Source: an uncultured Clostridia bacterium (GTDB taxonomy: Bacteria; Bacillota; Clostridia; Christensenellales; Borkfalkiaceae). From it: a DNA stretch of 64,000 bases. The translations under genes and the position numbers were made by a program. The notes below the pieces were generated by a model. That model searched no databases, was not told where the DNA came from, and was given only the letters and a program-made list of their open reading frames with translations. The stretch is taken from contig CANRGG010000003.1 of the NCBI GenBank assembly GCA_947630115.1, forward strand, positions 1-64,000. Reading direction: 5' to 3'. Below are positions 1-64,000 of the stretch, one piece after another (within the stretch, counting starts at the first letter, position 1; each line of letters starts with the position of its first letter).

Positions 1-76
1 GGCTTGGTAGCTCAGTTGGTAGAGCGGAGGACTGAAAATCCTTATGTCGGCGGTTCGATTCCACCCCAAGCCACCA
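1..76 (+). tRNA. tRNA-Phe (GAA)
   Basis: A full cloverleaf begins at base 1. The 7-bp acceptor stem (1-7 with 66-72) closes, the anticodon loop CTGAAAA carries GAA, the GGTTCGATT T-arm is present, and discriminator A73 is followed by an encoded CCA. First of three tandem tRNAs. Confidence 0.97.
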
Positions 77-82
77 CATTTT

Positions 83-158
83 GCTGGTGTAGCTCAATCG
101 GCAGAGCAGCTGATTTGTAATCAGCAGGTTGCAGGTTCAATTCCCGTCACCAGCTCCA
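83..158 (+). tRNA. tRNA-Thr (TGT)
   Basis: The acceptor stem GCTGGTG pairs with CACCAGC (148-154). The anticodon loop TTTGTAA gives TGT, the T-arm is GGTTCAATT, and CCA is encoded at 156-158. It lies 6 bases after tRNA-Phe and is probably cotranscribed with it. Confidence 0.96.
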
Positions 159-185
159 CCGAGAGAACAAAAACAGAATATAGAA

Positions 186-270
186 GGGAAGATTCCAGAG
201 CGGCCAAATGGATCAGACTGTAAATCTGACGTCAACGACTTCGGTGGTTCGAATCCACCTCTTCCCACCA
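186..270 (+). tRNA. tRNA-Tyr (GTA)
   Basis: A class II tRNA of 85 nt with a long variable arm. The acceptor stem GGGAAGA pairs with TCTTCCC (260-266), the anticodon loop CTGTAAA gives GTA, and CCA is encoded. It is the last tRNA of the group and is followed at once by a strong terminator. Confidence 0.96.
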
Positions 271-305
271 CGCAAAAACCCTTGCCCTGTGCAAGGGTTT
301 TTGCG
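271..305 (+). terminator. Rho-independent terminator of the tRNA operon
   Basis: A perfect 15-bp inverted repeat (271-285 with 291-305) around a 5-base loop. The stem contains an A-tract on one side and a T-tract on the other, so it can work in both directions. It directly follows the CCA end of tRNA-Tyr. Confidence 0.9.
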
Positions 306-439
306 TAGGCGAAAGGTGGTAAAAAGAAACGCCGCGTGGTTTGCGCGAGGAGAAGGGTACGATAAGCATATTTTTTCCTAAAACATTCCCCTTCGACGAA
401 GCTATCGAGCGAAGCAAAGATAATCCCACCACTTCCCAT

Positions 440-592
440 TCATACTTCTTCATTTTGTGCTTTAAGATATTTCCGTAAGATCACATTTATGAATTGAGAA
501 AGTGAGCGATCGTCCTTTTCCGCTTCGACTTTTAACTTTTCCAATAAATCAGAATCAATCGTAATGCTTATTTTTTCTTTCAAAGGTTTCAT
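440..592 (-). CDS. Small ribbon-helix-helix (CopG/Arc-like) protein
   Basis: This 50-residue protein has the ribbon-helix-helix pattern: a short beta strand (EKISITID), then helices DLLEKLKVEAEKDDRS and SLSQFINVILRKYL. Such proteins are dimeric DNA-binding regulators, often antitoxins or plasmid-type repressors. I chose the ATG at 592 because the fold begins directly after it; the upstream AGCGGGAT is a weak ribosome site. No toxin-like partner is visible downstream toward the tRNA genes. The A/T-rich codon use matches the islet to its right and not the GC-rich genes beyond 1.5 kb, which suggests acquired DNA. Its target is unknown; the strong divergent promoter at 652-680 is a plausible one. 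Confidence 0.75.
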   Translation of the reverse strand: MKPLKEKISITIDSDLLEKLKVEAEKDDRSLSQFINVILRKYLKAQNEEV

Positions 593-651
593 ATCCCGCT
601 CTATCCTATTATGTTTTTATAGCTAAATTATATCAATTATCTTATTTTTGC

Positions 652-680
652 TTGACAAGTAGGATAAAGTAGTGTATAAT
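652..680 (+). promoter_or_regulatory. Consensus sigma-A promoter
   Basis: TTGACA (652-657) and TATAAT (675-680) are perfect hexamers with a 17-bp spacer. It reads toward the 28-residue membrane peptide and the VanZ-like gene, and diverges from the ribbon-helix-helix gene. Confidence 0.85.
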
Positions 681-712
681 GCTACCAAATTACATGATAG
701 GAGTCTAACAAG

Positions 713-799
713 ATGTCAAATAATGGAGGGCGGGGACTTGGATTTTTCGGGGTTGTTGGTGCAATTGTCGTTGCGATAATCATATGCTGTCTTCTTTAA
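713..799 (+). CDS. 28-residue glycine-rich single-pass membrane peptide
   Basis: An ATG at 713 follows GGAG (about 700) and lies about 30 bases past a consensus promoter. The product starts MSNNGGRGLGFFG and continues as one hydrophobic segment (VVGAIVVAIIICCLL) to its end. The peptide resembles the many tiny Gly-rich membrane peptides of Firmicutes (YjcZ/sporulation-type small proteins) in shape, but no specific family is claimed. Its end overlaps the start of the next gene by 16 bases, pointing to translational coupling. It could be a leader peptide, a regulator of the next membrane protein or a toxin-like peptide. Confidence 0.65.
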   Translation: MSNNGGRGLGFFGVVGAIVVAIIICCLL

Positions 800-1293
800 G
801 CAAATCATCTGCGTCAATTTATGGCAAAATTAAGTCCCGTCTATTATATTGCCTTATCGTTATTCATTTTATTATTATAATTTTATATTTTATAAATACA
901 TATAAAATTAAACCGATTTTAACCAACCTTGAAAGCCCAATCGAATTTTTTATGATGAATTACTTCAATGATATTTGTGCGGGCAGTTTGATATCTGCAT
1001 TGTCAAATTTACTTTTTTTGAATTATAATCGATATTTTGATCATTTCCGATTTTACTTTGTCCTCTGGGTGATGGAATGTATTTTTTGGGAAGTTTTACG
1101 ACCTTATATTTTGCTATTCTATAATCCGTTTAATAAAACGCCGAAATTTTTATGGAATGATTTTATTGCGTATGCGATTGGAACCATTTTGATATATTTA
1201 CTTATCTGTATAATAGTAAGAAATCGTCAAAACCTTTTTCCGAATTCTATTCAGAGTTTGCATGATAAAAATTTCAATTATTCAAAAAAATAA
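784..1293 (+). CDS. AT-rich multipass membrane protein, VanZ-like
   Basis: The 169-residue product has about four hydrophobic helices (near residues 20-40, 62-80, 88-112 and 128-146). The charged turn WNDFIAYAIGTIL before the last helix resembles the Asp-containing last-helix motif of the VanZ family, whose members are small membrane proteins of mostly unknown role. The assignment rests on pattern only. There is no ribosome site before the ATG at 784; the start sits inside the end of the 28-residue gene, so coupled translation is likely. The strong A/T bias, unlike the genes from 1.5 kb on, suggests foreign origin. A strong hairpin terminator overlaps its stop codon. Confidence 0.6.
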   Translation: MLSSLSKSSASIYGKIKSRLLYCLIVIHFIIIILYFINTYKIKPILTNLESPIEFFMMNYFNDICAGSLISALSNLLFLNYNRYFDHFRFYFVLWVMECIFWEVLRPYILLFYNPFNKTPKFLWNDFIAYAIGTILIYLLICIIVRNRQNLFPNSIQSLHDKNFNYSKK

Positions 1294-1328
1294 AAAGAGC
1301 CGGATCCTTGACGGATCCGGCTCTTTTT
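1292..1328. terminator. Bidirectional terminator
   Basis: A 16-bp perfect inverted repeat (1292-1307 with 1313-1328) around a 5-base loop. The A5 and T5 ends give a U-tract in either direction, so it serves both the VanZ-like gene (plus) and the YjzC-like gene (minus). Confidence 0.9.
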
Positions 1329-1353
1329 GCATATTTGCTATTCGAATATGGGT

Positions 1354-1518
1354 TTAGTTGTGGTCCATGACCCAATATCCGCCTTCATGCTGCAAAGGCG
1401 GAAATCTCATGCCCTTTTCAAGATAGGTCTTTTCATCGTCATGGCTCTGGCCGTCTTTGTCGTATGCCTTGTAGTTGCAAGTCATCGGCACGATTTCACC
1501 CGATCTGAATTTTTCCAT
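1354..1518 (-). CDS. YjzC-like small protein
   Basis: A 54-residue ORF preceded by an excellent ribosome site (GGAGGTG, 6 bases before the ATG at 1518). The sequence starts MEKFRSGEIVPMTCNYKAYD and contains KTYLEKGMRFPPLQHEGGYW. The overall pattern, 'F..G..VP..G.Y', then a stretch on 'KG.RFPP', then an aromatic end, matches the YjzC family of small Firmicutes proteins. Their function is unknown. The gene is monocistronic, lies between the shared terminator and nagA, and is transcribed away from nagA's 3' end. Confidence 0.75.
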   Translation of the reverse strand: MEKFRSGEIVPMTCNYKAYDKDGQSHDDEKTYLEKGMRFPPLQHEGGYWVMDHN

Positions 1519-1559
1519 CTTTTCACCTCCGCAATCTATTTTGCGCAGGCCGCAAGATT

Positions 1560-2708
1560 TTATGCGTCCCCTTCTTGGCTTTCCGAAAACCGCCGCCCCT
1601 CCAAAAAGACCGCTTTCACTTCAAGCGCCCCGTCCAAAAGGACCAAATCGGCAAAATTTCCCTCTTTCAGCCTGCCCCGCTTTTCGATCCCGAGCGAGTC
1701 GCAGGGCGCGGCGGACGCCGCATAGACCGCCTCCCCCAGCCCGATCCCGAAACAGACGGCGCGGCGCACCCCCTCCATCAGATGAATGGAAGAACCCGCC
1801 AGCGTGCCGTCTTTTAAGGTCGCTCTCCCCTCACGGACGAAAACTTCCTGCCCGCCGAGCTCGTACGTCCCGTCCGAAAGCCCCGCGCAGCGCATGGAGT
1901 CGGAGATGAGATCGGTCTTGCTTCCGAAAAGCCGGAACGCTGCGCGGACGGCCGACGGATGAAGATGAAGGCCGTCGCAGATGATCTCGACGAACGCGCC
2001 GCTGTCCAGCGCCGCGCCGAGAACGCCCGGCGCACGGTGCAAAAAGGGCGGCATGGCGTTGAACAAGTGGGTGACGCGGCTCGCCCCCGCCCCGAACGCC
2101 CGCATTGCCGTCTCATAGTCTGCCGCCGTGTGCCCCAGCGAGACCGTGCACCTTTTGGAAACCTTTTCGATCCATTCGATCGCCCCTTCCGTCTCGGGCG
2201 CGACGGTGACAAGCTTCACCCGCCCGCCGCAAGCCTCGTTCAGCCGTTCGAAGAGCGCAAGATCGGGCGCTCTCAAATGCTCCGCCGCCTGCGCTCCCCG
2301 CTTTTCGGGCGAGAGAAAGGGTCCTTCCAGATGAACGCCCAGACATTTTGCGCCCGAACCTTTGAAATGCTCCGCCGCCCTCACCGCGCGAAGAAGCTGT
2401 TCCTCGGGCAGAGTCATGGTCGTGGCGAGAAAGCCCGTCACGCCGCCGCGGGCATAGTAGGCGGAGAGCTTCTCCCCGCTCCCCTCCTTCCCGTCCGAGA
2501 AATCCTCGCCGACCGCGCCGTGGGTGTGGACGTCGATCAGCCCCGGGATGAGATAGTCTCCCGAAGCGTCGATCCGCTCGACGTCCGGCGGCAAAGCGGC
2601 GGCCTTCGCGTCCGGGAAGAAGAGCGCCTCGATCCGCTCCGAAAAGAGGATCGCCCCCGGACGGAAGCGCTTTCCGATCAGAATTTTCGCGTTTTCGATG
2701 AGTTTCAT
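1560..2708 (-). CDS. nagA: N-acetylglucosamine-6-phosphate deacetylase
   Basis: Hydrolyses GlcNAc-6-phosphate to glucosamine-6-phosphate and acetate in the cytoplasm, the first committed step of amino-sugar catabolism. The amidohydrolase TIM barrel is complete: metal-binding GLIDVHTHG near the N-terminus, HLEGPFLS with the metal-ligand Glu, VSLGHTAADY and THLFNAMPP with further His ligands, ICDGLHLHP for substrate, and LISDSM with the catalytic Asp. Length (382 residues) is normal. I start at the ATG at 2708, four residues into the longest frame, because it forms an ATGA overlap with the nagB stop. Last gene of the cutC-nagB-nagA operon; it feeds NagB. Confidence 0.95.
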   Translation of the reverse strand: MKLIENAKILIGKRFRPGAILFSERIEALFFPDAKAAALPPDVERIDASGDYLIPGLIDVHTHGAVGEDFSDGKEGSGEKLSAYYARGGVTGFLATTMTLPEEQLLRAVRAAEHFKGSGAKCLGVHLEGPFLSPEKRGAQAAEHLRAPDLALFERLNEACGGRVKLVTVAPETEGAIEWIEKVSKRCTVSLGHTAADYETAMRAFGAGASRVTHLFNAMPPFLHRAPGVLGAALDSGAFVEIICDGLHLHPSAVRAAFRLFGSKTDLISDSMRCAGLSDGTYELGGQEVFVREGRATLKDGTLAGSSIHLMEGVRRAVCFGIGLGEAVYAASAAPCDSLGIEKRGRLKEGNFADLVLLDGALEVKAVFLEGRRFSESQEGDA

Positions 2709-3439
2709 ACAAGATCGCATTCCTTCAGGGCTTCCGCGTCGGCGATCAGCGTGACCGCCGGGTGCAGCTGCAGGACAGAGGCGGGCACCTTGGGGGTGAT
2801 GGGCCCGAAGAACGCCTCTTTCACGATCTTCGCCTTTTGCGCGCCGCTCGCAAGGAGCAAGATCTTTCTCGCGCGCATGATCGAAAGGATCCCCATTGTC
2901 ACCGCCTGCCGTGGCACTTCGTCGGGCGAAGAGAAAAACCGCGCGTTTGCCTTGATCGTGCGCTCCGAAAGGTTCACGAGATGGGTCTCCTTTTCAAAGA
3001 CCTCCCCCGGTTCGTTGAAACCGATGTGCCCGTTGTGCCCGATCCCAAGCAGCTGCAGATCGATCCCCTTCAGCGAGCGGATGAGCGCTTCGTACTCCCC
3101 GCAGGCCTTGGGAAGGTCCTTTGCCATGCCGTCCGGGACAAACGTGTTCTCCCGCTTGATATCCACCCAATCGAACAGGTTTTTTTGCATGAAATAGCGG
3201 TAACTCTGCTCATTTTCGGGCGGAAGTCCCACATATTCGTCGAGATTGACCGTCTTTGCCTTGGAAAAATGCAGCAGACCTTCGCGGGCTCTTCGAACGA
3301 GTTCGCGGTACGTTCCGACGGGCGTCGAGCCCGTCGCAAGACCAAGAACGCAGTCCGGCTTTTCCCGGAGCTGTGCCTCCATAAGATCTGCGGCCTTTCG
3401 GCTCATTTCTTCGTAATCCGATGTTCTGATGATGTCCAT
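2705..3439 (-). CDS. nagB: Glucosamine-6-phosphate deaminase
   Basis: Converts glucosamine-6-phosphate to fructose-6-phosphate and ammonia, joining amino-sugar breakdown to glycolysis. The 244-residue product has the family motifs in order: GLATGSTPVGTY (phosphate binding), NLDEYVGL (general-base Asp), GIGHNGHIGFNEPG (catalytic His) and SERTIKANARFF. The C-terminal part, through the substrate-proximal PITPKVPASVLQLHP, is of usual length for the Gram-positive short form. It lies 15 bases after the transglutaminase-like gene and overlaps nagA by 4, so the two nag enzymes are made together. Confidence 0.96.
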   Translation of the reverse strand: MDIIRTSDYEEMSRKAADLMEAQLREKPDCVLGLATGSTPVGTYRELVRRAREGLLHFSKAKTVNLDEYVGLPPENEQSYRYFMQKNLFDWVDIKRENTFVPDGMAKDLPKACGEYEALIRSLKGIDLQLLGIGHNGHIGFNEPGEVFEKETHLVNLSERTIKANARFFSSPDEVPRQAVTMGILSIMRARKILLLASGAQKAKIVKEAFFGPITPKVPASVLQLHPAVTLIADAEALKECDLV

Positions 3440-3454
3440 GATTTCCTCTTTTGT

Positions 3455-5971
3455 CTATTTTTGATTCAAAAAATCTATGATTTTCAGGATGAGATCGCCG
3501 CTGCCGACGTTGTATCCGGCGCAGGCGTAGACGGCCGTGCCGTCCGGCTTTTGAACGAGCGAGAGCGGAAGTTTCCCCGGTTCGAGAAAAACCCGCCGCG
3601 CGAGCTTGTCCAAAAGCTTCGGCGCCCAAAAGGCGACGTCCGCGCCCGGAAAGACCTTAAAAAACGCGGAAAATCGGGGATCTTCGAGCGCCTCGGGCCC
3701 CGGAAGGACGAACAGGAGCCGATCTTTGATCTTTTCGTATTCCTCCCGCCGCGCAAGGATCTCATTCAGAAGGTGTTCCGTGGGTTCCCGCCCCGTTTCG
3801 AGGCAGAACAGAACCTGTTTCGGCGCTTTTTCGGAAAATTCCTTGGGCAAAAGGTCTTTCAAAGCGATCTCGAAGAGCATTTCCGACAGATCGGCCTCGT
3901 ATTTTTGAAGTAGAATTTTGCGCGTCTCCCCCGCTTGCAGTGAAAGATCCGTCTCTCTCGCAAAGAGATTGCCGTTGGGCAGGCGGTTGACCGTGAGCAA
4001 GCGGTAATTCCCGCAGGGCAGACGGACCGTCATGCGGTCCTCTTCGAAGGCGAGCCCGGTAAGATCGAAGGCGATCTCGCCGTCCGGGCAGATTCTTGTG
4101 AGCGAAAAATCTCCGGGGCGCAGCCCGCCGCCTTGCTCTCTTTCCAGAACGAGAGTCCCCTCCTTTTCCGGCGCCGGAGAGACAAATTTTCCGTTTTCGA
4201 AGAACTGCTCCTCTTTCGTGACGGGATCCAGCCGCGCCGGAATTCCGAGCGTGCGGCAGATCGCGACGAAGAGGATCTTTTTTGAGCGCGGATCCGCCCG
4301 CCCCGACAAGAGCGCGGCGGACGGGCAGACCGTCAATGCGCCATATCCGAACTCCCCCAAAGGGGAAAGCCGCGCCGCAAGATCTTCCGCGATCTTTCGG
4401 GGATCCTGCCGGAACGCCCGCTTCTGCTCCTCGGAAAAAAATTCAAAGATCTGCGCCCGCCAAAGAGAGAGCGGCTCTTCCTCGATCCGCGGACAGGCAA
4501 GATAGGCGTTGAAAAACTCCTCGTCCCACACCTCGCTGCGATAGAGCCGTGAAAAGCGAAGCGATTCAAACAAAATTTCGGGATCGACATCCGTCAAGTC
4601 CTTGTCGGAAAGCGAAAGAAGGAGCCCCTCCTTTTCGTTTTCGGGAAAGCGGCTGTCCGAAAGAAAGGCGGAGAGCGCCGAAAAGTTCGCGGCGGAGCGT
4701 TCGAGCGCGGCGAGCGTCTCCTCTTTTCGGATCCGGCCCGCGGCGATCTTTTCCGCCTCCCCGGGCTTTCTCTGCGCCGACATCTTCCGGCGGTATGCTT
4801 CGGCCGCCCGCCTCTTTTTCTCCTCGCCCGCCGCCCGCTGTTCGTCCGAAAGCGGGGGCGGATCTTTCCTCGTCCCCTCCGGCGCGTAAAAGACAAAGTT
4901 CTCCGCGCCCTCCCGGAAGGTTTCCTTTTGAAGAGAGAGAACCTGCCGCGCGGTCTTTCGGGTGTCGACGAGCGCCCGGGCGGAGAGTTCCCCCTTCGAC
5001 GCGCGGACAAACAGGCTGCCCTCGCCGCAGGTCAGACGGACGCAGCCGTTTTCATCCGTTTCTGCCGACGCGACCGGACAAATTTGCGCATAATTGAGGA
5101 TCCCGAACTCCACCCGCGCATGCGGTTCCGGCTCCCCCTGTTCGTTTTGCACGAGAATGCACAGCAATTTCGTCTTTGCATAGGTTTTCAGGACGTTGAC
5201 GGAGCGCGCCGCCCCCATGCGGCCGATGAACTCCCCCTCGGGCGGGTCACAGAAGGTCAGCGCCCGGATCAGCATGGCGCGACCCGCGGCGGCGTTGAAC
5301 CAGCCCTGATCGAGCGTCTCTTCCGGCTCGCAGGCGCCGAGAAAACGCCAGGCTTTCCCGTCGAAGATCTCCACCCAGGCATGATTGTCGTCGCAGTGCG
5401 ACCAGCGCGGCGCATAGACCTGCCGCGCGGCGATCCCGAGCGCGCGGAAAACGTTCACGGCAAAGACCGATTCCTCCCCGCAACGCCCGAAGCCGCTTGA
5501 AAAGACGGACAGCGCCGACCTCGTCCGCCCGTCCGTCGAGCGGTAGACGACCTGTTCCGCGTTGAAATAATTGATCTCGAGCGCCGCCTCGACGAGCGGC
5601 TTTCCCAAGACGCGGTCTTTGATCGTTTCATAAAAAAATTTGCGGCAGTCGCAGAGCTCCTCGTCGTTGACGCGGGGATGAAGCACATAGCAGAGAAAGA
5701 TCTCCTCGGGAAGGGCGGAAGCGTAAGGTGTTCCGCGCAAAAAGATCCCGTGCCGCGCCGCGGCGCAAAACAGGGAGACGTCAAAGTTGAGCGCGTCGGA
5801 AAGCGGGCTGTTCGCATAGATCCATTTGACGGCGAAAAGCTCCTCTTCGGAGAGTTTTTCGGCCACAAGACGGCATTCGATCTTCTCCGCCGTAAATCGG
5901 CCGACTGCCTCTTGGAATTTCCGGAAGGCTTCTTCCGTCTTTTTGACGAGCGTGAAGGAAAAACCGTTCAT
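3455..5971 (-). CDS. Transglutaminase-like protein with thioredoxin-like C-terminal domain
   Basis: A large cytoplasmic-looking protein of 838 residues with no signal peptide. Residues about 130-225 form a transglutaminase-like core: Cys164 in SGFGRCGEESVF and His197 in DDNHAWVEIF, followed by WRFLGACEPEE where the acidic third residue is not clearly placed. A middle region has a second, degenerate core (around ALTVCPSAALLSG and CRTLGIPARL). The last 150 residues (VLFCLETGREPTEH to the end) read as a thioredoxin-type alpha/beta domain without a CxxC. It starts in an ATGA overlap with cutC and precedes nagB, so it is likely a peptide- or glycopeptide-processing enzyme of the amino-sugar operon. 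Substrate and reaction are inferred, not shown. Confidence 0.75.
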   Translation of the reverse strand: MNGFSFTLVKKTEEAFRKFQEAVGRFTAEKIECRLVAEKLSEEELFAVKWIYANSPLSDALNFDVSLFCAAARHGIFLRGTPYASALPEEIFLCYVLHPRVNDEELCDCRKFFYETIKDRVLGKPLVEAALEINYFNAEQVVYRSTDGRTRSALSVFSSGFGRCGEESVFAVNVFRALGIAARQVYAPRWSHCDDNHAWVEIFDGKAWRFLGACEPEETLDQGWFNAAAGRAMLIRALTFCDPPEGEFIGRMGAARSVNVLKTYAKTKLLCILVQNEQGEPEPHARVEFGILNYAQICPVASAETDENGCVRLTCGEGSLFVRASKGELSARALVDTRKTARQVLSLQKETFREGAENFVFYAPEGTRKDPPPLSDEQRAAGEEKKRRAAEAYRRKMSAQRKPGEAEKIAAGRIRKEETLAALERSAANFSALSAFLSDSRFPENEKEGLLLSLSDKDLTDVDPEILFESLRFSRLYRSEVWDEEFFNAYLACPRIEEEPLSLWRAQIFEFFSEEQKRAFRQDPRKIAEDLAARLSPLGEFGYGALTVCPSAALLSGRADPRSKKILFVAICRTLGIPARLDPVTKEEQFFENGKFVSPAPEKEGTLVLEREQGGGLRPGDFSLTRICPDGEIAFDLTGLAFEEDRMTVRLPCGNYRLLTVNRLPNGNLFARETDLSLQAGETRKILLQKYEADLSEMLFEIALKDLLPKEFSEKAPKQVLFCLETGREPTEHLLNEILARREEYEKIKDRLLFVLPGPEALEDPRFSAFFKVFPGADVAFWAPKLLDKLARRVFLEPGKLPLSLVQKPDGTAVYACAGYNVGSGDLILKIIDFLNQK

Positions 5972-6735
5972 CTCATCCCCCGCACGATCGCCGCGCAGGC
6001 GGCAAGCTCTTCTTCGTCGAGTTCAAACCGGTCATACTCTGAGACCGAGGCAAAGCCCATGGAAACTTCTCCGCGACGGAAGATCATGCCGCTGTCGAGC
6101 CGCTTCCTCGCCGAAGTGTGAAAGACGGTGATCCCCGTCTTTTCGTGCAGCGCGGCGAGGTTCCCGCTCCTGACGCCCCCGCCCGCCATGACGGCGATCC
6201 GTCCGCCCGCGCGCACTTTGAGGGCTTTCAGAAGTTCCGCGCCCTCCTCTGCCGTCTGTCTTTGTCCCGAAGTCAAGATCGTGTCGATCCCGAGGCCGAT
6301 CGCCCGTTCGAGCGTTTCGAAGGGATCGCGCGAGAGATCGAACGCCCGATGAAGGGTGATCTCCATGCCCTCTGCGCACAGGCGGAACCGCTCCATCTTT
6401 TTCTCGTCGAGCTCTCCCTCGGGCGTGAGCGCGCCGACCACGACCCCGTCCGCCCCCAAAAGGCGGAAGGCGCGGATCTCGCGGCACATCTGCTCCGTCT
6501 CCTCTTCGGAATAGAGAAAATCGCCGAAGCGCGGACGGATCAGGACGTTGATCTTGATCCCGATCTCCTCCCGCACCCGGCGGAAAAGTTCATAGGAGGG
6601 CGTGACGCCCCCGATCAGAAGCTGGCCGCACAGCTCGATACGGTCCGCGCCGCCCCGCTCTGCGGAGAGACACGAGACAAAACTGTCCGCACAGGCTTCC
6701 AAAAGCGCCCCCTCTTTTTTCTGTTTGTTTTCCAT
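5968..6735 (-). CDS. cutC: CutC family protein
   Basis: 255 residues of the CutC TIM-barrel family, historically tied to copper homeostasis, although the biochemical role is unsettled. The family blocks are clear: LLEACADSFVSCLSAERGGADRIELC at the N-terminus (quoted here only as its start), GGVTPSYEL, VLIRPRFGDF, GADGVVVGALTPEG, ITLHRAFDLSRDP, DTILTSGQ, and MAGGGVRSGN. It is the first gene of an operon with the transglutaminase-like gene, nagB and nagA; CutC next to amino-sugar genes is common in gut Firmicutes, which argues against a purely copper role here. The ATG at 6735 lies only 6 bases beyond a TACAAT box and there is no ribosome site, so the message may be leaderless. Confidence 0.9.
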   Translation of the reverse strand: MENKQKKEGALLEACADSFVSCLSAERGGADRIELCGQLLIGGVTPSYELFRRVREEIGIKINVLIRPRFGDFLYSEEETEQMCREIRAFRLLGADGVVVGALTPEGELDEKKMERFRLCAEGMEITLHRAFDLSRDPFETLERAIGLGIDTILTSGQRQTAEEGAELLKALKVRAGGRIAVMAGGGVRSGNLAALHEKTGITVFHTSARKRLDSGMIFRRGEVSMGFASVSEYDRFELDEEELAACAAIVRGMR

Positions 6736-6741
6736 AATTTT

Positions 6742-6770
6742 ATTGTATCACAAAGAAAACGGCAAGTCAA
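6742..6770 (-). promoter_or_regulatory. Promoter of the cutC-nag operon
   Basis: On the minus strand TTGACT (6765-6770) and TACAAT (6742-6747) are spaced by 17 bp. The predicted transcription start falls on or next to the cutC ATG at 6735. The -35 box overlaps the stop of the YolD-like gene. Confidence 0.8.
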
Positions 6771-7180
6771 TCGTTTGAAAAACTCAGCTCCCGGATCCGT
6801 TCGAAGGCGATCTCGGCGCCCTCCAGAATTAGCCGCTTCCGACGCACGTCGATCTTGAGCAGTCTGCCCTCCACGGTGGAGAATTTCCCGCCCCTGCCCG
6901 CTCCGTTCCCGCAAAAACAGACGGCAACGACCCAAGGCTGCTCCTTTTCGCGCAGTTTCAGCGCTTCAAGCGTCTCTTCGATCAGTTCGGCGCGGAATTC
7001 GTCCTGCTCAAACTCCTCGGCGTAACCCGACGCCGCTTGGATCCGCTCTTCGAACCCGTCGAGCGCCGCGAACGGCGAAAACTGTGCCGCGCGCTCGGAA
7101 ATCGGCATTCTCCGCCTCGTTTTCGACTCGGGACGGGGCAGGTCGATGATGTCCGCATACTTTCCCTTGTCCATATTCAC
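6767..7180 (-). CDS. YolD-like protein
   Basis: A 137-residue small protein with the YolD signature block RRRMPISERAAQFSPFAALD near residues 22-41, followed by a helix rich in charged residues and a C-terminal beta region. In many Firmicutes and their plasmids yolD-like genes are cotranscribed with a Y-family polymerase, and that is the arrangement here: the start forms an ATGA overlap with the polymerase stop. The function of YolD is not firmly known; it is presumed to help or regulate lesion bypass. Confidence 0.85.
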   Translation of the reverse strand: MNMDKGKYADIIDLPRPESKTRRRMPISERAAQFSPFAALDGFEERIQAASGYAEEFEQDEFRAELIEETLEALKLREKEQPWVVAVCFCGNGAGRGGKFSTVEGRLLKIDVRRKRLILEGAEIAFERIRELSFSND

Positions 7181-8679
7181 CCCTTTTTGTGCCCGCCGAT
7201 CGTGTCGTTCCGCTCGATCGCCGTCGCCCCTTCCTCGAGATCCATCCCCTTCACGAGGGCGTTCTTGCCGAATTTTTTGCGGATCTTCAAAACCGCCTCC
7301 TGAACGCTGCGCTCCTTTTGCAGAAATTCCTCCTCCGCCGCCCGCTCCCTCTCCTCGCGCTCATAGTCGCGGAAGAGATCGAGCTGCTCCGCTTTCCCGG
7401 GCGGAAGCGCGTCCCGGTCCGAAACCTTGCAAAAACAGAGATAGAGCCGTCTGACGAGCAGCGAGGGATCGGCGATCCGTTCGAAGAGACGGCAAGCCGC
7501 CTTTGAGAGAAGTTTGGAGGAGGAAGTGCGGCGCGGCAGGTTCTCGGTGCCGTGCCCGTGCCGGGGAACGAGCCTTCCGTAATGGTCGCGGGTCACTTCA
7601 CCCCGGTATTCCGCGCGGCGGGCGGGATCGGAGAGATTTTCAACGTCATAGCCGACGGTGAGGACAACCTGGTTGGTGACGAGCCGCTTTTCGACGAGCT
7701 CCAACGCAAGCAGGTCGGCCATCTCCCGCACGATGAGCTTCGCCTTTTCGAAAGAATAGGGAGCGGAGAGCACCTGCCCCGCGCCGAGGCTGTTCTCCCG
7801 CGGGCGGTACGCCTTGATATCCGCGATCGTGCAGGGCTCATAGCCCCAGGCGTGGTCGATCAGAAGCTCCGCGTTCACCCCGAACAGCCGGTAGAGATTG
7901 TCCTCCTTCGTCAGCGAACAGCGCGCGACGTCGCCCATCGTATACAGTCCGTTCGCCTCGAGCTTTTCCGCATAACCCCTGCCCACCCGCCAGAAATCGG
8001 TCAGCGGACGGTGGTCCCAGAGAAGTTCCCGATAGCTTTTTTCGTTGAGCTGCGCGATCCGCACCCCGTTTTCGTCGGGCGGCACCCGCTTTGCGACGAT
8101 GTCCATCGCCACTTTGCAAAGATAGAGGTTGCTCCCGATCCCCGCGGTCGCGGTGATCCCGGTGCGCGCAAAGACCTCCCGGATGATCTTCATCGCGAGC
8201 CCCGCGGCGGTCGTTTTATAGGCTTTGAGATAGCCCGTGACGTCCATGAAAACCTCGTCGATGGAATAGACGTGGATGTCCTCGGGCGAGACAAACTGCT
8301 TGTAGATCTCGAAGATCTTCGCGCTGTAAGAAAGATAGAGCGCCATCCGGGGCGGCGCGATGAGAAAGTCGAGTGCAAGGGAAGGATCGCGCGCGAGTTC
8401 TTCGTCGAAGCAGGATTTGCCCGAAAATCCGCCCTTCGGCGCCTTTTTGCGGCGCGCCGCGTTGATTTTCCGGACCTGCTCGATGACCTCGAACAATCTT
8501 GCACGCGAGGAAACCCCCTGCGCTTTCAGCGGGGGCGAAACGGCAAGACAGATCGTCTTTTCGGTGCGCTTTTCGTCCGCGACGACCAGATGGACGCGCA
8601 GGGGATCGAGTCCCCGTTCCACGCATTCGACGGAGGCATAAAAGGATTTCAGATCGATCGCGAGATAGCTCTTTTCCAT
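7177..8679 (-). CDS. Y-family DNA polymerase (DinB/UvrX type)
   Basis: A translesion DNA polymerase of 500 residues. The catalytic palm shows LAIDLKSFYASVECVERGLD (first metal Asp, steric gate region) and VYSIDEVFMDVTGYL with the SIDE motif carrying the second acidic pair. The fingers/thumb and a helix-hairpin-helix region (YTMGDVARCS) follow, then a little-finger domain. Near the C-terminus EQLDLFRDYE matches the QLxLF beta-clamp binding motif. It differs from chromosomal DinB by the insertion RRKKAPKGGFSGKSC typical of the UvrX/UmuC-like group. A TATAAT box at 8701-8706 with a weak TTGTTT 18 bp upstream drives it; I see no clear LexA box. Cotranscribed with yolD. Confidence 0.9.
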   Translation of the reverse strand: MEKSYLAIDLKSFYASVECVERGLDPLRVHLVVADEKRTEKTICLAVSPPLKAQGVSSRARLFEVIEQVRKINAARRKKAPKGGFSGKSCFDEELARDPSLALDFLIAPPRMALYLSYSAKIFEIYKQFVSPEDIHVYSIDEVFMDVTGYLKAYKTTAAGLAMKIIREVFARTGITATAGIGSNLYLCKVAMDIVAKRVPPDENGVRIAQLNEKSYRELLWDHRPLTDFWRVGRGYAEKLEANGLYTMGDVARCSLTKEDNLYRLFGVNAELLIDHAWGYEPCTIADIKAYRPRENSLGAGQVLSAPYSFEKAKLIVREMADLLALELVEKRLVTNQVVLTVGYDVENLSDPARRAEYRGEVTRDHYGRLVPRHGHGTENLPRRTSSSKLLSKAACRLFERIADPSLLVRRLYLCFCKVSDRDALPPGKAEQLDLFRDYEREERERAAEEEFLQKERSVQEAVLKIRKKFGKNALVKGMDLEEGATAIERNDTIGGHKKG

Positions 8680-8748
8680 GGCTCTCTTCTTTCCGGGTCC
8701 ATTATATCATAAATTTGTCGAAGAAAACAAAAAATATTCCGGAAAAAG

Positions 8749-8797
8749 GCAAAAAGGCGGCGCGGACCGAGCAAAACCGCTCGGTCCGCGCCGCCTT
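8749..8797 (-). terminator. Terminator of the MATE gene
   Basis: A 19-bp perfect inverted repeat (8754-8772 with 8779-8797) followed on the minus strand by five T residues. It follows the frame that the MATE gene would have without its 31-bp duplication (stop at 8804-8806) by only a few bases. Confidence 0.9.
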
Positions 8798-8837
8798 GCC
8801 GTTTCAGTTTTCTTCCCGCCGCAAACGACTTGCCGTA

Positions 8838-10268
8838 TCAAGCATTTCCTGTTGCGCTCGTTGCAGCCGCGTCAGCTTCCGGTTGCGAGCGTTGCAGCCG
8901 CGTCAGTTTCCGCCAGATCCCGACCATGACGGGCGCCGTGATCAGAAGCGCCGCGGCGTCGGCGGCGGGCGCCGCCCAGACGACCCCCATGACGCCCAGG
9001 GAGAGCGGCATCAAAAAGGCGAACAAAATGACGAGAAGATCGCGCAGAAAGGACAGCGGCGCCGCGAGCCTTGAAAGCCCCATGGATTGCAGAAAGATCG
9101 CCGAGACCTTTTGCAGACAGCCGAGGGCGACAAACATCAGATAGATCCTGAGGCACGGGATTGCAAACTCGAGATAGAGGCTCTCGAACGCGCCCCCGCC
9201 GTTTGCGCCGCCGAACATGGCGATGAAAAGCCCGGGCGCCGCCTCGAAGAGAACGGTGCAGAGAAGGCAGAGCCCGCCCGTCCAGAGCAAAACGAGAACG
9301 AGCAGCTTTTTAACGCGGTCGTACTTCTTCGCGCCGTAGTTATAGCCGATGATCGGCTGCGCCCCCATCGCGATCCCGATCGCGACGTTGAGAACGATCT
9401 GGAAAAGTTTCATGATGACGACAAACGCCGCGAGCGCGACGTCCCCGCCGTATTCGGCGTTCCATTCATAGCCGTAACGGACAAAGAGCACGTTGTTGAC
9501 GACGGTCGTCGCCACAATACACAGCTGGGTGAAGAGGCTCGAAAGCCCGAGACGGCAGATCTGCTTCAAAATCCCGAGATCGGGGACGAAACTTTTCCGG
9601 GAAAGGGCGAACGAGCGGCTCCTTTTCAGATAGCAAAGGCAGATGACGAGCGAGACAAACTGCCCCAGAACGGTCGCCCAGGCGGCCCCCGAGATCCCGA
9701 GATGGAGCGCATAGATGGCGACGGGATCCCCGATGATATTCAAAACCGCTCCGGCGATCATGGCCGCCATCGCAAAACGGGGCGCGCCGTCCGCGCGGAT
9801 CACCGCGGCGAGACTGTTCTGCACGAGCGCAAGCGGGATCATCGCGTAAATGATCGTGCCGTAATCACGGGCATAGCCGAGATTGGCCTCCGTGCCGCCG
9901 AGACGCAGCAGCAGTCCGTCTCCCCAAAGATAGGCGACGAGGATCAAAACGCCGCCCGAGAGAAAGGAGAAGAGAAGGGCGTTCCCCACCGCCCGATGGA
10001 TCTTTTCGGGCTCGTTTTTGCCGAGCGAAATGGACAAAAACGCTGCGGCGCCGTCGCCGAAGAAGAGCGAAAGCCCCCAGCCCACGACGGTGATGGGGAA
10101 AATGACCCCCGTCGCCGCATTGGCGAGCGGCCCCACTCCGTGTCCCACAAAGATCTGGTCCACGATGTTGTAAAGACAGGAAATGATGAGGGAAAGGATA
10201 CAGGGGACCGCGAATTTTACAAGGAGTTTCCCGACCCGTTCCTCTCCGAGATAGGCGCTGTCTGCCAT
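8838..10268 (-). CDS. MATE family efflux transporter
   Basis: A sodium- or proton-coupled multidrug exporter of the inner membrane, 476 residues with about 12 helices. The N-terminal half starts LVKFAVPCILSLIISCLYN and has IVDQIFVGHGVGPLANAA, the usual first-helix block; the second half begins near KQICRLGLSSLFTQL. I start at the ATG at 10268 because GGAGG lies 6 bases upstream; a longer frame has no ribosome site. The C-terminal tail after LTRLQRSQ is altered by a 31-bp tandem duplication (8851-8911), which shifts the frame and ends the protein about ten codons early. A leader with a terminator precedes it. Confidence 0.9.
   Translation of the reverse strand: MADSAYLGEERVGKLLVKFAVPCILSLIISCLYNIVDQIFVGHGVGPLANAATGVIFPITVVGWGLSLFFGDGAAAFLSISLGKNEPEKIHRAVGNALLFSFLSGGVLILVAYLWGDGLLLRLGGTEANLGYARDYGTIIYAMIPLALVQNSLAAVIRADGAPRFAMAAMIAGAVLNIIGDPVAIYALHLGISGAAWATVLGQFVSLVICLCYLKRSRSFALSRKSFVPDLGILKQICRLGLSSLFTQLCIVATTVVNNVLFVRYGYEWNAEYGGDVALAAFVVIMKLFQIVLNVAIGIAMGAQPIIGYNYGAKKYDRVKKLLVLVLLWTGGLCLLCTVLFEAAPGLFIAMFGGANGGGAFESLYLEFAIPCLRIYLMFVALGCLQKVSAIFLQSMGLSRLAAPLSFLRDLLVILFAFLMPLSLGVMGVVWAAPAADAAALLITAPVMVGIWRKLTRLQRSQPEADAAATSATGNA
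8851..8911. repeat. 31-bp tandem duplication in the 3' end of the MATE gene
   Basis: Units 8851-8880 and 8882-8911 match at 27 of 30 positions with a period of 31. As 31 is not a multiple of three, the duplication changes the reading frame. Skipping one unit gives a frame that continues to a stop at 8804-8806, a few bases from the terminator. Confidence 0.85.
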
Positions 10269-10287
10269 AAAAAACCTCCGCACGGCA

Positions 10288-10404
10288 CAAAAAAAGCACA
10301 TGAACGCCATGTGCCCCGGAAAAAGACACACGCGAGCCGTACCGTAATCAGATTTACGCGCCCAAACGGCGCAACGTGTGTCGTGTCTATGAAATTGGAT
10401 TTAC
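10288..10404 (-). promoter_or_regulatory. Structured leader with intrinsic terminator (riboswitch candidate)
   Basis: Between the MATE promoter and its start lies a leader of about 135 nt. Bases 10325-10387 fold, on the minus strand, into a closing stem (ACACACG with CGTGTGT) holding two hairpins: GCGCC/GGCGC and GTAA/TTAC. It is followed by the terminator hairpin 10296-10314 (7-bp stem) and a run of seven T residues, then the ribosome site. This aptamer-plus-terminator order is that of a transcriptional riboswitch or attenuator. I do not recognise the class. Confidence 0.6.
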
Positions 10405-10410
10405 CTTTTT

Positions 10411-10439
10411 ATTTTATCCGAAAAAGCGGAAAAAGTCAA
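10411..10439 (-). promoter_or_regulatory. Promoter of the MATE leader
   Basis: TTGACT (10434-10439) and TAAAAT (10411-10416) on the minus strand with a 17-bp spacer. Transcription would start near 10404. Confidence 0.8.
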
Positions 10440-10594
10440 CCGTTTTTTCGCTTTCCCCGCAAAATTTCCGTTCCGGACGGGCGGGAAAAAGTGTATTTGA
10501 AACGGGAAGGCGCCCCTTTGAAAGATCCGCTCAGAAGTTCTGTTTTCGAAAGGCGCGAAAGAGGGAAAATTCGGCCGAAAAAGACGGCAAGTTG

Positions 10595-10624
10595 TTGACA
10601 GGCGGCGGCGAAATATGATAGAAT
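10595..10624 (+). promoter_or_regulatory. Promoter of the ABC exporter operon
   Basis: TTGACA (10595-10600) and TAGAAT (10619-10624) with an 18-bp spacer, reading toward the ABC exporter genes. Confidence 0.7.
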
Positions 10625-10644
10625 ACAGGAATGGGCCAAAGACG

Positions 10645-10717
10645 GCCGCTTTTTCGCGGCAAGCGCAAAAATCTTATGCGCTGATCTTCTGCGGCGCCGC
10701 TCATTTTCGGGCGCCGC
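10645..10717 (+). promoter_or_regulatory. Leader with three successive hairpins
   Basis: Three GC-rich stems lie between the promoter and the first ABC gene: 10645-10660 (5 bp), 10662-10682 (5 bp) and 10691-10717 (8-bp GCGGCGCC/GGCGCCGC). No T-run follows, so this is not a plain terminator. It may control translation or message stability. Confidence 0.4.
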
Positions 10718-10750
10718 GCACTTTCTGATCGGACCTTGGAGGGTCGGAAC

Positions 10751-12541
10751 ATGCTGCTCGGCAGACACATCAACAAATTTTATCTGAAATATCTGTGGCT
10801 CTACCTCATCGGCGTTGCGGGGCTGATCGCGGTCGACTGGTTTCAGCTTCTGATCCCCGAATACCTCGGAAAGATCGTCGACCTCTTTCAGGGCACGCAG
10901 ATCGACACCGCCGCGCTCAGCGAGATCGTGCTCGGCGTGGTTTTCGTCGCCTTCGTGCTCTTCTTGGGGAGGATCGCCTGGCGGCTCTCCATCTTTGCGG
11001 CGTCCCAGCGGACGGAAGCGGGGCTTCGGCGCAAAATGTTCGCAAAGAGCGAGCGCCTTCCCCTCTCCTATTATGCGAAAAACAAGGTCGGCACGGTCAT
11101 GGCGTGGTTTACGACCGACCTCGAAACGATCGAGGAATTCTTGGGCTGGGGCACGATCATGCTCTTCGACGCGGGCTTTCTGACCCTTCTCGTCATCGTG
11201 AAGATGATCCGCCTCGATTGGGTGCTCTCCCTCGTCGTGTTCGTCCCCCTCGTCCTCATCGCGGTCTGGGGCGGGCTTGTCGAAAAATTCCAGGCGAAAA
11301 AATGGAACGCAAGGCAGGAGGAGTTCGATAAACTCTACGATTATTCGCGGGAGAGCTTCACGGGGATCCGCGTGATCAAGGCGTTCGTCTGCGAGACGCG
11401 CCGCCTGCACGAGTGCGCGGGGATCATCCGCAAAAACAAGAACATCAACCTCTCCTATGCGCGCATGACGGTCATCTTCGACTGTATCATCTCCCTCATC
11501 ATCGCGCTCATCAACGCGATCATTCTCGGCGTCGGCGGGTATTTCGTCTACTGTTTCGTGATGGGAGATCCCGTCGTGCTCTTTTCCCATACGGTCGAGA
11601 TGTCGGCGGGCAATCTCATCACCTTTTTGGGCTATTTCGAGACGATGATCTGGCCGATGATGGCGCTCGGGCAGATCGTCTCCATGCGTTCGCGCGCCAA
11701 GGCGTCGTTAAAGCGGGTCTCCCGCTTTCTGGACGCGGAGGAAACTACCTCCCCCCTCGAAAAGGCGGGAACGGTCGCCGGCGCGGTCACGTTCAAAAAT
11801 TTCAGTTTCACCTATCCCGACTGCGACAAACCGGCGCTCAAAAATATCACCCTTGAAATCGAAGCGGGCGAGACGGTCGGCGTTGTCGGCAAAGTCGGCA
11901 GCGGCAAGAGCACCCTCGTCAACAGCCTGCTCAAACTCTATCCCCTCGAGCGCGGGACGGTGTTCCTCGACGGGAAGGACATCACCCTTCTCAATACCGA
12001 CAGCGTGCGAAGCGCCGTCGCCTGCGCCCCGCAGGACGGGTTTTTGTTCAGCGACACCCTTTCGGGCAACATCGGATTTTCGCGGGACGATTGCAGCGGG
12101 GAGGAGATCGAACAGGCGGCGGATTTCGCCTGCCTGAGCGGCGACATTTCCGGCTTCAAAGACGGGTTCAAGACCGTCTGCGGGGAGCGGGGCGTCACCC
12201 TCTCGGGGGGACAGAAACAGCGCGTTGCGATCGCGCGCGCCTATCTGGCGGACGCGCCCGTTCTCATTTTGGACGACAGCGTTTCGGCGGTGGACATCAA
12301 GACGGAAAAGACGATCCTTGCCAATATCGCCGAAAAGCGGCGCAACAAGACGACGATCGTCGTCGCCTCCCGGGTGAGCACGGTCTCGCATTTCGACAAG
12401 ATCGTCGTTTTAAGCGGCGGCGAAGTGGAGGCGTTCGCTTCTCCCGAGGAACTCATGAAGATCTCCCCCACCTATCGGAAGATGGTACGGCTGCAAGCGC
12501 TTGAGGAAGAGGTCGAAGGAGGCTGTCATGACGCAGACTGA
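10751..12541 (+). CDS. ABC exporter half, degenerate-site subunit
   Basis: A type IV ABC exporter half of 596 residues: six transmembrane helices, then an ATPase domain from about residue 345. The Walker A is GKVGSGKST and the signature LSGGQKQR. Walker B is VLILDDSVSAVD, with Asp in place of the catalytic Glu. That marks the degenerate ATP site of heterodimeric exporters such as BmrCD or TM287/288. The ATG at 10751 is chosen for the GGAGGG 7 bases upstream; a TTG at 10736 also opens the frame. It overlaps the next gene by 14 bases. Probable role is export of drugs or lipids. Confidence 0.9.
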   Translation: MLLGRHINKFYLKYLWLYLIGVAGLIAVDWFQLLIPEYLGKIVDLFQGTQIDTAALSEIVLGVVFVAFVLFLGRIAWRLSIFAASQRTEAGLRRKMFAKSERLPLSYYAKNKVGTVMAWFTTDLETIEEFLGWGTIMLFDAGFLTLLVIVKMIRLDWVLSLVVFVPLVLIAVWGGLVEKFQAKKWNARQEEFDKLYDYSRESFTGIRVIKAFVCETRRLHECAGIIRKNKNINLSYARMTVIFDCIISLIIALINAIILGVGGYFVYCFVMGDPVVLFSHTVEMSAGNLITFLGYFETMIWPMMALGQIVSMRSRAKASLKRVSRFLDAEETTSPLEKAGTVAGAVTFKNFSFTYPDCDKPALKNITLEIEAGETVGVVGKVGSGKSTLVNSLLKLYPLERGTVFLDGKDITLLNTDSVRSAVACAPQDGFLFSDTLSGNIGFSRDDCSGEEIEQAADFACLSGDISGFKDGFKTVCGERGVTLSGGQKQRVAIARAYLADAPVLILDDSVSAVDIKTEKTILANIAEKRRNKTTIVVASRVSTVSHFDKIVVLSGGEVEAFASPEELMKISPTYRKMVRLQALEEEVEGGCHDAD

Positions 12542-14288
12542 TCTGCTCTCGGGCGACAAGCCCATGCCCTTCTTCCTCACGTTGAAGCGGACCTTCCGCT
12601 TCATCAAGCCCCAGCTCCCGCGGCTGATCGCCGCCTTCGCGCTGGTCCTTTTGAACGTCGCCTTTGACATCGCCCTGCCCATGTTCATCAGCGCGGTGAC
12701 CGATAATCTGAAATCCGATTCGATCGCGCTCAAAGTGATCCTCGGCTTTGCGATCGGCTATATTTCGCTGGGCGCGGTCAACCAGATCGTCCTCTATGCC
12801 CTCTCCATGCTCTTGCAGAAGGCGGGACAGAGTATCGTCGCCAAGATCCGCATGGAGACTTTCTGGCATATCCAGACCCTTTCGCAGGGCCAGCTCGACA
12901 AAATGCCGGTCGGCTCTCTGGTCACGCGGGTCGCCTCCTATACGGCGTCCGTGTCCGATCTTTTCACCAACGTCATCGTCAGCGTGATCCGGAACGTCCT
13001 CACCATCGTCGGTGTCTACGGCATGATGTTGTACATCAGCTGGCAGCTCGCCCTTCTCATGCTCGCCTTCATCGCGGCGGTAGCGGTCATCTCCTTCGCC
13101 TTCGGCAAGGTGATCGGCGCGCTGTTCCGGAAAGAGCGGGCGTACATCTCCGAGCTCAACACCTATCTCAACGAGAACCTGTCGGGCATGAAGCTCATCC
13201 ACATCTTCAACCGTCAGCAATACAAGGAACTCGAATTCCTTCTGAAAAACGAAAATCTCCGCAAGGCGCGCTATAAAGTCGTCATCGCATTCGGGATCTA
13301 CCGTCCGCTCATCACCCTCATCTCGGTGCTTGCAACGGCGGTGACCTTCTTCTTCGGCGTGAAATTCGGGCTGTCCTCCGCCATGATCGTCGCCTTCTAT
13401 CTCTATCTTTCCCGCTTTTTCAACCCGGTGCAGAACCTTGCCGACCAGCTCAACAACCTGCAAAAGGCGCTCACGGCGTCCGAGCGGATCTTCCGCCTGC
13501 TCGACATCGAGCCCGAGGTCCGCGATCTGCCCGGCGCGGAGGAAGTCGAGGAGTTCAAGGGCGAGATCGAGTTCAAACACGTCTGGTTCGCCTATGAGGG
13601 CGAGGAGTGGATCTTAAAGGACGTCTCCTTCCGGGTGCATGCGGGCGAGACCTGCGCGTTCGTCGGCGCGACGGGCGCAGGAAAAAGCACCATCCTCTCG
13701 CTCATCGTCCGGAACTACGAGATCCAGAAGGGCGAGATCCTGATCGACGGAAAGGACATCCGGCAGATCAGGATCAGATCTTTGCGCCGCGCGGTCGGGC
13801 AAATGCTTCAGGACGTCTTTCTGTTCAGCGGCACGATCAAGAGCAACCTGACGCTGGGCAGCGCCGCCTTTTCGGACGAAGAGATCGAAGCCGCCTGCCG
13901 CTATGTGAATGCGGACAGTTTCATCGGGAAACTTCCCGACGGGATCAACTCCGAGCTCTCCGAGCGCGGTGAAAATCTCTCGCAGGGACAGCGCCAGCTC
14001 CTCTCCTTCGCGCGCACGGTGCTATTCAAGCCGCAGATCCTCATCCTCGACGAGGCAACCGCGAACATCGACACCGAGACCGAGGCTCTTATCAACCAGA
14101 GCCTTGAAAAAATGCGCAACATCGGGACCATGCTCGTCTGCGCCCATCGGCTTTCCACGATCAAGCGCGCGGATAAGATCATCGTCATGCAGCACGGCGA
14201 GATCGCGGAGAGCGGCACGCACGAGGAACTTCTGCAAAAGGGCGGCTATTATTCGAAGCTGTATCGTCTACAAGCCGAACGGCAGTAA
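12528..14288 (+). CDS. ABC exporter half, catalytic-site subunit
   Basis: The partner half-transporter, 586 residues, with six helices and an ATPase domain. Walker A reads GATGAGKST, signature LSQGQRQLLSFAR, and Walker B ILILDEATANID with the normal catalytic Glu, complementing the Asp-bearing partner. The start at 12528 has GGAGG 7 bases upstream and lies inside the end of the first gene, so the two subunits are coupled in translation. A Rho-independent terminator ends the operon. The MATE gene in divergent orientation suggests a joint drug-efflux locus. Confidence 0.92.
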   Translation: MTQTDLLSGDKPMPFFLTLKRTFRFIKPQLPRLIAAFALVLLNVAFDIALPMFISAVTDNLKSDSIALKVILGFAIGYISLGAVNQIVLYALSMLLQKAGQSIVAKIRMETFWHIQTLSQGQLDKMPVGSLVTRVASYTASVSDLFTNVIVSVIRNVLTIVGVYGMMLYISWQLALLMLAFIAAVAVISFAFGKVIGALFRKERAYISELNTYLNENLSGMKLIHIFNRQQYKELEFLLKNENLRKARYKVVIAFGIYRPLITLISVLATAVTFFFGVKFGLSSAMIVAFYLYLSRFFNPVQNLADQLNNLQKALTASERIFRLLDIEPEVRDLPGAEEVEEFKGEIEFKHVWFAYEGEEWILKDVSFRVHAGETCAFVGATGAGKSTILSLIVRNYEIQKGEILIDGKDIRQIRIRSLRRAVGQMLQDVFLFSGTIKSNLTLGSAAFSDEEIEAACRYVNADSFIGKLPDGINSELSERGENLSQGQRQLLSFARTVLFKPQILILDEATANIDTETEALINQSLEKMRNIGTMLVCAHRLSTIKRADKIIVMQHGEIAESGTHEELLQKGGYYSKLYRLQAERQ

Positions 14289-14327
14289 AAAACAAAATCG
14301 GGACCGAAAATCCGGTCCCACCTCCAA

Positions 14328-14357
14328 GGGACGTACGGAAAGTACGTCCCCTTTTTT
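14328..14357 (+). terminator. Terminator of the ABC exporter operon
   Basis: A 9-bp stem (GGGACGTAC, 14328-14336, with 14342-14350), 5-base loop, then a T-tract. A smaller hairpin at 14310-14329 precedes it. Confidence 0.9.
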
Positions 14358-14435
14358 GTTTTTGTTGATTTTTTCGGCTTGCCAGGTCATTTTTTTGACC
14401 CCGAAGCCGCAAAGTCACTGTGATCTATGCGAAAT

Positions 14436-14834
14436 TCATCCTTTTCCATCCTCCATCTGTTTTTTGAGCGCTTTCAATGCCAAGGAACGCAGATTATAGA
14501 TGTTTTCCACCGAACAGCCAAGCCTTTTTGCAGCTTCATCCGAGTCGAGTCTCTCTGCAAAAAGCAATCGTAACACCTCCCTCCTCTTGGGAGGAAGCGT
14601 GGAAAACGCTGCGCGCAAAGACTCATTTTCAAATTCGAAGTTTTCAAATGATATCGCCTCATTCTGTTCTTCCGCGAATACGGTCTGTTCAATGAAGTCG
14701 AGCGGCACATCATTCGGAACGCTTTTTAATTTCCTGATATAATCGATTTTCGCTCGATCCAGCAACCTCTCCATCCAGACGGTAAACCTTGCCCTGAGTT
14801 CATCCTGTTCATTTTGCGCTTCCATTCCGCTCAT
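14436..14834 (-). CDS. Small sigma-70-like factor (region 4)
   Basis: The 132-residue protein ends in a clear sigma region 4 helix-turn-helix: LPPKRREVLRLLFAERLDSD, then EAAKRLGCSVENIYNLRS and LALKALKKQ. The N-terminal half (FTVWMERLLDRAKIDYIRKL) matches the short sigma-like proteins common on Clostridial conjugative elements, which lack a canonical region 2. The start may be the ATG at 14834 or the one at 14825, since AAGGG is closer than ideal to the first. It follows the DUF58 gene by 5 bases and so belongs to the VWA/DUF58 cluster, copy 1. It may direct transcription of that cluster; this is inference. Copy 2 has no counterpart. Confidence 0.75.
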   Translation of the reverse strand: MSGMEAQNEQDELRARFTVWMERLLDRAKIDYIRKLKSVPNDVPLDFIEQTVFAEEQNEAISFENFEFENESLRAAFSTLPPKRREVLRLLFAERLDSDEAAKRLGCSVENIYNLRSLALKALKKQMEDGKG

Positions 14835-14839
14835 GCCCT

Positions 14840-15736
14840 TTAATTTACAAGATCGGCTTGGAGCAGCTCTTTGAATACCGCCTTTTCAATGCGATCTTCC
14901 GTATCGAACGTGAGAAAGGTGATCCCGCGGGAGGCGCAGAAGGAATTGATTTTCGCAATTTCCTCTTGAACCGTTTCGCTGTATTCTTCAAGCATGGACC
15001 GCGAGATTTTAATTCGGATGTTGCGAAAGTCTTCGAGAGCGGGCGACTCCGAATCGATCAGTTGAAACCTGCCCGAATACAGCGGATCGCGCTCCTCCTT
15101 CGTCAAAACCTGTAACATCAGCACCTGCCTGCGCTTATAGAGCAGAAAATTCACCCCAGGTTTCCAATCATTGTCCGTAAAAAAGTCGGAAATGATAATC
15201 GACAAGCCGTCGTTGGTGCCGGTTTGAGGGGTTCGAGGGATCGAAGTCGCAAAGTCCGCCTCGCCCTCGAATTTGATCTTTTCAAGCTGCCCGATCGCTC
15301 CGAAAAACTTGTTCTTGCCGACAATGATCCCAAACGGATCCTCCGCTTTCCCGTCTTTCAGCAAATGGAAAGAGACTTTATCCATGTTCCTGACCGCCAA
15401 AAATCCAAGCGCGGCGGCCAGACTGATTGCATATTTTGCCTTTTCAGGATAGCTCGCCATCGAAGCGGAACAGTCGAGAAAGATCTGAATGTGCATTTGC
15501 CGCTCGTCAGTGTAGAGTTTCAGAAAGTATTTTTTCAGCCTTGCAAAGAGGTTCCAGTCGATCCGGCGGATGTCGTCGCCGAGTTCATAGTTCCGATAGT
15601 CCGCAAACTCCATGGTCTGGCCGTACTTCTTGATCTGATGTTTCCCGCCAAAGTAGCCCGTAAGGTTTGCCTGCAAATGCAGCGCCAACGTTTCGAGACG
15701 GCTGAAAAATTGATCGCTTAAAAAGTTCTCGCTCAT
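14840..15736 (-). CDS. DUF58 protein, cluster copy 1
   Basis: A 298-residue soluble protein of the DUF58 family. The hallmark block YRNYELGDDIRRIDWNLFA is intact, followed by a VWA-like fold beginning IQIFLDCSASMAS, so a MIDAS (DxSxS pattern) is retained. DUF58 proteins usually act with MoxR-type AAA ATPases and VWA membrane proteins as chaperone-like assembly complexes. No MoxR gene is present here. The start overlaps the stop of the double-VWA gene (ATGA). The closest relative in the window is the DUF58 gene at 35442-36338, with very high similarity over the full length. Confidence 0.9.
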   Translation of the reverse strand: MSENFLSDQFFSRLETLALHLQANLTGYFGGKHQIKKYGQTMEFADYRNYELGDDIRRIDWNLFARLKKYFLKLYTDERQMHIQIFLDCSASMASYPEKAKYAISLAAALGFLAVRNMDKVSFHLLKDGKAEDPFGIIVGKNKFFGAIGQLEKIKFEGEADFATSIPRTPQTGTNDGLSIIISDFFTDNDWKPGVNFLLYKRRQVLMLQVLTKEERDPLYSGRFQLIDSESPALEDFRNIRIKISRSMLEEYSETVQEEIAKINSFCASRGITFLTFDTEDRIEKAVFKELLQADLVN

Positions 15737-18618
15737 TTTGCCCCCTCCCCGAACTGCGTCTTGCGCTGCCGATAAGTCCGTACTATTTCATGCGGCCACT
15801 TGAACTTGAATTTGCGCACGGCGATATCGAGCAGCATGAAAACGATCGCCAAAATGGCAAACAATTTCTGCGGATCATAGACGATATGAATGTCCGCAAA
15901 ATAATCGAGGATGGACTCCGCGTCATAGACGAGCTTTTGGGTCGGATCCTCGCCCTCTTCGATCTCCCGCGTCGAAAGATCGACAAGCAAGGTCCGCCCG
16001 TCCGCAAAGGAGTCGGACGCCGGGTCGTACTCGCGGGAGTAGGAAAAGGCTCTGAACGTCCTGTAATAGCCGTACAGCGACCCGCTTGGAATTTCGGCAA
16101 GGCTGTTTGCGCCGTCGATCCCGAAATCAATGGGAACTTTTGCGATGGTGATTTCGTAGACCCCCTGCGTCTTGTTGAGGAAAGTAAAGCGGTTCCCGCT
16201 GAAAGACTCCTCGGAAAGGTCGAACTTTTGAGGCTCGTCATTCGGCCCATTCACAAAGGCGATGAGCTTTTTCCCCTCCTCCTCTTGAAGATGGAAGCCG
16301 TAAACGCTGATCTGCGTTCGGTAATTGTCCTCGATCACCGTCGTCGAAAAGACGTTTTCCGAATACGTCATCTTGGAAATGACGGTAGACATGATATTGT
16401 AAAGGACTTTTTTACCCGCCGTGCTCTCCAAAAATTCTTCCGACCAATAATTTTCAAGGTCGCATAGAAAGCTCCCCACTTTCCCCCGCCCGTACTTCCA
16501 CTGCGCGTACAGCGGGACATATTGCGCCCTCAAAGACACTTCAACGTCGCCGTAGCCCTTTTCAACGCTGGTAAAGAAGCCGTCCATGGTGATCTCTTTC
16601 AATGCGTCATCGGTCACGCCGTCCACGATCGTCGTGTGGTTTTGAATGGTGGGCGAATACTGTTCGGGAACGGCGCCCGAAAGCCCGTCGAGCTGAAGGT
16701 CCTCCGCCAAATAGTCGCTGATCTTCCCGATGTCGCTGCCGTCCATATAGTACGCATGGCCGCCTGCGTTTTCGGCAAGATTTTTCAAATCGTCGGTCAC
16801 CGGCCGCACGACGGAGACATAGGTGATCGTAATGCCGTAGTTTTTGTAAAACCGCTGCATCGCCGCGCCATACGAACTATAGAGATCGGCCGGCATGGAG
16901 TCCGAAAAGAACAAAATATGCTTGCGTTCCGCGCTGAGCAGCGATTGCAGCGTCTGTCCAGCCATTTCGATGGCAGGTTCGTACATGGTGCCGCCGCCGC
17001 TGTCGTTTACCACATTCCGGATCGAATTGATGATGCGGTTCTTTTGCGTCATGGGCGTCATATCGAGGCCGAAGGTGTAATGGTCCTGCAAGGTCACAAT
17101 ACCCACCTGATCGTGCGGCGACAATGCTTCGAGCGCGTCGATCGCGCCCGAGATCGCAATATTGACCGGCATGCCGTATTCGGAATCGGTCTCCATCGAG
17201 CCCGAGCGGTCGATGATGATCGCAAGCGCGACGGAGGGCGTATAGTCGGTGATCTCCACGGGCAGCATTTGCCCAAAGAGGCTCCCCTGCATATCGTCCT
17301 TATTGTAGGCATGGGCCTTGGGCACCGTTTCCCCTTTCTCGTTTTGCACCGTGACGACGTTTCCGCTTTCATCCTTTTCGACGCCGCCCACCGTAAAGAC
17401 GCCGCCGCCGTAGTCCCCGACATAGGACTCGAGCATTTTTACAAAACTTTCGGGCATGTCGCTGTTTGCAATGTTGACGAGGATCACCTCGTCAAATGCG
17501 ACAAGCGTCTTGATGTCGCTTGGAAGAGCGGCCGTTTCGTCTACTTGGACGACATGAAAGTCGATATTGACGCCGACTGCCGATCCCGTGAGGGAACTGA
17601 TAAGCTGCAGCGACTCGCCCTTGTACTTTTCGATGATGAGAATGGATGAAAATTCGTCGATGTCATATGATAGGTTCCAAAGATTGTTTTCGGGCATGGT
17701 GTCCACAGAACTTTCGATCTCAAAACAGAGTTCATGATGTCCAGGCGTTTCGAAAGTATAAGGAAAGCCGAACGTTTGACTGCTGGAAGCAAGTTGCACC
17801 CCTTTCTTTTCAACGGTTTTTACATCATTTTCGGTTTTGTCTGTCAATGTGATATCAAGCTCCCCCTCAAACGCGCTCCGAACCTCCAAGACAAAGGGAA
17901 TTTCTTCGCCCACATTGTATTTTCGGTCGGGATAGGTAACGTTTGTGATCCAGACGTCCCCTTTGTAGTTTGCAGGATAGAACGAAGCGTCGATTTCCAC
18001 CCCGTCCATGGTGATCCCTTTGACGACGTTCATCGCGTCGCGGTCGGTTTCAAGTCCGTCGCTAATCAGGACGATCTTCGAGGTCTCGGGGTGGGAAATA
18101 ATCGCTTTCCCGTCCTCTCCCCCGCTTTGATCATTCGCGGGGTCCCAGACATAGGTCAAAGCGCTCGCGATGTCGGTCGCGGTGATATCGGGAAGAGGCG
18201 CTTCGAGGTAAGTTTGATACGCTTTTTCGGGGTCGTGTTCGCCCATTTCGAGCGCCACTTGTTGGTCGAAACCGAAAGTCACGATAGACACCCGGCAGCG
18301 ATTTTCGTTGGAGACAAGAATTTCATGAACGAAGTTGTTTGCGCGCTCCTTTGCATAGCCGCTTGAAAAAGAGGCGTCGACAAGGATCACGAGTTCGTTT
18401 TGCTCATTTGGCATATCGTATGAAAACGTCATTCCAGACAAAATCCCGACGCAGAGCAAGATGACAAGGCAATGAAGAACCAGCGACAAGATACGGTTAC
18501 GGGTGCGGCGATACTTTTTCTTCATGCGAAAATACATGAAAAGCGCGAACGCGAATAAGGGAATGAGCAGGAGAAATACCCATGGGCTTACGGAAAAATC
18601 GATTTTGAAATTATACAT
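15733..18618 (-). CDS. Large double-VWA membrane protein, cluster copy 1
   Basis: 961 residues, anchored by two N-terminal helices (near residues 13-30 and 45-63) and one C-terminal helix before RKFKFKWPHEIVRTYRQRK. A first VWA-like region (ELVILVDASFSSGY) and a second with a good MIDAS (ALAIIIDRSGSMETD) flank a middle domain. In it VGDYGGGVFTVGG resembles the glutamine-amidotransferase-like fold of large BatA-type proteins. A long extracytoplasmic beta-rich part follows (VWITNVTYPDRKYNVGEE is one strand block). It is translationally coupled to DUF58 and 11 bases after the BatA-like gene. Likely the core of an envelope complex with metal-dependent adhesion domains; substrate unknown. Confidence 0.85.
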   Translation of the reverse strand: MYNFKIDFSVSPWVFLLLIPLFAFALFMYFRMKKKYRRTRNRILSLVLHCLVILLCVGILSGMTFSYDMPNEQNELVILVDASFSSGYAKERANNFVHEILVSNENRCRVSIVTFGFDQQVALEMGEHDPEKAYQTYLEAPLPDITATDIASALTYVWDPANDQSGGEDGKAIISHPETSKIVLISDGLETDRDAMNVVKGITMDGVEIDASFYPANYKGDVWITNVTYPDRKYNVGEEIPFVLEVRSAFEGELDITLTDKTENDVKTVEKKGVQLASSSQTFGFPYTFETPGHHELCFEIESSVDTMPENNLWNLSYDIDEFSSILIIEKYKGESLQLISSLTGSAVGVNIDFHVVQVDETAALPSDIKTLVAFDEVILVNIANSDMPESFVKMLESYVGDYGGGVFTVGGVEKDESGNVVTVQNEKGETVPKAHAYNKDDMQGSLFGQMLPVEITDYTPSVALAIIIDRSGSMETDSEYGMPVNIAISGAIDALEALSPHDQVGIVTLQDHYTFGLDMTPMTQKNRIINSIRNVVNDSGGGTMYEPAIEMAGQTLQSLLSAERKHILFFSDSMPADLYSSYGAAMQRFYKNYGITITYVSVVRPVTDDLKNLAENAGGHAYYMDGSDIGKISDYLAEDLQLDGLSGAVPEQYSPTIQNHTTIVDGVTDDALKEITMDGFFTSVEKGYGDVEVSLRAQYVPLYAQWKYGRGKVGSFLCDLENYWSEEFLESTAGKKVLYNIMSTVISKMTYSENVFSTTVIEDNYRTQISVYGFHLQEEEGKKLIAFVNGPNDEPQKFDLSEESFSGNRFTFLNKTQGVYEITIAKVPIDFGIDGANSLAEIPSGSLYGYYRTFRAFSYSREYDPASDSFADGRTLLVDLSTREIEEGEDPTQKLVYDAESILDYFADIHIVYDPQKLFAILAIVFMLLDIAVRKFKFKWPHEIVRTYRQRKTQFGEGAK

Positions 18619-18629
18619 ATAAAAATCTC

Positions 18630-20582
18630 CTACACAATTTCCTTACTTTGCAGAGCCCACTCGACGGTAGAGACAACCAGGATCGCGATGGCAAGATACA
18701 GGAAGAGAGAAATCCCAAGCTCCTTCCAGGCCTCGACTTTATCAAGCCGAATATCGAGCGCGATCATGCGGAAAAGACCACTCTCGTCTTTCGGAAAATG
18801 CACGTAGGCCTTGCACTCCTTCTGTTCCTTGTCATAGTCGAATTGGGTCGTGAAGGTATAGGTGCCGAGAAGATTCAGCGTAACTTCTGCGGGGAACTCA
18901 TTCAAAGTTTGCGCCGTTCCGAGCGGGTCCGTAACGGTCAGGGAAGCGCCCTGGCTGTTTACTTTTGTCACCTCGTCCGCTTCGAAGCTGTACTTTTCAA
19001 GCGTCTGCGGCAAATAAGTTTTGATCAGATTGTACAAAAGCTCCGTCAAATGCGTCGACGAGGGCAAGTTGGAACGGTTGAGCGAGAACGGCATAATGAC
19101 GACGGGTTGTCCGACCGTCCTGACCAGCAGCACGGGGTCGCCGTTGCAAAGCAAAATCGGCTTGAATTCGGGGCCGTAGCTCGTGATCTTCTTGTAGCAG
19201 GTCACGCCCATCTTTTCGACCGTGATGTATTGAGTGAGCGGGTGCGGCTCGGGTGATGTGAAATATTGAAGGCCCGAAAAGCTCTGCTCCCCTCCCAGCT
19301 CGATCCCGAAGCCGCTCAAATCGTCGGGATCGCTCAAAATCAGCACCCCGTCCGTCGGGTAGCTCTCCCTCGAGGTATGCTCGAAGATATAGAACTCATA
19401 GCCCGACATTTCTATTTCGCTTTGCTTGTACGCCTGTTTATATTGAATGTCGTAAACTTTCCCCATGGGGTCGCGCAGGTAATGGAAGCCGAGGTTATAG
19501 AAGATGTTCTGCTCGGTGCTGTAATATTGGACGCGAGCCTTCTCCCGTTCGCCGCCGTAAACCATAAAGGTATCATCCTCGGGAATAGAATCAAGAAGAT
19601 TTTTGAAACTTACCTTAACTTCCCGGAAGGATGAACAAAAGACTTCCTCGCTCCCGCCCACGTCGGGATCGGACGCGCGGAAATCAATGTATTGGACCTG
19701 CGAATACTCGCTGCTGTCGCTGTTGACGTCCACGGTGAGCTCTTTTGTAAGAACGGGGCAGTCCGACGCGCCGTCGCCGAGCTCGGCGCCCTCGACTTCG
19801 ACATACAGGTTATATTTCCCGGAAATCCGCCCGTACGCCCCCACGCTCACATGGAATACATACTCATTCGCCTCCAACGAAGCGACGCAGTCGAGGATCC
19901 CCAAGTTCCATTCGTTGGAAATGTTGGCAAGATTTCTGACGGTCACGGCGGTGCCGAGATTGCCATAGTCCGAACCCGAATACAAGATTACTTGTGCGGC
20001 AGGATTGACGATAAGTCGCTGCTCGGCAAGTTGGAGCGCCCCCTGCATATCCGCCGTGCCGTAAGTACATTCGAGCCCGTCAAGCGCCATAACGACCGCA
20101 GAATAGTTGTCGCTCGTCGCGTCGCTTATCACGAAATTCGCTTCCTTGCCCGCTAAAATGATGGAAAGGGTGCCCTCGTTCGTGATGAGCCACTCGTCAA
20201 TGTGCATTTTCACTTCCCGCACGGCACGCTCGAAACGGGTGGGCGAATTTTTATCGCCCGCAAATCTCGCCCGCATATTGGCGGAGCCGTCGATGATCAC
20301 GATGCGCTCCGTATCGTCATTGACAAAGCCCTCGGTAAACAGTTTGGGCTCCGCAAGGATAAACGAAAGCATCGTGAGCGCAAGCGCTTGAAAAAGGAAT
20401 ATGAGGATGTTCCGAATGGGCTGAACCGGTAACTTTCTCCTGCGCTTTCTGAGCATGACGCGCCAAATATAGGTGCTCGAAAGAAACTTCTGCTGCAAAT
20501 TCGGCTTGATGAGATAGATGAGGATCAACCCGAGAATGCTCAAAAGCCCCAATAAGCCAAGAGGCAAAATCCATTTGATCAT
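18630..20582 (-). CDS. BatA-like VWA membrane protein, cluster copy 1
   Basis: 650 residues with the aerotolerance-regulator N-terminal layout: a first helix (LPLGLLGLLSILGLILIYL), the block FLSSTYIWRVMLRKRRRKLP, and a second helix ending in AEPKLF. A VWA domain follows (IVIIDGSANMRARF, where the third MIDAS position is Asn-Met rather than Ser). A long extracytoplasmic part and a final helix (LFLYLAIAILVVSTVEWAL) complete it. BatA/BatB-like proteins form membrane complexes with DUF58 proteins. The ribosome site GGGAG lies before the start. Located between the InlB-repeat gene and the double-VWA gene. Confidence 0.85.
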   Translation of the reverse strand: MIKWILPLGLLGLLSILGLILIYLIKPNLQQKFLSSTYIWRVMLRKRRRKLPVQPIRNILIFLFQALALTMLSFILAEPKLFTEGFVNDDTERIVIIDGSANMRARFAGDKNSPTRFERAVREVKMHIDEWLITNEGTLSIILAGKEANFVISDATSDNYSAVVMALDGLECTYGTADMQGALQLAEQRLIVNPAAQVILYSGSDYGNLGTAVTVRNLANISNEWNLGILDCVASLEANEYVFHVSVGAYGRISGKYNLYVEVEGAELGDGASDCPVLTKELTVDVNSDSSEYSQVQYIDFRASDPDVGGSEEVFCSSFREVKVSFKNLLDSIPEDDTFMVYGGEREKARVQYYSTEQNIFYNLGFHYLRDPMGKVYDIQYKQAYKQSEIEMSGYEFYIFEHTSRESYPTDGVLILSDPDDLSGFGIELGGEQSFSGLQYFTSPEPHPLTQYITVEKMGVTCYKKITSYGPEFKPILLCNGDPVLLVRTVGQPVVIMPFSLNRSNLPSSTHLTELLYNLIKTYLPQTLEKYSFEADEVTKVNSQGASLTVTDPLGTAQTLNEFPAEVTLNLLGTYTFTTQFDYDKEQKECKAYVHFPKDESGLFRMIALDIRLDKVEAWKELGISLFLYLAIAILVVSTVEWALQSKEIV

Positions 20583-20599
20583 GACTTAAGTCTCCCGAT

Positions 20600-21856
20600 T
20601 TATGGTTTCATGCCGTCAAAATACCCGCTCAATGCGTCTTTGAGATCGGGAGGAAGGCTGTCGTCGTTTTCGACCGCCTGCTTTTCGGCCTCATAGTCGG
20701 TCGCGTCCTTGTAGTCGGTGGAGCCGTCAATCACGCTGTTGTTGTCGGTAGGTCCCCCCCAGCCTGCGCCGCCGCCACCGCCGCCTTCGCTCTCTTCTTT
20801 GCCGGAGTTGCTGCCTTGGTTATCTCCGCCGCCTTCACCTTCGCCTTCCCCTTTAACTTCGCCTTCTCCTTGACCTTGACCCTGGCCTTGACCTTCGCCT
20901 TCGCCCTGGCCTTCCCCTTCTCCCTCACCTTGACCTTCGCCTTCTCCTTCACCCTGTCCTTGGCCCTGGCCTTGGCCCTGGCCTTCACCTTCACCCTGGC
21001 CTTCGCCTTCTCCTTGACCTTCACCTTCGCCCTGTCCTTCGCCTTCCCCCTCGCCCTCTTGGCCTTCTCCTTGGCCGCCTTGTTCGGGCTTCTTTACAAA
21101 AACTGCGGTGACGTTCAGATCCTCTATGACGCTCCAGTCCCAGCGCTCGCTTGTCATCAAGCCGTCATCCCATTGATCGAATACATAGCCCTCTTCCGCT
21201 ACGGCAATGACGGGCGTTGCGTCCGATCCCTTTTCGATCCGCTGATAGGTTTCGCCCATCAAAGAGCCGCCCTCGCCCGCAAAATAGTAAAGTTCCACAT
21301 ACTCAATTTCTTTTTCGGGCATATAGGAGGGATTTTCTGGATCTACCGCACCCCCCGTATTTCCCGCGAACGCGAGCCGCGCGGATGTCAAAGCAGACAC
21401 CGTCGTCATGGAAATGCCGAGAATACAAACCGCCAAAAGTGCAGAGAGCATGGCTTTGGGGAGCCGGAAACGGAACATCTCGGGGTTGACATTGTTTAGT
21501 TTTTTTGTTGCGTCTTCCCGCTGCAAACGGGCGACTTCGGAGTCGTCGCTCTCCCATTCGAGCATGGTGATCATTCGCTCTTCCAATCCGAGACGGTCGA
21601 CCATGGAGGCAACCTTTTCCGCCGACGGATTGAATTTCACAAAGTAAAGCACAAAGCCCGAGCCGATCCCCGCGACTATGCCCGGAATGATCGAGCCGAG
21701 CAAAACGACAAGCGCCCCCACATGGCAGAAAAACAGAATAAAAGCCAAGACAAAGTCGACGCAAAATCCGATAAAGACCCCGCTGAGCGCCGCCTTGATC
21801 ATAGCAATCCTCTTTGCCTTTTTTTGATATTCTTTGAGAAGTTCCAGCGTTGTCAT
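20600..21856 (-). CDS. Membrane protein with InlB-type repeat and Glu/Gly/Gln tail, copy 1
   Basis: A 418-residue protein with a cytoplasmic start (EYQKKAKRIAMIK), two helices (about 25-45 and 48-70), a cytoplasmic segment, and a third helix (about 133-155). An extracytoplasmic InlB/List_Bact repeat (VELYYFAGEGGSLMGETYQR to DLNVTAVF) follows. Then comes about 95 residues of almost pure Glu, Gly and Gln, and a C-terminal segment ending SGYFDGMKP. The N-terminal half resembles DUF4175/DUF4129-like membrane partners of MoxR-type operons only in layout, so no family is claimed. The gene follows the LRR lipoprotein by 21 bases and is 17 bases from the BatA-like gene. Copy 2 is at 41563-42751. Confidence 0.75.
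   Translation of the reverse strand: MTTLELLKEYQKKAKRIAMIKAALSGVFIGFCVDFVLAFILFFCHVGALVVLLGSIIPGIVAGIGSGFVLYFVKFNPSAEKVASMVDRLGLEERMITMLEWESDDSEVARLQREDATKKLNNVNPEMFRFRLPKAMLSALLAVCILGISMTTVSALTSARLAFAGNTGGAVDPENPSYMPEKEIEYVELYYFAGEGGSLMGETYQRIEKGSDATPVIAVAEEGYVFDQWDDGLMTSERWDWSVIEDLNVTAVFVKKPEQGGQGEGQEGEGEGEGQGEGEGQGEGEGQGEGEGQGQGQGQGQGEGEGEGQGEGEGEGQGEGEGQGQGQGQGEGEVKGEGEGEGGGDNQGSNSGKEESEGGGGGGAGWGGPTDNNSVIDGSTDYKDATDYEAEKQAVENDDSLPPDLKDALSGYFDGMKP
20815..21075. repeat. Low-complexity Glu/Gly/Gln-coding tract, copy 1
   Basis: About 260 bp made of irregular 6- and 12-bp units, pyrimidine-rich on the plus strand, encoding GEGEGQ-type residues of the InlB-repeat membrane protein. Such tracts can slip in replication and change length in frame. 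Confidence 0.8.
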
Positions 21857-21877
21857 AATGTCCCCCTCTTAAAAGTT

Positions 21878-23425
21878 TCAGTCCGTATAGTCATATATGA
21901 TTTGACCCGGATTCTTCGTCCAAGACGAGTTTTTGACGATTTTTTTCCAATCGGCCTCCGAGCCCCGATAGTAAAATTGCGCCGAATTTGAAATCTCGGT
22001 AAAGGCATCCATCTCCAGCAGCGCGATCCCCCTGCCAAAGACGATCTTATTTAAGTTCATGCAGTAGTAGAAAGCCTCCGTCCGAAGGACCTTCATGCTG
22101 TCGGGAAGAATGATTTCCTTCAGATTATAGCAGTAGCCAAAGACAAAGCTGTCGATCTCATCTGCTCCTTCCAGGAACTTGACGCTTCGAAGCGCCGAGC
22201 ACCTCATAAAGGCGCCTTCGCCTATTCTGCCCGCCGAAGAAGGGATCGTCACTTCCTCGATCGAAGGACAGCCATAAAAACTATACTTCTTTACCCCGCA
22301 CCCTTCCGGAATTTCTAAATTTGTAACGAGCTTATCATTCAGATATAGGCTGCCTCCGCAGTTGAGCGGGTTGGAATTACTGTAGACGAAGGAAATGTCG
22401 CACCAGGCCTTGAGGTCGGAGATATTCACCTTCGCGAGCCTGCCGCAATTACAAAACGCCTGCCCGCCGACGTTCTTGACACCCGACCCGAAATCCAATT
22501 CCTTTAAGAGTTTGCATTCGTAGAATGCGAGCGACGCAATGGTATGCACACTGTTCGGAATGACAAATTTATCAAACGCGCACCCATAGAACGCCCCGTA
22601 ACGGATCTCGCGCACGCCCTCGGGAAGGGTGATTTGGGTCAGATAACCGCAGCTATAGAAAGCTCTCTTGTTGATGAGCCATACGGACGAGGGAACGGTC
22701 ACACTCCAAAGCGCGGAGCAGTTCTTAAACGCCTCCTCCCCGATGAAGAGCATTCCCTCAGGCAGCGTGATTTTCTCCAAAAAATCGCAGTTTTGAAAGC
22801 CCCCGTTATCCACCATGAGCACGGGTTTCCCTTCATACGTTGCGGGTATCGTTATCTGTCTTGTGTTATGATTTCCGCCGTCTATGGCAACGGCATAGCC
22901 CGCGAGCACATCGTCTTTGATAAGTTCGGTATATTTCAGCCCGTCTTGGACGGAACATTTCCCCCAAGTATATTCATTTTCGGGCTGATAGAAGGAATCG
23001 TAATAGGCGTCGCCGAGCGGGTCGTCGAGAGGCTCGTCGTCGGGATCGACAGGCTCGCCCTCCTCGGGCGGCTTGGGACGCTCGGCGCTGCTCGGATCGT
23101 CGTCGGGAAGCTCGGGATCCTCTTTCGGATCGTCCGTGCCCGGCTCGTCGGTTCCGGGGTCTTTGTCCCCTGCTTCGGGTTTTTCGGATGGGCTCACATA
23201 GTTGGGATCTTGATAGCCGCAGAGCGTGCATACTCCGTCAACCATGTTGTGGATGTCCACAAAGCCTTTTTCGATGTCCCCGCAAGTTGCAAGCCGCCAA
23301 TGGTAGTGTTCATCATAGAACCAGCCGTCGGCATAGGAATGTTTGTGCTCTTCGCAAGCGGAAAAGCAGCATAGAGACACCGCTGTCATAGAGATCGCGA
23401 GCCATTTCCGGATTTTTTGCTTCAT
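21878..23425 (-). CDS. BspA-like leucine-rich-repeat lipoprotein, cluster copy 1
   Basis: A 515-residue surface lipoprotein. The signal peptide MKQKIRKWLAISMTAVSL ends in the lipobox FSAC (Cys24). A Cys/His segment follows (HSYADGWFYDEHYHWRLATC to TLCGY), then an acidic Pro-rich linker (residues about 75-135), then LRR_5 repeats of the BspA type (for example LEKITLPEGMLFIGEEAFKN and CSALWSVTVPSSVWLINKRA). BspA-like repeats mediate binding to surfaces or host proteins in gut bacteria. First gene of copy 1. GGGGG before the ATG is the ribosome site. Copy 2 (42755-44257) shares the signal peptide and Cys/His segment almost exactly but a different repeat region. Confidence 0.9.
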   Translation of the reverse strand: MKQKIRKWLAISMTAVSLCCFSACEEHKHSYADGWFYDEHYHWRLATCGDIEKGFVDIHNMVDGVCTLCGYQDPNYVSPSEKPEAGDKDPGTDEPGTDDPKEDPELPDDDPSSAERPKPPEEGEPVDPDDEPLDDPLGDAYYDSFYQPENEYTWGKCSVQDGLKYTELIKDDVLAGYAVAIDGGNHNTRQITIPATYEGKPVLMVDNGGFQNCDFLEKITLPEGMLFIGEEAFKNCSALWSVTVPSSVWLINKRAFYSCGYLTQITLPEGVREIRYGAFYGCAFDKFVIPNSVHTIASLAFYECKLLKELDFGSGVKNVGGQAFCNCGRLAKVNISDLKAWCDISFVYSNSNPLNCGGSLYLNDKLVTNLEIPEGCGVKKYSFYGCPSIEEVTIPSSAGRIGEGAFMRCSALRSVKFLEGADEIDSFVFGYCYNLKEIILPDSMKVLRTEAFYYCMNLNKIVFGRGIALLEMDAFTEISNSAQFYYRGSEADWKKIVKNSSWTKNPGQIIYDYTD

Positions 23426-23616
23426 ATTCGCTTCCCCCCTTTTGAAAAATTTCGCGGCATATCTTGTTCATGAGAACTTCGTTTTCCGATCTGCGAAAAA
23501 GTTCCTCTCTTGTTTAAGTCTGCGTGCTGTGTCTTGATTTTGTATCTATTTTAGCACATTTCCGTTTCATCGTCAATAACTGCATGAAAAATAATACATT
23601 TAACATATTGAAACTG
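23320..23616. repeat. Duplicated upstream and signal-peptide region, copy 1
   Basis: About 297 bp, comprising the 5' end of the LRR lipoprotein gene, its leader and its promoter. It matches 44152-44450 in the same orientation; in the noncoding 190 bp I count roughly nine differences, mostly single bases. Similarity stops abruptly at 23616, just before the HipA remnant. Confidence 0.9.
23548..23576 (-). promoter_or_regulatory. Promoter of cluster copy 1
   Basis: Minus-strand TTGACG (23571-23576) and TAAAAT (23548-23553), 17-bp spacer. It lies about 120 bases before the LRR gene and is conserved in copy 2. Confidence 0.8.
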
Positions 23617-23626
23617 TCATCTACAT

Positions 23627-24245
23627 TCATTCTTCTTTGTAAGTCCTTGCAAGATTTTTCGGCACATCCTTTTCGGGTCTGTCTTCGGGCGGCTTGTGCT
23701 GACCTGCAAATTCCTTTAAGCGTTGGATTCGAAACGGAAGGTTCGGTGAACGAGATGAGGAAGGAAGCAATCGTGCAGCTTGTACTAAGAAGCACGGAGG
23801 TGATTTCATGTTCAACGCCCAAAAGTGCGTTAAAATCGATCCAATCGAAGGAAGATACTAGTTTCAGCTGCTCTTCATGACGTTTTTCTTGAACGGCTTA
23901 CATTCGATCTCCGTTTCCATGTCGATCATGCGCTCGGTTTTATCGAACCCGAGCGCCGAGCCGCTGTCGTAGATCGGCGCTGCGCCGAGCCACCCCATCG
24001 AGTAGGCGTTTCGCACAAGCCCAAAGTTATTCAAGTGACGATCCTCGTTGGCAATGATATAGTCGAGAACGATCATGCGGTCGATCGCAGGAACGATATC
24101 CACGCCGAGCTTCCCGCAGCAATTCACATAGTGACGATAGAGGGAAGTCGAACTTGCGCGCTTCATGGTTTTCATAATGAGAGCTTGTCTATTCTCTGAA
24201 TGACGCCTGTATCTTCATCAAGCGCAATGAGTGCCACTTTTTGAA
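23627..24245 (-). pseudogene. HipA-like kinase remnant
   Basis: The centre (24175-23864) encodes the HipA C-terminal kinase core: LDYIIANEDRHLNNFGLVRN with the catalytic-loop pattern and APIYDSGSALGF with the metal-binding Asp. Before it, in another frame, VALIALDEDTGVIQRIDKL reads like the earlier part of the same protein. After it, two frames continue with EEQLKLVSSFDWIDFNALLG and RIQRLKEFAGQHKPP, joined by frameshifts near 23880 and 23760. The N-terminal half of a HipA protein is missing. HipA proteins are Ser/Thr kinases acting as toxins or regulators; this one cannot be functional. Confidence 0.8.
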
Positions 24246-26913
24246 CCACCGACACTTATTCCTCGTACTGATCGCGCCTTGCGTTCCTTTATTTCCCTTA
24301 AATAATCATCGGCAATCTGATCGAGTGTTTCTGCAAATCTCGAATAACCCTTGGCGCGAACGACATCGGAAATGTCCCGATACCGCTTTTGCGAATTCCT
24401 TCTCCTCTTTCCCCTCCGGATCGACGATGTGGGCGCCTCTTTGATTGTATATTCCCACGGAATACCCCGAGCGAACGCTTTTATTCTCCCTTTGATCCAG
24501 AAATTCCAGCACAGAGCGGGGCAGAAGGTGCTCCTTGTCGATCGGAAGATAAGAGAGCCCGTTTCCAATCGTCTGCTTTGTCACATCCTCGCGGTCGTTA
24601 TCGATCGACCATTGGATTGCCTCCTGTGTCCATGATAGAAATTTATCTTCATGAAAAACGCCGTTCTCGTCCATCCCGGGCACGACATCAAACTTAAAAA
24701 TGATGTCGAACAACCTGCAAGAGAGTCCTTCGTCCATTTCCTCTTTTTCGACCCTAAACTCATGATGTTTTCTAAACGCCATCTGAATGAACTGACAGAA
24801 AAATGCAGGAGAACTCGCAAGGCGGAGTTTCAATGCTCTGGGCTTTATCTTGGAATCATCTCGGAAAAGCGGCAGATAGTACCATTCGATAACCGATAGG
24901 CGGTTGAGATCGAAGGAATCGCTCCTTTGCAAGAATTCAATCAGTTTCAATGCGGCATGTGGATCCAACACATCCGCGTCGGCAGCTGTAGCGGCCTGCT
25001 CTAAGCTAAAATAGAGCAGGTCAATGTCTATTTGGCAGAAGTTTGGGAGAATTCCCCAGGAGATTTACAATTCCCGTGTATCTTCCTGCCGTGCAAAGTG
25101 ACCCAAGTAGGGTTTTAAGGTCAATATCGCATCCGTCCCTATATCCATATGGCAACTTTACTTTTTTCCAGAAATCATCTTTTCGCTCGGGGATCAGCGC
25201 TTCCATGACACTCTTCAGCGTATCGCAATAGGCAAAGTTCGTCAAAATCTCAAGGATGAGATCGTCGTTGAGCTCCTCCCGAATGCCCATTTGCAGCAGA
25301 GCTGAATATCCATGCTGATCGAGAAAGCTTTGCAAGGCAACAAAAGCGAGCGTTCTATCTCTTTTGACGTCCCGATAGTACAGAAGAAGCTCCCGAATCG
25401 TGTCCATTGACGCTGCGACAGCGCAATAGAGCGGTTCTTTTTCTTTCTTCGCATTTGTTTTCGATCAGGCGGTACTTCAGCTCCGTCAATGCCAGCCAAG
25501 GATGATATTTTTCCTCATCCGACCACGTCTTTCCCAATTCCTTAAGTTTCGTCAAAAGCCCGCCCTGCTGTATTTCAAAGGAAAAGAGATATTTGACGAG
25601 TTCGGTTAGGCTCATCGGGTCGTCCCCTGACAGGCGCATCGCTTGTTCAAAGAGAAAGAAACTCATCTGCTTGAACTGACTTTTCTTTACGGAGACTCTT
25701 TCCGGAATGGAGAGCCGTGAAAATCTCGGCCTGTAAATCGGCTTTGCGATATCCGTCTCCCCGGGCAAAAACTTTTTTATGAACTTCCCGGCACTTTCAG
25801 GGTATTCTCTGCATAGCGAGATAATGGCAGTTTTCTGTAAATCGACGGAGGCAAGCGTCTGTGGATACCATGGCAACAGTTCGAGGTAGATGTCCCCGCC
25901 AATTTCCGCAAGATACGGCAACGCGTCTCCGAGACAAAGTAACCCGTCCTTGCCGAATGCTTTGAAGACGGCTTGAATGAGCTGAATTTTGTTTATCTCA
26001 AGTGTGTTCTCCGTACAGAATTGAGGCGGGTCACTGCAAACAATGCATGCTCCCGCAAGGATCCCGTTGCAGATTGTTCTTGAGAACGTCTCGGGTGCAT
26101 TCGAATAGATGTTTTCAAAGGCCTGCCCTCGTCGGCAATTTTCTTTTCTCCATAAGAAAATACAATAGATCGGATGCATGAAAAAAGCTTTACAATGTCA
26201 TCATCCGTATAATATTTTTCAGACATCTTGTACAGCATTTTTTGATCGGAAATCTTCCAGATATGATCTTTTTTGCTCATATATGGAAAACAGATTAATA
26301 ACTGCGCCTTTTTCTGAAATTCGGCAAATTTAAGCCCAAAAAACTCCTCGATGAGCTTTCTATCTTCACAGTTCGAATCATCCCAACCGCCAAGCAATGT
26401 AAGCTTTGCCGTAAAATCGTCGAGCTTGCCGGAAAAATTACCGACGCCGAGTTCCCTTCTGAGATCCGTCGTCCCTCTTTGTTCCTCTTTTCTAAAAAGC
26501 TCTAAAAGCTCCGAGTCAAAATTTTGCATTGTGATTTCGGAGGCAGCCTGGTTGCAATCCTGCGCAAAGCCAACGAGCTTCTCCCATACAAATTATACAT
26601 CGTAATTAGCCTTGCAAAGGAGTATGGTCTTCAACACTTTCTCCGAAACAGTCAAGCTATGCTTCATCTGGCAAAACAGTCTCGCGTGGTTATCTTTTCG
26701 CTCGACCAGCAGATCGTCCGTATTGATCCCATATCTTTTTGTTGGGAAGCAGACCTTTTCGATTGGTTGACCCAGAACGGGAGCAGGTGTTCCGATCAAT
26801 AAAAAGAGCAAAAAGACAGCGCCGATCCGCGTCTCAAAGATAGTTCCCCCGCCTCCCGTGCTGAATGAGTTTGAAATTCCTATGTCCAATTCCGATATCC
26901 GATCTTCTTCCAT
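24218..26913 (-). pseudogene. Large nuclease-type defence gene, broken by several frameshifts
   Basis: One decayed gene of about 900 codons can be followed through successive frames. The N-terminus (from about 26913) has TGGGGTIFETRIGAVFLLFL, GINTDDLLVERKD and LFCQMKHSLTVSE. This layout (Gly-rich start, acidic pair, Q-x-K) is that of Cap4/DUF4297 or Mrr-like nuclease domains of STAND-type and related defence proteins. Frames change near 26590, 26130, 25435, 25055 and 24390. The end (YNQRGAHIVDPEGKEEKEFA) is a common tail of large defence NTPases. I see no Walker A, so the ATPase part is lost or was never present. The family call is inference. Confidence 0.6.
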
Positions 26914-27018
26914 CCTATGAACTCCCACCATAAATCGTTGGTCGCGACTGATCCACAATAATGATTATACTCATTGGGATGGGTGAAATCAAGACTTTTT
27001 TTGAATTCTTGGTATCTT

Positions 27019-27747
27019 TCATAACAAATTTAGCTCGGCGAAATAATTTTCGGGGAATTTTGCAAGATATTCGCAATGTCCGTATCCCTCATGCACCCAA
27101 AAACGCACTTTCGGGTAACTTTTTTCGATCTTCTTCCGCTGCTTATAATCAGCGTCTTTGCTCCCGAACGCAAGCAAAACTTTCTTCTGCAAGTCCTCAT
27201 CATAGGACGGGAACTCAAAAGAACAGCAGGCGGCAACGACGTTTTTGATACTCTTTTTGCTCATGCCCGCAAGCGATCTTGCCATACTTTTTCCGAAAAT
27301 TCCATAAGTTTCTTGCATCTTTCGGACGGCTCGTTCGGGATATTTGCGCACTCTCTTCTGCTTTTTCAAAAATACCGATGCAACGATTTTTTTGAGGATA
27401 GGTGCATTTTTGAAAAACGGCGCACCCTCAAATACGATATGTTCGATTTCGATTGACTTTTCGGAGAACAGTTCAAGTCCCACGCGCGCACCGAGCGATG
27501 CCCCGAACAAAAGCTCGATTTGAAAGATATTTTGCTCTTTCAAATACGCAAGGAGCGCCTTTGCCTCCTTTTCCGCCGAAATAAAGTCGCCCTTATCTTC
27601 TCCATGCCCCGAAAGATCGGGCGAGATGACGCGGTACTTTTGAAGTGTATTTCCGATGAAAGATGTCATTGTCTTTCCGTCCGCAAGCATCGGATGCAGG
27701 AGCAGAAGAATTTTCCCCTGCGGATCCCCGTATTCTTTTATGACCAT
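27019..27747 (-). CDS. Alpha/beta hydrolase
   Basis: A 242-residue alpha/beta-hydrolase-fold protein without signal peptide. The oxyanion strand reads LLLLHPMLADGKTM, the nucleophile elbow is GASLG (Ser), the acid is in AFGSKDADYK, and the catalytic His in EGYGHCEYLAKFP. The pattern LSGHGED after the second strand is usual in this group of carboxylesterase/lipase-like enzymes. Ribosome site AGGAGG lies before the ATG at 27747. The lid region is Lys-rich. Substrate unknown. It sits alone between the defence remnant and a MITE-like element. Confidence 0.85.
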   Translation of the reverse strand: MVIKEYGDPQGKILLLLHPMLADGKTMTSFIGNTLQKYRVISPDLSGHGEDKGDFISAEKEAKALLAYLKEQNIFQIELLFGASLGARVGLELFSEKSIEIEHIVFEGAPFFKNAPILKKIVASVFLKKQKRVRKYPERAVRKMQETYGIFGKSMARSLAGMSKKSIKNVVAACCSFEFPSYDEDLQKKVLLAFGSKDADYKQRKKIEKSYPKVRFWVHEGYGHCEYLAKFPENYFAELNLL

Positions 27748-27764
27748 TTTTTATATCCTCCTTT

Positions 27765-28043
27765 TAAGGTGAAGAAAGTTGAGCACGCGCCGGTTTTATG
27801 CGGCGGATTTCCGTCTGTTCGGTGTCGACTCCCTTGGCAATACGTCTTATTCCCTGCGGTCGTCTCCTTGCCCAGCCAAAAATCCGCCTGCCTAAAACTG
27901 CTTTGCACTCCCGCGAGGTCATTTTCGTGGGGATTGTGCCGAGGAGGAGGAAGGTTTGCTGGACGCAAATCGACGACGACGCAGGCACAAGGTACCGAAA
28001 AGGGCCCGCGGGAGCGGCGTGGGTTCAACTCTCTTCACCTTAA
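27765..28043. mobile_element. MITE-like element with terminal inverted repeats
   Basis: A GC-rich 279-bp segment in AT-richer surroundings. The left end (27765 on) and the reverse complement of the right end (to 28043) both begin TTAAGGTGAAGA and continue AGTTGA, with about 2 mismatches in 20 bases. TTAA at both ends may be the target. Its open frames are unlike proteins. The right end provides the stop codon of the ECF ATPase gene (28040-28042). Confidence 0.65.
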
Positions 28044-29452
28044 GTTCTTTCAAAAAAATATGTATGCGCGAGTTCTTTGCCGCTCTCGGCTTTGACAATG
28101 CCGTTTTCAATCCAAACCGCTTTGTAGCATAGAGCTTCGGCGCAACGCATATCGTGCGTTACCGTGATCATAACATTATGGGTGCGGTCGTGAAGTTCAT
28201 TCAGGATCTCCACGAGCGATTTAAGTCCCGAATAGTCCTGCCCCACCGTCGGCTCGTCTAAAAGTAGCACGTCGGGCATTGCAGCCGCGACCGCCGCGAT
28301 CGACACTCTCCGCTTTTGTCCCTCGGAAAGCGACTGCGGATGGCGGTTTTTTATTTTTTCAAGCCCGAACAGCTTTATCATTTCCCTTGCATATTCTTCG
28401 CTCTTTGCACCGAACAAGATCTCCTTTTCCACCGTCGGCATAAACAGCATATAGTTTGGGTTTTGATAGACGACCCCCACCCTTTGAAACCATTTTCTGC
28501 TCGCTCGTTTGCCGAGTTTGGGATCGAGAAATTGATTGACAGTTCCGCCCGAAGGTTTATTTAACCGAGCGATGATACGGAGAAGCGTCGTCTTGCCGCA
28601 ACCGTTTTCGCCCAAAATAAGCAATCTCTCATCTTTATTTACGGAAAAGGAAATATTTTTCAGAATCTCTTTCACGTCTGCGGAATAGGCGATATTTTTC
28701 AGTTCAAACAGCGTTCCATCCTTGTCGTGTTTTTCGGCTTTATCGGCGATCACCACGGTTTGTGAGGTCAAATACGCTTGTTTATCCTCGACTTTGGTAA
28801 CGACACCCGCCCGAATATTCCAAACGGAATCCACATAAGAGAGAACCATATCGAGCCTGTGTTCGACGACAAGTACGGCATATCCTGCGCCTGCGAGTTT
28901 TCGGAGCGTGTTCATCAAAAAGTCTGCACCGTTAATATCAAGGTTGGCAAGCGGCTCGTCCAAAATGAGAATTTTTTGTCCCGTCGCAAGCGTGGAAGCG
29001 GTAATGAGGCGCTGCTTCTGCCCGCCCGAAAGCGTTCGGGTTTTCCATTCTCTATCTATCCCCAACATTGCGCAGACGATCCCGATTTGCCGCTCGATCT
29101 TTTCGGGCGCAAAGGCAAAGTTTTCACAGCCGAAAGCGATTTCGTCCTCGACGATCTTTTGAATGATCTGACTGTCGGCGTTCTGCAAGACCACGCCTAC
29201 TTTACGGCAGATCTCGCTCATCTTTTTGCCCTTGATATTTTCGCCGTCAACGACCACCTCTCCCTCGACTTTCCCCGCGATAACATTGGGGATGATCCCT
29301 GCAATCAAAGAAAGGAGCGTGCTTTTCCCCTCGCCTGAAAGCCCGGAGAGAAGCGCCACTTCCCCATATTCCACGGAAAAGTTGACATGGGTCAAGATTT
29401 TCGTCGTTCCGTCATAGGAGAACGAAATATTTTTAAGTTCGATTGCCCTCAT
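28040..29452 (-). CDS. ECF transporter double ATPase subunit (EcfA1-A2 fusion)
   Basis: A 470-residue protein with two tandem ABC ATPase domains of the energy-coupling-factor type. Domain 1: Walker A GLSGEGKST, signature LSGGQKQR, Walker B ILILDEPLANLD. Domain 2: Walker A GENGCGKTT, signature LSEGQKRR, Walker B VLLLDEPTVGQD. Start at 29452 (ATGA overlap with the T-component gene) rather than the longer frame. It powers uptake by the S and T components encoded upstream. The stop codon lies in the border of the MITE-like element, so the C-terminus may have been trimmed by insertion. Confidence 0.92.
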   Translation of the reverse strand: MRAIELKNISFSYDGTTKILTHVNFSVEYGEVALLSGLSGEGKSTLLSLIAGIIPNVIAGKVEGEVVVDGENIKGKKMSEICRKVGVVLQNADSQIIQKIVEDEIAFGCENFAFAPEKIERQIGIVCAMLGIDREWKTRTLSGGQKQRLITASTLATGQKILILDEPLANLDINGADFLMNTLRKLAGAGYAVLVVEHRLDMVLSYVDSVWNIRAGVVTKVEDKQAYLTSQTVVIADKAEKHDKDGTLFELKNIAYSADVKEILKNISFSVNKDERLLILGENGCGKTTLLRIIARLNKPSGGTVNQFLDPKLGKRASRKWFQRVGVVYQNPNYMLFMPTVEKEILFGAKSEEYAREMIKLFGLEKIKNRHPQSLSEGQKRRVSIAAVAAAMPDVLLLDEPTVGQDYSGLKSLVEILNELHDRTHNVMITVTHDMRCAEALCYKAVWIENGIVKAESGKELAHTYFFERT

Positions 29453-30129
29453 AATACCACCGCCAAGACCACCATCATGGCGACAAGTCCGAAAATATAT
29501 ATAAGGTCGGAAACACAAATGACCTCTCTTTTATACACCGTGTACTTCGCCTTTGAGAGCGTAAATCCCCTCGTTTCGACGGATAGAGACAGCGTATCGG
29601 AAATATCCACGAGCCGACTGACAAGCGGAATAAGGAACGCTCTGTAAAAGATTTTTGGATTTAATACGCTTCCCGCACCCCTCGTTTTCATCGCCTCCCG
29701 AACGCGCCGTATTTCGCCACTCAAAACGGGCGGGAAAGACATTGCGATCAGCATCCCGAGCGTCAGTCCCCGCGGCATCCGGAGCTGAGATAGATTTCTC
29801 GTCATTCTGACAGCCTCTACGCTCATCCCCGGGACGACTGCCACAAACACGCTGCCCATACGGTTTGCCATAGATAGAGCCGCCGAGCCGTCCCGCCCGT
29901 AAGCAAAATATGCGATCAGAGCAAACATCCCGCCGAAAAGAATCATAGGCGGCAAGACGTGAAATACGGCTTTGAAACACCCGAAAAAGCATAGAAAAAC
30001 GAGCGCAAACAGCAGAAAAACCGAACACAGGTACGTTTTTGCCATGAGAAGCCCATACACTAAAATTCCTATACTCGATAAGAGCGCGATAATCGGATAG
30101 AGATTTTGTTTGAAGGAGAAGAACCTCAT
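29449..30129 (-). CDS. ECF transporter transmembrane (T) component
   Basis: A 226-residue membrane protein with about five helices. The cytoplasmic coupling region shows the family pattern LRMPRGLTLGMLIAMSF, and further IRRVREAMKTRGAGSV and VETRGF, close to the EcfT Ala-Arg-Gly motifs that contact the ATPases. I start at the ATG at 30129, which overlaps the S-component stop (ATGA); the longer frame upstream overlaps the S gene. It connects the S component to the double ATPase. Confidence 0.9.
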   Translation of the reverse strand: MRFFSFKQNLYPIIALLSSIGILVYGLLMAKTYLCSVFLLFALVFLCFFGCFKAVFHVLPPMILFGGMFALIAYFAYGRDGSAALSMANRMGSVFVAVVPGMSVEAVRMTRNLSQLRMPRGLTLGMLIAMSFPPVLSGEIRRVREAMKTRGAGSVLNPKIFYRAFLIPLVSRLVDISDTLSLSVETRGFTLSKAKYTVYKREVICVSDLIYIFGLVAMMVVLAVVL

Positions 30130-30800
30130 TGCTTGAACTTCCCCGCTTTCCTCAGTTCCCTTGCAATTACCATGCCGATGATCGAGCCGATGAAGCTGAC
30201 GGCGACGGCGGCGATCGAAATTCCGATGATAAGGCCGACGTTTCCGCTGCCGAGAAACATGGAGACAGCTGCCTTTTCGCTCCCCGTCACGGTATAGAAC
30301 GCCCGATAGTAGAGGAACAAAAACGGAATTGTAAGCGGCATATAAAGAGTTCCCGCAAGAACACACGCCCAATCGTTTTTATAGCCTCGAAATATCAGGA
30401 GCGCAACCGCTTCGGCTATGACCGCACAGAGGATAAGCATCGCCATAGGCGGAAACATGAACACGAGAAAAATCGAGATAAAGATCGACTGAAACAGAAG
30501 CGCCCCGGGCTTTTTTACTTTCATCATCCCGATGACGGGGAACAGCGAAAACTGGATCCCAAGTCCAAGCTGAATGATCCCAAAGAGAGGCACATTGACA
30601 AGGAGCGGCATGATCGCGCCCGTCACAAGCGTGCAAGCCGTAATAATAGCAAGGAAAACGATGTCCTTGATCTTATACTTTTGAAAAAACTTGTGTTTTT
30701 CGACCCCATCCTCAACTTTTCCGCTTTCCGAGGGAATATTATCCCCCGCTTCCTGCGCATTTTCAAGCAGCTCGTCGATTTCCTTTTCTTCCGTTTCCAT
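30126..30800 (-). CDS. ECF transporter S component (MptE/Trep_Strep type)
   Basis: 224 residues with a charged N-terminal segment (METEEKEIDELLENAQE) and about five to six helices from residue 45 (DIVFLAIITACTLVTG). Pattern and context suggest the Trep_Strep/MptE-like S-component family, found beside paired ABC exporters-turned-importers in Streptococcus and Clostridia. The S component binds the substrate, here probably an iron-metallophore or a similar compound; this follows from context only. It begins directly after the stop of the ABC gene and overlaps the T gene. Confidence 0.8.
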   Translation of the reverse strand: METEEKEIDELLENAQEAGDNIPSESGKVEDGVEKHKFFQKYKIKDIVFLAIITACTLVTGAIMPLLVNVPLFGIIQLGLGIQFSLFPVIGMMKVKKPGALLFQSIFISIFLVFMFPPMAMLILCAVIAEAVALLIFRGYKNDWACVLAGTLYMPLTIPFLFLYYRAFYTVTGSEKAAVSMFLGSGNVGLIIGISIAAVAVSFIGSIIGMVIARELRKAGKFKQ

Positions 30801-32486
30801 TTACTTTTCCTCCGTAATTTTTCCGTCTTTGATTTTGTAAATTCTGTCCGCGATCGCCATGGTACTCTCGCGGTGCGACACGAGAAGAATGCTCTTTTTG
30901 CGCTTTTGCTCTTTGAGCGCTTTTAGGATGATCCCCTCGTTGATACTGTCCACATTGCTTGTCGGCTCGTCGAGAAGAATGAGCTCTGCGCCCGAAAGGA
31001 ACGCTCGAGCAAGACCGATCCGCTGTTTTTCGCCCGCAGAAAGATTGTCGCCGAGTGCCCCCACTTCCGTCTGATAGCCATCGGGCAATGTCATAATAAA
31101 GTCATGAATGGAAGCAAGGCGGCAAGCGTTTTCGATTTCTTTCATGGTAGCGTCAGGCTTTGCAATGCGCAGATTTTCCTCTATCGTTTCGTCAAAAAGG
31201 TAGGTCGTCTGCGACACCATCGTCACGTTCGCAAGCAAATTGTCGCTGTCAACTTCGTCAATATCGATACCGTTATACTCGATTCTTCCGCTGTCTTTTT
31301 GCCAAAAACGAAGCAACAGTTTTAAGAGCGTACTCTTTCCGCAGCCGCTCTCCCCCACGATCCCGATGATCTCGCCCTTCTTTGCATTCAGACAGATATT
31401 TTGAAGTACAGGTGCGTCTTTTTCGTATCCGAAAGACAGATCATTGACTTCGAGATTTTCATAGTCAAACTTCTTGCCGCTTTGTATCGGACGAATGGCG
31501 GGCTGCTCGGCAAGCAAATTCAAAACTCTGTCGCCGCTCGCAAAGGTCTGCGTGAGATTACCGGGGAGAGCCGACACCGCAATGACGGGACCGAAACTTG
31601 AAAAAACGGCAACAACTCCCACGATCATAAATCCGACAGAGAGCATATCGAAATGAACAAGCAAAATGCCGACCGTAAGGGTTATCAAGATAAACAGCGA
31701 GACGAGAAGCTCGGTAAACGAGCTCGCCCTCGTCGAAAGGTGCTTCATTCTTTTCGTTTCTTTCAGGAGCTCGTTTGAACGACGATTGACTTCCGCTTTG
31801 CGTTCTTCTCCCGCATGATTCAAAACGATGTCTTTAATGCCCTTGATACTGTCGAGAAAATAGGCATTGAAAGAAGCAAATTCCGCACGGTATTTCACAC
31901 CGCTCTCTTTAAGTCGCCCCGAAGAAATAAGCGGCACAATGACGCCGATCGTGAGGTAGCCGACAAGCGCGACGAGCGCAAGATACCAGCTTGAAACAAA
32001 CCCGACAAACAAGAGAACTGCAATCGACACGATGAACGCAATGCAGATCGGCGAAATGGTATGCGCATAGAAGACCTCGAGTGTTTCTATGTCCGAGGTG
32101 ATCATCGCAATGATACTGCCCTTTTGCTTGCTTTCGAGTTTTGCGGGACACAAGATACGAAGCGCGCCGAAGATCTTATCCCGCAAAACCGCCAAAAGTC
32201 GGAAGGCAATATAGTGATTGCTGTACTGCTCCAAATAACGCAGCAATCCGCGAAGCAATCCACACCCGACCGCAAGTCCGATGATGAAGCCGTAAGACAG
32301 CGTTATACTCTCGCCAAGTGCTTTCGCAACGCCCAAAGCGCCGAATATCGTCACGCCCATCGCGGCGACAAATCCGAGACTTCCGTTGATTACTGCAAGC
32401 AACATAATGTAAGCAAGAGACCCGAGCAAGAGGATCAGGCTTGCCATGATCTTAATTCCGCTTCTGCGTAACTTTTTCTTACTCAT
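30801..32486 (-). CDS. ABC transporter, permease-ATPase (second of a pair)
   Basis: 561 residues: six transmembrane helices followed by an ATPase domain. Walker A GESGCGKST, signature LSAGEKQR, Walker B LILLDEPTSNVD and switch His in LVSHRES. The N-terminal domain includes the CydC-like segment YLEQYSNHYIAFRLLA. The pair resembles YbtP/YbtQ or IrtA/IrtB transporters, which import iron-loaded siderophores despite an exporter fold, and equivalents in the equibactin locus. It overlaps the preceding ABC gene by 4 bases and precedes the ECF S gene directly. Confidence 0.88.
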   Translation of the reverse strand: MSKKKLRRSGIKIMASLILLLGSLAYIMLLAVINGSLGFVAAMGVTIFGALGVAKALGESITLSYGFIIGLAVGCGLLRGLLRYLEQYSNHYIAFRLLAVLRDKIFGALRILCPAKLESKQKGSIIAMITSDIETLEVFYAHTISPICIAFIVSIAVLLFVGFVSSWYLALVALVGYLTIGVIVPLISSGRLKESGVKYRAEFASFNAYFLDSIKGIKDIVLNHAGEERKAEVNRRSNELLKETKRMKHLSTRASSFTELLVSLFILITLTVGILLVHFDMLSVGFMIVGVVAVFSSFGPVIAVSALPGNLTQTFASGDRVLNLLAEQPAIRPIQSGKKFDYENLEVNDLSFGYEKDAPVLQNICLNAKKGEIIGIVGESGCGKSTLLKLLLRFWQKDSGRIEYNGIDIDEVDSDNLLANVTMVSQTTYLFDETIEENLRIAKPDATMKEIENACRLASIHDFIMTLPDGYQTEVGALGDNLSAGEKQRIGLARAFLSGAELILLDEPTSNVDSINEGIILKALKEQKRKKSILLVSHRESTMAIADRIYKIKDGKITEEK

Positions 32487-34201
32487 AATGCGTAGCCCTC
32501 CTCTAACTGTTTTTGCGCAGCATACAATCTCTCATAGCCTTTTCTTTCACTCATAAGCCCGTCGTGCGTACCGCATTCCTTGACTTCGCCGTCCTCCATA
32601 TAATAAACGGTGTCGGCGGGAACGACATTGGCAAGCCTGTGCGAAATGACGATAACGCTCTTTTCGTTTGCGAGCGCACGGATATTCTGCATAATGATCG
32701 CTTCGCTCTCCACGTCGATATTGCTCGTCGCCTCATCGAATACGAAGATGTCTTTATCCGAAACAAGGTTGATAGCTAATGCAAGTCTTTGCTTTTGTCC
32801 GCCCGAAAGATTGGCGGCATCCTCCGTGATCACTTTGTCAAGTCCGCCGTTTTCTTCGATGAACTCACGAAGATTGACCTTTTCAAGCGCCGCATAAATT
32901 TCCTCATCGGTTACGTTTTTCTTTGCAAGTCGAAAATTCTCTTTTACGCTCGCATTAAATATGTACGTGTTGTAGCTTACGACCGCAAGATGACCGTAAT
33001 AATCTTCTCGATTTAGCGTTGCAAGCGGCTTGCCGCCGACCGTGACTTCCCCCTCTTGTGCACGGTGCGCTCCTATAACGAGATTTACGACCGTACTCTT
33101 TCCGCATCCGCTTTCGCCCACGATCGCCGTCATGCCCTTTGCGGGAAACGTCATGCTCACGTTTTTGAGTACGTCCCGCTTTCCATCATAGGAAAAGGTC
33201 ACGTTTTTAAGACACAGGTCTTTATTTTCCACTTTTTCGCTCCCCCACTTTGGCTCCGGCATTTCAAGAAGGGAGAGGATTTTCTTGCCTGCGCTTGCTC
33301 CGTTCATTGCCACATGAAACGCCGAGCCGAACGCACGGAGCGGCAGGAAGAACTCCACCGCAACCAATGTCACAAACAGAGCGGCAATGGGAGATAGCCC
33401 CCAATACGCCGTACCGCAAATTGCAAGAGCGATTCCCGCGCCTGCGCCGCCGTAAGCGACGAGATCCATAATCGTCGTGCTTGCAAGTTGCATAACAAGC
33501 ACTTTCATTGTGATCTTTCGGAACTCTTCCGCACTCTCGTTCATCTTCTTGTGCTGACGGGCGTCTGCACGGAAGATTTTAAGTTCTTTCAGTCCTTGTG
33601 TGCTGTCAAGAAATTTGTCGCCCATCGAGATGTACTTGTTCCAATACTTTGCAAAAATCTTCTTCGCCCACTTACTGACCGCAACGATCGAAACGGGGAT
33701 AAGCGGGACGCAGGCAAGCAACACAAGGCTCGACCGCCAATCGACAAACACGGTGATGAGAAAGAGTATAATCGGCGCAAGCATCGAAAAGAAGAACTGC
33801 GGGATATAGCTCGAAAAGTATAAATCGAGTTGTTCCACGCCCTCCATACTCACCTGCGTAAGTCCCGCCATATTCATTCCGTCGGTGGATTTTACGCCGA
33901 GAGTTACGATCTTTTCGTACACTCTCTCCTTCAAATCTTTTTTGACTTTGCGCCCAAGTAAATCTTTGACGTCGCCTACAAGCCGTGAGCAGGTATAGCG
34001 GACGAGGATACAGACGACTGCCGCTATCGCAGGATAGACGAAGTTTACGATCTCCGCGTTCTCGACGAGCAGCTTTATCGCCCAACAAAGACTCGCCGTG
34101 ATACCGACATTCGCGAAAAGTCCCAAAACTTGCAAGAAAACCGTAATAAATATGTACTTCTTGTTGCCGCCAAGGAGCTTGAAAAGATTTTTATCTAACA
34201 T
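32483..34201 (-). CDS. ABC transporter, permease-ATPase (first of a pair)
   Basis: 572 residues starting at the ATG at 34201, chosen because GGAGGGG stands directly upstream; the longer frame runs into the preceding gene. Six helices, then ATPase domain: Walker A GESGCGKST, signature LSGGQKQR, Walker B IFVFDEATSNID. The switch His is in VISHRLAN. It pairs with the 561-residue protein downstream. Its segment GVKSTDGMNMAGLTQVSMEG matches the YbtP/IrtA-type transporter pattern. Probable function is import of a metallophore, regulated by the DtxR-family gene upstream. Confidence 0.88.
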   Translation of the reverse strand: MLDKNLFKLLGGNKKYIFITVFLQVLGLFANVGITASLCWAIKLLVENAEIVNFVYPAIAAVVCILVRYTCSRLVGDVKDLLGRKVKKDLKERVYEKIVTLGVKSTDGMNMAGLTQVSMEGVEQLDLYFSSYIPQFFFSMLAPIILFLITVFVDWRSSLVLLACVPLIPVSIVAVSKWAKKIFAKYWNKYISMGDKFLDSTQGLKELKIFRADARQHKKMNESAEEFRKITMKVLVMQLASTTIMDLVAYGGAGAGIALAICGTAYWGLSPIAALFVTLVAVEFFLPLRAFGSAFHVAMNGASAGKKILSLLEMPEPKWGSEKVENKDLCLKNVTFSYDGKRDVLKNVSMTFPAKGMTAIVGESGCGKSTVVNLVIGAHRAQEGEVTVGGKPLATLNREDYYGHLAVVSYNTYIFNASVKENFRLAKKNVTDEEIYAALEKVNLREFIEENGGLDKVITEDAANLSGGQKQRLALAINLVSDKDIFVFDEATSNIDVESEAIIMQNIRALANEKSVIVISHRLANVVPADTVYYMEDGEVKECGTHDGLMSERKGYERLYAAQKQLEEGYAL

Positions 34202-34410
34202 TTCCCCCCTCCTTTTCGATTGCCGTTTACGATCAAAAGAACCAGCCCGTAAAGGACATCGAGATTGATGAAGATCGCCACAATGGAAGTCAGATACATA
34301 TCGGGATTTGTTGCCGACTGCGCTTCGGGATAGCAAACAAGGAGCGTTACAACTTCCGCAAGAAAGAGAATTCCCGCGATGATGAGTTCAAGCAGCATTC
34401 TTTTTTTCAT
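34195..34410 (-). CDS. Small two-helix membrane protein
   Basis: A 71-residue protein with two hydrophobic helices (MLLELIIAGILFLAEVVTLLV quoted only as its first 20 or so positions, and IVAIFINLDVLYGLVLLIV) and a basic end (NRKGGGKC). GGAG lies 10 bases before the ATG. It overlaps the end of the preceding gene and the start of the first ABC gene, so it is part of the same operon. It may be an accessory subunit of the transporter; no family is recognised. Confidence 0.65.
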   Translation of the reverse strand: MKKRMLLELIIAGILFLAEVVTLLVCYPEAQSATNPDMYLTSIVAIFINLDVLYGLVLLIVNGNRKGGGKC

Positions 34411-34744
34411 GGTTTATGTTCTCCTTTTCGATTTTCTTATTTTCTCGTTTAGTTTCAATGAGGTGTCGCATGGCAAGGATGGGATGGGAAAACACGATAC
34501 GAGGCCCGCTGTATCTCATCACAGCTCGGATCTTTTCCCGCATATCCGGTTTGTAGCAGTGGATCGAACAATTCGAGCAAAAGGGCTTGTTACTCCCATG
34601 CGGACACTTTTCTCGCCGCAATTTTACATAGTCCAAAAGCTCCCTGCACTCTTTGCAAAGCGCATGTTTGCGGGTTTTATGGTTCCCTTTGCAATACTTC
34701 TCGATCATAAGTCGGACAACTTTGAGTTCTCTTTCCTTATCCAT
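34388..34744 (-). CDS. Nitrous-oxide-stimulated promoter family protein
   Basis: 118 residues with the PF11756-type pattern: LCKECRELLDYVKLRREKCP with paired Cys, FCSNCSIHCYKPDMREKIR and VMRYSGPRIVFSHPILAM. The two CxxC-like pairs suggest a zinc or iron-sulfur site. The name comes from an E. coli homologue next to a nitrous-oxide-responsive promoter; the function is unknown. In Clostridia it is often found with iron transport genes. The ATG at 34744 lacks a ribosome site; a short ORF (34705-34761) with a good site overlaps its start and may couple its translation. Confidence 0.8.
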   Translation of the reverse strand: MDKERELKVVRLMIEKYCKGNHKTRKHALCKECRELLDYVKLRREKCPHGSNKPFCSNCSIHCYKPDMREKIRAVMRYSGPRIVFSHPILAMRHLIETKRENKKIEKENINHEKKNAA

Positions 34745-34785
34745 CTGTTTTTGTTCGCCATGGCGAACCGTCCTCCCATAAAAAT

Positions 34786-34805
34786 CGGTTAGCAGTCCCT
34801 AACCG
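34786..34805 (-). promoter_or_regulatory. Inverted repeat in operon leader, attenuator or operator
   Basis: 7-bp arms (CGGTTAG and CTAACCG) with a 6-base centre; on the minus strand a T5 run follows, so it can act as a terminator. The arms also resemble DtxR half-sites (GGTTAG/CTAACC), though in a wider spacing than the usual 19-bp box. An upstream CTAAC at about 34847-34851 could pair with the first arm and form an antiterminator. Confidence 0.4.
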
Positions 34806-34867
34806 TACGTTATAAAATATGGAGTTAAAACCACCGTTTGATTTGTTAGCTATGGCTTACAATTCTG

Positions 34868-34895
34868 CAAAAAAGAGCGGAGCTTCTCACTCCGC
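34868..34895 (-). terminator. Terminator after the DtxR-family gene
   Basis: A 6-bp stem (GCGGAG with CTCCGC, 34877-34895) followed on the minus strand by a T-rich run. It overlaps the expected start of the transcript from the promoter at 34901-34929, so it could also form at the 5' end of the operon RNA. Confidence 0.6.
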
Positions 34896-34900
34896 AAATT

Positions 34901-34929
34901 ATTATAGTACGATTTTTAAGGGATGTCAA
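34901..34929 (-). promoter_or_regulatory. Consensus promoter of the transport operon
   Basis: Minus-strand TTGACA (34924-34929) and TATAAT (34901-34906), exact hexamers with a 17-bp spacer. Such a strong promoter would need repression, plausibly by the DtxR-family protein encoded directly upstream. Confidence 0.85.
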
Positions 34930-34951
34930 ACAAAATGTAAGGAGAAACTAA

Positions 34952-35314
34952 CTATTTTTTTCCGAATTTTTTTATATAATCGAACATTTCCTCGGTAATG
35001 ACGTGTTCAATGCGGCAGGCATTGTCCTCGGCAAGTTCCTGCGGTGCACCCGTTCTCATCAAAAGTTCGGTGATCACTTGATGGCGTTCATAGATATTTT
35101 CCGCTTTTTCTTTCCCCTCTTTTGTAAGACGGATCGAGCCGCCTTCTTCTACAAGAATGTATCCTTTCTTTTGAAGGTTTCCCATTGCCACCGAAACGCT
35201 CGCACGAGAATAACCGAGTTCGGCGGCAACGTCCACCGCTCGCACATTACTGCTGCGAGATTTCAGCCGCAAAATTGTTTCGAGATACATTTCTTCCGAT
35301 TCGTGAACAATCAT
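34952..35314 (-). CDS. DtxR-family metal-dependent regulator
   Basis: A short DtxR/MntR-type repressor of 120 residues. The winged helix reads EMYLETILRLKSRSSNVRAV and SRASVSVAMGNLQKKGYILV, and the dimerisation/metal part has ERHQVITELLMRTGAP and ACRIEHVITEEMFDYIKKF. The acidic and His residues (E, H in ERHQ; C, E, H in ACRIEH) fit metal site positions of the family. It lacks the C-terminal SH3-like domain of DtxR. Start at the ATG at 35314 with GAGGG upstream. It probably controls the downstream transport operon with Fe or Mn as co-repressor, like EqbA in the equibactin locus. Confidence 0.88.
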   Translation of the reverse strand: MIVHESEEMYLETILRLKSRSSNVRAVDVAAELGYSRASVSVAMGNLQKKGYILVEEGGSIRLTKEGKEKAENIYERHQVITELLMRTGAPQELAEDNACRIEHVITEEMFDYIKKFGKK

Positions 35315-35332
35315 CAATTTCCCTCTGATTAT

Positions 35333-35361
35333 ATTATACTGTTTTCTCCTCGTCTTGTAAA
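35333..35361 (-). promoter_or_regulatory. Promoter of the DtxR-family gene
   Basis: Minus-strand TTTACA (35356-35361) and TATAAT (35333-35338), 17-bp spacer. It lies directly behind the terminator of cluster copy 2. Confidence 0.8.
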
Positions 35362-35373
35362 GAATTTTTGAAG

Positions 35374-35406
35374 AAAAAGACATACAATTCGTATGCCTTT
35401 TTCAAA
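35374..35406 (-). terminator. Terminator of cluster copy 2; 33-bp repeat, unit A
   Basis: A hairpin (GGCATAC with GTATGTC on the minus strand) followed by a T-run. The whole 33 bp is identical to 44457-44489, which lies behind spoIVB on the other side of cluster copy 2, in the same orientation. Confidence 0.85.
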
Positions 35407-35441
35407 TTGATTTGAGTCATTGCCCGAATTGCTTGTTTTCA

Positions 35442-36338
35442 CTAATTAACAAGATCGGCTTGGAGAAGCTCTTTGAAGATCACTTTCTCGATCGGCTCCT
35501 CGGTGTCGAAAGAGAGGAACGTGATCCCGCGGGAGGCACAGAAATTACTGATCCCCTCGATTGTCTCTTTGACTAATTTGCTGTATTCTTCGAGCATGGA
35601 GCGGGAAATTTTCACGCGGATATTGCGGAAGTCGTCCGCGCGTGGCGACTCGGAGTCGATGAGATTTAATCTTCCCGAATACAGCGGGTCTCGCTCTTCC
35701 TTCGTCATCACCTGTATCATCAACACTTGTCTGCGCTTATAGAGCAGGAAATTCACCCCGGGTTTCCAATCTTCCTCGGTCAAAAAGTCGGAGATGACGA
35801 TGGACAAGCCGTCGTTCGTGCCCGTGTGCTGCGTTTTGGGGATTGAAGTTCCAAAATCCGCCTCGCCCTCGAATTTGATCTTTTCAAGCTGCCCGATCGC
35901 TCCGAAGAACTTATTTTTCCCGACGATGATCCCGAACGGGTCCTCCGCCTTCCCCTCTTTCAGCAAGTGAAACGACACCTTGTCCATATTTCTGATTGCC
36001 AAAAAACCGAGCGCTGCGGCAAGGCTGACTGCATACCTCGCCTTTTCGGGGATCATGCCCATGGATGCGGAACAGTCGAGAAAAATCTGAATGTGCATTT
36101 GCCGCTCGTCGGTGTAGAGTTTGAGAAAGTATTTTTTGAGCCTCGCATACAAATTCCAATCAATACGGCGGATGTCGTCGCCGAGTTCGTAGTTTCGAAA
36201 GTCGGCAAACTCCATCGTCTGTCCGTATTTTTTGATTTGATGTTTCCCGCCGTAGTAGCCCGATAAATTTGCTTGCAAGTGCAGTGCCAAGGTTTCGAGG
36301 CGGCTGAAAAATGCGTCACTTAAAAAAGAGTTATTCAT
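35442..36338 (-). CDS. DUF58 protein, cluster copy 2
   Basis: 298 residues, the same length as its copy 1 relative and alike over its whole length. The DUF58 hallmark FRNYELGDDIRRIDWNLYA and the VWA-like MIDAS start IQIFLDCSASMGM are intact, as is the shared C-terminal end KELLQADLVN. It begins 12 bases after the double-VWA gene and is followed by the copy 2 terminator; no sigma gene follows. Probably a cytoplasmic partner of the VWA membrane proteins. Confidence 0.9.
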   Translation of the reverse strand: MNNSFLSDAFFSRLETLALHLQANLSGYYGGKHQIKKYGQTMEFADFRNYELGDDIRRIDWNLYARLKKYFLKLYTDERQMHIQIFLDCSASMGMIPEKARYAVSLAAALGFLAIRNMDKVSFHLLKEGKAEDPFGIIVGKNKFFGAIGQLEKIKFEGEADFGTSIPKTQHTGTNDGLSIVISDFLTEEDWKPGVNFLLYKRRQVLMIQVMTKEERDPLYSGRLNLIDSESPRADDFRNIRVKISRSMLEEYSKLVKETIEGISNFCASRGITFLSFDTEEPIEKVIFKELLQADLVN

Positions 36339-36350
36339 CGTCTCCCCCCA

Positions 36351-39230
36351 TTACTTTCCGAACTGCATTTTGCGCTGCCGATACGTCCGAATGAGTTCGT
36401 GCGGCCACTTGAACTTGAATTTGCGGATCGCAATATCCAAAAGCCCCAACACGAGCGCAAGGATCGCAAACAGGAGCTGCGGGTCATAGACGATATGCAC
36501 GTCTGCAAAATAACTCAATAGTTTCTCCGCGTCATAGACGAGCTTTTCTGTCGAGTCGGCTTCCTCCTCGATTTCACGCGTCGAGATCGAAACGAGCAGC
36601 TCTCTGCCGTCTTGAAAGGAATCGGCTCCCGCGTCATATTCTTTGGAATAGGAAAACGCCCTGTACGCAAGGATCGAGCCGCTCACCTGAGAGTCGGGAA
36701 TATCATTGAAATTGGACACGCTGTTGATATTGAAATTTTCGGGGACTTTCACGACGATAATTTCATAGACGCCCGGCGTTCTATTCTCGAATGTAAAGCG
36801 GTTTCCGCTCACGGAGAGATCCCGAAGGTCGAACTTTTCAATGTTCTTTTCGGGTCCTCTCACCATTGCGACGAGCTTTCTGTTTGACTCCTCTTGACCG
36901 TCGAACCCGTAAATACTGACCTGAGTTCTGTAATTATCTTCGAGGATCGCAGCACTGAAAATATTTTCGGAAACTTCGGCAATTTGCGAGATCAAGTTCG
37001 TAACGACATTATGAATGATCGTACTCCCTTGATCGCTGCTTAAAAATTGTTCCGACCAATAGCCGTTCAAATCGCACAGGAAGCTGCCGACTTTTCCCTC
37101 TCCGTACTTCCACTGCGCATAGAGCGGCACATAGTCCGCCATAAGCGAAACTTCCACGTCTCCGTAGCCTTTTGCCTCCGTCGTAAAGAAGCCTTTCATT
37201 GTGATCTTGTCAAGTTCACTTTGGTTGACTCCGCTTACGATCAAGGTATGGTTCATAATCGTCGGATGGTATTCACTCGGCACTGCTCCCGAAAGTTCGT
37301 CGAAGCCGAGATCGTCTTTGAGAATATCCGAAAACTTATCCACGTCACCCGCCGAAATGTAGTACGCTTTGCCCCCGCCGTTATGCGCAAAATTTTCCAT
37401 GTCTTGGGTGAGCTGGCTCCCGATGGACATGACGGTTATTGTGATACCGTATTTTTCATGGTTCTCCTGCATGACAGAATTGTATTGGCTGAAACTATCT
37501 CCCGGATTTGAGTCAGACAAAAAGAGAATATGCTTTCTATCCGCGCCCTGAATGGTATTGAGGGTCTTGCACGCCAAATCAATGGAAGGCGCGTATCTTG
37601 TTCCCTGCCCGCCGCCGTCGGCAATGTGACGGATTGCACTGACAATCTTGGACTTCTGCTTCATGGAGGTCATATCAAGCCCCACACGGTAGTTATCTTC
37701 GAGCGACAAAACGCCTACTTGGTCGCGCGGAGAAAGTGCGTCGAGCGCGTCGATCGCGCCTTTGATCGCAACGTCGAGCGGAGAGATCCCCATTCCACCC
37801 CGATCCTCGTCCATAGAACCCGAGCGGTCGATAATAATGGCAAGCGCAACGGGGGGCGTGTAGTCGACGGCATTGACAGGAAGCATTTTTTCAAACGTCG
37901 TCCCCGCCATGTCCTCTTTATTATAGGAATGTGCCATGGGAACATCCTCTCCCGCGGGATTTTTCCCCATGACGACGTCTCCGTTTTTATCCTTCTCTAC
38001 GCCGCCCACGGTAAAGAGTCCCCCGCCGTAGTCGCTCACATAGCTTTCAAGCAGATCCTCAAAGCCGTTCGGCATATCCTTATGGGCAATGTTCACCAAG
38101 ACGACTTCGTCGTACATCGCAATCGCTTCCATATTCTTGGGAAGCTCGTTGCTTTCGATATTCACAACCGTGACGCTCAGGTATTCCGCGTCGATGGATC
38201 CCTTGATCTTTTCGACAAGCGCAGCCGACTCTCCGTTATACTTCTCCACGACAAGCATCGAGGTATATTCTTCGATCTCAAAATAGGAATAATACAAATT
38301 GTTCTCGGTGAGAGAGTCCCCCTCGCTCTCGATGGTAAATTTAAGATCATGATGTCCCGGGGTCGAAAAGGCGTAGTTGAAATTGATGGTCTGCTCCCCG
38401 AGGACGAGGCTCAAATTCTCATGCGCGTCGGACTGTTCGGAATATTCTCCGATGTCCGTAAATTTCAAGGAAACTTTTCCCTGATAGGTGCTTTTGAGGG
38501 TCACCTCGAACGAAACTTCCTCTCCGAGGGAATATTTGCGTTCGGGATAGCTGACGTTCGTGATCCACACGTCACTCTTGAAAGAGGCGGGATAGAACGA
38601 AGTGTCGATCTGTACGCCGTCCATGGAAATTCGCTTTGCAACACTCTGCGCGTCGCGGTCGGTTTCAAGTCCGTCCGAAATGAGTAAAATCTTCGCAGTA
38701 TCGGGATAGTGGATGATCGCCTCATCCTCGCCGCCGCTTTGATCGAGCGTAGGGTCCCAAACATAAGTGAGCGCACCCGCAATATCGGTTGCCGTAATAT
38801 CGGGACTCGGGGCTTCGAGAAATTTTTGATACGCCGATTCGGGGCTGTGCTGCCCCATGGGCAAGACGACCTTTTGGTCATATCCGAACGTCACGATAGA
38901 CACATTGCTTCTTCCGTCGTTCGCGGTCAGAACGTCATGCACCAAGTCATTCACTCTGTCCTTATAGTTTGCGCTGCTGTAAGAAGCATCGACTAAAATG
39001 ACAAGCTCATTCTCTTGATTGGGAAGATCATAGGAGAAATTGATCCCCGACAGGATGAGAATACACAGCGTTGACACAACACAGTGAAGGATCAAGGAGA
39101 TCACCTTGTTGCGGTTATACCGAAACCGTCTCGGTGAACGGAAAAAGAAGAAGAGAGCGATTAAGAAGGCGGGAATGATGAGAAGCAGCAGCCACCCGCT
39201 CACTGAAAAGTTGACTTTGAAATTCGACAT
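36351..39230 (-). CDS. Large double-VWA membrane protein, cluster copy 2
   Basis: 959 residues from the ATG at 39230 (MSNFKVNFSVSGWLL); the longer frame overlaps the BatA-like gene and lacks a start signal. The plan equals copy 1: two N-terminal helices, first VWA-like region (ELVILVDASYSSANY), amidotransferase-like middle (VSDYGGGLFTVGG), second VWA with MIDAS (ALAIIIDRSGSMDED), extracytoplasmic beta region, and one C-terminal helix before RKFKFKWPHELIRTYRQRK. The membrane-proximal ends are most alike between the copies, the middle less so. That fits a conserved assembly platform with changed ligand-facing parts; this is inference. Confidence 0.85.
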   Translation of the reverse strand: MSNFKVNFSVSGWLLLLIIPAFLIALFFFFRSPRRFRYNRNKVISLILHCVVSTLCILILSGINFSYDLPNQENELVILVDASYSSANYKDRVNDLVHDVLTANDGRSNVSIVTFGYDQKVVLPMGQHSPESAYQKFLEAPSPDITATDIAGALTYVWDPTLDQSGGEDEAIIHYPDTAKILLISDGLETDRDAQSVAKRISMDGVQIDTSFYPASFKSDVWITNVSYPERKYSLGEEVSFEVTLKSTYQGKVSLKFTDIGEYSEQSDAHENLSLVLGEQTINFNYAFSTPGHHDLKFTIESEGDSLTENNLYYSYFEIEEYTSMLVVEKYNGESAALVEKIKGSIDAEYLSVTVVNIESNELPKNMEAIAMYDEVVLVNIAHKDMPNGFEDLLESYVSDYGGGLFTVGGVEKDKNGDVVMGKNPAGEDVPMAHSYNKEDMAGTTFEKMLPVNAVDYTPPVALAIIIDRSGSMDEDRGGMGISPLDVAIKGAIDALDALSPRDQVGVLSLEDNYRVGLDMTSMKQKSKIVSAIRHIADGGGQGTRYAPSIDLACKTLNTIQGADRKHILFLSDSNPGDSFSQYNSVMQENHEKYGITITVMSIGSQLTQDMENFAHNGGGKAYYISAGDVDKFSDILKDDLGFDELSGAVPSEYHPTIMNHTLIVSGVNQSELDKITMKGFFTTEAKGYGDVEVSLMADYVPLYAQWKYGEGKVGSFLCDLNGYWSEQFLSSDQGSTIIHNVVTNLISQIAEVSENIFSAAILEDNYRTQVSIYGFDGQEESNRKLVAMVRGPEKNIEKFDLRDLSVSGNRFTFENRTPGVYEIIVVKVPENFNINSVSNFNDIPDSQVSGSILAYRAFSYSKEYDAGADSFQDGRELLVSISTREIEEEADSTEKLVYDAEKLLSYFADVHIVYDPQLLFAILALVLGLLDIAIRKFKFKWPHELIRTYRQRKMQFGK

Positions 39231-39240
39231 ACCTCTCCTC

Positions 39241-41211
39241 CTAAATCCCCTTGAACTGCAAGCACCACTCGACGGTAAACAGGACAAGCATCGCAATTGC
39301 AAAATACAGGAAAAGATCTTCGCCGAGCTCTTCCCAAACTTCCGTGTTGTCGAGTTTCATATTCATAGCTTCCACGTCGAAGAGACCGCTTTCCGCAGCC
39401 GGAATATGGACGAACGCTTTTCTGACTTCGGCTTCCTTGTCATAGGAAAAATTCGTCGTGAACGTATAAGTCCCAAGCTCCGTAAGCGTCACCGTCGCAG
39501 GAAATTCGGTTAAAGTGTCCGCTTTTCCATTCGGGTCTGTCATGGTAACCGTCGTTCCCTTGCAGTTGACGTTCACTTCCTCGTCCGCCTCAAACTCATA
39601 ATTGTCGAGGGTCAGCGGCATAAAGTATTGAATTAAATTGTAGCAAAATTTGGTAAGATTTGTTCCCGCGGATAAATTCGACAAGTTGAGCGAGAAGGGC
39701 ATGACGACGATGCGCTCGGTTTCTGTTTTCTTCACGAGCATCACGGGGTCGCCGCCACAGAACAAGATCGGGACAAAACTCTCGTCATAGGACGTGATCC
39801 TTCGATACGCCGTCACTCCCATCGTGTGCGGGTCGATGTATTGAAGGAGCGGGTGCGCGTCTCCCGCCTCGAAATATTTGAGACCGTTAAACGTGACGCT
39901 GTCCCCGAGTTCCACGCCGTATGCGCTCAAATCGTTGGGGTCGCTGAAAATGAGCACCCCGTCCTTCGGCGCATTGCCGCTCTGTATATTCTGCGGAAGG
40001 TTATGCTCGAAAATATAGAAGTCGTGCCCCTCGTTTTGCACTTCACTCAGGGCATAGGCACGATTAAACTGAATCTCGCGCGTTTTGCTCATGGGGTCGC
40101 GCAGATACTGAAAGCTGAGATAGTAGAAGATATTCGGTTTGGAACTGTAATATTGGATTTTTACCTTATCCTTCACCCCGCCGTAGACCTTAAACTCGTT
40201 GTCCTCGTCAATGGAATCCTCTAAATCGACAAAGCCGATCGACGCCTCCGCATAGGAGGAAAAGTACCAATCCTCCTGACCGCCGATTGCGGGGTCGGTC
40301 GCGCGGAGAGTAATGGTCTGAATGTCCGAATAGTCCAAATTGTCCGAATTGACGTCAAATGCGACTTTTTTATAGAGTTTGGGAAAATCGAAGGTCTTGT
40401 CCTCTCCGTTTTCCGCGCCCTTGATCTCAATATATAGGTTCTTTTCGAGAGAGATCCTGCCGAACGCCCCCACCTCTACATGGAATACATACTCGCTCTC
40501 CTCGATCGAAACCGTGCAGCCCAAAACTGCGATATTCCACTCATTCTGAATGTTGGCAAGGTTTCTGACGGTCACCGCAGAGCCGAGATTGCCCAAATCC
40601 GTTCCCGAATAGACGAAAATTTTTGCCGCAGGATTGATAAAGAGACGCTCCTCGGCAAGGTTCAAAGCCCCTTGGATATCCGCCGTACCATAGGAACATT
40701 TTAAGCCATCGAGGGTATGGACTACGTCCGTATATTCCTCTTTCGTGGCATCGGCGATCGCATATTCCGCCTCCCGTCCCGCAGTAATGATAGAAATAGT
40801 CCCGTCGTCGTCCATGAGCCACTCGTCGATATGCGCCTTCACTTCCCGCACCGCCCTGTCAAAACGGGAGAACGAGGTGGGATCTCCCGCCGTATGGGCA
40901 AGCATACTCGCGGACGAGTCGATGATGATGATCTTCTCGGTCTCGTCATTGACGAACCCCTCCGAGAACAGTTTCGGCTGCGCCATTAAAAGCGCAAGAG
41001 AGGTAAACGCCAACGCCTGACACACGAATACCAAAATATTCCGTATCGGCTCGATGGGAAGTTTCTTTCTCTTACGCTTCAAGAGCTGCCGCCATAGGAC
41101 AGTGCTTGTTATAAATTTCTGTTGGTACTTGGGTCTTATGATATAAATCAAGATGAGGACGAGGATCCCCAAAAGACCGAGTAGCCCCAGCGGCATTAAC
41201 CATTTGATCAT
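39241..41211 (-). CDS. BatA-like VWA membrane protein, cluster copy 2
   Basis: 656 residues. N-terminal helix LMPLGLLGLLGILVLILIYI, the block FITSTVLWRQLLKRKRKKLP, second helix ending AQPKLF, then a VWA domain with a complete MIDAS start (IIIIDSSASMLAHT), unlike copy 1, whose third position is changed. A last helix (LFLYFAIAMLVLFTVEWCL) closes the protein. It is separated from the InlB-repeat gene by a 335-bp element with terminal inverted repeats, where copy 1 has only 17 bases. Confidence 0.85.
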   Translation of the reverse strand: MIKWLMPLGLLGLLGILVLILIYIIRPKYQQKFITSTVLWRQLLKRKRKKLPIEPIRNILVFVCQALAFTSLALLMAQPKLFSEGFVNDETEKIIIIDSSASMLAHTAGDPTSFSRFDRAVREVKAHIDEWLMDDDGTISIITAGREAEYAIADATKEEYTDVVHTLDGLKCSYGTADIQGALNLAEERLFINPAAKIFVYSGTDLGNLGSAVTVRNLANIQNEWNIAVLGCTVSIEESEYVFHVEVGAFGRISLEKNLYIEIKGAENGEDKTFDFPKLYKKVAFDVNSDNLDYSDIQTITLRATDPAIGGQEDWYFSSYAEASIGFVDLEDSIDEDNEFKVYGGVKDKVKIQYYSSKPNIFYYLSFQYLRDPMSKTREIQFNRAYALSEVQNEGHDFYIFEHNLPQNIQSGNAPKDGVLIFSDPNDLSAYGVELGDSVTFNGLKYFEAGDAHPLLQYIDPHTMGVTAYRRITSYDESFVPILFCGGDPVMLVKKTETERIVVMPFSLNLSNLSAGTNLTKFCYNLIQYFMPLTLDNYEFEADEEVNVNCKGTTVTMTDPNGKADTLTEFPATVTLTELGTYTFTTNFSYDKEAEVRKAFVHIPAAESGLFDVEAMNMKLDNTEVWEELGEDLFLYFAIAMLVLFTVEWCLQFKGI

Positions 41212-41227
41212 AAATAAACCTCATTTC

Positions 41228-41562
41228 TTTCGAAGGAAATCTTTTCTGCGAAAATATTTCCTTCGAGGAAACTGACTTGTATGTTTTAACTTGCCCCGTC
41301 CTCACGGTCGCCTTGATTGACAACAAGCCGCAAGCTGGCAAATTGAGTCGTGCAGCGAAGAATTGTGATTCTTCTCGCACCGTTATTAGAATTTTAATTA
41401 CCTGCGCGGAGCAAAACCACGCTTTTGCGGCAGCGCCCCCCTATAGGCGCCCCACAGGACGCACATTGTCTGAGAAATTAACTTCGAGAAATAACCTAAT
41501 TGATAAATAAAGGTTAGTTTCCTCGAACGTAAAGCTTTCCGAAGGAAAGATTTCGTTCGAAA
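41228..41562. mobile_element. MITE-like element between two genes of cluster copy 2
   Basis: About 335 bp with long imperfect terminal inverted repeats: 41228-41277 against the reverse complement of 41513-41562, sharing TTTCGAA, GAAATCTT and TTCGAGGAAACT with about ten differences in 48 bases. The interior has no credible gene. It lies directly after the stop codon of the InlB-repeat gene. At the same position copy 1 has 17 bases, which supports insertion. Confidence 0.7.
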
Positions 41563-42751
41563 TCACGGCTTTACTCCGTCCAAATATCCGCTGAGCGCGT
41601 CTTTAAGTTCGGGCGGGAGAGTATCATCGTTCTCCAGGTTTTCCTTCTCGGTTTCATAATCGACCGCGTCGCTGTAATCCGTCTTTCCGTCGATCACAGT
41701 ATTGTCGTCAAGTTGTCCGCTTGCAGACGCTCCGCCGCCGCCTTGAAGTTCTCCCTCAGGATCGCCCTCGGACTCTCCACCGTTGCCGTCTCCTTCACCG
41801 TCACCCTGTCCTTCGCCGCCTTGACCTTGTCCGTCACCTTCGCCTTGACTTTCTCCGCCGCCTTCTCCTTGTCCTTCTCCGCTACCTTCTCCCTCTCCTT
41901 CGCCTTGACCTTCGCCCTCACCTTCTCCTTCGCCACTGCCTTCACCCTCTTCGCCGTCTTCTCCCGCAGACGAATCGGTCTGGTTTTTGAGGAAGATCGC
42001 CGTCACGGTCATATTGTCCATGACGTTCCAATCCCAACGCTCGCTCGTCATGACGCCGTCGCTCCACTCTGCGAAAGAATAGCCCTCGTCCGCGACTGCC
42101 ACAACCGCAGTCGCGTCCTTGCCCTTTTCAATGCGTTGATAGGTTTCGCCCTGCACAGTTCCGCCCTCAGACGCAAGGTAATTGATCTCCACATACTCCG
42201 TCTGCTCTTCCGTCGGATTATCGGGGTTATTCGGATCAACGGGACCCACAATTTCATTCCCCGGCGAAAGCTACCGCCGCCGAGAGCGCGGATACCGTCG
42301 TCATAGAAATGCCGAGCGTTGCGACCACGGCAAGCAGGACGATCGCCGCCTTGGAGATTTGAAATCTGAATTGATGAGGACTGACGGAGGAAAGTTTCTT
42401 CTTTGCGTCCTCCCGTTGAAGCTGCGCGATGTTGGAATCTTCATGCACCATTTCATACATGGTGATGACGCGCTCTTCGAGTCCGAGCTTGTCGATCATT
42501 TGCGCGACCGATTTTGTCGTGGGCTTAAACCGTTTCAAGTACAAGATCGTCCCCACGGCAATTCCGCCGACAAGTCCCACGCCAAGCGAGAGCAGCAGCA
42601 TCATCGCAACGCCGACATTGACAAACCACAAGATCAACGCCATCACAAAATCAAGCGCAAATCCGAAAAAAACTCCGCAAAGGATGGATTTTCTGAGCGC
42701 AAGCTGCTTTGCTTTTTTGGTATATTCTTGAATCAAACGTTCAATCTCCAT
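41563..42751 (-). pseudogene. Membrane protein with InlB-type repeat, copy 2, with a frameshift
   Basis: Counterpart of the gene at 20600-21856. The first frame (42751-42254) encodes the start (EYTKKAKQLALRKSI), three helices and SALSAAVAFAGE, then stops. The second frame (to 41563) continues with GPVDPNNPDNP, the InlB-type repeat (VEINYLASEGGTVQGETYQR) and a Glu/Gly/Gln tail ending SGYLDGVKP. Removing one base of the G4 run at 42259-42262 joins them as AFAGNEIVGPVDP, in line with AFAGNTGGAVDP in copy 1. It may be a true lesion, a phase-variable run, a programmed shift or a sequencing error; all residues on both sides remain well conserved. Confidence 0.8.
41810..41950. repeat. Low-complexity Glu/Gly/Gln-coding tract, copy 2
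   Basis: About 140 bp of 6-bp-like units encoding GEGEGQ-type residues, shorter than the roughly 260-bp tract of copy 1. Confidence 0.75.
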
Positions 42752-42754
42752 TGT

Positions 42755-44257
42755 TTACTCCTCCCCCTGATAGTTGTATCTGATCGGCATTTCTTTCGGT
42801 TCCCCTCTGATTTCTCCAAGCCAAAGACCATGGATCCCTATCTTTTTCCAATCCTCTTCGGAGCCCTTGTAGCAAATCTCTTTTAAGGAATCGCAATCCT
42901 TGAACGTGTACATACCAATCGTGGTAATGTTCTTGCCGAGCACCACTTTGCTCAAAACTCTGCACCCGTCAAAGACGCCTCTTCCCATATCCTCTAACGA
43001 ATCGGGCAGAACGATACTTTTAAGAGAAGTACAGTTCAGAAACACTTGATCGGCAAAAGTTTTCATTTGGCTATTACCGAAATTGACATCCGTTAAGTTT
43101 TTGCAGCTATCAAACGCATCGAATCCAATGCTTTTGATACTGTCGGAAAATGTGACTTTTTTTAAGGTATGACATCCGATGAACACACAGTTCGAAATAT
43201 CTTCGAGATCGCTCGGGAAAGTAACTTCCGTTACAGGCTCATCGTGAAAGTACAAATTATGCGCTACATAGAGCGGGTTCGATAACGTGCCATTGAATGA
43301 AATTTTACACCAAGCGTCAAGATCGGTTACGTTCACCCTATTGAGCGAATTGCAATATATAAAGTTCATTTCGCCAAACGAGTTTACGCTTTTGCCTACG
43401 GTAAGCTCGGTGAGCGCGCTGCACCCATAAAATACATAACGTCCTATTGTCGTTACTTTGTCGGGAATCGTGAGTTTTTGCAGGGAGCGGCAGTTGTAGA
43501 AGGTTTTATAATATATCGCCTCCAAGTTTTCAGGTAAGTGGATTTCTCTCAATGACGAGCACTCCTCAAATGCCTGCGTGTCTACCAATGTTACGGAATC
43601 CGGAATTGTGATAGAAGTCAAAGATTTACAATTAGAGAATGCCGCATAGCCTATCGCTGTTACAGAATTGGGAATCGTGATACTGCTGATCGAGCTGCCC
43701 GCAAAAGCATTATCGCCAATTTTTATGACAGGTAACGTTTTGTAAGTACTCGGGATCACAACACTTCCCGAAGTTGACTTTCCCGCAGAAACGGAGTATC
43801 CCGGCTCATCGAAATCGAGGGACAAAGTATACGTCAAGCCGTCCGCTCCCTGTTCGGGTTCTCCCTCTTCCCAGCCCGGGTTGTCGGGATTGTCGGGCGT
43901 ATCGGGATTGTCGGGCGTATCGGGATCGTCGGGATTGTCGGGATTTTCCGGCGTGTCGGGATTATCGGGATTGTCAGGGTTATCAGGGTTATCAGGGTAA
44001 TCTGGGTTCACGGGATTATCGGGACTTACGGGACCGTCCTTGACATAGCCGCACAAAGTACACTTATTGTCAAGGAAGTTGTGTTCGGACTTTAATCCTA
44101 TTTCAATATCACCGCAGGTCGCAATTCTCCAATGATAGGTATCATCATAGAGCCAGCCGTCGGCATAGGAATGTTTGTGCTCTTCGCAAGCGGAAAAGCA
44201 CGATAAAGACGCCATGACCATAGAGATTGCCAACCATTTCCGGATTTTTTGCTTCAT
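42755..44257 (-). CDS. BspA-like leucine-rich-repeat lipoprotein, cluster copy 2
   Basis: A 500-residue surface lipoprotein with signal peptide MKQKIRKWLAISM and lipobox FSAC (Cys24). A Cys/His segment (HSYADGWLYDDTYHWRIATC to TLCGY) follows, then a linker of Pro-Asp-Asn triplets (about residues 75-125, made of 9-bp DNA units at 43876-44020), then BspA-type LRR_5 repeats (for example ISSITIPNSVTAIGYAAFSN). Start and Cys/His segment are nearly the same as in copy 1 while linker and repeats differ, as expected for a diversifying binding surface. First gene of copy 2, ending 3 bases before the next. Confidence 0.9.
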   Translation of the reverse strand: MKQKIRKWLAISMVMASLSCFSACEEHKHSYADGWLYDDTYHWRIATCGDIEIGLKSEHNFLDNKCTLCGYVKDGPVSPDNPVNPDYPDNPDNPDNPDNPDTPENPDNPDDPDTPDNPDTPDNPDNPGWEEGEPEQGADGLTYTLSLDFDEPGYSVSAGKSTSGSVVIPSTYKTLPVIKIGDNAFAGSSISSITIPNSVTAIGYAAFSNCKSLTSITIPDSVTLVDTQAFEECSSLREIHLPENLEAIYYKTFYNCRSLQKLTIPDKVTTIGRYVFYGCSALTELTVGKSVNSFGEMNFIYCNSLNRVNVTDLDAWCKISFNGTLSNPLYVAHNLYFHDEPVTEVTFPSDLEDISNCVFIGCHTLKKVTFSDSIKSIGFDAFDSCKNLTDVNFGNSQMKTFADQVFLNCTSLKSIVLPDSLEDMGRGVFDGCRVLSKVVLGKNITTIGMYTFKDCDSLKEICYKGSEEDWKKIGIHGLWLGEIRGEPKEMPIRYNYQGEE

Positions 44258-44450
44258 ATTCGCTTCCCCCCTTTTGAAAAATTTCGCGGCATATCTTGTT
44301 CATGAGAACCTCGTTTTCCGATCCTGCTGAAAAAGTTCCTTTTTTGTTTGAGTCTGCGTGCTGTGTCCTGATTTTGTATCTATTTTAGCACATTTCCGTT
44401 CCATCGTCAATAACTGCATGAAAAATAATACATTTAACATATTGAAACTG
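44152..44450. repeat. Duplicated upstream and signal-peptide region, copy 2
   Basis: Direct-repeat partner of 23320-23616. Homology ends at 44450, a few bases before the spoIVB terminator. Recombination between the two would delete or amplify the roughly 20.8 kb between them. Confidence 0.9.
44382..44410 (-). promoter_or_regulatory. Promoter of cluster copy 2
   Basis: Minus-strand TTGACG (44405-44410) and TAAAAT (44382-44387), 17-bp spacer; the same boxes and spacing as in copy 1. Confidence 0.8.
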
Positions 44451-44456
44451 CATAGA

Positions 44457-44489
44457 AAAAAGACATACAATTCGTATGCCTTTTTCAAA
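44457..44489 (-). terminator. Terminator of spoIVB; 33-bp repeat, unit B
   Basis: The same 33 bp as at 35374-35406: hairpin plus T-run on the minus strand. It follows the spoIVB stop by 17 bases. Confidence 0.85.
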
Positions 44490-44506
44490 GTCGGTGTAAT
44501 TTTATA

Positions 44507-45532
44507 TTACTTTTCACTGCCACAGGAGATCATCTTTTCAATGCCGATGCCGTAGCCCCGCGTCGGATCGTTGATGAACACATGCGTCACGGCGCCGATC
44601 AGCTTGCCGTTCTGCACGATCGGGCTCCCGCTCATCCCCTGCACGATCCCGCCCGTCTGCTCGATCAGCTTTTCATCCGTCACTTTGATCACAAAATTCT
44701 TGTTGTCCTTGTTCGCAGCGTCTACCTTGGCGATCGCGATCTCAAACTTGCAGGGCGTGACACCGTTCACCGTCGAATAAATGTACGCCTTCCCGATCGT
44801 CGCCTTGGCAAGCGGCGCAATGTCCACAAGTTCGTTCCCGGAAAGATCGTATCCCTTCTCAAATGTGCCGTAAAGCCCCGTCTCGGAAATCGTCTCCGCG
44901 CGCGCGATCGCTTTGTCGTTCAGAAAGAGCCCTCTCAGCTCCCCCGCCTTGCCGCGCGTCCCCTTGTTCACCCCGATCACGCTGCAAAGATAAACTTTCG
45001 GATCGGAGATCCTGAGCGGCGAGCTGTCCTCGCCCGCGATCTTATGCCCCAAAGACCCGAATTTCCCCGTCTCCTTTTCAATATAGGTCACCGTCCCGAT
45101 TCCCGAAAGAGTGTCGCGGATGAGAACGCCGATCTTGTACTTTCCGCTCTTCTTTTCTTTGACGGGGACGATCGGGATCTCCGCCGTCTCGCCGCTGCGC
45201 CGCACGGAGAGGACGATCTCCTTCCCCCCGCTGCGCGCAAGCGCTTCGTTCAAGTCCTTGATGTTCAGGATCCGCACGCCGTCCGCCGCGCAGATACAGT
45301 CCCCCGCCTTGATCCCGGCGTCCTTTGCAGGGGTGCGAATGCCGTCCTCCGTGTTCACCTCGCTCGTCTCGATGACCTCCGCGCCGCCTGCGCCGAGCAT
45401 GAACCCTGCCGTCATCCCGCCGATATAATATTTTCCGTCCGCGGCTGCCTCTGCGACGCATTTCCCGTTCCCAAGCGGGAAAATACAAAAAAAGAGCAGG
45501 AACGCCGCGATCAAAACTTTCAGTTTACGCAA
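44507..45532 (-). CDS. spoIVB: SpoIVB serine peptidase
   Basis: A 341-residue sporulation signalling protease that, made in the forespore, cleaves SpoIVFA and triggers sigma-K activation in the mother cell. It has an N-terminal signal/anchor helix, a PDZ domain (about residues 60-120, AGIKAGDCICAADGVRILN is part of it), and an S55 peptidase core with the His in GKFGSLGHKI and the Ser in GGIVQGMSGSPIVQNGKLIG, of which I cite GMSGSPI as the key. The start is TTG at 45532, with GGAGGT 5 bases upstream. It follows recN as in Bacillus, but no spo0A follows. A candidate forespore promoter (GTATA at 45601-45605, CAAAATA at 45577-45583, 17-bp spacer) lies in the gap. Confidence 0.93.
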   Translation of the reverse strand: MRKLKVLIAAFLLFFCIFPLGNGKCVAEAAADGKYYIGGMTAGFMLGAGGAEVIETSEVNTEDGIRTPAKDAGIKAGDCICAADGVRILNIKDLNEALARSGGKEIVLSVRRSGETAEIPIVPVKEKKSGKYKIGVLIRDTLSGIGTVTYIEKETGKFGSLGHKIAGEDSSPLRISDPKVYLCSVIGVNKGTRGKAGELRGLFLNDKAIARAETISETGLYGTFEKGYDLSGNELVDIAPLAKATIGKAYIYSTVNGVTPCKFEIAIAKVDAANKDNKNFVIKVTDEKLIEQTGGIVQGMSGSPIVQNGKLIGAVTHVFINDPTRGYGIGIEKMISCGSEK

Positions 45533-45622
45533 ATGTTACCTCCCGTCCCGCCATCGCATGATAGGCTGAACGGAATTATTTTGCGTAAGAAAGTTCGTTC
45601 TATACGCCCGGCGCCTCTGCCG

Positions 45623-47311
45623 TCAAAGGGAATTTTTGTATGTCTGTGCCTGCAAAAGAAGTTCGTCCGCATGGCGCAGCGAAACTTCGCTCGCCCCGCC
45701 CGACAAAAGCCGCGCAAGCTCCTTTCTTCTTCCGTCTCCGTCGAGGGGCTGCACCCGCGTGAACGTCCGCTCCCCCTCCCGGTTTTTTTCGATCAGAAAC
45801 TGTCTGTCCGCAAAGGAAGCGATCTGCGCAAGATGGGAAACCGCGATGATCTGCGTGCTCTTTGCGATCTTGCAGAATTTTTCCGCGACCGCCAGCGCCG
45901 TCCTTCCGCCGATCCCGGCGTCGATCTCGTCGAAAAGATAGGTGCCGATCCCGTCCGCCGCGCCGAACTGCGCCTTCAACGCCAGCAAAAGCCGGCTCAT
46001 TTCGCCGCCGCTGACGATCTTTCCGAGCTCTTTGAGCGGCTCGCCCGCGTTCGCGGAGAACAAAAACCGCACGCCGCCCAGCCCCTCCGCCGTCGCCTTG
46101 CCGACCTCCTCCGGAAAGATCTCGTCAAATTCCACCCGAAAGCGCGCCGCGGGAATATTCAGCGTTTTGAGCTCCTCTTCGACTCCGGCCGAGAGAGTTT
46201 TTGCGGCTTTTTCTCGCAATTCTTTGAGCAAAAGACAGCGCTCGAACAGCTTTTTTTCGCAAAGAGCGAGCGCTTCGGCGAGCTCCTCTGCTTTCGCGCC
46301 GCTATCCTGGAGAAGTTCGTACTCCGCCTTGGCTTTTTCGAGGAATTTCTCCACGTCCGAGACGGAAGGTCCATATTTTTTCCCGATCGTTCTGATCTCG
46401 TCGAGCCTGGCCTCGACCCGCTCGAGTTCGCCCTCGTCCATGTCGAGTTCGGAGGCGAGCGAGCCGGCGCTCTCGCCGACGTCGGTCAGTTCCGATAAGA
46501 TCCCCTCGAGCCGTTCGGCATATTCCCCATAGTCGCCGTACTTTGCGATCTTCAAAAGCGCGCTTTTTGCCGCGAGCACCGCGTCCGCTGCGCCGCCGTC
46601 CGAAAGGAGCGCCTCGCGCACTTCGGAGAGCCCCGTCAGGATCTTTTCTGCGTTCAGATATTTTTCTCTCCGCGAGCGGAGCTCTTCCTCCTCTCCCTCG
46701 CGGACCGCTGCCCGTTCGATCTCGTCAATCTGAAAGCGCAGAACGTCCATTCTCCGTTCTCGCTCGCCGCTCTCCCCGCCGAGAAGGGCGCGCTTTGCAA
46801 GAATGTCCCTCCGTTCGCCGACAAGTTCCGCAACTTCCCGCTTGGGCGCCTCGATCGGCTCGCCCGCCGCCTTGTCGAGCAGCTGCAGCCGGTTGCTCTC
46901 TTTGAGCAGCGAAAACTGTTCGCTCTGCCCGTGAATATCCAAAAGCCGCGCCGAAACGCGGCGCAGCATGGCGGAAGTGACGGGGCAGCCGTTGATCTTC
47001 GCGCTCCCCCTGCCGTCCGTGGCGTATTTCCGGGTGAGAATGAGGCTCTCCTCCGCCTCGATCTCAAGTTCGCCTAAAATTTCGTCCACGGCGGGATCGG
47101 TCTCGCAAAATTCCGCACGGACAAAGCACTCGGTCTCGCCCGAGCGGATCAACGACTTGTCCGCCTTGGCGCCGAGCGCAAAATCAATGGATTCGAGAAT
47201 GACCGATTTGCCCGCGCCGGTCTCCCCCGAGAGGACGTTCAGCCCCTCGGAAAATTCGATCTCGGCGCGGTCAATGAGCGCAAGATTTCTGATCGACAGG
47301 CTTTTGAGCAT
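45623..47311 (-). CDS. recN: DNA repair protein RecN
   Basis: An SMC-like ATPase of 562 residues that acts at DNA double-strand breaks. Walker A is SGETGAGKS within the N-terminal LKSLSIRNLALIDRAEIEFS block; a long coiled coil (about residues 150-350) follows. The C-terminal half has the signature KIVSGGEMSRLLLALK and Walker B YLFDEIDAGIGG, then AVSHLAQIAS. Length is normal. It follows argR by 3 bases, in the usual argR-recN order, and is likely cotranscribed from the nadK promoter. Confidence 0.96.
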   Translation of the reverse strand: MLKSLSIRNLALIDRAEIEFSEGLNVLSGETGAGKSVILESIDFALGAKADKSLIRSGETECFVRAEFCETDPAVDEILGELEIEAEESLILTRKYATDGRGSAKINGCPVTSAMLRRVSARLLDIHGQSEQFSLLKESNRLQLLDKAAGEPIEAPKREVAELVGERRDILAKRALLGGESGERERRMDVLRFQIDEIERAAVREGEEEELRSRREKYLNAEKILTGLSEVREALLSDGGAADAVLAAKSALLKIAKYGDYGEYAERLEGILSELTDVGESAGSLASELDMDEGELERVEARLDEIRTIGKKYGPSVSDVEKFLEKAKAEYELLQDSGAKAEELAEALALCEKKLFERCLLLKELREKAAKTLSAGVEEELKTLNIPAARFRVEFDEIFPEEVGKATAEGLGGVRFLFSANAGEPLKELGKIVSGGEMSRLLLALKAQFGAADGIGTYLFDEIDAGIGGRTALAVAEKFCKIAKSTQIIAVSHLAQIASFADRQFLIEKNREGERTFTRVQPLDGDGRRKELARLLSGGASEVSLRHADELLLQAQTYKNSL

Positions 47312-47314
47312 AGA

Positions 47315-47773
47315 TCAGAGATTTTTTGCGATCTCGCGGAGCCTGTCCCGCGCGGCCGTCGCGTCCTCGGAGGTGTTGCAGAGGGAAAACACAGTGTCGT
47401 CGCCCGCGATACTGCCGACGATCTCGGCATAATTCAGAAGGTCGATGACGGCGCCCGCGTTCGAACCGTAGCCCGCCATGGTCTTGGTGACGACGATATT
47501 CCCGACCGCCTGAATGGTCTCGACGCCCGCCTCGAACAGGGCGCGCATCCGCTCGGGCAGCTCCCCCTCCCGCTTGCGCGTCGCGGTATAGCGATAGCGC
47601 TTCTCGACGCCCGCGATCTTGTAAAGACCGAGTTCGCGCACGTCGCGCGAGACCGTCGCCTGGGTGACCTTGAAATTGACTTTTTCAAGTTCTTTGCATA
47701 GGTCCTCCTGCGTTTCGATCTCTTTTTCTTCGATGAGTTCGAGGATCTTGGTCTGCCTTGCATTCCTTAACAT
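47315..47773 (-). CDS. argR: Arginine repressor
   Basis: A 152-residue hexameric regulator of arginine metabolism. The N-terminal winged helix has RQTKILELIEEKEIETQEDL and the recognition helix VTQATVSRDVRELGLYKI. The C-terminal domain holds arginine-binding elements, including AGDDTVF with the Asp pair that contacts arginine. It lies 15 bases after nadK and 3 bases before recN. Confidence 0.96.
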   Translation of the reverse strand: MLRNARQTKILELIEEKEIETQEDLCKELEKVNFKVTQATVSRDVRELGLYKIAGVEKRYRYTATRKREGELPERMRALFEAGVETIQAVGNIVVTKTMAGYGSNAGAVIDLLNYAEIVGSIAGDDTVFSLCNTSEDATAARDRLREIAKNL

Positions 47774-47788
47774 ATTTATTCCTCCGTA

Positions 47789-48580
47789 TCAATTTATTTT
47801 TTCCGTCAAACGGCGGAAAAGATCATTCCGTTTTTTGGTCAGAAAATCCGCATGTCTCGGCGATTTCCTCACGACGACGGTGTCCGCGCCGCCGAATTCC
47901 CCCAAAAACCTGCCGTCGCCGCAAAGCACGATGGTGCTGTCCTCGGGAAAGGAAAGTTTGAGTTCGCTCTTGTCCGAACAGACGATCGGACGGCTCTTCA
48001 AAGAGATCGCGCAGACAGGCGTCAGCAGGAATACTTCGCAGTCGGGCGTAAAGATACTGCCCCCCGCGGAGAGCGAATAGCCCGTGGAGCCCGTCGGGGT
48101 CGCGACGATGAGCCCGTCCGCGGTAAATTCCCCTGCGGGGCTGTCGTCGATCTTGGCGGAAATTTTTACAACGCTCTCGCCGGCTTCGGGAGAGATCCGA
48201 CGCATGAGGGTGAGTTCGTTGAGACAGGTGTAGGTCTCTCCCCGCGCCCGGATCTCGAGCATGGAGCGGCGCAGGATCCTGCAATCCTTTTTCAGAACGA
48301 GCTCGACGAGTTCCTCCGTCTCATCCCGCTCGAATTCGGTCAAAAAGCCGATCGTGCCGTAGTTGACGCCGACGATGGGGATCTCGGATTGGGACGCGCG
48401 ATGGGCGGCGCGGAGAATGGAGCCGTCCCCGCCGAGCACGATCAAGCGATCGACGTCCATAATCTCGTTTTCCGAAGAAAACAAGGCGACTTGCGCGCCG
48501 CGCGCCTTGAGTTTGTCGGACAGTTCCGAAACGGCGGCCTGCCCGACCCTTTCCCGATTATAAAAAATCCCGATTCTCAT
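47789..48580 (-). CDS. nadK: NAD kinase
   Basis: Phosphorylates NAD to NADP; 263 residues. The family motifs are present: LGGDGSILRAAH (catalytic Asp and Gly-rich loop), GVNYGTIGFLTEF, CLNELTLMR (NE motif), and DGLIVATPTGSTGYSLSAGG. The ATG at 48580 has no ribosome site and sits about 12 bases from a TATAAT box, so the transcript is almost or wholly leaderless. First gene of a nadK-argR-recN unit. Confidence 0.95.
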   Translation of the reverse strand: MRIGIFYNRERVGQAAVSELSDKLKARGAQVALFSSENEIMDVDRLIVLGGDGSILRAAHRASQSEIPIVGVNYGTIGFLTEFERDETEELVELVLKKDCRILRRSMLEIRARGETYTCLNELTLMRRISPEAGESVVKISAKIDDSPAGEFTADGLIVATPTGSTGYSLSAGGSIFTPDCEVFLLTPVCAISLKSRPIVCSDKSELKLSFPEDSTIVLCGDGRFLGEFGGADTVVVRKSPRHADFLTKKRNDLFRRLTEKIN

Positions 48581-48591
48581 GTTTATTTAAT

Positions 48592-48620
48592 ATTATATAC
48601 GCTTATTTCTGGAAAATCAA
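48592..48620 (-). promoter_or_regulatory. Promoter of nadK-argR-recN
   Basis: Minus-strand TTGATT (48615-48620) and TATAAT (48592-48597), 17-bp spacer. The expected start point is about 48585, five bases before the nadK ATG. Confidence 0.8.
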
Positions 48621-48750
48621 GCAGATTATTGAAAAAAATTTTGTGAACAAGATAAAATTTTTTCATGGCAACGGCGGGAAAAAGTCCGGCGCCGCGGCAT
48701 GGTTTTCATAGAAATCCCCCCCCTTGGGATTTGACGTTCAAAAAGCGCGC

Positions 48751-49524
48751 TCAGCGGCGGTTTTCATACAGATCTTCCGCATGGCGGAGAAATTCTTCCT
48801 CTGAAATCGGCGGCGCGCCCTTTCGCCAACAGACGATATATTCCAGATTTTTCTTCTCCCGCAGCGGCGCATTCACAATGTCCTGCGGCGGAAAGCCGAT
48901 CGCGCGAGAAAAGCGATAAAACTCCCGCAAAAGGGCGGGGTGCAGACGGCGCGGACAGATCCCGCTCTTGCCGAGCCCCCCTCTTCCGCACTCGAACTGC
49001 GGCTTAAAGAGCAAAAAAGCCCTGCCGCCGTCCGGCAAAAGCGAGCAGATCACCGGAAGCAGCAGCCGGAGCGAGATGAAGCTCAGATCGCAGACGATCC
49101 CGTCGAGCGAACAGGGAAAATCCGCCGCGGAAAGATAACGGGCGTTGGTCCTGTCCATGACCGTGACGCGCGGGTCGGAGGCGATCTTCGGCGCCAGCTG
49201 GTTTTCGCCCACATCCACGCAAAAGACCCGTTTCGCCCCGCTCTGCAGCAGGCAGTCGGTGAACCCGCCCGTGCTCGCGCCGAGATCGGCGAACACGAGC
49301 CCCTCCGCGCGCTCTCCGAAGGCGTCCAGCGCCCTTTTGAGTTTATAGCCGCCGTTGGAAACGAAGCGCGTTTCCTCCTCCAAAAAGAGAAAACTCTCCT
49401 TCCCCGTCACATCGTCGTCGGGCGAAAGGATCTTCCCGCCGACCGCCACGAGCCCCTTTTTGAGCGCTTCCCCCGCCTTTGTGCGCGAACCGTATTTTTC
49501 CGCAAAAAATTTATCCGCGCGCAT
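48751..49524 (-). CDS. tlyA: TlyA-type rRNA methyltransferase
   Basis: 257 residues: an N-terminal S4 RNA-binding domain (MRADKFFAEKYGSRTKAGEA) and an FtsJ-like methyltransferase. SAM binding is shown by VFADLGASTGGFTDCLLQSG, and the catalytic region by GIVCDLSFISLRL and LLFKPQFECG (K-D-K-like set). Homologues methylate 16S/23S rRNA ribose (YqxC/TlyA). Its start lies inside the 3' end of dxs (14-base overlap), the usual dxs-tlyA coupling. The 170-base gap to nadK holds the nadK promoter. Confidence 0.92.
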   Translation of the reverse strand: MRADKFFAEKYGSRTKAGEALKKGLVAVGGKILSPDDDVTGKESFLFLEEETRFVSNGGYKLKRALDAFGERAEGLVFADLGASTGGFTDCLLQSGAKRVFCVDVGENQLAPKIASDPRVTVMDRTNARYLSAADFPCSLDGIVCDLSFISLRLLLPVICSLLPDGGRAFLLFKPQFECGRGGLGKSGICPRRLHPALLREFYRFSRAIGFPPQDIVNAPLREKKNLEYIVCWRKGAPPISEEEFLRHAEDLYENRR

Positions 49525-51220
49525 AAATTTCTTCGACCGCTTTCAGGATCTTTTCGGCGTCGAGACCGAATTCGCGCATGAGCTCGCACGGCTTTCCGTG
49601 CGGCACAAAGGCGTCCGCGATCCCGAAGTTTTTGATAGTCTTTTCCGCCCCCCTCGTCCTGTAAAAACGCGCGACGGCGTCCCCCAAGCCCCCGATGAGC
49701 GCATTGTCCTCGAGGGTGAAAATGTATTTTTGCCGAAGGGAGAGGAGAAGCTCTTCGTCGAGCGGCCGCAAAAACCGCGCGTTGACAAGCGACAGTTCCC
49801 ATCCCTTTTCGAGCGCTTTCAGACGCACTTCCTCCGCGATTTTCAGGCATCGTTCCCCCGCTGCAAGCAATACTATGTCAGACATAGTACTATGCAAAAC
49901 CTCAAATTTCCCAATTTCAATATCGGAAAACGGCCCTTCTGTCCCCTCGCGTGGGTAGCGGATGGCGAGCGGCATGGGATAATCGGCACTTTTCCGGAGC
50001 ATGGCGCGGAATTCCCCGATATCTTTGGGGATCGCGACCGTGAGGTTCGGGATCATGGCAAGAAAGCTCAGATCGAACACGCCCTGATGGGTCTCCCCGT
50101 CCGCTCCCGAGACGCCCGCCCGGTCGATGCAGAAGGTCACGGGTAATTTCTGCGCGCAGACGTCGAGCACGATCTCATCGAACGCGCGCTGTAAGAAAGT
50201 GGAATAAATCGCATAATAGGGTTTCAGTCCCTCGGCGGCCATGGACGCGCAGAGCACGGCGGCGTGTTCCTCGCAGATCCCGACGTCGAAGCCGCGCCCG
50301 GGAAAGCGCTCGAAAAACGGGCGGAGCCCCAGACTGTCCGTCATCGCCGCAGTCACGGCGACGATCCGTTCGTCCTTTTCCGCCAGCGCGACGAGTTCCT
50401 CGCCGAGCGCCGCCGAATATTCCTTCTTTTCGGCGCCCGCGGGGCTGACGCCGTGCGTTTCCATGGGCGCATTTTCGCTGAACGGATAGCCGCAGCCCTT
50501 CTTCGTCGTCACATGGAGCAGAACACTGCCCGTTTTGAGCATTTGTTTTGCCGATTCAAGGGCGCCCAGGATTTCTTCCATGTTGTTCCCGTCCGCGATC
50601 CCGGAATATCGGAGTCCGAAACGCTCAAAGACGCGCACGTCTGAGCCGTCCGTTTTCACCTCTTCGAGGATCTCGTGCATACCCCCCACCGTCGGAGAGA
50701 TCGACATGCCGTTGTCGTTGAGAATGATCAGGACCCGGCTATGTAAAATTTTGACGCTGTTGAGCGCCTCGTACACAAGCCCGTTGTTGAAAGCGCCGTC
50801 CCCGATGAGGGCGATCACATTGTAATCTTCGCCCTTGAGATCGCGCGCCTCGGCGATCCCCAGCGCCGCCGAGATCGCCGTCCCCGCGTGCCCGGTGTTA
50901 TAGCAATCGTATTCGCTCTCCTCGCGCTTGGGAAATCCGGAGATCCCCCCCCGTTTGCGGAGCGTATGGAACATTTCCGCACGCCCCGAGAGCAATTTAT
51001 GGGTATAACACTGGTGCCCGACGTCGAAAACGATCTTGTCGCGCGGAAAATCAAAGACGCGGTGCAGCGCGACGGTCAGTTCCACCGCGCCGAGATTGGA
51101 CGAAAGATGTCCCCCGCACCGGGAGACCGTGCGGAGAATTTCTTCCCGCAGTCCCTCGCAATATTCGTTTAATTGAGAAAGGGAAGCCTCTTTCAGCTCC
51201 CTGTCCGTCAGAATTTTCAT
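49511..51220 (-). CDS. dxs: 1-deoxy-D-xylulose-5-phosphate synthase
   Basis: Makes DXP from pyruvate and glyceraldehyde-3-phosphate with thiamine diphosphate, the first step of the MEP isoprenoid pathway. The 569-residue protein has GGHLSSNLGAVELTVALH, FDVGHQCYTHKLLSGR, and GDGAFNNGLVYEALN (thiamine site), plus the second-domain DRAGVSGADGETHQGVFD. It is about 50 residues shorter than many Dxs proteins, mostly in linkers. At EVLHSTMSDIVLLAAG a copy of the dispersed palindrome (49871-49899) is read in frame, in a loop. It lies 2 bases after ispA and supplies precursors for it. Confidence 0.95.
   Translation of the reverse strand: MKILTDRELKEASLSQLNEYCEGLREEILRTVSRCGGHLSSNLGAVELTVALHRVFDFPRDKIVFDVGHQCYTHKLLSGRAEMFHTLRKRGGISGFPKREESEYDCYNTGHAGTAISAALGIAEARDLKGEDYNVIALIGDGAFNNGLVYEALNSVKILHSRVLIILNDNGMSISPTVGGMHEILEEVKTDGSDVRVFERFGLRYSGIADGNNMEEILGALESAKQMLKTGSVLLHVTTKKGCGYPFSENAPMETHGVSPAGAEKKEYSAALGEELVALAEKDERIVAVTAAMTDSLGLRPFFERFPGRGFDVGICEEHAAVLCASMAAEGLKPYYAIYSTFLQRAFDEIVLDVCAQKLPVTFCIDRAGVSGADGETHQGVFDLSFLAMIPNLTVAIPKDIGEFRAMLRKSADYPMPLAIRYPREGTEGPFSDIEIGKFEVLHSTMSDIVLLAAGERCLKIAEEVRLKALEKGWELSLVNARFLRPLDEELLLSLRQKYIFTLEDNALIGGLGDAVARFYRTRGAEKTIKNFGIADAFVPHGKPCELMREFGLDAEKILKAVEEIYARG
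49871..49899. repeat. Dispersed palindrome, copy inside dxs
   Basis: 29 bp with a 19-base palindrome (TACTATGTC / GACATAGTA around one base) and the second, overlapping palindrome CATAGTACTATG. It matches 55988-56016 at 27 of 29 positions and encodes LHSTMSDIV on the minus strand. Confidence 0.85.
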
Positions 51221-51222
51221 GT

Positions 51223-52095
51223 TTAATTATCCCGGCTGCGCACAAGATCGACGATCCCGCGCAGAAATTCCTTATCCCCCTGAAATTGGTCGAGAAGATC
51301 CAAACATTTTGCGGCACAGCGGTCTGCGAGCAGCTCGCAGCGCTCCAGGCCATACACCTTGACGCAAGTCGCCTTGTCCTCCTCCGCGTCCTTGCCGAGC
51401 GTCTTGCCCATGAGCGCGCTGTCCCCCTTGACATCGAGCAAATCGTCCGTAAATTGGAAAAGCCTGCCAAGCTCCATGCCGAAACGCTCCGCATTTTTTT
51501 CATCGCCGCCCGCAAGAATCGCCGCCATGACGACGGGCGCCGCAATGAGTTTGCCCGTCTTGTGGGCATAGATGAAGTCGAGCTCCTCTTCCGTCGCGGT
51601 CTTTCCCATGTAGAGAAGATCGGCAGACTGCCCCGCGACCATGCCACCCGCCCCCGCCGCTTCCATGAGCCAGAGCGCGGCACGGCGGTGCTTTTCATCC
51701 TTCCCCGCTTCCCGCAAGAGCAACACTGCCGCCTCGGAGAGCAGTGCGTCGCCCGCCAAAATCGCGTTCGCTTCGCCGAAAACCTTGTGGTTGGACGGGT
51801 TCCCCCTGCGAAAATCGTCGTTGTCCATCGCGGGCAGATCGTCGTGGATGAGCGAATATGTATGGATACATTCAAGCGCGATGGGCAGCACCGTCTCGCG
51901 CCTGAAATCCGCGCCGAAGAGTTCTAACGACGCAAAAAACAGCACGGGGCGGACCCGCTTCCCGCCGGAAAGCAGCGAATAACGCATGCTCTCCGTCAAA
52001 ACGTTCGGGCGGAAGTCCAGCTCCGTGCAGAATTTTTTCAAAGCCGCTTCGAAAAACTGCCGGTATTCTTCATATCGATCTTGAAATTTCCCCAT
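51223..52095 (-). CDS. ispA: Polyprenyl (farnesyl/geranylgeranyl) diphosphate synthase
   Basis: 290 residues of the trans-isoprenyl diphosphate synthase family. Both Asp-rich metal sites are present: HDDLPAMDNDDFRRG (first, with two-residue insertion typical of bacterial FPP synthases) and FQFTDDLLDVKGD (second). GGKRVRPVLFF near residue 45 is the diphosphate-binding region. Ribosome site GGGGAAGG precedes the ATG. The chain-length residues before the first site suggest a short-chain product, farnesyl diphosphate. Next to dxs in the isoprenoid operon. Confidence 0.93.
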   Translation of the reverse strand: MGKFQDRYEEYRQFFEAALKKFCTELDFRPNVLTESMRYSLLSGGKRVRPVLFFASLELFGADFRRETVLPIALECIHTYSLIHDDLPAMDNDDFRRGNPSNHKVFGEANAILAGDALLSEAAVLLLREAGKDEKHRRAALWLMEAAGAGGMVAGQSADLLYMGKTATEEELDFIYAHKTGKLIAAPVVMAAILAGGDEKNAERFGMELGRLFQFTDDLLDVKGDSALMGKTLGKDAEEDKATCVKVYGLERCELLADRCAAKCLDLLDQFQGDKEFLRGIVDLVRSRDN

Positions 52096-52113
52096 CCTTC
52101 CCCCCTTATATTG

Positions 52114-52134
52114 GTACTATGTCTGACATAGTAC
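52114..52134. repeat. Dispersed palindrome, copy upstream of ispA
   Basis: 21-base near-perfect palindrome GTACTATGTC/GACATAGTAC around one base, in the folD-ispA gap. It shares its core with the copies in dxs and spoIIIAE but not the TATGCAAAA extension. Confidence 0.85.
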
Positions 52135-52148
52135 ACTTGATCTTGTGT

Positions 52149-53000
52149 TTATTTTTGAAGGGCGCGCTCTGCCGCGGCACAGGCGTTGTACATGAGCATG
52201 GTGACCGTCATGGGCCCCACGCCCCCCGGAACGGGCGTGATGTAAGAGACTTTTTCCTTCACGGCCTCGAAATCCACATCACCGCAGAGCTTGCCGTTTT
52301 CATCCCGGTCCATGCCGACGTCGATGACAGCAGCCCCCTCTTTCACCATGTCCGCGCCGATGAATTTCGCCTTGCCGATCGCCGCGACCAGAATGTCTGC
52401 GCGGCGGCACTCCTCGGGAAGGTTGGCGGTCTTGGAATGGCAGACCGTCACCGTCGCGTCGGCGTTCATCAGAAGCATTGCCATGGGTTTTCCGACGATG
52501 TTGCTTCTGCCGACCACCACCGCGCGCTTCCCCGCCACGGAGATCTTGTACCGTTTCAAAAGTTCCATGACGCCGAGCGGGGTGCAGGCGACCGTCCCCT
52601 CCTGTTTGAGAGAGAGCCGCCCCACGTTTTCCGCGGAGAAGCCGTCCACATCCTTTTCGACGGGGATCTCGCGGAGAAGTTCCTGCGCGTCGAGCTGTTT
52701 GGGAAGCGGGAGCTGCACGAGGATCCCGTGCACTTTTTCATCACAGGCGAGCTTTCGAAGCAGCGAGATCGCCTCTTCCCGGGTCGCGTCCGCGGGCAGA
52801 TAATGCGCAAAGGAGCGGATCCCCGACTCCTCGCACGCCTTCACCTTGTTACGGACATAGACCTTGGAGGCGGGATCGTCCCCGATCAGAACGACCGCAA
52901 GTCCCGGCCTCACCCCGAATTTTTGTTCAAGCGCGTCCGAACGCGCCTTCACTTCCGCCCTGATCTCGGCAGAAACCGCCTTTCCGTCAATCAAAATCAT
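52149..53000 (-). CDS. folD: Bifunctional methylene-tetrahydrofolate dehydrogenase/cyclohydrolase
   Basis: 283 residues; interconverts methylene-, methenyl- and formyl-tetrahydrofolate for purine and formate metabolism. Motifs: ASKVYVRNKVKACEESGIRS with the catalytic Tyr and Lys, HGILVQLPLPKQLD, CTPLGVMELLKRY, VVVGRSNIVGKPMAMLL (NADP binding), and TPVPGGVGPMTVTML. The start overlaps the nusB stop by 4 bases (ATGA). Confidence 0.96.
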   Translation of the reverse strand: MILIDGKAVSAEIRAEVKARSDALEQKFGVRPGLAVVLIGDDPASKVYVRNKVKACEESGIRSFAHYLPADATREEAISLLRKLACDEKVHGILVQLPLPKQLDAQELLREIPVEKDVDGFSAENVGRLSLKQEGTVACTPLGVMELLKRYKISVAGKRAVVVGRSNIVGKPMAMLLMNADATVTVCHSKTANLPEECRRADILVAAIGKAKFIGADMVKEGAAVIDVGMDRDENGKLCGDVDFEAVKEKVSYITPVPGGVGPMTVTMLMYNACAAAERALQK

Positions 53001-53401
53001 TGGTTAATCACCCCCGCCAGCACGCCGTTTACAAAGCCTGCCGAATTTTCCGTGGAATATTTTCTTGCGAGCGCCGCCGCCTCCGACACCGAGACAACGG
53101 GCGGCACTTCCTCGACAAATTTGATCTCCGCAAGCGCCAAGAGCAAGATCGCCTTATCCGCCGCGTAAATGCGGTATTCCGCAAAGCGCGTCACTTTTTC
53201 GGACAGAACGGACAAGAGCTCTTCGCGGTGCTCCTCGACGAGCGAGACGAGCCGGCAGGCAAATTTCGCCTCCTCGGCATTGAGCTTGCTCTTTTTGCAG
53301 ATCCCCGCTTTGAAGCGCGCGTCGCAGTCCCCGCCGAAGAGTTCCGCAAATATGATTTTGAACGCAGCTTCTCTTGCGTCGCTTCTCATGTTTCTCCTCA
53401 C
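52997..53401 (-). CDS. nusB: Transcription antitermination protein NusB
   Basis: 134 residues, all helical. R-EAAFKIIFAELF is the N-terminal boxA-RNA-binding block, and EVPPVVSVSEAAALARKYST followed by AGFVNGVLAGVIN the conserved C-terminal block. NusB binds boxA with NusE in rRNA operons. GGAG stands before the ATG. A hairpin (CCCCTTTC/GAAAGGGG, 53410-53431) without T-run lies between asp23 and nusB and may be a processing or partial termination site. Confidence 0.93.
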   Translation of the reverse strand: MRRNMRSDAREAAFKIIFAELFGGDCDARFKAGICKKSKLNAEEAKFACRLVSLVEEHREELLSVLSEKVTRFAEYRIYAADKAILLLALAEIKFVEEVPPVVSVSEAAALARKYSTENSAGFVNGVLAGVINQ

Positions 53402-53443
53402 GAGAAATTCCCCTTTCTCAGGGAAAGGGGATCGCTTCTCAGC

Positions 53444-53815
53444 TTATTTATTCTCTGTATCCGGTTCCTGCGGCGGTTCGTTCGCCTGCGGAACGGGCTT
53501 TGCAAACACGACGCTCTGGATATGCACGTCGATCTTTGCGATCTTGAACTTCGTCATGGACTCCACCATCTGTTTGACCGTCTGCTGAATGGAGAAGGCG
53601 AGTTCGGGCACGCTGTAACCGTAGTGCGCGATCACCGAGATGTCCGCGAAGATCCCCTCCTTCTCGAAGCAGATCTTGATCCCCCTGCTCTTGGACGGAA
53701 CGAGCTCGATGCCCTCCGTTTCCTGCAGGCTCAAAACGACGATCCCGCTCACGATGTCCGCATTATAGGAAATTCTTCCCTTTTGTCCGTTCGGATTATA
53801 TCTGATACTTGCCAT
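53444..53815 (-). CDS. Asp23/Gls24 family protein (YqhY type)
   Basis: 123 residues of the alkaline-shock/Asp23 family. GRISYNADIVSGIVVLSLQE at the start, and AHYGYSVPELAFSIQQTVKQ with MTKFKIAKIDVHIQSVVF are the family blocks. In Bacillus the homologue YqhY sits between accBC and nusB and influences acetyl-CoA carboxylase regulation; acc genes are not in this window. Its own promoter lies at 53835-53863 and AAGGTG is the ribosome site. Confidence 0.9.
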   Translation of the reverse strand: MASIRYNPNGQKGRISYNADIVSGIVVLSLQETEGIELVPSKSRGIKICFEKEGIFADISVIAHYGYSVPELAFSIQQTVKQMVESMTKFKIAKIDVHIQSVVFAKPVPQANEPPQEPDTENK

Positions 53816-53834
53816 AATGACACCTTATTGATAC

Positions 53835-53863
53835 ATTATAGCATATTCTCGCGCGATTTACAA
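53835..53863 (-). promoter_or_regulatory. Promoter of asp23-nusB-folD-ispA-dxs-tlyA
   Basis: Minus-strand TTGTAA (53858-53863) and TATAAT (53835-53840), 17-bp spacer, between spoIIIAH and asp23. It separates the housekeeping operon from the sporulation operon. Confidence 0.75.
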
Positions 53864-53872
53864 GTGTTTTTC

Positions 53873-54364
53873 TTAACTTTCTGCGTAAATCGGCATGATA
53901 ATGACGTTGCCGTTCCGGATCCCCTTCTCTTCCTCGAAGATGGAGAAGATCTTCATGACCGTGTCGGCGTTGAGTTCGCTCGAATTGATGAAGATATTGA
54001 TGTTGTCCGAATCGGAGCCGATCGCGACCACGACGTCGGAAAATCCGAGCGCACGGATCATCGTCTCGATGACGAGCTCATCTTCCATGATCGAGACCAT
54101 CTTCTGCTTTGCCGCGACCGCTTCCGCATACTCCTCCGTGTCCTTCGCGTAGGCGGAGATGATCCCGTCGAGCTGGACGAATTCCTCGCTCCGCGTCGTA
54201 GAACGTTCCGCACGGTGGGAGGTGAAGAAGTTGACCTCGGCAGCGCCGTCGCTTGCGTTCACGCTCGTCGAGCCGGCGCCCGCGAGCACGAAGTTGAACA
54301 CAGCCGTGACCGCAAGCAGCAGGACAAGGGTTGACATCAGTACGATCTTTTTGGTGTTTGACAT
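53873..54364 (-). CDS. spoIIIAH: Stage III sporulation protein AH
   Basis: 163 residues: one N-terminal membrane helix (IVLMSTLVLLLAVTAVFNFV), then an extracytoplasmic YscJ/FliF-like ring-building domain (AKQKMVSIMEDELVIETMIR, ALGFSDVVVAIGSDSDNINI). SpoIIIAH of the mother cell binds SpoIIQ of the forespore to form the feeding channel. Last gene of the spoIIIA operon. Confidence 0.9.
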   Translation of the reverse strand: MSNTKKIVLMSTLVLLLAVTAVFNFVLAGAGSTSVNASDGAAEVNFFTSHRAERSTTRSEEFVQLDGIISAYAKDTEEYAEAVAAKQKMVSIMEDELVIETMIRALGFSDVVVAIGSDSDNINIFINSSELNADTVMKIFSIFEEEKGIRNGNVIIMPIYAES

Positions 54365-54396
54365 AAGTTTCTATCTCCTTTATAAAATTTCCGGTT

Positions 54397-54768
54397 TTAT
54401 TTGACGGCAGGATACACCTGCACGTACTTTTTGTTGAGATGAAGCGCCGCCGAAGTGATGTCGAGCACCCGCATTCGCGTCAGAATGCTGTCCGCGCCGC
54501 CGAACACGACGATCGCGCCGACGGGAACGCCGTCCTCCTCCGTGATCATCGCGGTGACGTCCCCGACCCCCTCCACTTCTTCGAGCAGCCGGGAAAGCCG
54601 CGCCTCGCGCTCGGTGGGCGTATAGCTGCCCGACGCCGCCGTCGTTCCGCCGCCGTCCGGAAAGAATACCAGCCATACGGCGAGCAGCAGCAACACCGCC
54701 GCCACGACGAGGAGCACGACCCGCACCGTCCTGTTTTTCAGGAGCTTTCCGATTCCCTCCCCAGCCAT
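54397..54768 (-). CDS. spoIIIAG: Stage III sporulation protein AG
   Basis: 123 residues, shorter than the Bacillus protein. A basic start and one helix (VRVVLLVVAAVLLLLAVWLV) are followed by a ring-building domain (LSRLLEEVEGVGDVTAMITE) and ALHLNKKYVQVYPAVK. It forms the large ring of the mother-cell feeding-tube complex. GGAGG lies before the ATG; the start overlaps spoIIIAF by 31 bases. Confidence 0.9.
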   Translation of the reverse strand: MAGEGIGKLLKNRTVRVVLLVVAAVLLLLAVWLVFFPDGGGTTAASGSYTPTEREARLSRLLEEVEGVGDVTAMITEEDGVPVGAIVVFGGADSILTRMRVLDITSAALHLNKKYVQVYPAVK

Positions 54769-55220
54769 GTGACCTCCGCGGCGCAGCCGTAATTTTTTTC
54801 GAGAACCATTTCGATCTCGGACATCATATCTATATGCGTCCCGGGTTCGAATATGCCGTCCCCGGAAATTTTTACGGAAATTTTCTCCCGCGCAAACCCC
54901 TCTGTGCGCTCTCTTGTCATCTCCGCCTCCGCGCTCAGCGAATATTCTTCCCGCAAAAAGGCCTCGATCGCCTCCTCATCCGCCCTTTCCAGCATGGCCG
55001 CGCACTGCTCGAGATAGCCGCTGTCCGAGGAGATCTCCGTCCGCGGAAAGAGAAATTTCTTTTCCCCGAAGAGGGAGACAAGCGGCACGATCACGATGGA
55101 AAAGACGAAAAGGCGGGTCATGCCCTTGATAAATCTGCCCATTTTCCCGTCGGAGACGAGAATGGAGACCACGGCGGAGAGGATGATCGCCCCCGTGAGC
55201 GAAAGAAGATAGCCCTTCAT
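54738..55220 (-). CDS. spoIIIAF: Stage III sporulation protein AF
   Basis: 160 residues from the ATG at 55220, which shares one base with the spoIIIAE stop (TGATG). Two helices (LLSLTGAIILSAVVSILVSD and FVFSIVIVPLVSLFG) are followed by an extracytoplasmic ring-building-like domain (EEAIEAFLREEYSLSAEAEM). Part of the SpoIIIA channel. Confidence 0.88.
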   Translation of the reverse strand: MKGYLLSLTGAIILSAVVSILVSDGKMGRFIKGMTRLFVFSIVIVPLVSLFGEKKFLFPRTEISSDSGYLEQCAAMLERADEEAIEAFLREEYSLSAEAEMTRERTEGFAREKISVKISGDGIFEPGTHIDMMSEIEMVLEKNYGCAAEVTWLGRESESS

Positions 55221-56407
55221 CAGAAAAACACCCCCGAGGAGCAGACGAGAAGCAGGAGAGTGAGAAAGTACAAGAAGGCGACGCACAAGAGCCCTGCGAT
55301 GAAATAGCCCGTGTCCTTTGCGAGCGCGGACAAAAAGGACGGGATCTTGCCGCCGACCGGCTCGGTGACCGCCGCGGAGAGCCGCAAAAAGAGCTGGAAG
55401 GCGGAAAACAGCAGGAGCGGGCGCAGAACGGTCGCCGCGAGAAGGAAAAAGGCGACGGTGCCGAGCGCGTTTTTGATGAGGGCGCTCCCCGCGAGGACGA
55501 GATCCACCCCGCCCGACAAAAATCCGCCGACGATGGGCACCGAGCCCGAGATCACATATTTGACGGCGCGGAGGGAGAGCCCGTCATATTGGGCGGAAGT
55601 CATCCCCTGCACCGAGAGGAACAAACTGAACAGCCCCAGCGTCAGACCGATCAGCCATTTCAGAACGCTCTTGAAAAACTCCCCCAGCTTTTCGGTGCGG
55701 ACGCTGTCCGACAGGTTCCCGACGAACGCGAGCACGATGACGACGACGGAAGTCGGCAGAACGACGGTGGAAAAGAGCTCAAGTACCGCCCCGCTCATGA
55801 ACGCCACCGCAGGACGGTACACGGCGACGGAGATCGTTCCGCCGCTCGCCGCCATGAGCGTCAGGAGCATGGGATAGACGATCTCCATCTGCCGCCGCAT
55901 GCTCTCAATCGTTTCGAACCCGACCGAAAGCACGGAGATCAGACAGGAAAGGATGACCGCGCCGACGGAAATGTAGCCGACGAAGCCTATTATGTCTGAC
56001 ATAGTACTATGCAAAAAGCCGTTTTTTGAGGAGTTGAGAATCCCGCAGAGCAAAGAGACCGCCAAAATCAGGGCAAAAGCAGGCAAAAATACGCCGACGT
56101 CCTGCCAGAGCAGTCCCAAGAGCGATTGCCAAAGGGACGGATAGTCGAGCGCCGCGTCCCCCGTAATCAGGCTCTTGAGCTTGTCTTTCAGGGAAACGCC
56201 GCGGAAATCGGAGACGGTGTCGAGATAGTTTTGAAGCTCCTCGGCGTCGAGCGCGCCCAGCAATTCGTCGATGTTTTTCTCCAGCTCCTCTTTCGCGTCC
56301 TTTTGGGGCTCGTCCGCGCGCACGGAAAGCGGGCTCCCCCCGCCGAAGAGAAAAAGCGCCGCGACAAGGAGAAGGAGCAAGCAGATCAGCTTTTTCCCTT
56401 TTTTCAT
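55220..56407 (-). CDS. spoIIIAE: Stage III sporulation protein AE
   Basis: 395 residues starting at 56407 (ATGA overlap with spoIIIAD). A cleavable-looking N-terminal signal (LICLLLLLVAALFLFGGGSP), an acidic stretch, then about seven to eight membrane helices; VRTEKLGEFFKSVLKWLIGL and GFLSGGVDLVLAGSALIKNA are family blocks. SpoIIIAE is the polytopic core of the channel. Near residue 137, GFLHSTMSDIIGFVGY includes an in-frame copy of the dispersed palindrome (55988-56016). Confidence 0.92.
   Translation of the reverse strand: MKKGKKLICLLLLLVAALFLFGGGSPLSVRADEPQKDAKEELEKNIDELLGALDAEELQNYLDTVSDFRGVSLKDKLKSLITGDAALDYPSLWQSLLGLLWQDVGVFLPAFALILAVSLLCGILNSSKNGFLHSTMSDIIGFVGYISVGAVILSCLISVLSVGFETIESMRRQMEIVYPMLLTLMAASGGTISVAVYRPAVAFMSGAVLELFSTVVLPTSVVVIVLAFVGNLSDSVRTEKLGEFFKSVLKWLIGLTLGLFSLFLSVQGMTSAQYDGLSLRAVKYVISGSVPIVGGFLSGGVDLVLAGSALIKNALGTVAFFLLAATVLRPLLLFSAFQLFLRLSAAVTEPVGGKIPSFLSALAKDTGYFIAGLLCVAFLYFLTLLLLVCSSGVFF
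55988..56016. repeat. Dispersed palindrome, copy inside spoIIIAE
   Basis: 29 bp almost equal to the copy in dxs (two mismatches), read in the same frame and strand as LHSTMSDII. Confidence 0.85.
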
Positions 56408-56796
56408 ATCAACTCCAGAAGTTTGAGAATGAGCCGCAGAACGTTCTCGATGATGGGCACCGCGAGCACGAGCACCAAAATCTTTCCGCAAAACGTGAGC
56501 TTGTCCGCAAGCCCGCTCTGCCCGAAATCGGCGAGGATCCCCGAGGCAAATTCGACGAGATATCCGATCCCGATCATCTTCAGAAGGATCTTGACGAGCG
56601 ACGAGTCGATCCCCGTGACGTTTGCGATCTCGGAAAAGAGCGAGACGCTCTCGCGCAGGATCTCAAAGGCGAACAGGAGCAAAATGATACTTCCCGCGAT
56701 CGTGACGGCGAGCGCGAGTTCGGGTTTTGTCCCCTTGAGAAGGAGGGCTGCGACCGCCGTGATCAGGGCGATCCCCACAAGCTGAAAAATTTCCAT
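56404..56796 (-). CDS. spoIIIAD: Stage III sporulation protein AD
   Basis: 130 residues from the ATG at 56796; longer frames run into spoIIIAC. Four hydrophobic helices, beginning EIFQLVGIALITAVAALLLK, then KPELALAVTIAGSIILLLFA, ILLKMIGIGYLVEFASGILA and KILVLVLAVPIIENVLRLIL. It is a small membrane partner of SpoIIIAC and SpoIIIAE in the channel. Confidence 0.92.
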   Translation of the reverse strand: MEIFQLVGIALITAVAALLLKGTKPELALAVTIAGSIILLLFAFEILRESVSLFSEIANVTGIDSSLVKILLKMIGIGYLVEFASGILADFGQSGLADKLTFCGKILVLVLAVPIIENVLRLILKLLELI

Positions 56797-56798
56797 CT

Positions 56799-56996
56799 CT
56801 ATCCGAGGTCGAAGATCTCCCGGATCGTCTGAAACAGATCCGCGATCATCGTCACTGCGATCGACAGCGCGATCACGAGCCCCACGATCGAAACGACGGT
56901 CGCAAAGTCGTCCCGGTCGGATTTTTTGAGCACCTGGCAGACGACCGTGATCAGGATCCCGATCGCCGCAAGTTTGAAAATAATTGAGATATCCAT
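56799..56996 (-). CDS. spoIIIAC: Stage III sporulation protein AC
   Basis: 65 residues with two helices: IIFKLAAIGILITVVCQVLK and FATVVSIVGLVIALSIAVTM. The ATG at 56996 begins MDISIIFK, the family start; the longer frame overlaps spoIIIAB. It lies between spoIIIAB and spoIIIAD, 2 bases from each. Confidence 0.92.
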   Translation of the reverse strand: MDISIIFKLAAIGILITVVCQVLKKSDRDDFATVVSIVGLVIALSIAVTMIADLFQTIREIFDLG

Positions 56997-56998
56997 AT

Positions 56999-57469
56999 CT
57001 ACACAACCAAGATCACGAAGGCGAGCCCCGCAAGCAGCCCGAGTTTGAGGTAGAGTTCGCCTTTCTCCCTCGCCTCTTTCATGGCATCCTCGCTCATTTT
57101 TCGCAGCGTTTCCGCCTGCGCCGTGAAATAGCCGAGTTGGGAATGCGAATCCCCCTTCCCGAGCATGGAAAAATATTCGGCGGCAAGCTCCTTTTCCGTC
57201 CCCGTCAGATAGGAAAATTTCCACTCCGGGGCGCGGCTTTGCTCAAAATCTTTTACAAGATCCCCGAAATCCCCCTGAAAAGCGCAGTCCGCGAGAAATT
57301 CCTTGACCGGTTTTCGGGCGAATTTGAGCTCCGCCAGAAATTTTTCGTTGAGGGTGTTCATTTGCGAAAAAAAGCTCTTCCGGGCGCGGAATTTTCCCGC
57401 CGCGAGATATCCGAGCAGGGTGCAGAAGGCGATGATGAGCCCGCCGAGCACGAATTTAAGCCAAAGCAA
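56999..57469 (-). CDS. spoIIIAB: Stage III sporulation protein AB
   Basis: 156 residues. The start is taken as TTG at 57469, with GGGAGG 6 bases upstream; no ATG or GTG is better placed. An N-terminal helix (LWLKFVLGGLIIAFCTLLGY) and a final helix (LKLGLLAGLAFVILVV) flank a helical, type II secretion GspF-like domain. SYLTGTEKELAAEYFSMLGK is the family block. It overlaps spoIIIAA by 14 bases. Confidence 0.88.
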   Translation of the reverse strand: MLWLKFVLGGLIIAFCTLLGYLAAGKFRARKSFFSQMNTLNEKFLAELKFARKPVKEFLADCAFQGDFGDLVKDFEQSRAPEWKFSYLTGTEKELAAEYFSMLGKGDSHSQLGYFTAQAETLRKMSEDAMKEAREKGELYLKLGLLAGLAFVILVV

Positions 57470-58292
57470 CGCCGTCCTCCCGCAGGATCCGCCCGATCCT
57501 GCCCAATCCGTCCAGAAAGACATACCGCTCGAAGAGTTTGTCGGGGATATCCTCAAATTTTTTGAGATGAGCCGAGGCGAACACGCAGATCCCGCTCTCG
57601 ATCGCCCTGCGAACGGCGGCATAGTCCTCGGGGAGGAGCTCGTCGGTCACGATGAGATCGGGGCGCATGGCGCGGATCCCCGCCGTGAAGGCGGTGAGCT
57701 TGTCGGCAAACTTCATGCAGTCGGCGGTCGCGCCCAGATCCCCCGCCGAAAGTTCGCCGCGCTCGTCACTCACCAGAACGTTCACCCCCTTTCTCTCGCA
57801 GACGAGGCGGGTCAGATCGCGCAAAATGGTCGTCTTGCCCTCGCCGGGCGGGGCAAGCAGGAGCAAAGAACAGAGCCCTTGGACAAGGCAGCGGGAATAG
57901 ACCGCCTCCGCGCAGCCGAAGATCTCATGCGGGATCCGGATACAGAGGGATGTCACCGAGCGGACGGACAGCACCCGCCCGTTTTCGTAGACGAAGGAGC
58001 CCGCGATCCCGATCCGCTCCCCCTCCGCCCCCGTCAGAAAGCCGTTTTTGAGCTGGTTTTCCACCGAATAGACCGAATAGCCGCTTGCGGCGAAGAGGAT
58101 CTCGCCGATCTCCTCGGCGGTCGGGAAAAGGGCTTCCCGCTGAAAGCAGACGCCCGTCTCTCCGAGAAAGACGAATGCTCCGTCTATGTTGGCGCGCAGA
58201 GGCTTTTCCGCACGCACGCGCAGCTCATAGAGCCGCCTGAGATTGACGTGCCGCACGGCGTCCTTCAGTCTTTTCGGAAGAAAATCCAACAT
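57456..58292 (-). CDS. spoIIIAA: Stage III sporulation protein AA (ATPase)
   Basis: 278 residues, the secretion-type ATPase of the SpoIIIA complex. Walker A is APPGEGKTTILRDL, Walker B region VLVSDERGELSAG, and MRPDLIVTDELLPEDY the further acidic block. The ATG at 58292 lies about 7 bases past a sigma-E type -10 box and has no ribosome site, so the message may be leaderless. First gene of the spoIIIA operon, expressed in the mother cell. Confidence 0.94.
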   Translation of the reverse strand: MLDFLPKRLKDAVRHVNLRRLYELRVRAEKPLRANIDGAFVFLGETGVCFQREALFPTAEEIGEILFAASGYSVYSVENQLKNGFLTGAEGERIGIAGSFVYENGRVLSVRSVTSLCIRIPHEIFGCAEAVYSRCLVQGLCSLLLLAPPGEGKTTILRDLTRLVCERKGVNVLVSDERGELSAGDLGATADCMKFADKLTAFTAGIRAMRPDLIVTDELLPEDYAAVRRAIESGICVFASAHLKKFEDIPDKLFERYVFLDGLGRIGRILREDGVALA

Positions 58293-58298
58293 CGCTCT

Positions 58299-58327
58299 AT
58301 TATATGGGACAGGTCATTCCAATATGA
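58299..58327 (-). promoter_or_regulatory. Sigma-E promoter of the spoIIIA operon
   Basis: On the minus strand TCATATT (58321-58327) matches the sigma-E -35 consensus and CATATAAT (58299-58306) the -10 consensus CATACAMT in 7 of 8 positions, with a 14-bp spacer. This agrees with sigma-E control of spoIIIA in Bacillus. Confidence 0.85.
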
Positions 58328-58410
58328 AAAGATCCGCAAAATCCCGCCGCTGCGGAAAAATTGAGCCGTCCTGCGCGGCGTTTCATAAAAAACGGTTCAT
58401 AAAAAAGTAT

Positions 58411-58439
58411 TTGACAGAACTTGAAAGCTGGAATATAAT
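58411..58439 (+). promoter_or_regulatory. Consensus promoter of the alcohol dehydrogenase group
   Basis: TTGACA (58411-58416) and TATAAT (58434-58439), exact hexamers with a 17-bp spacer, divergent from the spoIIIA promoter. The leader runs about 75 bases to the ATG at 58520. Confidence 0.85.
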
Positions 58440-58519
58440 GGAAGCGGATCCTTCGGGAACCTGTTAAAGAAGAGCGGTCGCAAGATCGAAATCGAAAATT
58501 TCAAAAAGGAGAAAAGGTC

Positions 58520-59686
58520 ATGATCGGAAACTTCACTTACTGCAACCCCACCAAGCTCTATTTCGGCAAAGACGCGCTGAACGGGCTCAAAGAAGAACTG
58601 CCCAAATACGGCAAGAACGTGCTGCTCGTCTATGGCGGCGGCTCGATCAAGCGGAACGGGATCTACGATCGAGTCATCGCCCTGTTGAAGGAGTGCGGCA
58701 AAGAGATCTTCGAGGACGGCGGCGTCATGCCAAATCCCACCATCGAAAAGGTGAAGGAGGGCGTCGAACGGGCGCGGAAAGCGAAGGCCGATCTCATCCT
58801 CGCGGTCGGCGGCGGCTCGGTCTGCGACTATGCAAAGGCGGTGTCCGTCTCCGTCCACTGCGGGGAGGACGTCTGGGAAAAATATTTCATCCGCTTCGAG
58901 GACGTGGATTGCGAGATCGTGCCCGTCGGCTGCGTCTTGACGATGGTCGGAACGGGCAGCGAGATGAATGGCGGCTCCGTCATCACGAATCCCGCGCAAA
59001 AGCTCAAGATCGGACATGTGTTCGGGGAAAACGTCTATCCGAAATTCTCCGTCCTCAACCCCGAGTTCACCTACACCGTTCCGAAATACCAGATGGTTTC
59101 CGGGATCTACGACATCATGTCGCACATTTTGGAACAGTACTTTTCTGGCACCGACGACAACACGAGCGACTATCTCTCGGAGGGACTTTTGCGCTCCCTC
59201 ATCCACAGCGCGAAGATCGCCGTCCGGGATCCTCAAAACTATGAGGCGCGGAGTAACATCATGTGGACGGCAACTTGGGCGCTGAACACCCTTATCGCCA
59301 AGGGAAAGAGCGAAGATTGGATGGTGCATATGCTCGGACAAGCGGTCGGCGCCCATACCGACGCCACCCACGGCATGACCCTTGCCGCCGTCTCGATCCC
59401 CTATTACACCTACCTTTTGCCCTATGGCACGGCGAAATTCGCCCGCTATGCGGTGAACGTCTGGCAGGTCGATCCCGCCGGTAAGACGGAGATGGAAGTC
59501 GCCCGCGAGGGGCTTCGGAACATGGAGGCCTGGATGAGAGAGATCGGTCTGGTGATGGACCTCACCGAGCTCGGCGCGACGCGGGAAATGCTCGACGGCT
59601 TGGTCAAGAGCACGCTCATCATGGACGGCGGCTACAAAGTTTTGGACGAAAAGGAGATCCGTGCCATTTTCGAGGCGAGTTTTTAA
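58520..59686 (+). CDS. Iron-containing alcohol dehydrogenase (YqhD/butanol dehydrogenase type)
   Basis: 388 residues of the group III alcohol dehydrogenase family, probably NADPH-dependent aldehyde reductase. Cofactor binding: VLLVYGGGSIKRNGIYDRV and LILAVGGGSVCDYAKAVSVS; TMVGTGSEMNGGSVI also belongs to it. Metal ligands are expected in GIYDIMSHILEQYFSG (Asp, His) and HMLGQAVGAHTDATHGMTLA (His, His). GGAG stands before the ATG. It leads a plus-strand group with the hydrolase 12 bases downstream. Likely role: detoxifying or reducing aldehydes, or alcohol fermentation. Confidence 0.93.
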   Translation: MIGNFTYCNPTKLYFGKDALNGLKEELPKYGKNVLLVYGGGSIKRNGIYDRVIALLKECGKEIFEDGGVMPNPTIEKVKEGVERARKAKADLILAVGGGSVCDYAKAVSVSVHCGEDVWEKYFIRFEDVDCEIVPVGCVLTMVGTGSEMNGGSVITNPAQKLKIGHVFGENVYPKFSVLNPEFTYTVPKYQMVSGIYDIMSHILEQYFSGTDDNTSDYLSEGLLRSLIHSAKIAVRDPQNYEARSNIMWTATWALNTLIAKGKSEDWMVHMLGQAVGAHTDATHGMTLAAVSIPYYTYLLPYGTAKFARYAVNVWQVDPAGKTEMEVAREGLRNMEAWMREIGLVMDLTELGATREMLDGLVKSTLIMDGGYKVLDEKEIRAIFEASF

Positions 59687-59698
59687 GGAGAAAAAACC

Positions 59699-60685
59699 AT
59701 GGACGAAACATTGAATTTGGGAAGCGAATGGGACAAAGTTTTCGAAAAAAGCGAGAAAGTTGAACACGAAAAGGCGACCTTTCATAACCGTTACGGCATT
59801 CCGCTCGCCTGCGACGTGTACAAGCCGAAAAACGCAAGCGGGAAACTTCCCGCGATCGCGGTCTGCGGGCCGTTCGGCGCGGTCAAGGAGCAGAGCTCCG
59901 GGCTCTATGCGCAGGAGCTTGCCGGGCGCGGCTTCCTTGCGATCGCCTTCGACCCCTCCTTTACCGGCGAGAGCGGCGGCTTTCCCCGCTATGTCGCCTC
60001 GCCCGACATCAACACCGAGGATTTCTCGGCGGCGGTGGATTATCTCTCCTGCCGCGAGGACGTCGATCCCGACAAGATCGGCATTTGCGGCATTTGCGGC
60101 TGGGGCGGCATGGCGATCAACGCGGCGGCGATAGACACCCGGATCAAGGCGACCGTCGCCTCGACGATGTACGACATGACGCGGGTGAACGCGAAGGGCT
60201 ATTTCGACGCGGCGGACAGCGAAGAGGCCCGCTATGAGACGAAAAAAGCGCTCAACGAGCAGCGCACCGCCGATTATAAAAGCGGAAATTACGAGCTTGG
60301 CGGCGGAGTCGTCGATCCCCTCCCCGCCGACGCGCCCTTCTTCGTCAAAGATTATTACGATTACTACAAGACAAAGCGCGGCTATCATCCCCGTTCACTC
60401 AATTCAAACGGCGGCTGGAACAAGACCTCCGCGCTCTCCTTCCTGAACATGCCCATTCTCACTTACAGCCAGGAGATCCGGAGCGCCGTCCTTCTCATTC
60501 ACGGTGAAAAGGCGCATTCCTGCTATTTTTCGAAGGACGCCTACGCCGCAATGACAAAGAACAGCAAATACGCGGCCAACAAGGAGCTGCTGCTGATTCC
60601 GAACGCCGTGCACACCGACCTTTACGACAGAAAGGACGTCATTCCGTTCGACAAGATCGAAAAGTTTTTCAAGAACAATTTTTGA
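59699..60685 (+). CDS. Dienelactone-hydrolase-like alpha/beta hydrolase
   Basis: 328 residues, no signal peptide. The fold is shown by AIAVCGPFGAVKEQSSGLYA, FLAIAFDPSFTGESGG and the nucleophile elbow GICGWGG, where Cys replaces the usual Ser, as in dienelactone hydrolases. The acid is probably in HGEKAHSCYFSKD and the His in IPNAVHTDLYDRKD. Families of this kind (YcjY-like) are frequent in Clostridia beside oxidoreductases. GGAG lies 8 bases before the ATG. Substrate unknown. Confidence 0.82.
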   Translation: MDETLNLGSEWDKVFEKSEKVEHEKATFHNRYGIPLACDVYKPKNASGKLPAIAVCGPFGAVKEQSSGLYAQELAGRGFLAIAFDPSFTGESGGFPRYVASPDINTEDFSAAVDYLSCREDVDPDKIGICGICGWGGMAINAAAIDTRIKATVASTMYDMTRVNAKGYFDAADSEEARYETKKALNEQRTADYKSGNYELGGGVVDPLPADAPFFVKDYYDYYKTKRGYHPRSLNSNGGWNKTSALSFLNMPILTYSQEIRSAVLLIHGEKAHSCYFSKDAYAAMTKNSKYAANKELLLIPNAVHTDLYDRKDVIPFDKIEKFFKNNF

Positions 60686-60688
60686 GCG

Positions 60689-62227
60689 ATGAAAAAGTTT
60701 TTAACGATTTTTTTGGCGCTCGCGCTGGTGTTTTCGCTTTCGGCATGCGGTCCGAAGCCAAACGAGGGAACGGTTTCGCCGCCCGACCCTTCCGAGCCGA
60801 CCGAGCCGTCAAAGCCAAACGAACCGTCCAAGCCCGATGAGCCGACCGAGCCCGAAGAGCCGTCCAAGCCCGACGAGCCGTCCAAGCCCGATGAGCCGAC
60901 CGAGCCCGATGAGCCGTCCAAGCCCGACGAGCCATCCGAGCCCGATGAGCCGTCCAAGCCCGATGAGCCGTCCAAACCCGACGAGCCGTCGGGCTCCGAA
61001 GAAAAATCTTACACGATGAGCGAGGACGGCAAGACGGTGTATTTCGGGCACTATCCGAAGGCACAGGTGCAGGACAAAGAGCTCATCGAAGCTCTCAACG
61101 CGGCAAGCGGAGGGCGCGATTGGGTGTCGTATGAATACTATCTTTCGGGCGAGCGGAGGGACTTCATGTTCTATCAAGACGTGACGTATGCTTCCGAAAC
61201 CTACCGCGGGGTCTACTTTACGGAGTACCGTCCCAATGACGTGAGAAGCGAGGGAAAAGAAGGGCAAAGCTATGTCGATGACAACGGCTTTGAGGCGAAC
61301 ACGGTCTATTGGTTCCGATTCGAGACCCTCTCCTGGCGTGTTCTCGAAAAGTCGAAGGGATCTGCCCTGCTTGTGAGCGAGAACGTACTCGACAGCCGCG
61401 AATTTTTCCCCGCCGCAAAGGGCGAAACGGGGCAAAAGGCGAACGACTATCAGGCAAGCTCCATCCGCGCTTTTTTGAACGGGGAATTCTTTGACGCAGC
61501 GTTTTCCGAAGCCGAACAGACGAATTTTTCGGGCGACGGAGACAAGCTCTTTCTGCTCGGCTATGAGGACGTGACCAACCCCGATCTGGGGTTCTCTTCC
61601 GACGCGGATCGAACGCTCGCGGCAACGGACTATGCGCTTATGCAGGGGCTCAACAACGGCGGCGGCGCGCGCTGGTGGTTAAGTTCGGGAAACGACACGT
61701 ACGACTTCTACGCCCGCTATGTGGACGGGAGCGGTTTTCCCGAGTACAATCAATACGTCTATTTCACATCGCTCGGGGTCGTTCCCGCGCTCAGAGTCAA
61801 ACTTTTTGACGAAACGCCCCCGCCCGTCGAAGGGGATGAAACGAAAGATCCCGAGGAGGAAGAGATGATCGACGAAATTTTTCTTTCGATCAACGGCCGT
61901 AAAATTTCCGTCGCGCTCGAACAAAACGCCGCGACGGAGGCTTTGATCGAACTTTTGAAGGAGGGCGACATCACCTATCAAGCGAGCGATTATGGCGGGT
62001 TTGAAAAGGTCGGGAATTTGGGGCATACCCTGCCCCGCAGCGACGCGCAGATGACAACCGAGGCGGGCGATGTCATTCTCTACTCGGGAAATCAGATCGT
62101 CTTGTTCTATGGGAGCAATTCCTGGAGCTATACCCGGCTCGGACGGGTGCAGGGCGTCACCGCGGAGGAGTGGAAAGACCTCCTCACCGAGGAAAATCCG
62201 ATCACGGTGACGATCAGTCTAAAGTAA
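60689..62227 (+). CDS. Lipoprotein with DUF6273-like and cyclophilin-like domains
   Basis: 512 residues. The signal peptide MKKFLTIFLALALVFS ends in lipobox LSAC (Cys20). A Pro-rich linker of KPDEP-type repeats (residues about 27-105, 12-bp DNA units) follows. Next is a DUF6273-like domain (VYWFRFETLSWRVLEKSKGS, SIRAFLNGEFFDAAFS, WWLSSGNDTYDFYARYV, GVVPALRVKLF). The C-terminus from about residue 395 (IFLSINGRKISVALEQNAAT to ILYSGNQIVLFYGSNSWSYT, then LG) looks like the cyclophilin-like fold of small secreted Clostridial proteins. A fusion of the two is unusual. Start at 60689, 3 bases after the hydrolase stop, with only a weak ribosome site. Exposed on the cell surface; ligand unknown. Confidence 0.8.
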   Translation: MKKFLTIFLALALVFSLSACGPKPNEGTVSPPDPSEPTEPSKPNEPSKPDEPTEPEEPSKPDEPSKPDEPTEPDEPSKPDEPSEPDEPSKPDEPSKPDEPSGSEEKSYTMSEDGKTVYFGHYPKAQVQDKELIEALNAASGGRDWVSYEYYLSGERRDFMFYQDVTYASETYRGVYFTEYRPNDVRSEGKEGQSYVDDNGFEANTVYWFRFETLSWRVLEKSKGSALLVSENVLDSREFFPAAKGETGQKANDYQASSIRAFLNGEFFDAAFSEAEQTNFSGDGDKLFLLGYEDVTNPDLGFSSDADRTLAATDYALMQGLNNGGGARWWLSSGNDTYDFYARYVDGSGFPEYNQYVYFTSLGVVPALRVKLFDETPPPVEGDETKDPEEEEMIDEIFLSINGRKISVALEQNAATEALIELLKEGDITYQASDYGGFEKVGNLGHTLPRSDAQMTTEAGDVILYSGNQIVLFYGSNSWSYTRLGRVQGVTAEEWKDLLTEENPITVTISLK

Positions 62228-62254
62228 CTTTTGAAAAGCGCGAAGGAGAATGCG

Positions 62255-63397
62255 ATGAAGGAAATTTTGAAAATCCCTCGTTGGGCGAAGATCGTACTCC
62301 GAATTTTGCTCATTCTTTTGATCTGCTTGCTACTGATCGTTTTGCTCGCGCTGCTTTTCATCAATTTCTATCCCTCCTTCGGCGGGAACGCGAGCCGAGA
62401 GAAAAAGGCGGAATACGCCTCGCGCGCCTCAAATTATTTCGACGGCGCCTTTCACAATACCGGCGAATTTTCCCTCATGACCGAGGCGGACGATCCCTAC
62501 AAGGACAGATCGAGCGGAAAGGGAACGCTCCCGGGCGAAAACCTTCCGACCGTGACGCCGTCGCTTTTTCAAAATCCTGCAAAAGACGAGCTTTCGCTCA
62601 CCTGGTTCGGGCATTCGAGCGTTCTTCTGCAAATGCAGGGAATGAATATTCTCTTCGACCCCGTTTTCAGTGAAATTTCCTCGCCCGTCTCGTTCGTGGG
62701 CTCCCGCCGTTTCAGCGACCTTCCGCTCACGGCGGAAGAACTGCCGCAAATCGATCTTGTGATCGTCTCTCACGATCATTACGATCATCTCGACTATCCG
62801 ACCATTCAACAAATCGACGGCAAGGTCGGAAGGTATGTCGTGCCGCTCGGCGTTGAAAATCATTTGAAGCGCTGGGGAGTGTCGGAACATAAAATCTCGA
62901 CCCTTGCCTGGTGGGAAGAGACCGAGTTTGACGGGCTCACCGTCGTCTGCACGCCGTCGAGGCATTATTCGGGGAGAAAAATTATCGACCAAAACGCGAC
63001 GCTCTGGGCGTCCTGGGTCTTAAAAAACGAAACTTATCAGGTTTTTGAAAGCGGCGACACCGGCTTCGGCGGGCAATTCGAAGAGATCTATGCAAAATTC
63101 GGGACGTTCGATCTCGCTCTCATGGACTGTGCGCAATACTCGACCAGATGGCATGAAGTGCATATGTTCCCCGAAGAAGCGGCGACGGCTGCCGGGATCT
63201 TGCACGCCAAAGCGGCAATCCCTATTCATTGGGGGGCGTTCCGGCTGTCCGATCACGCTTGGGACGACCCCGCGGAGCGCTTTACCCTGCGCGGCGAAGA
63301 GCTCGGGCTTACGGTCGTGACGCCGAGACTCGGGGAAACGGTGGAATGGCGCCGCCTTACCGAATATACAAAGCGGTGGTGGCGGGAGATCGGATAA
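62255..63397 (+). CDS. Membrane-anchored metallo-beta-lactamase-fold hydrolase (NAPE-PLD/UlaG-like)
   Basis: 380 residues. I start at the ATG at 62255, with AAGGAG 6 bases upstream; a TTG at 62231 opens the frame earlier. One N-terminal helix (IVLRILLILLICLLLIVLLA) anchors the enzyme. Metal motifs: LTWFGHSSVLLQM (conserved first strand), VIVSHDHYDHLD (HxHxDH), SRHYSGRK, ESGDTGFGG (Asp) and IPIHWGAF (His). This is the pattern of bacterial NAPE-PLD-like phosphodiesterases. It may act on phospholipid or phosphodiester substrates at the membrane; substrate unproven. Confidence 0.88.
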   Translation: MKEILKIPRWAKIVLRILLILLICLLLIVLLALLFINFYPSFGGNASREKKAEYASRASNYFDGAFHNTGEFSLMTEADDPYKDRSSGKGTLPGENLPTVTPSLFQNPAKDELSLTWFGHSSVLLQMQGMNILFDPVFSEISSPVSFVGSRRFSDLPLTAEELPQIDLVIVSHDHYDHLDYPTIQQIDGKVGRYVVPLGVENHLKRWGVSEHKISTLAWWEETEFDGLTVVCTPSRHYSGRKIIDQNATLWASWVLKNETYQVFESGDTGFGGQFEEIYAKFGTFDLALMDCAQYSTRWHEVHMFPEEAATAAGILHAKAAIPIHWGAFRLSDHAWDDPAERFTLRGEELGLTVVTPRLGETVEWRRLTEYTKRWWREIG

Positions 63398-63419
63398 AAA
63401 AATTTCAAAGGAGAAAATC

Positions 63420-63959
63420 ATGAACAAGAAAGTTTTGATCATTTCGTCGAGTTTTCGGACGAAGGGCAATTCGGCAAGACTTGCCGAAGAATTTGCGAAG
63501 GGCGCGTCGGAGGCGGGAAACGAGGTCGAATTTGTCTCCCTGCATGACAAAAAAATTGCCTTTTGCCGGGGCTGTCTCGTCTGCCAAAAGACGAAGCGGT
63601 GCGCGATCTTGGACGACGCCGATCTGATCCGCGAAAAAATGCTGCATGCGGACGTCTTGGTCTTTGCAACGCCCGTCTATTATTACGGGCTGAGCGGACA
63701 GCTCAAAACGCTGCTCGATCGCTGCAATCCGCTCTACTGCTCGAACTATCGGTTCCGCGAAATCTATCTGCTCTTTGCGGCGGCAGAGGACGACGAGGAC
63801 GTGGCGGACAGGACGCTGAAAAATTTAGACGGCTGGGTGGTCTGCTATCCCGAGGCGCACCTGAAGGGTGATATCTTTTGCGGCGGCGTGAACGACGTCG
63901 GCGACATCGAGGGAAATCCGAGGCTCCAAGAAGCCTATGAAATGGGAAAATCGGTCTGA
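63420..63959 (+). CDS. Flavodoxin-fold iron-sulfur flavoprotein/NADPH-FMN reductase
   Basis: 179 residues. The FMN phosphate loop is SSSFRTKGNSARLAEEFAKG, and TPVYYYGLSGQLKTLLDRC the flavin-contact block. Between them, CRGCLVCQKTKRC has the Cys spacing of the iron-sulfur flavoprotein family, which carries a 4Fe-4S cluster and moves electrons or reduces quinones and nitro compounds. The last residues are followed by a stop at 63957-63959. GGAG stands before the ATG at 63420. Last gene of the window and of this group. Confidence 0.88.
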   Translation: MNKKVLIISSSFRTKGNSARLAEEFAKGASEAGNEVEFVSLHDKKIAFCRGCLVCQKTKRCAILDDADLIREKMLHADVLVFATPVYYYGLSGQLKTLLDRCNPLYCSNYRFREIYLLFAAAEDDEDVADRTLKNLDGWVVCYPEAHLKGDIFCGGVNDVGDIEGNPRLQEAYEMGKSV

Positions 63960-64000
63960 ATTCCCCCTCTTGGGGAGAAAAATCAGGCGACAAGAAAATC

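What the first reader, a model, noticed from the sequence alone, without database searches (positions are those of the whole stretch)
14436..44257. Two paralogous 9-kb clusters of VWA, DUF58, InlB-repeat and LRR envelope proteins without MoxR
The same five genes in the same order occur twice (23425-14840 and 44257-35442): BspA-like lipoprotein, InlB-repeat membrane protein with Glu/Gly/Gln tail, BatA-like protein, double-VWA protein, DUF58 protein. DUF58/BatA sets normally include a MoxR AAA ATPase; none is in either cluster. The LRR lipoprotein and InlB-repeat protein suggest a surface-binding complex assembled by the VWA proteins. I know of no characterised system of this composition.
Basis: partly seen in the sequence, partly recalled or inferred. 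Interest (0 to 1): 0.85.

Follow-up and report, generated by a model that had tools for sequence, protein, structure and literature searches.

The report
MoxR-less satellite copies of VWA–LRR cassette
This bacterium carries at least nine copies of a membrane gene cassette that in related genomes is usually built around the motor protein MoxR, and the two copies here lack the motor gene but keep the part predicted to grip it, so they likely borrow a motor encoded elsewhere to handle different surface proteins.

Summary
Two five-gene sets of the same order (LRR lipoprotein, F2, BatA-VWA, double-VWA, DUF58) lie at 23425-14840 and 44257-35442, with no MoxR in or beside either; in B the InlB gene is split by a frame change. 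The reading changes in three ways. (1) The genome has a MoxR, in a canonical cluster on another contig. (2) The pair is part of an expansion: nine double-VWA copies here and about seven in each of two sister species, against none to three in the other 100 genus genomes examined. (3) The canonical form, LRR–F2–MoxR–DUF58–BatA–VWA2–LRR, recurs in five families of the order, so this is a variant of the known MoxR/DUF58/Bat theme. MoxR-less cassettes are conserved between species (dN/dS below 0.3), and their DUF58 keeps 88-99% of sites fixed in MoxR-linked DUF58. I favour satellite cassettes, each with its own LRR protein, served in trans by MoxR. Trans action is inferred: of seven genomes with uncut MoxR-less cassettes, three show no assembled MoxR, and assembly gaps are only one explanation. 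New variant of a known kind.

The parts
21878..23425 (-). A1: BspA-type LRR lipoprotein, 515 aa, lipobox FSAC
   Evidence: PF13306 230 bits; lipobox pattern
20600..21856 (-). A2 (F2): membrane protein, 3 predicted TM helices, InlB repeat, Glu/Gly/Gln tail, conserved C-terminal helix
   Evidence: PF18998; alignment of 25 relatives; model pLDDT 76
18630..20582 (-). A3 (F3): BatA-like N-terminus plus VWA, TM 2+1, MIDAS-like DGSAN
   Evidence: VWA_2 35 bits, BatA 20.7 bits below cut-off
15733..18618 (-). A4 (F4): VWA plus predicted GATase1-like fold with a second VWA nested in it, TM 2+1, MIDAS DASFS and DRSGS
14840..15736 (-). A5 (F5): DUF58, no TM helix predicted, MIDAS DCSAS
   Evidence: PF01882 99 bits
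14436..14834 (-). sigma-70 region-4 protein next to A5; probably not part of the cassette
   Evidence: PF08281 43 bits; no similar ORF flagged next to the orthologous cassettes
42755..44257 (-). B1: BspA-type LRR lipoprotein, 500 aa
   Evidence: 43% identical to A1; lipobox FSAC
42254..42751 (-). B2, N-terminal piece of split F2
   Evidence: 53% identical to A2 over 165 aa; 91% to the G170 ortholog
41563..42249 (-). B2, C-terminal piece of split F2 (InlB repeat and tail)
   Evidence: 89% identical to the G170 ortholog
39241..41211 (-). B3 (F3): BatA-like VWA protein, MIDAS DSSAS
   Evidence: 59% identical to A3
36351..39302 (-). B4 (F4): double-VWA/GATase-like protein; the true start is likely near 39230
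   Evidence: 58% identical to A4; match to A4 begins at 39230
35442..36338 (-). B5 (F5): DUF58
   Evidence: 85% identical to A5

Best explanation
Clusters A and B are two of at least nine copies in this genome of a DUF58/Bat-type VWA membrane cassette; they lack the MoxR gene of the canonical cluster and are likely driven in trans by a MoxR encoded elsewhere. Predicted working: F2, F3 and F4 form a complex in the cytoplasmic membrane, with the positively charged first loops of F3 and F4 inside and the VWA, GATase-like and InlB domains outside. The soluble DUF58 protein is the cytosolic adaptor that docks on a MoxR AAA+ ring. ATP-driven remodelling passed through DUF58 to the membrane VWA proteins would mature, load or display the BspA-type LRR lipoprotein of the same cassette. 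The canonical cluster encodes motor, adaptor, membrane module and clients together. Satellite cassettes keep module and client, mostly keep the adaptor, and drop the motor; some (C19 in this genome) drop the adaptor too. Shown: gene content, orders, copy numbers, conservation. Inferred: topology, complex, trans action, LRR as client.
For: Nine double-VWA genes and one assembled MoxR in the genome; that MoxR heads MoxR-DUF58-BatA-VWA2-LRR-lipoprotein. The same order with MoxR recurs across families of the order. Of 101 places with a double-VWA ORF of 600 codons or more, 60 have MoxR, 19 have none and are not cut, 22 are cut. Compact cassettes form one double-VWA clade with MoxR-bearing members in it. 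Orthologous MoxR-less cassettes in sister species are under purifying selection; in A, B and C13a DUF58 has the lowest dN/dS (0.04-0.07), and LRR is highest in A and B, second in C13a. Twelve MoxR-less DUF58 keep 72-81 of 82 sites fixed (97% or more) in 43 MoxR-linked DUF58, no fewer than three MoxR-bearing compact ones (71-73). LRR distances track F2, F3 and F4 (r 0.94) more than DUF58 (0.77; fewer cassettes). All five genomes with uncut cassettes lacking both MoxR and DUF58 hold DUF58 elsewhere. In NorQ/NorD the VWA partner puts a finger in the MoxR pore and its MIDAS serves the target (PMC9976466 passages, PMC13036017 abstract).
Against: No interaction was tested. Of seven genomes with uncut MoxR-less cassettes, G125, G172 and G229 (93-97% complete) have no assembled MoxR; G094 (95%), with a cassette where F2 directly precedes F3, has neither MoxR nor DUF58. 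Gaps are plausible: of 23 cut loci I picked, 12 begin inside MoxR or DUF58; real absence is not excluded. Retention of fixed sites is not special to DUF58: F3 keeps 25-29 of 29 in the same MoxR-less cassettes (F4 61-74 of 80). In C1 the rate contrast of DUF58 and LRR is small, and in C19 and C6 that of LRR. The r values are also what linkage alone would give. In this genome C38 and C23 are cut near the MoxR position, so the MoxR count could be one to three. DUF58 has no sequence relative among solved structures, so docking is by analogy.
Confidence: 0.45

Rival explanations
1. The satellite cassettes have become independent of MoxR: DUF58 and the VWA proteins act as a static adhesion or sensing complex around the LRR lipoprotein, with no AAA+ motor.
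For: Six uncut cassettes, in five genomes, lack both MoxR and DUF58; G125, G172, G229 and G094 show no assembled MoxR; fixed sites are kept in F3 as well as in DUF58, so general constraint would do.
Against: Low dN/dS of DUF58 in MoxR-less cassettes A, B and C13a; all five genomes with uncut DUF58-less cassettes hold DUF58 elsewhere; G000, G033, G068 and G170 also hold MoxR.
Confidence: 0.31
2. Another AAA+ protein took over the MoxR role for the satellites.
For: A second, sub-threshold PF07726 match exists in the genome (C5:66636-67007, 23.8 bits).
Against: It is below the family cut-off of 27 bits, was not followed up, and nothing links it to the cassettes.
Confidence: 0.09
3. Ordinary gene amplification with decay: extra copies are by-products of duplication and are being lost.
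For: B2 is split in this genome; A and B lie 12 kb apart and about 1 kb apart in G125; gene orders are permuted between copies.
Against: Orthologous gene pairs of six cassettes have dN/dS of 0.04-0.29; the B F2 ortholog is one ORF in G170; A and B orthologs occur in three species.
Confidence: 0.09
4. The absence of MoxR is an assembly artefact.
For: Cut loci in this group often end at MoxR/DUF58.
Against: A and B lie inside one contig; the same MoxR-less orders were assembled in two sister-species genomes.
Confidence: 0.03

Closest known systems
Bat (BatI) / MoxR-proper operons: MoxR, DUF58, BatA/BatB VWA (Bacteroides, Borrelia BB0170-BB0176, Riemerella)
   Same: DUF58 next to BatA-type membrane VWA proteins; the canonical cluster in this genome and its relatives has MoxR directly before DUF58
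   Different: A and B lack MoxR; no BatD or BatE/TPR family matched among the six proteins of cluster A scanned; the second VWA protein carries a predicted GATase1-like fold; F2 and BspA-type LRR lipoproteins are part of the unit; many copies per genome
NorQ/NorD, RavA/ViaA, CbbQ/CbbO (MoxR plus VWA co-chaperone)
   Same: Proposed principle: MoxR ring, VWA adaptor, remodelled target
   Different: Here two of the VWA proteins are predicted membrane proteins with their VWA domains outside, and motor and adaptor genes are separable from the rest
MoxR-vWA ternary conflict systems (PMC7159879)
   Same: MoxR-VWA core with varying further components
   Different: No VMAP, iSTAND or FtsH family matched in the Pfam scan of cluster A; the paper's main text has no occurrence of DUF58 or leucine-rich
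BspA-type LRR surface lipoproteins
   Same: LRR_5 repeats and lipobox
   Different: Here tied in gene order to a VWA/DUF58 module

Membership tests
MoxR/DUF58/Bat operon | MoxR AAA+ gene in the cluster | tested here: not met
   None in A or B; the only strong match in the genome is in cluster C6.
MoxR/DUF58/Bat operon | DUF58 gene | tested here: met
   A5 PF01882 98.9 bits; B5 85% identical to A5.
MoxR/DUF58/Bat operon | BatA-type N-terminus plus VWA | tested here: inconclusive
   A3: VWA_2 35.3 bits over cut-off, BatA PF07584 20.7 bits under cut-off 25.9.
MoxR/DUF58/Bat operon | BatD, BatE (TPR) genes | tested here: not met
   No such family among the six proteins of cluster A scanned with Pfam and NCBIfam. 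Cluster B was judged by identity to A.
BspA-type LRR lipoprotein | LRR_5 repeats | tested here: met
   A1: PF13306 230 bits.
BspA-type LRR lipoprotein | Lipoprotein signal | tested here: met
   Lipobox FSAC near the N-terminus of A1 and B1; a pattern match only.
DUF4175 (for F2) | PF13779 match | tested here: inconclusive
   2 of 25 F2 members, best E 8.9e-4; none for A2 itself.
GATase1_like (for F4) | PF07090 fold | tested here: inconclusive
MoxR-VWA co-chaperone pair (NorQ/NorD type) | Physical contact of the VWA/DUF58 protein with a MoxR ring | not testable with these tools
   No multimer prediction was available.

The most novel reading that the evidence does not exclude
A hub-and-spoke envelope machine: a MoxR engine encoded in one cluster serves a repertoire of interchangeable membrane VWA cassettes, each specialised for its own LRR surface lipoprotein, so a bacterium diversifies its surface by adding motor-less cassettes.
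Probability: 0.36. Interest if true: 0.72.

Novelty: new variant of a known kind. Interest (0 to 1): 0.5.

Why it matters
What MoxR/DUF58/Bat membrane clusters act on is, to my knowledge, open. A constant neighbour, an LRR protein on both sides of the canonical cluster in five families of the order, names a concrete candidate client. The motor-less satellites are a natural experiment: which parts can be lost, which are kept, and which diversify together. If the trans model is right, one motor supports many surface-protein modules, a layout I know of for no MoxR system (recalled). The listings of seven paper searches (most lists capped at 8-15 papers) showed none that joins MoxR or DUF58 with BspA-type LRR proteins.

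Tried and rejected
That the genome lacks MoxR: rejected. A two-copy reading: rejected. That A and B are recent repeats: rejected; they are 43-59% identical outside DUF58 and have orthologs in other species. That the sigma-like ORF 14436-14834 belongs to the cassette: no support in relatives. F2 as a clear DUF4175 member: only weak hits. The fold search with the F2 model gave no match at E 0.001 or better. DUF58 against solved structures gave no match better than E 0.05. A MoxR end in the 74 bases before the C38 DUF58: nothing recognisable, so C38 cannot be told. A strict order of loss (MoxR, then DUF58): two loci cut inside MoxR (G108:C7, G353:C1) have MoxR next to F3 without DUF58. MoxR kept uniform within a genome: seen in two of five genomes compared (G353 99.1% over 455 bases, G108 88.6% over 492), not in G170 (74%) or G033 (74%), and G020 lies between (81%) (some pairs could not be compared because I gave the script only part of the locus). 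Fixed-site retention as a DUF58-only signal: F3 shows it too. These last two checks made me lower my first odds (best explanation 0.50 to 0.45, novel case 0.40 to 0.36) and raise three rivals a little. Papers seen: PMC13036017 outline and abstract; PMC9976466, PMC7159879, PMC5700661 and PMC11834572 passages; all others search listings only.
Full report
Check. The window is the first 64 kb of an 85-kb contig of a draft genome of 1.61 Mb in 54 contigs, 94% complete. On the minus strand, set A (23425-14840) and set B (44257-35442) encode the same five proteins in the same order: a lipoprotein with BspA-type LRRs, a protein with three predicted TM helices, one InlB repeat and a Glu/Gly/Gln tail (F2), a BatA-like VWA protein (F3), a protein with two VWA domains (F4), and DUF58 (F5). 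Identities between A and B: LRR 43%, F2 piece 53%, F3 59%, F4 58%, F5 85%. B's F2 is split into two ORFs by a frame change; the ortholog in G170 is one ORF of 393 codons, so this is either a young lesion or a sequence error.

The genome as a whole. A MoxR search of the whole genome finds one match, C6:221-1351 (PF07726 208.6 bits, and a second, sub-threshold match of 23.8 bits elsewhere). It is followed by DUF58, BatA-VWA, double-VWA, a 1082-codon LRR ORF and a second lipoprotein: a third cluster of the same kind, with MoxR. The double-VWA protein has nine copies, and DUF58 eight matches. Orders in this genome: A and B LRR-F2-F3-F4-F5; C1 F5-LRR-F2-F3-F4; C13 two sets in tandem, LRR-F2-F5-F3-F4 and F5-LRR-F2-F3-F4; C19 LRR-F2-F3-F4 without DUF58; C6, C38 and C23 F5-F3-F4-LRR, with C38 and C23 cut just upstream of or inside DUF58. 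So six cassettes lack MoxR where they stand, one has it, and two cannot be told.

Relatives. In a family sample of 81 genomes, DUF58 of this type is found in 31 and F2 matches in 40, some through the InlB repeat or the tail alone. In the genus the double-VWA protein is in 68 of 103 genomes; three stand out: G000 with nine, G125 with seven and G170 with eight matches, two of which are probably halves of one gene. The other 100 have none to three. In the order 107 of 297 genomes match, many through the second VWA alone; full-length matches occur in eight families (f1, f3, f4, f6, f18, f19, f29, f32). Reading neighbourhoods gives one recurring order, LRR–F2–MoxR–DUF58–BatA–VWA2–LRR, in f1, f3, f19, f29 and f32, often followed by a second lipoprotein. 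In f4, and in part of f1 and f3, F2–MoxR–DUF58–BatA–VWA2 has no flagged LRR directly beside it. I chose these loci by match, so counts are not frequencies. Of 101 places with a double-VWA ORF of at least 600 codons (shorter, cut ones dropped), 60 have MoxR (58 with DUF58), 19 have no MoxR and are not cut (13 with, 6 without DUF58; G000 six, G125 five, G170 four, and one each in G033, G068, G172 and G229), and 22 are cut by an end of the sequence held. Among the cut ones, G017:C46, G094:C2 and set B of G125 have F2 directly before F3 and so also lack MoxR there.

History. In the double-VWA tree (quick search, SH-aLRT only) the compact cassettes form one clade (20 rows, 99) next to C6 and its G170 ortholog; it includes MoxR-bearing cassettes MoxR-F5-F2-F3-F4 in G121 and G151 and MoxR-F5-LRR-F2-F3-F4 in G170. 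So MoxR was likely present at its base and lost more than once (inference). A and B have orthologs in G170 and G125. In G170 one cassette, B, lies between the genes that flank the A-to-B region here; in G125 A and B are about 1 kb apart and B has no DUF58. So A, B and the 12-kb stretch between them mark a recombining locus. DUF58 of C13b groups with canonical DUF58 while its double-VWA gene groups with the compact clade, a sign of adaptor exchange.

Selection. Orthologous pairs of six cassettes have dN/dS of 0.04-0.29 (one LRR pair of C13a that is not orthologous, 26% identical, is left out). DUF58 is lowest in A, B, C13a and C6 (0.04-0.07) and, by a small margin, in C1 (0.171). LRR is highest in A, B, C1, C19 and C6 (0.15-0.29), by a small margin in C19 and C6, and second in C13a. 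MoxR and DUF58 of C6 are 94% identical to their G170 orthologs while F3, F4 and LRR are 71-73%. Of 82 DUF58 sites fixed in 43 MoxR-linked rows, twelve MoxR-less DUF58 keep 72-81, and three MoxR-bearing compact ones 71-73. Loss of the neighbouring MoxR therefore did not visibly relax DUF58. But F3 of MoxR-less cassettes keeps 25-29 of 29 fixed sites and F4 61-74 of 80, so retention alone does not point to MoxR. Distances among 14-16 compact cassettes correlate at 0.92-0.98 among LRR, F2, F3 and F4, and among 11-12 at 0.77-0.89 with DUF58. Linkage alone would give high values; the lower figure for DUF58 fits an exchangeable adaptor but is not proof.

Mechanism. In NorQ/NorD the VWA partner reaches into the MoxR pore, and its MIDAS is needed for the target, not for MoxR binding (PMC9976466; PMC13036017 abstract). 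By analogy, DUF58 would be the cytosolic adaptor, F2, F3 and F4 the membrane arm, and the LRR lipoprotein the client. Satellites would share the motor. Against: of seven genomes with uncut MoxR-less cassettes, G000, G033, G068 and G170 have MoxR and G125, G172 and G229 have none assembled; G094 has neither MoxR nor DUF58. A gap is plausible: of 23 cut loci I picked, 5 begin inside MoxR, 7 inside DUF58 and 3 within 100 bases upstream of DUF58, and MoxR copies inside one genome can be nearly identical (G353 99.1% over 455 bases; G108 88.6% over 492), which breaks assemblies. But MoxR copies of G170 and G033 are only 74% identical, and DUF58 of C6, C38 and C23 in this genome 67-72% over the main stretches, so the cause of the breaks here is unknown.

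Verdict. This is a new variant of the MoxR/DUF58/Bat kind: amplified, motor-less and tied to LRR lipoproteins. None of the papers listed in seven searches (lists mostly capped) joins MoxR or DUF58 with BspA-type LRR proteins; that library lacks most subscription papers.

Noticed in passing
window 42249-42254: The F2 gene of set B changes frame between its two halves; an intact ortholog exists in a sister species. Lesion or sequence error cannot be told.
   Followed up: partly
window 23864-26958: Run of short overlapping ORFs, one with a partial, sub-threshold HipA-like match; looks like gene remnants.
   Followed up: no
window 27019-35383: Iron-dependent repressor, two ABC genes with their own membrane domains and an ECF-type transporter set lie between A and B; in G125 A and B are about 1 kb apart.
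   Followed up: partly
L049:9430-13294 (G000:C24): A sigma-70 family factor, an F2 paralog and a Beta_propel (PF09826) protein form a cluster with no VWA gene flagged; the first 158 bases of contig C6 are 97.5% identical to the end of this F2 gene.
   Followed up: partly
window 41212-41562: Long gap between B2 and B3; 97 bases of it are 97% identical in G170, so it may carry a signal.
   Followed up: no
L126 and L127 (G353): Two MoxR pieces in one genome are 99.1% identical over 455 bases while the other matched stretches are 66-84%; suggests homogenisation of MoxR there.
   Followed up: partly
L044:11183-12079 (G000:C13): DUF58 of one MoxR-less cassette groups with canonical DUF58 in the tree, unlike its VWA neighbour; suggests adaptor exchange.
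   Followed up: partly
L170 (CANRPC01, named as a Bacilli MAG): A MoxR-bearing F2-MoxR-DUF58-F3-F4 cluster in a genome labelled Bacilli; wider spread or a mislabelled bin.
   Followed up: no
L164 (JAFLVP01, isolate HAN108): A further MoxR-less start of a cassette, LRR-F2-DUF58-F3, cut by the contig end; not counted among the 101 places.
   Followed up: partly
G000:C5:66636-67007 (L002): Sub-threshold PF07726 match in an 813-codon frame; probably another AAA+ protein, not examined.
   Followed up: no
window 44507-47311: SpoIVB-type peptidase gene next to a RecN-like ORF (name recalled from sequence), right beside set B; the SpoIVB neighbour is conserved in G170.
   Followed up: no
window 1-270: Three tRNA genes (Phe, Thr, Tyr) at the contig start.
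   Followed up: no
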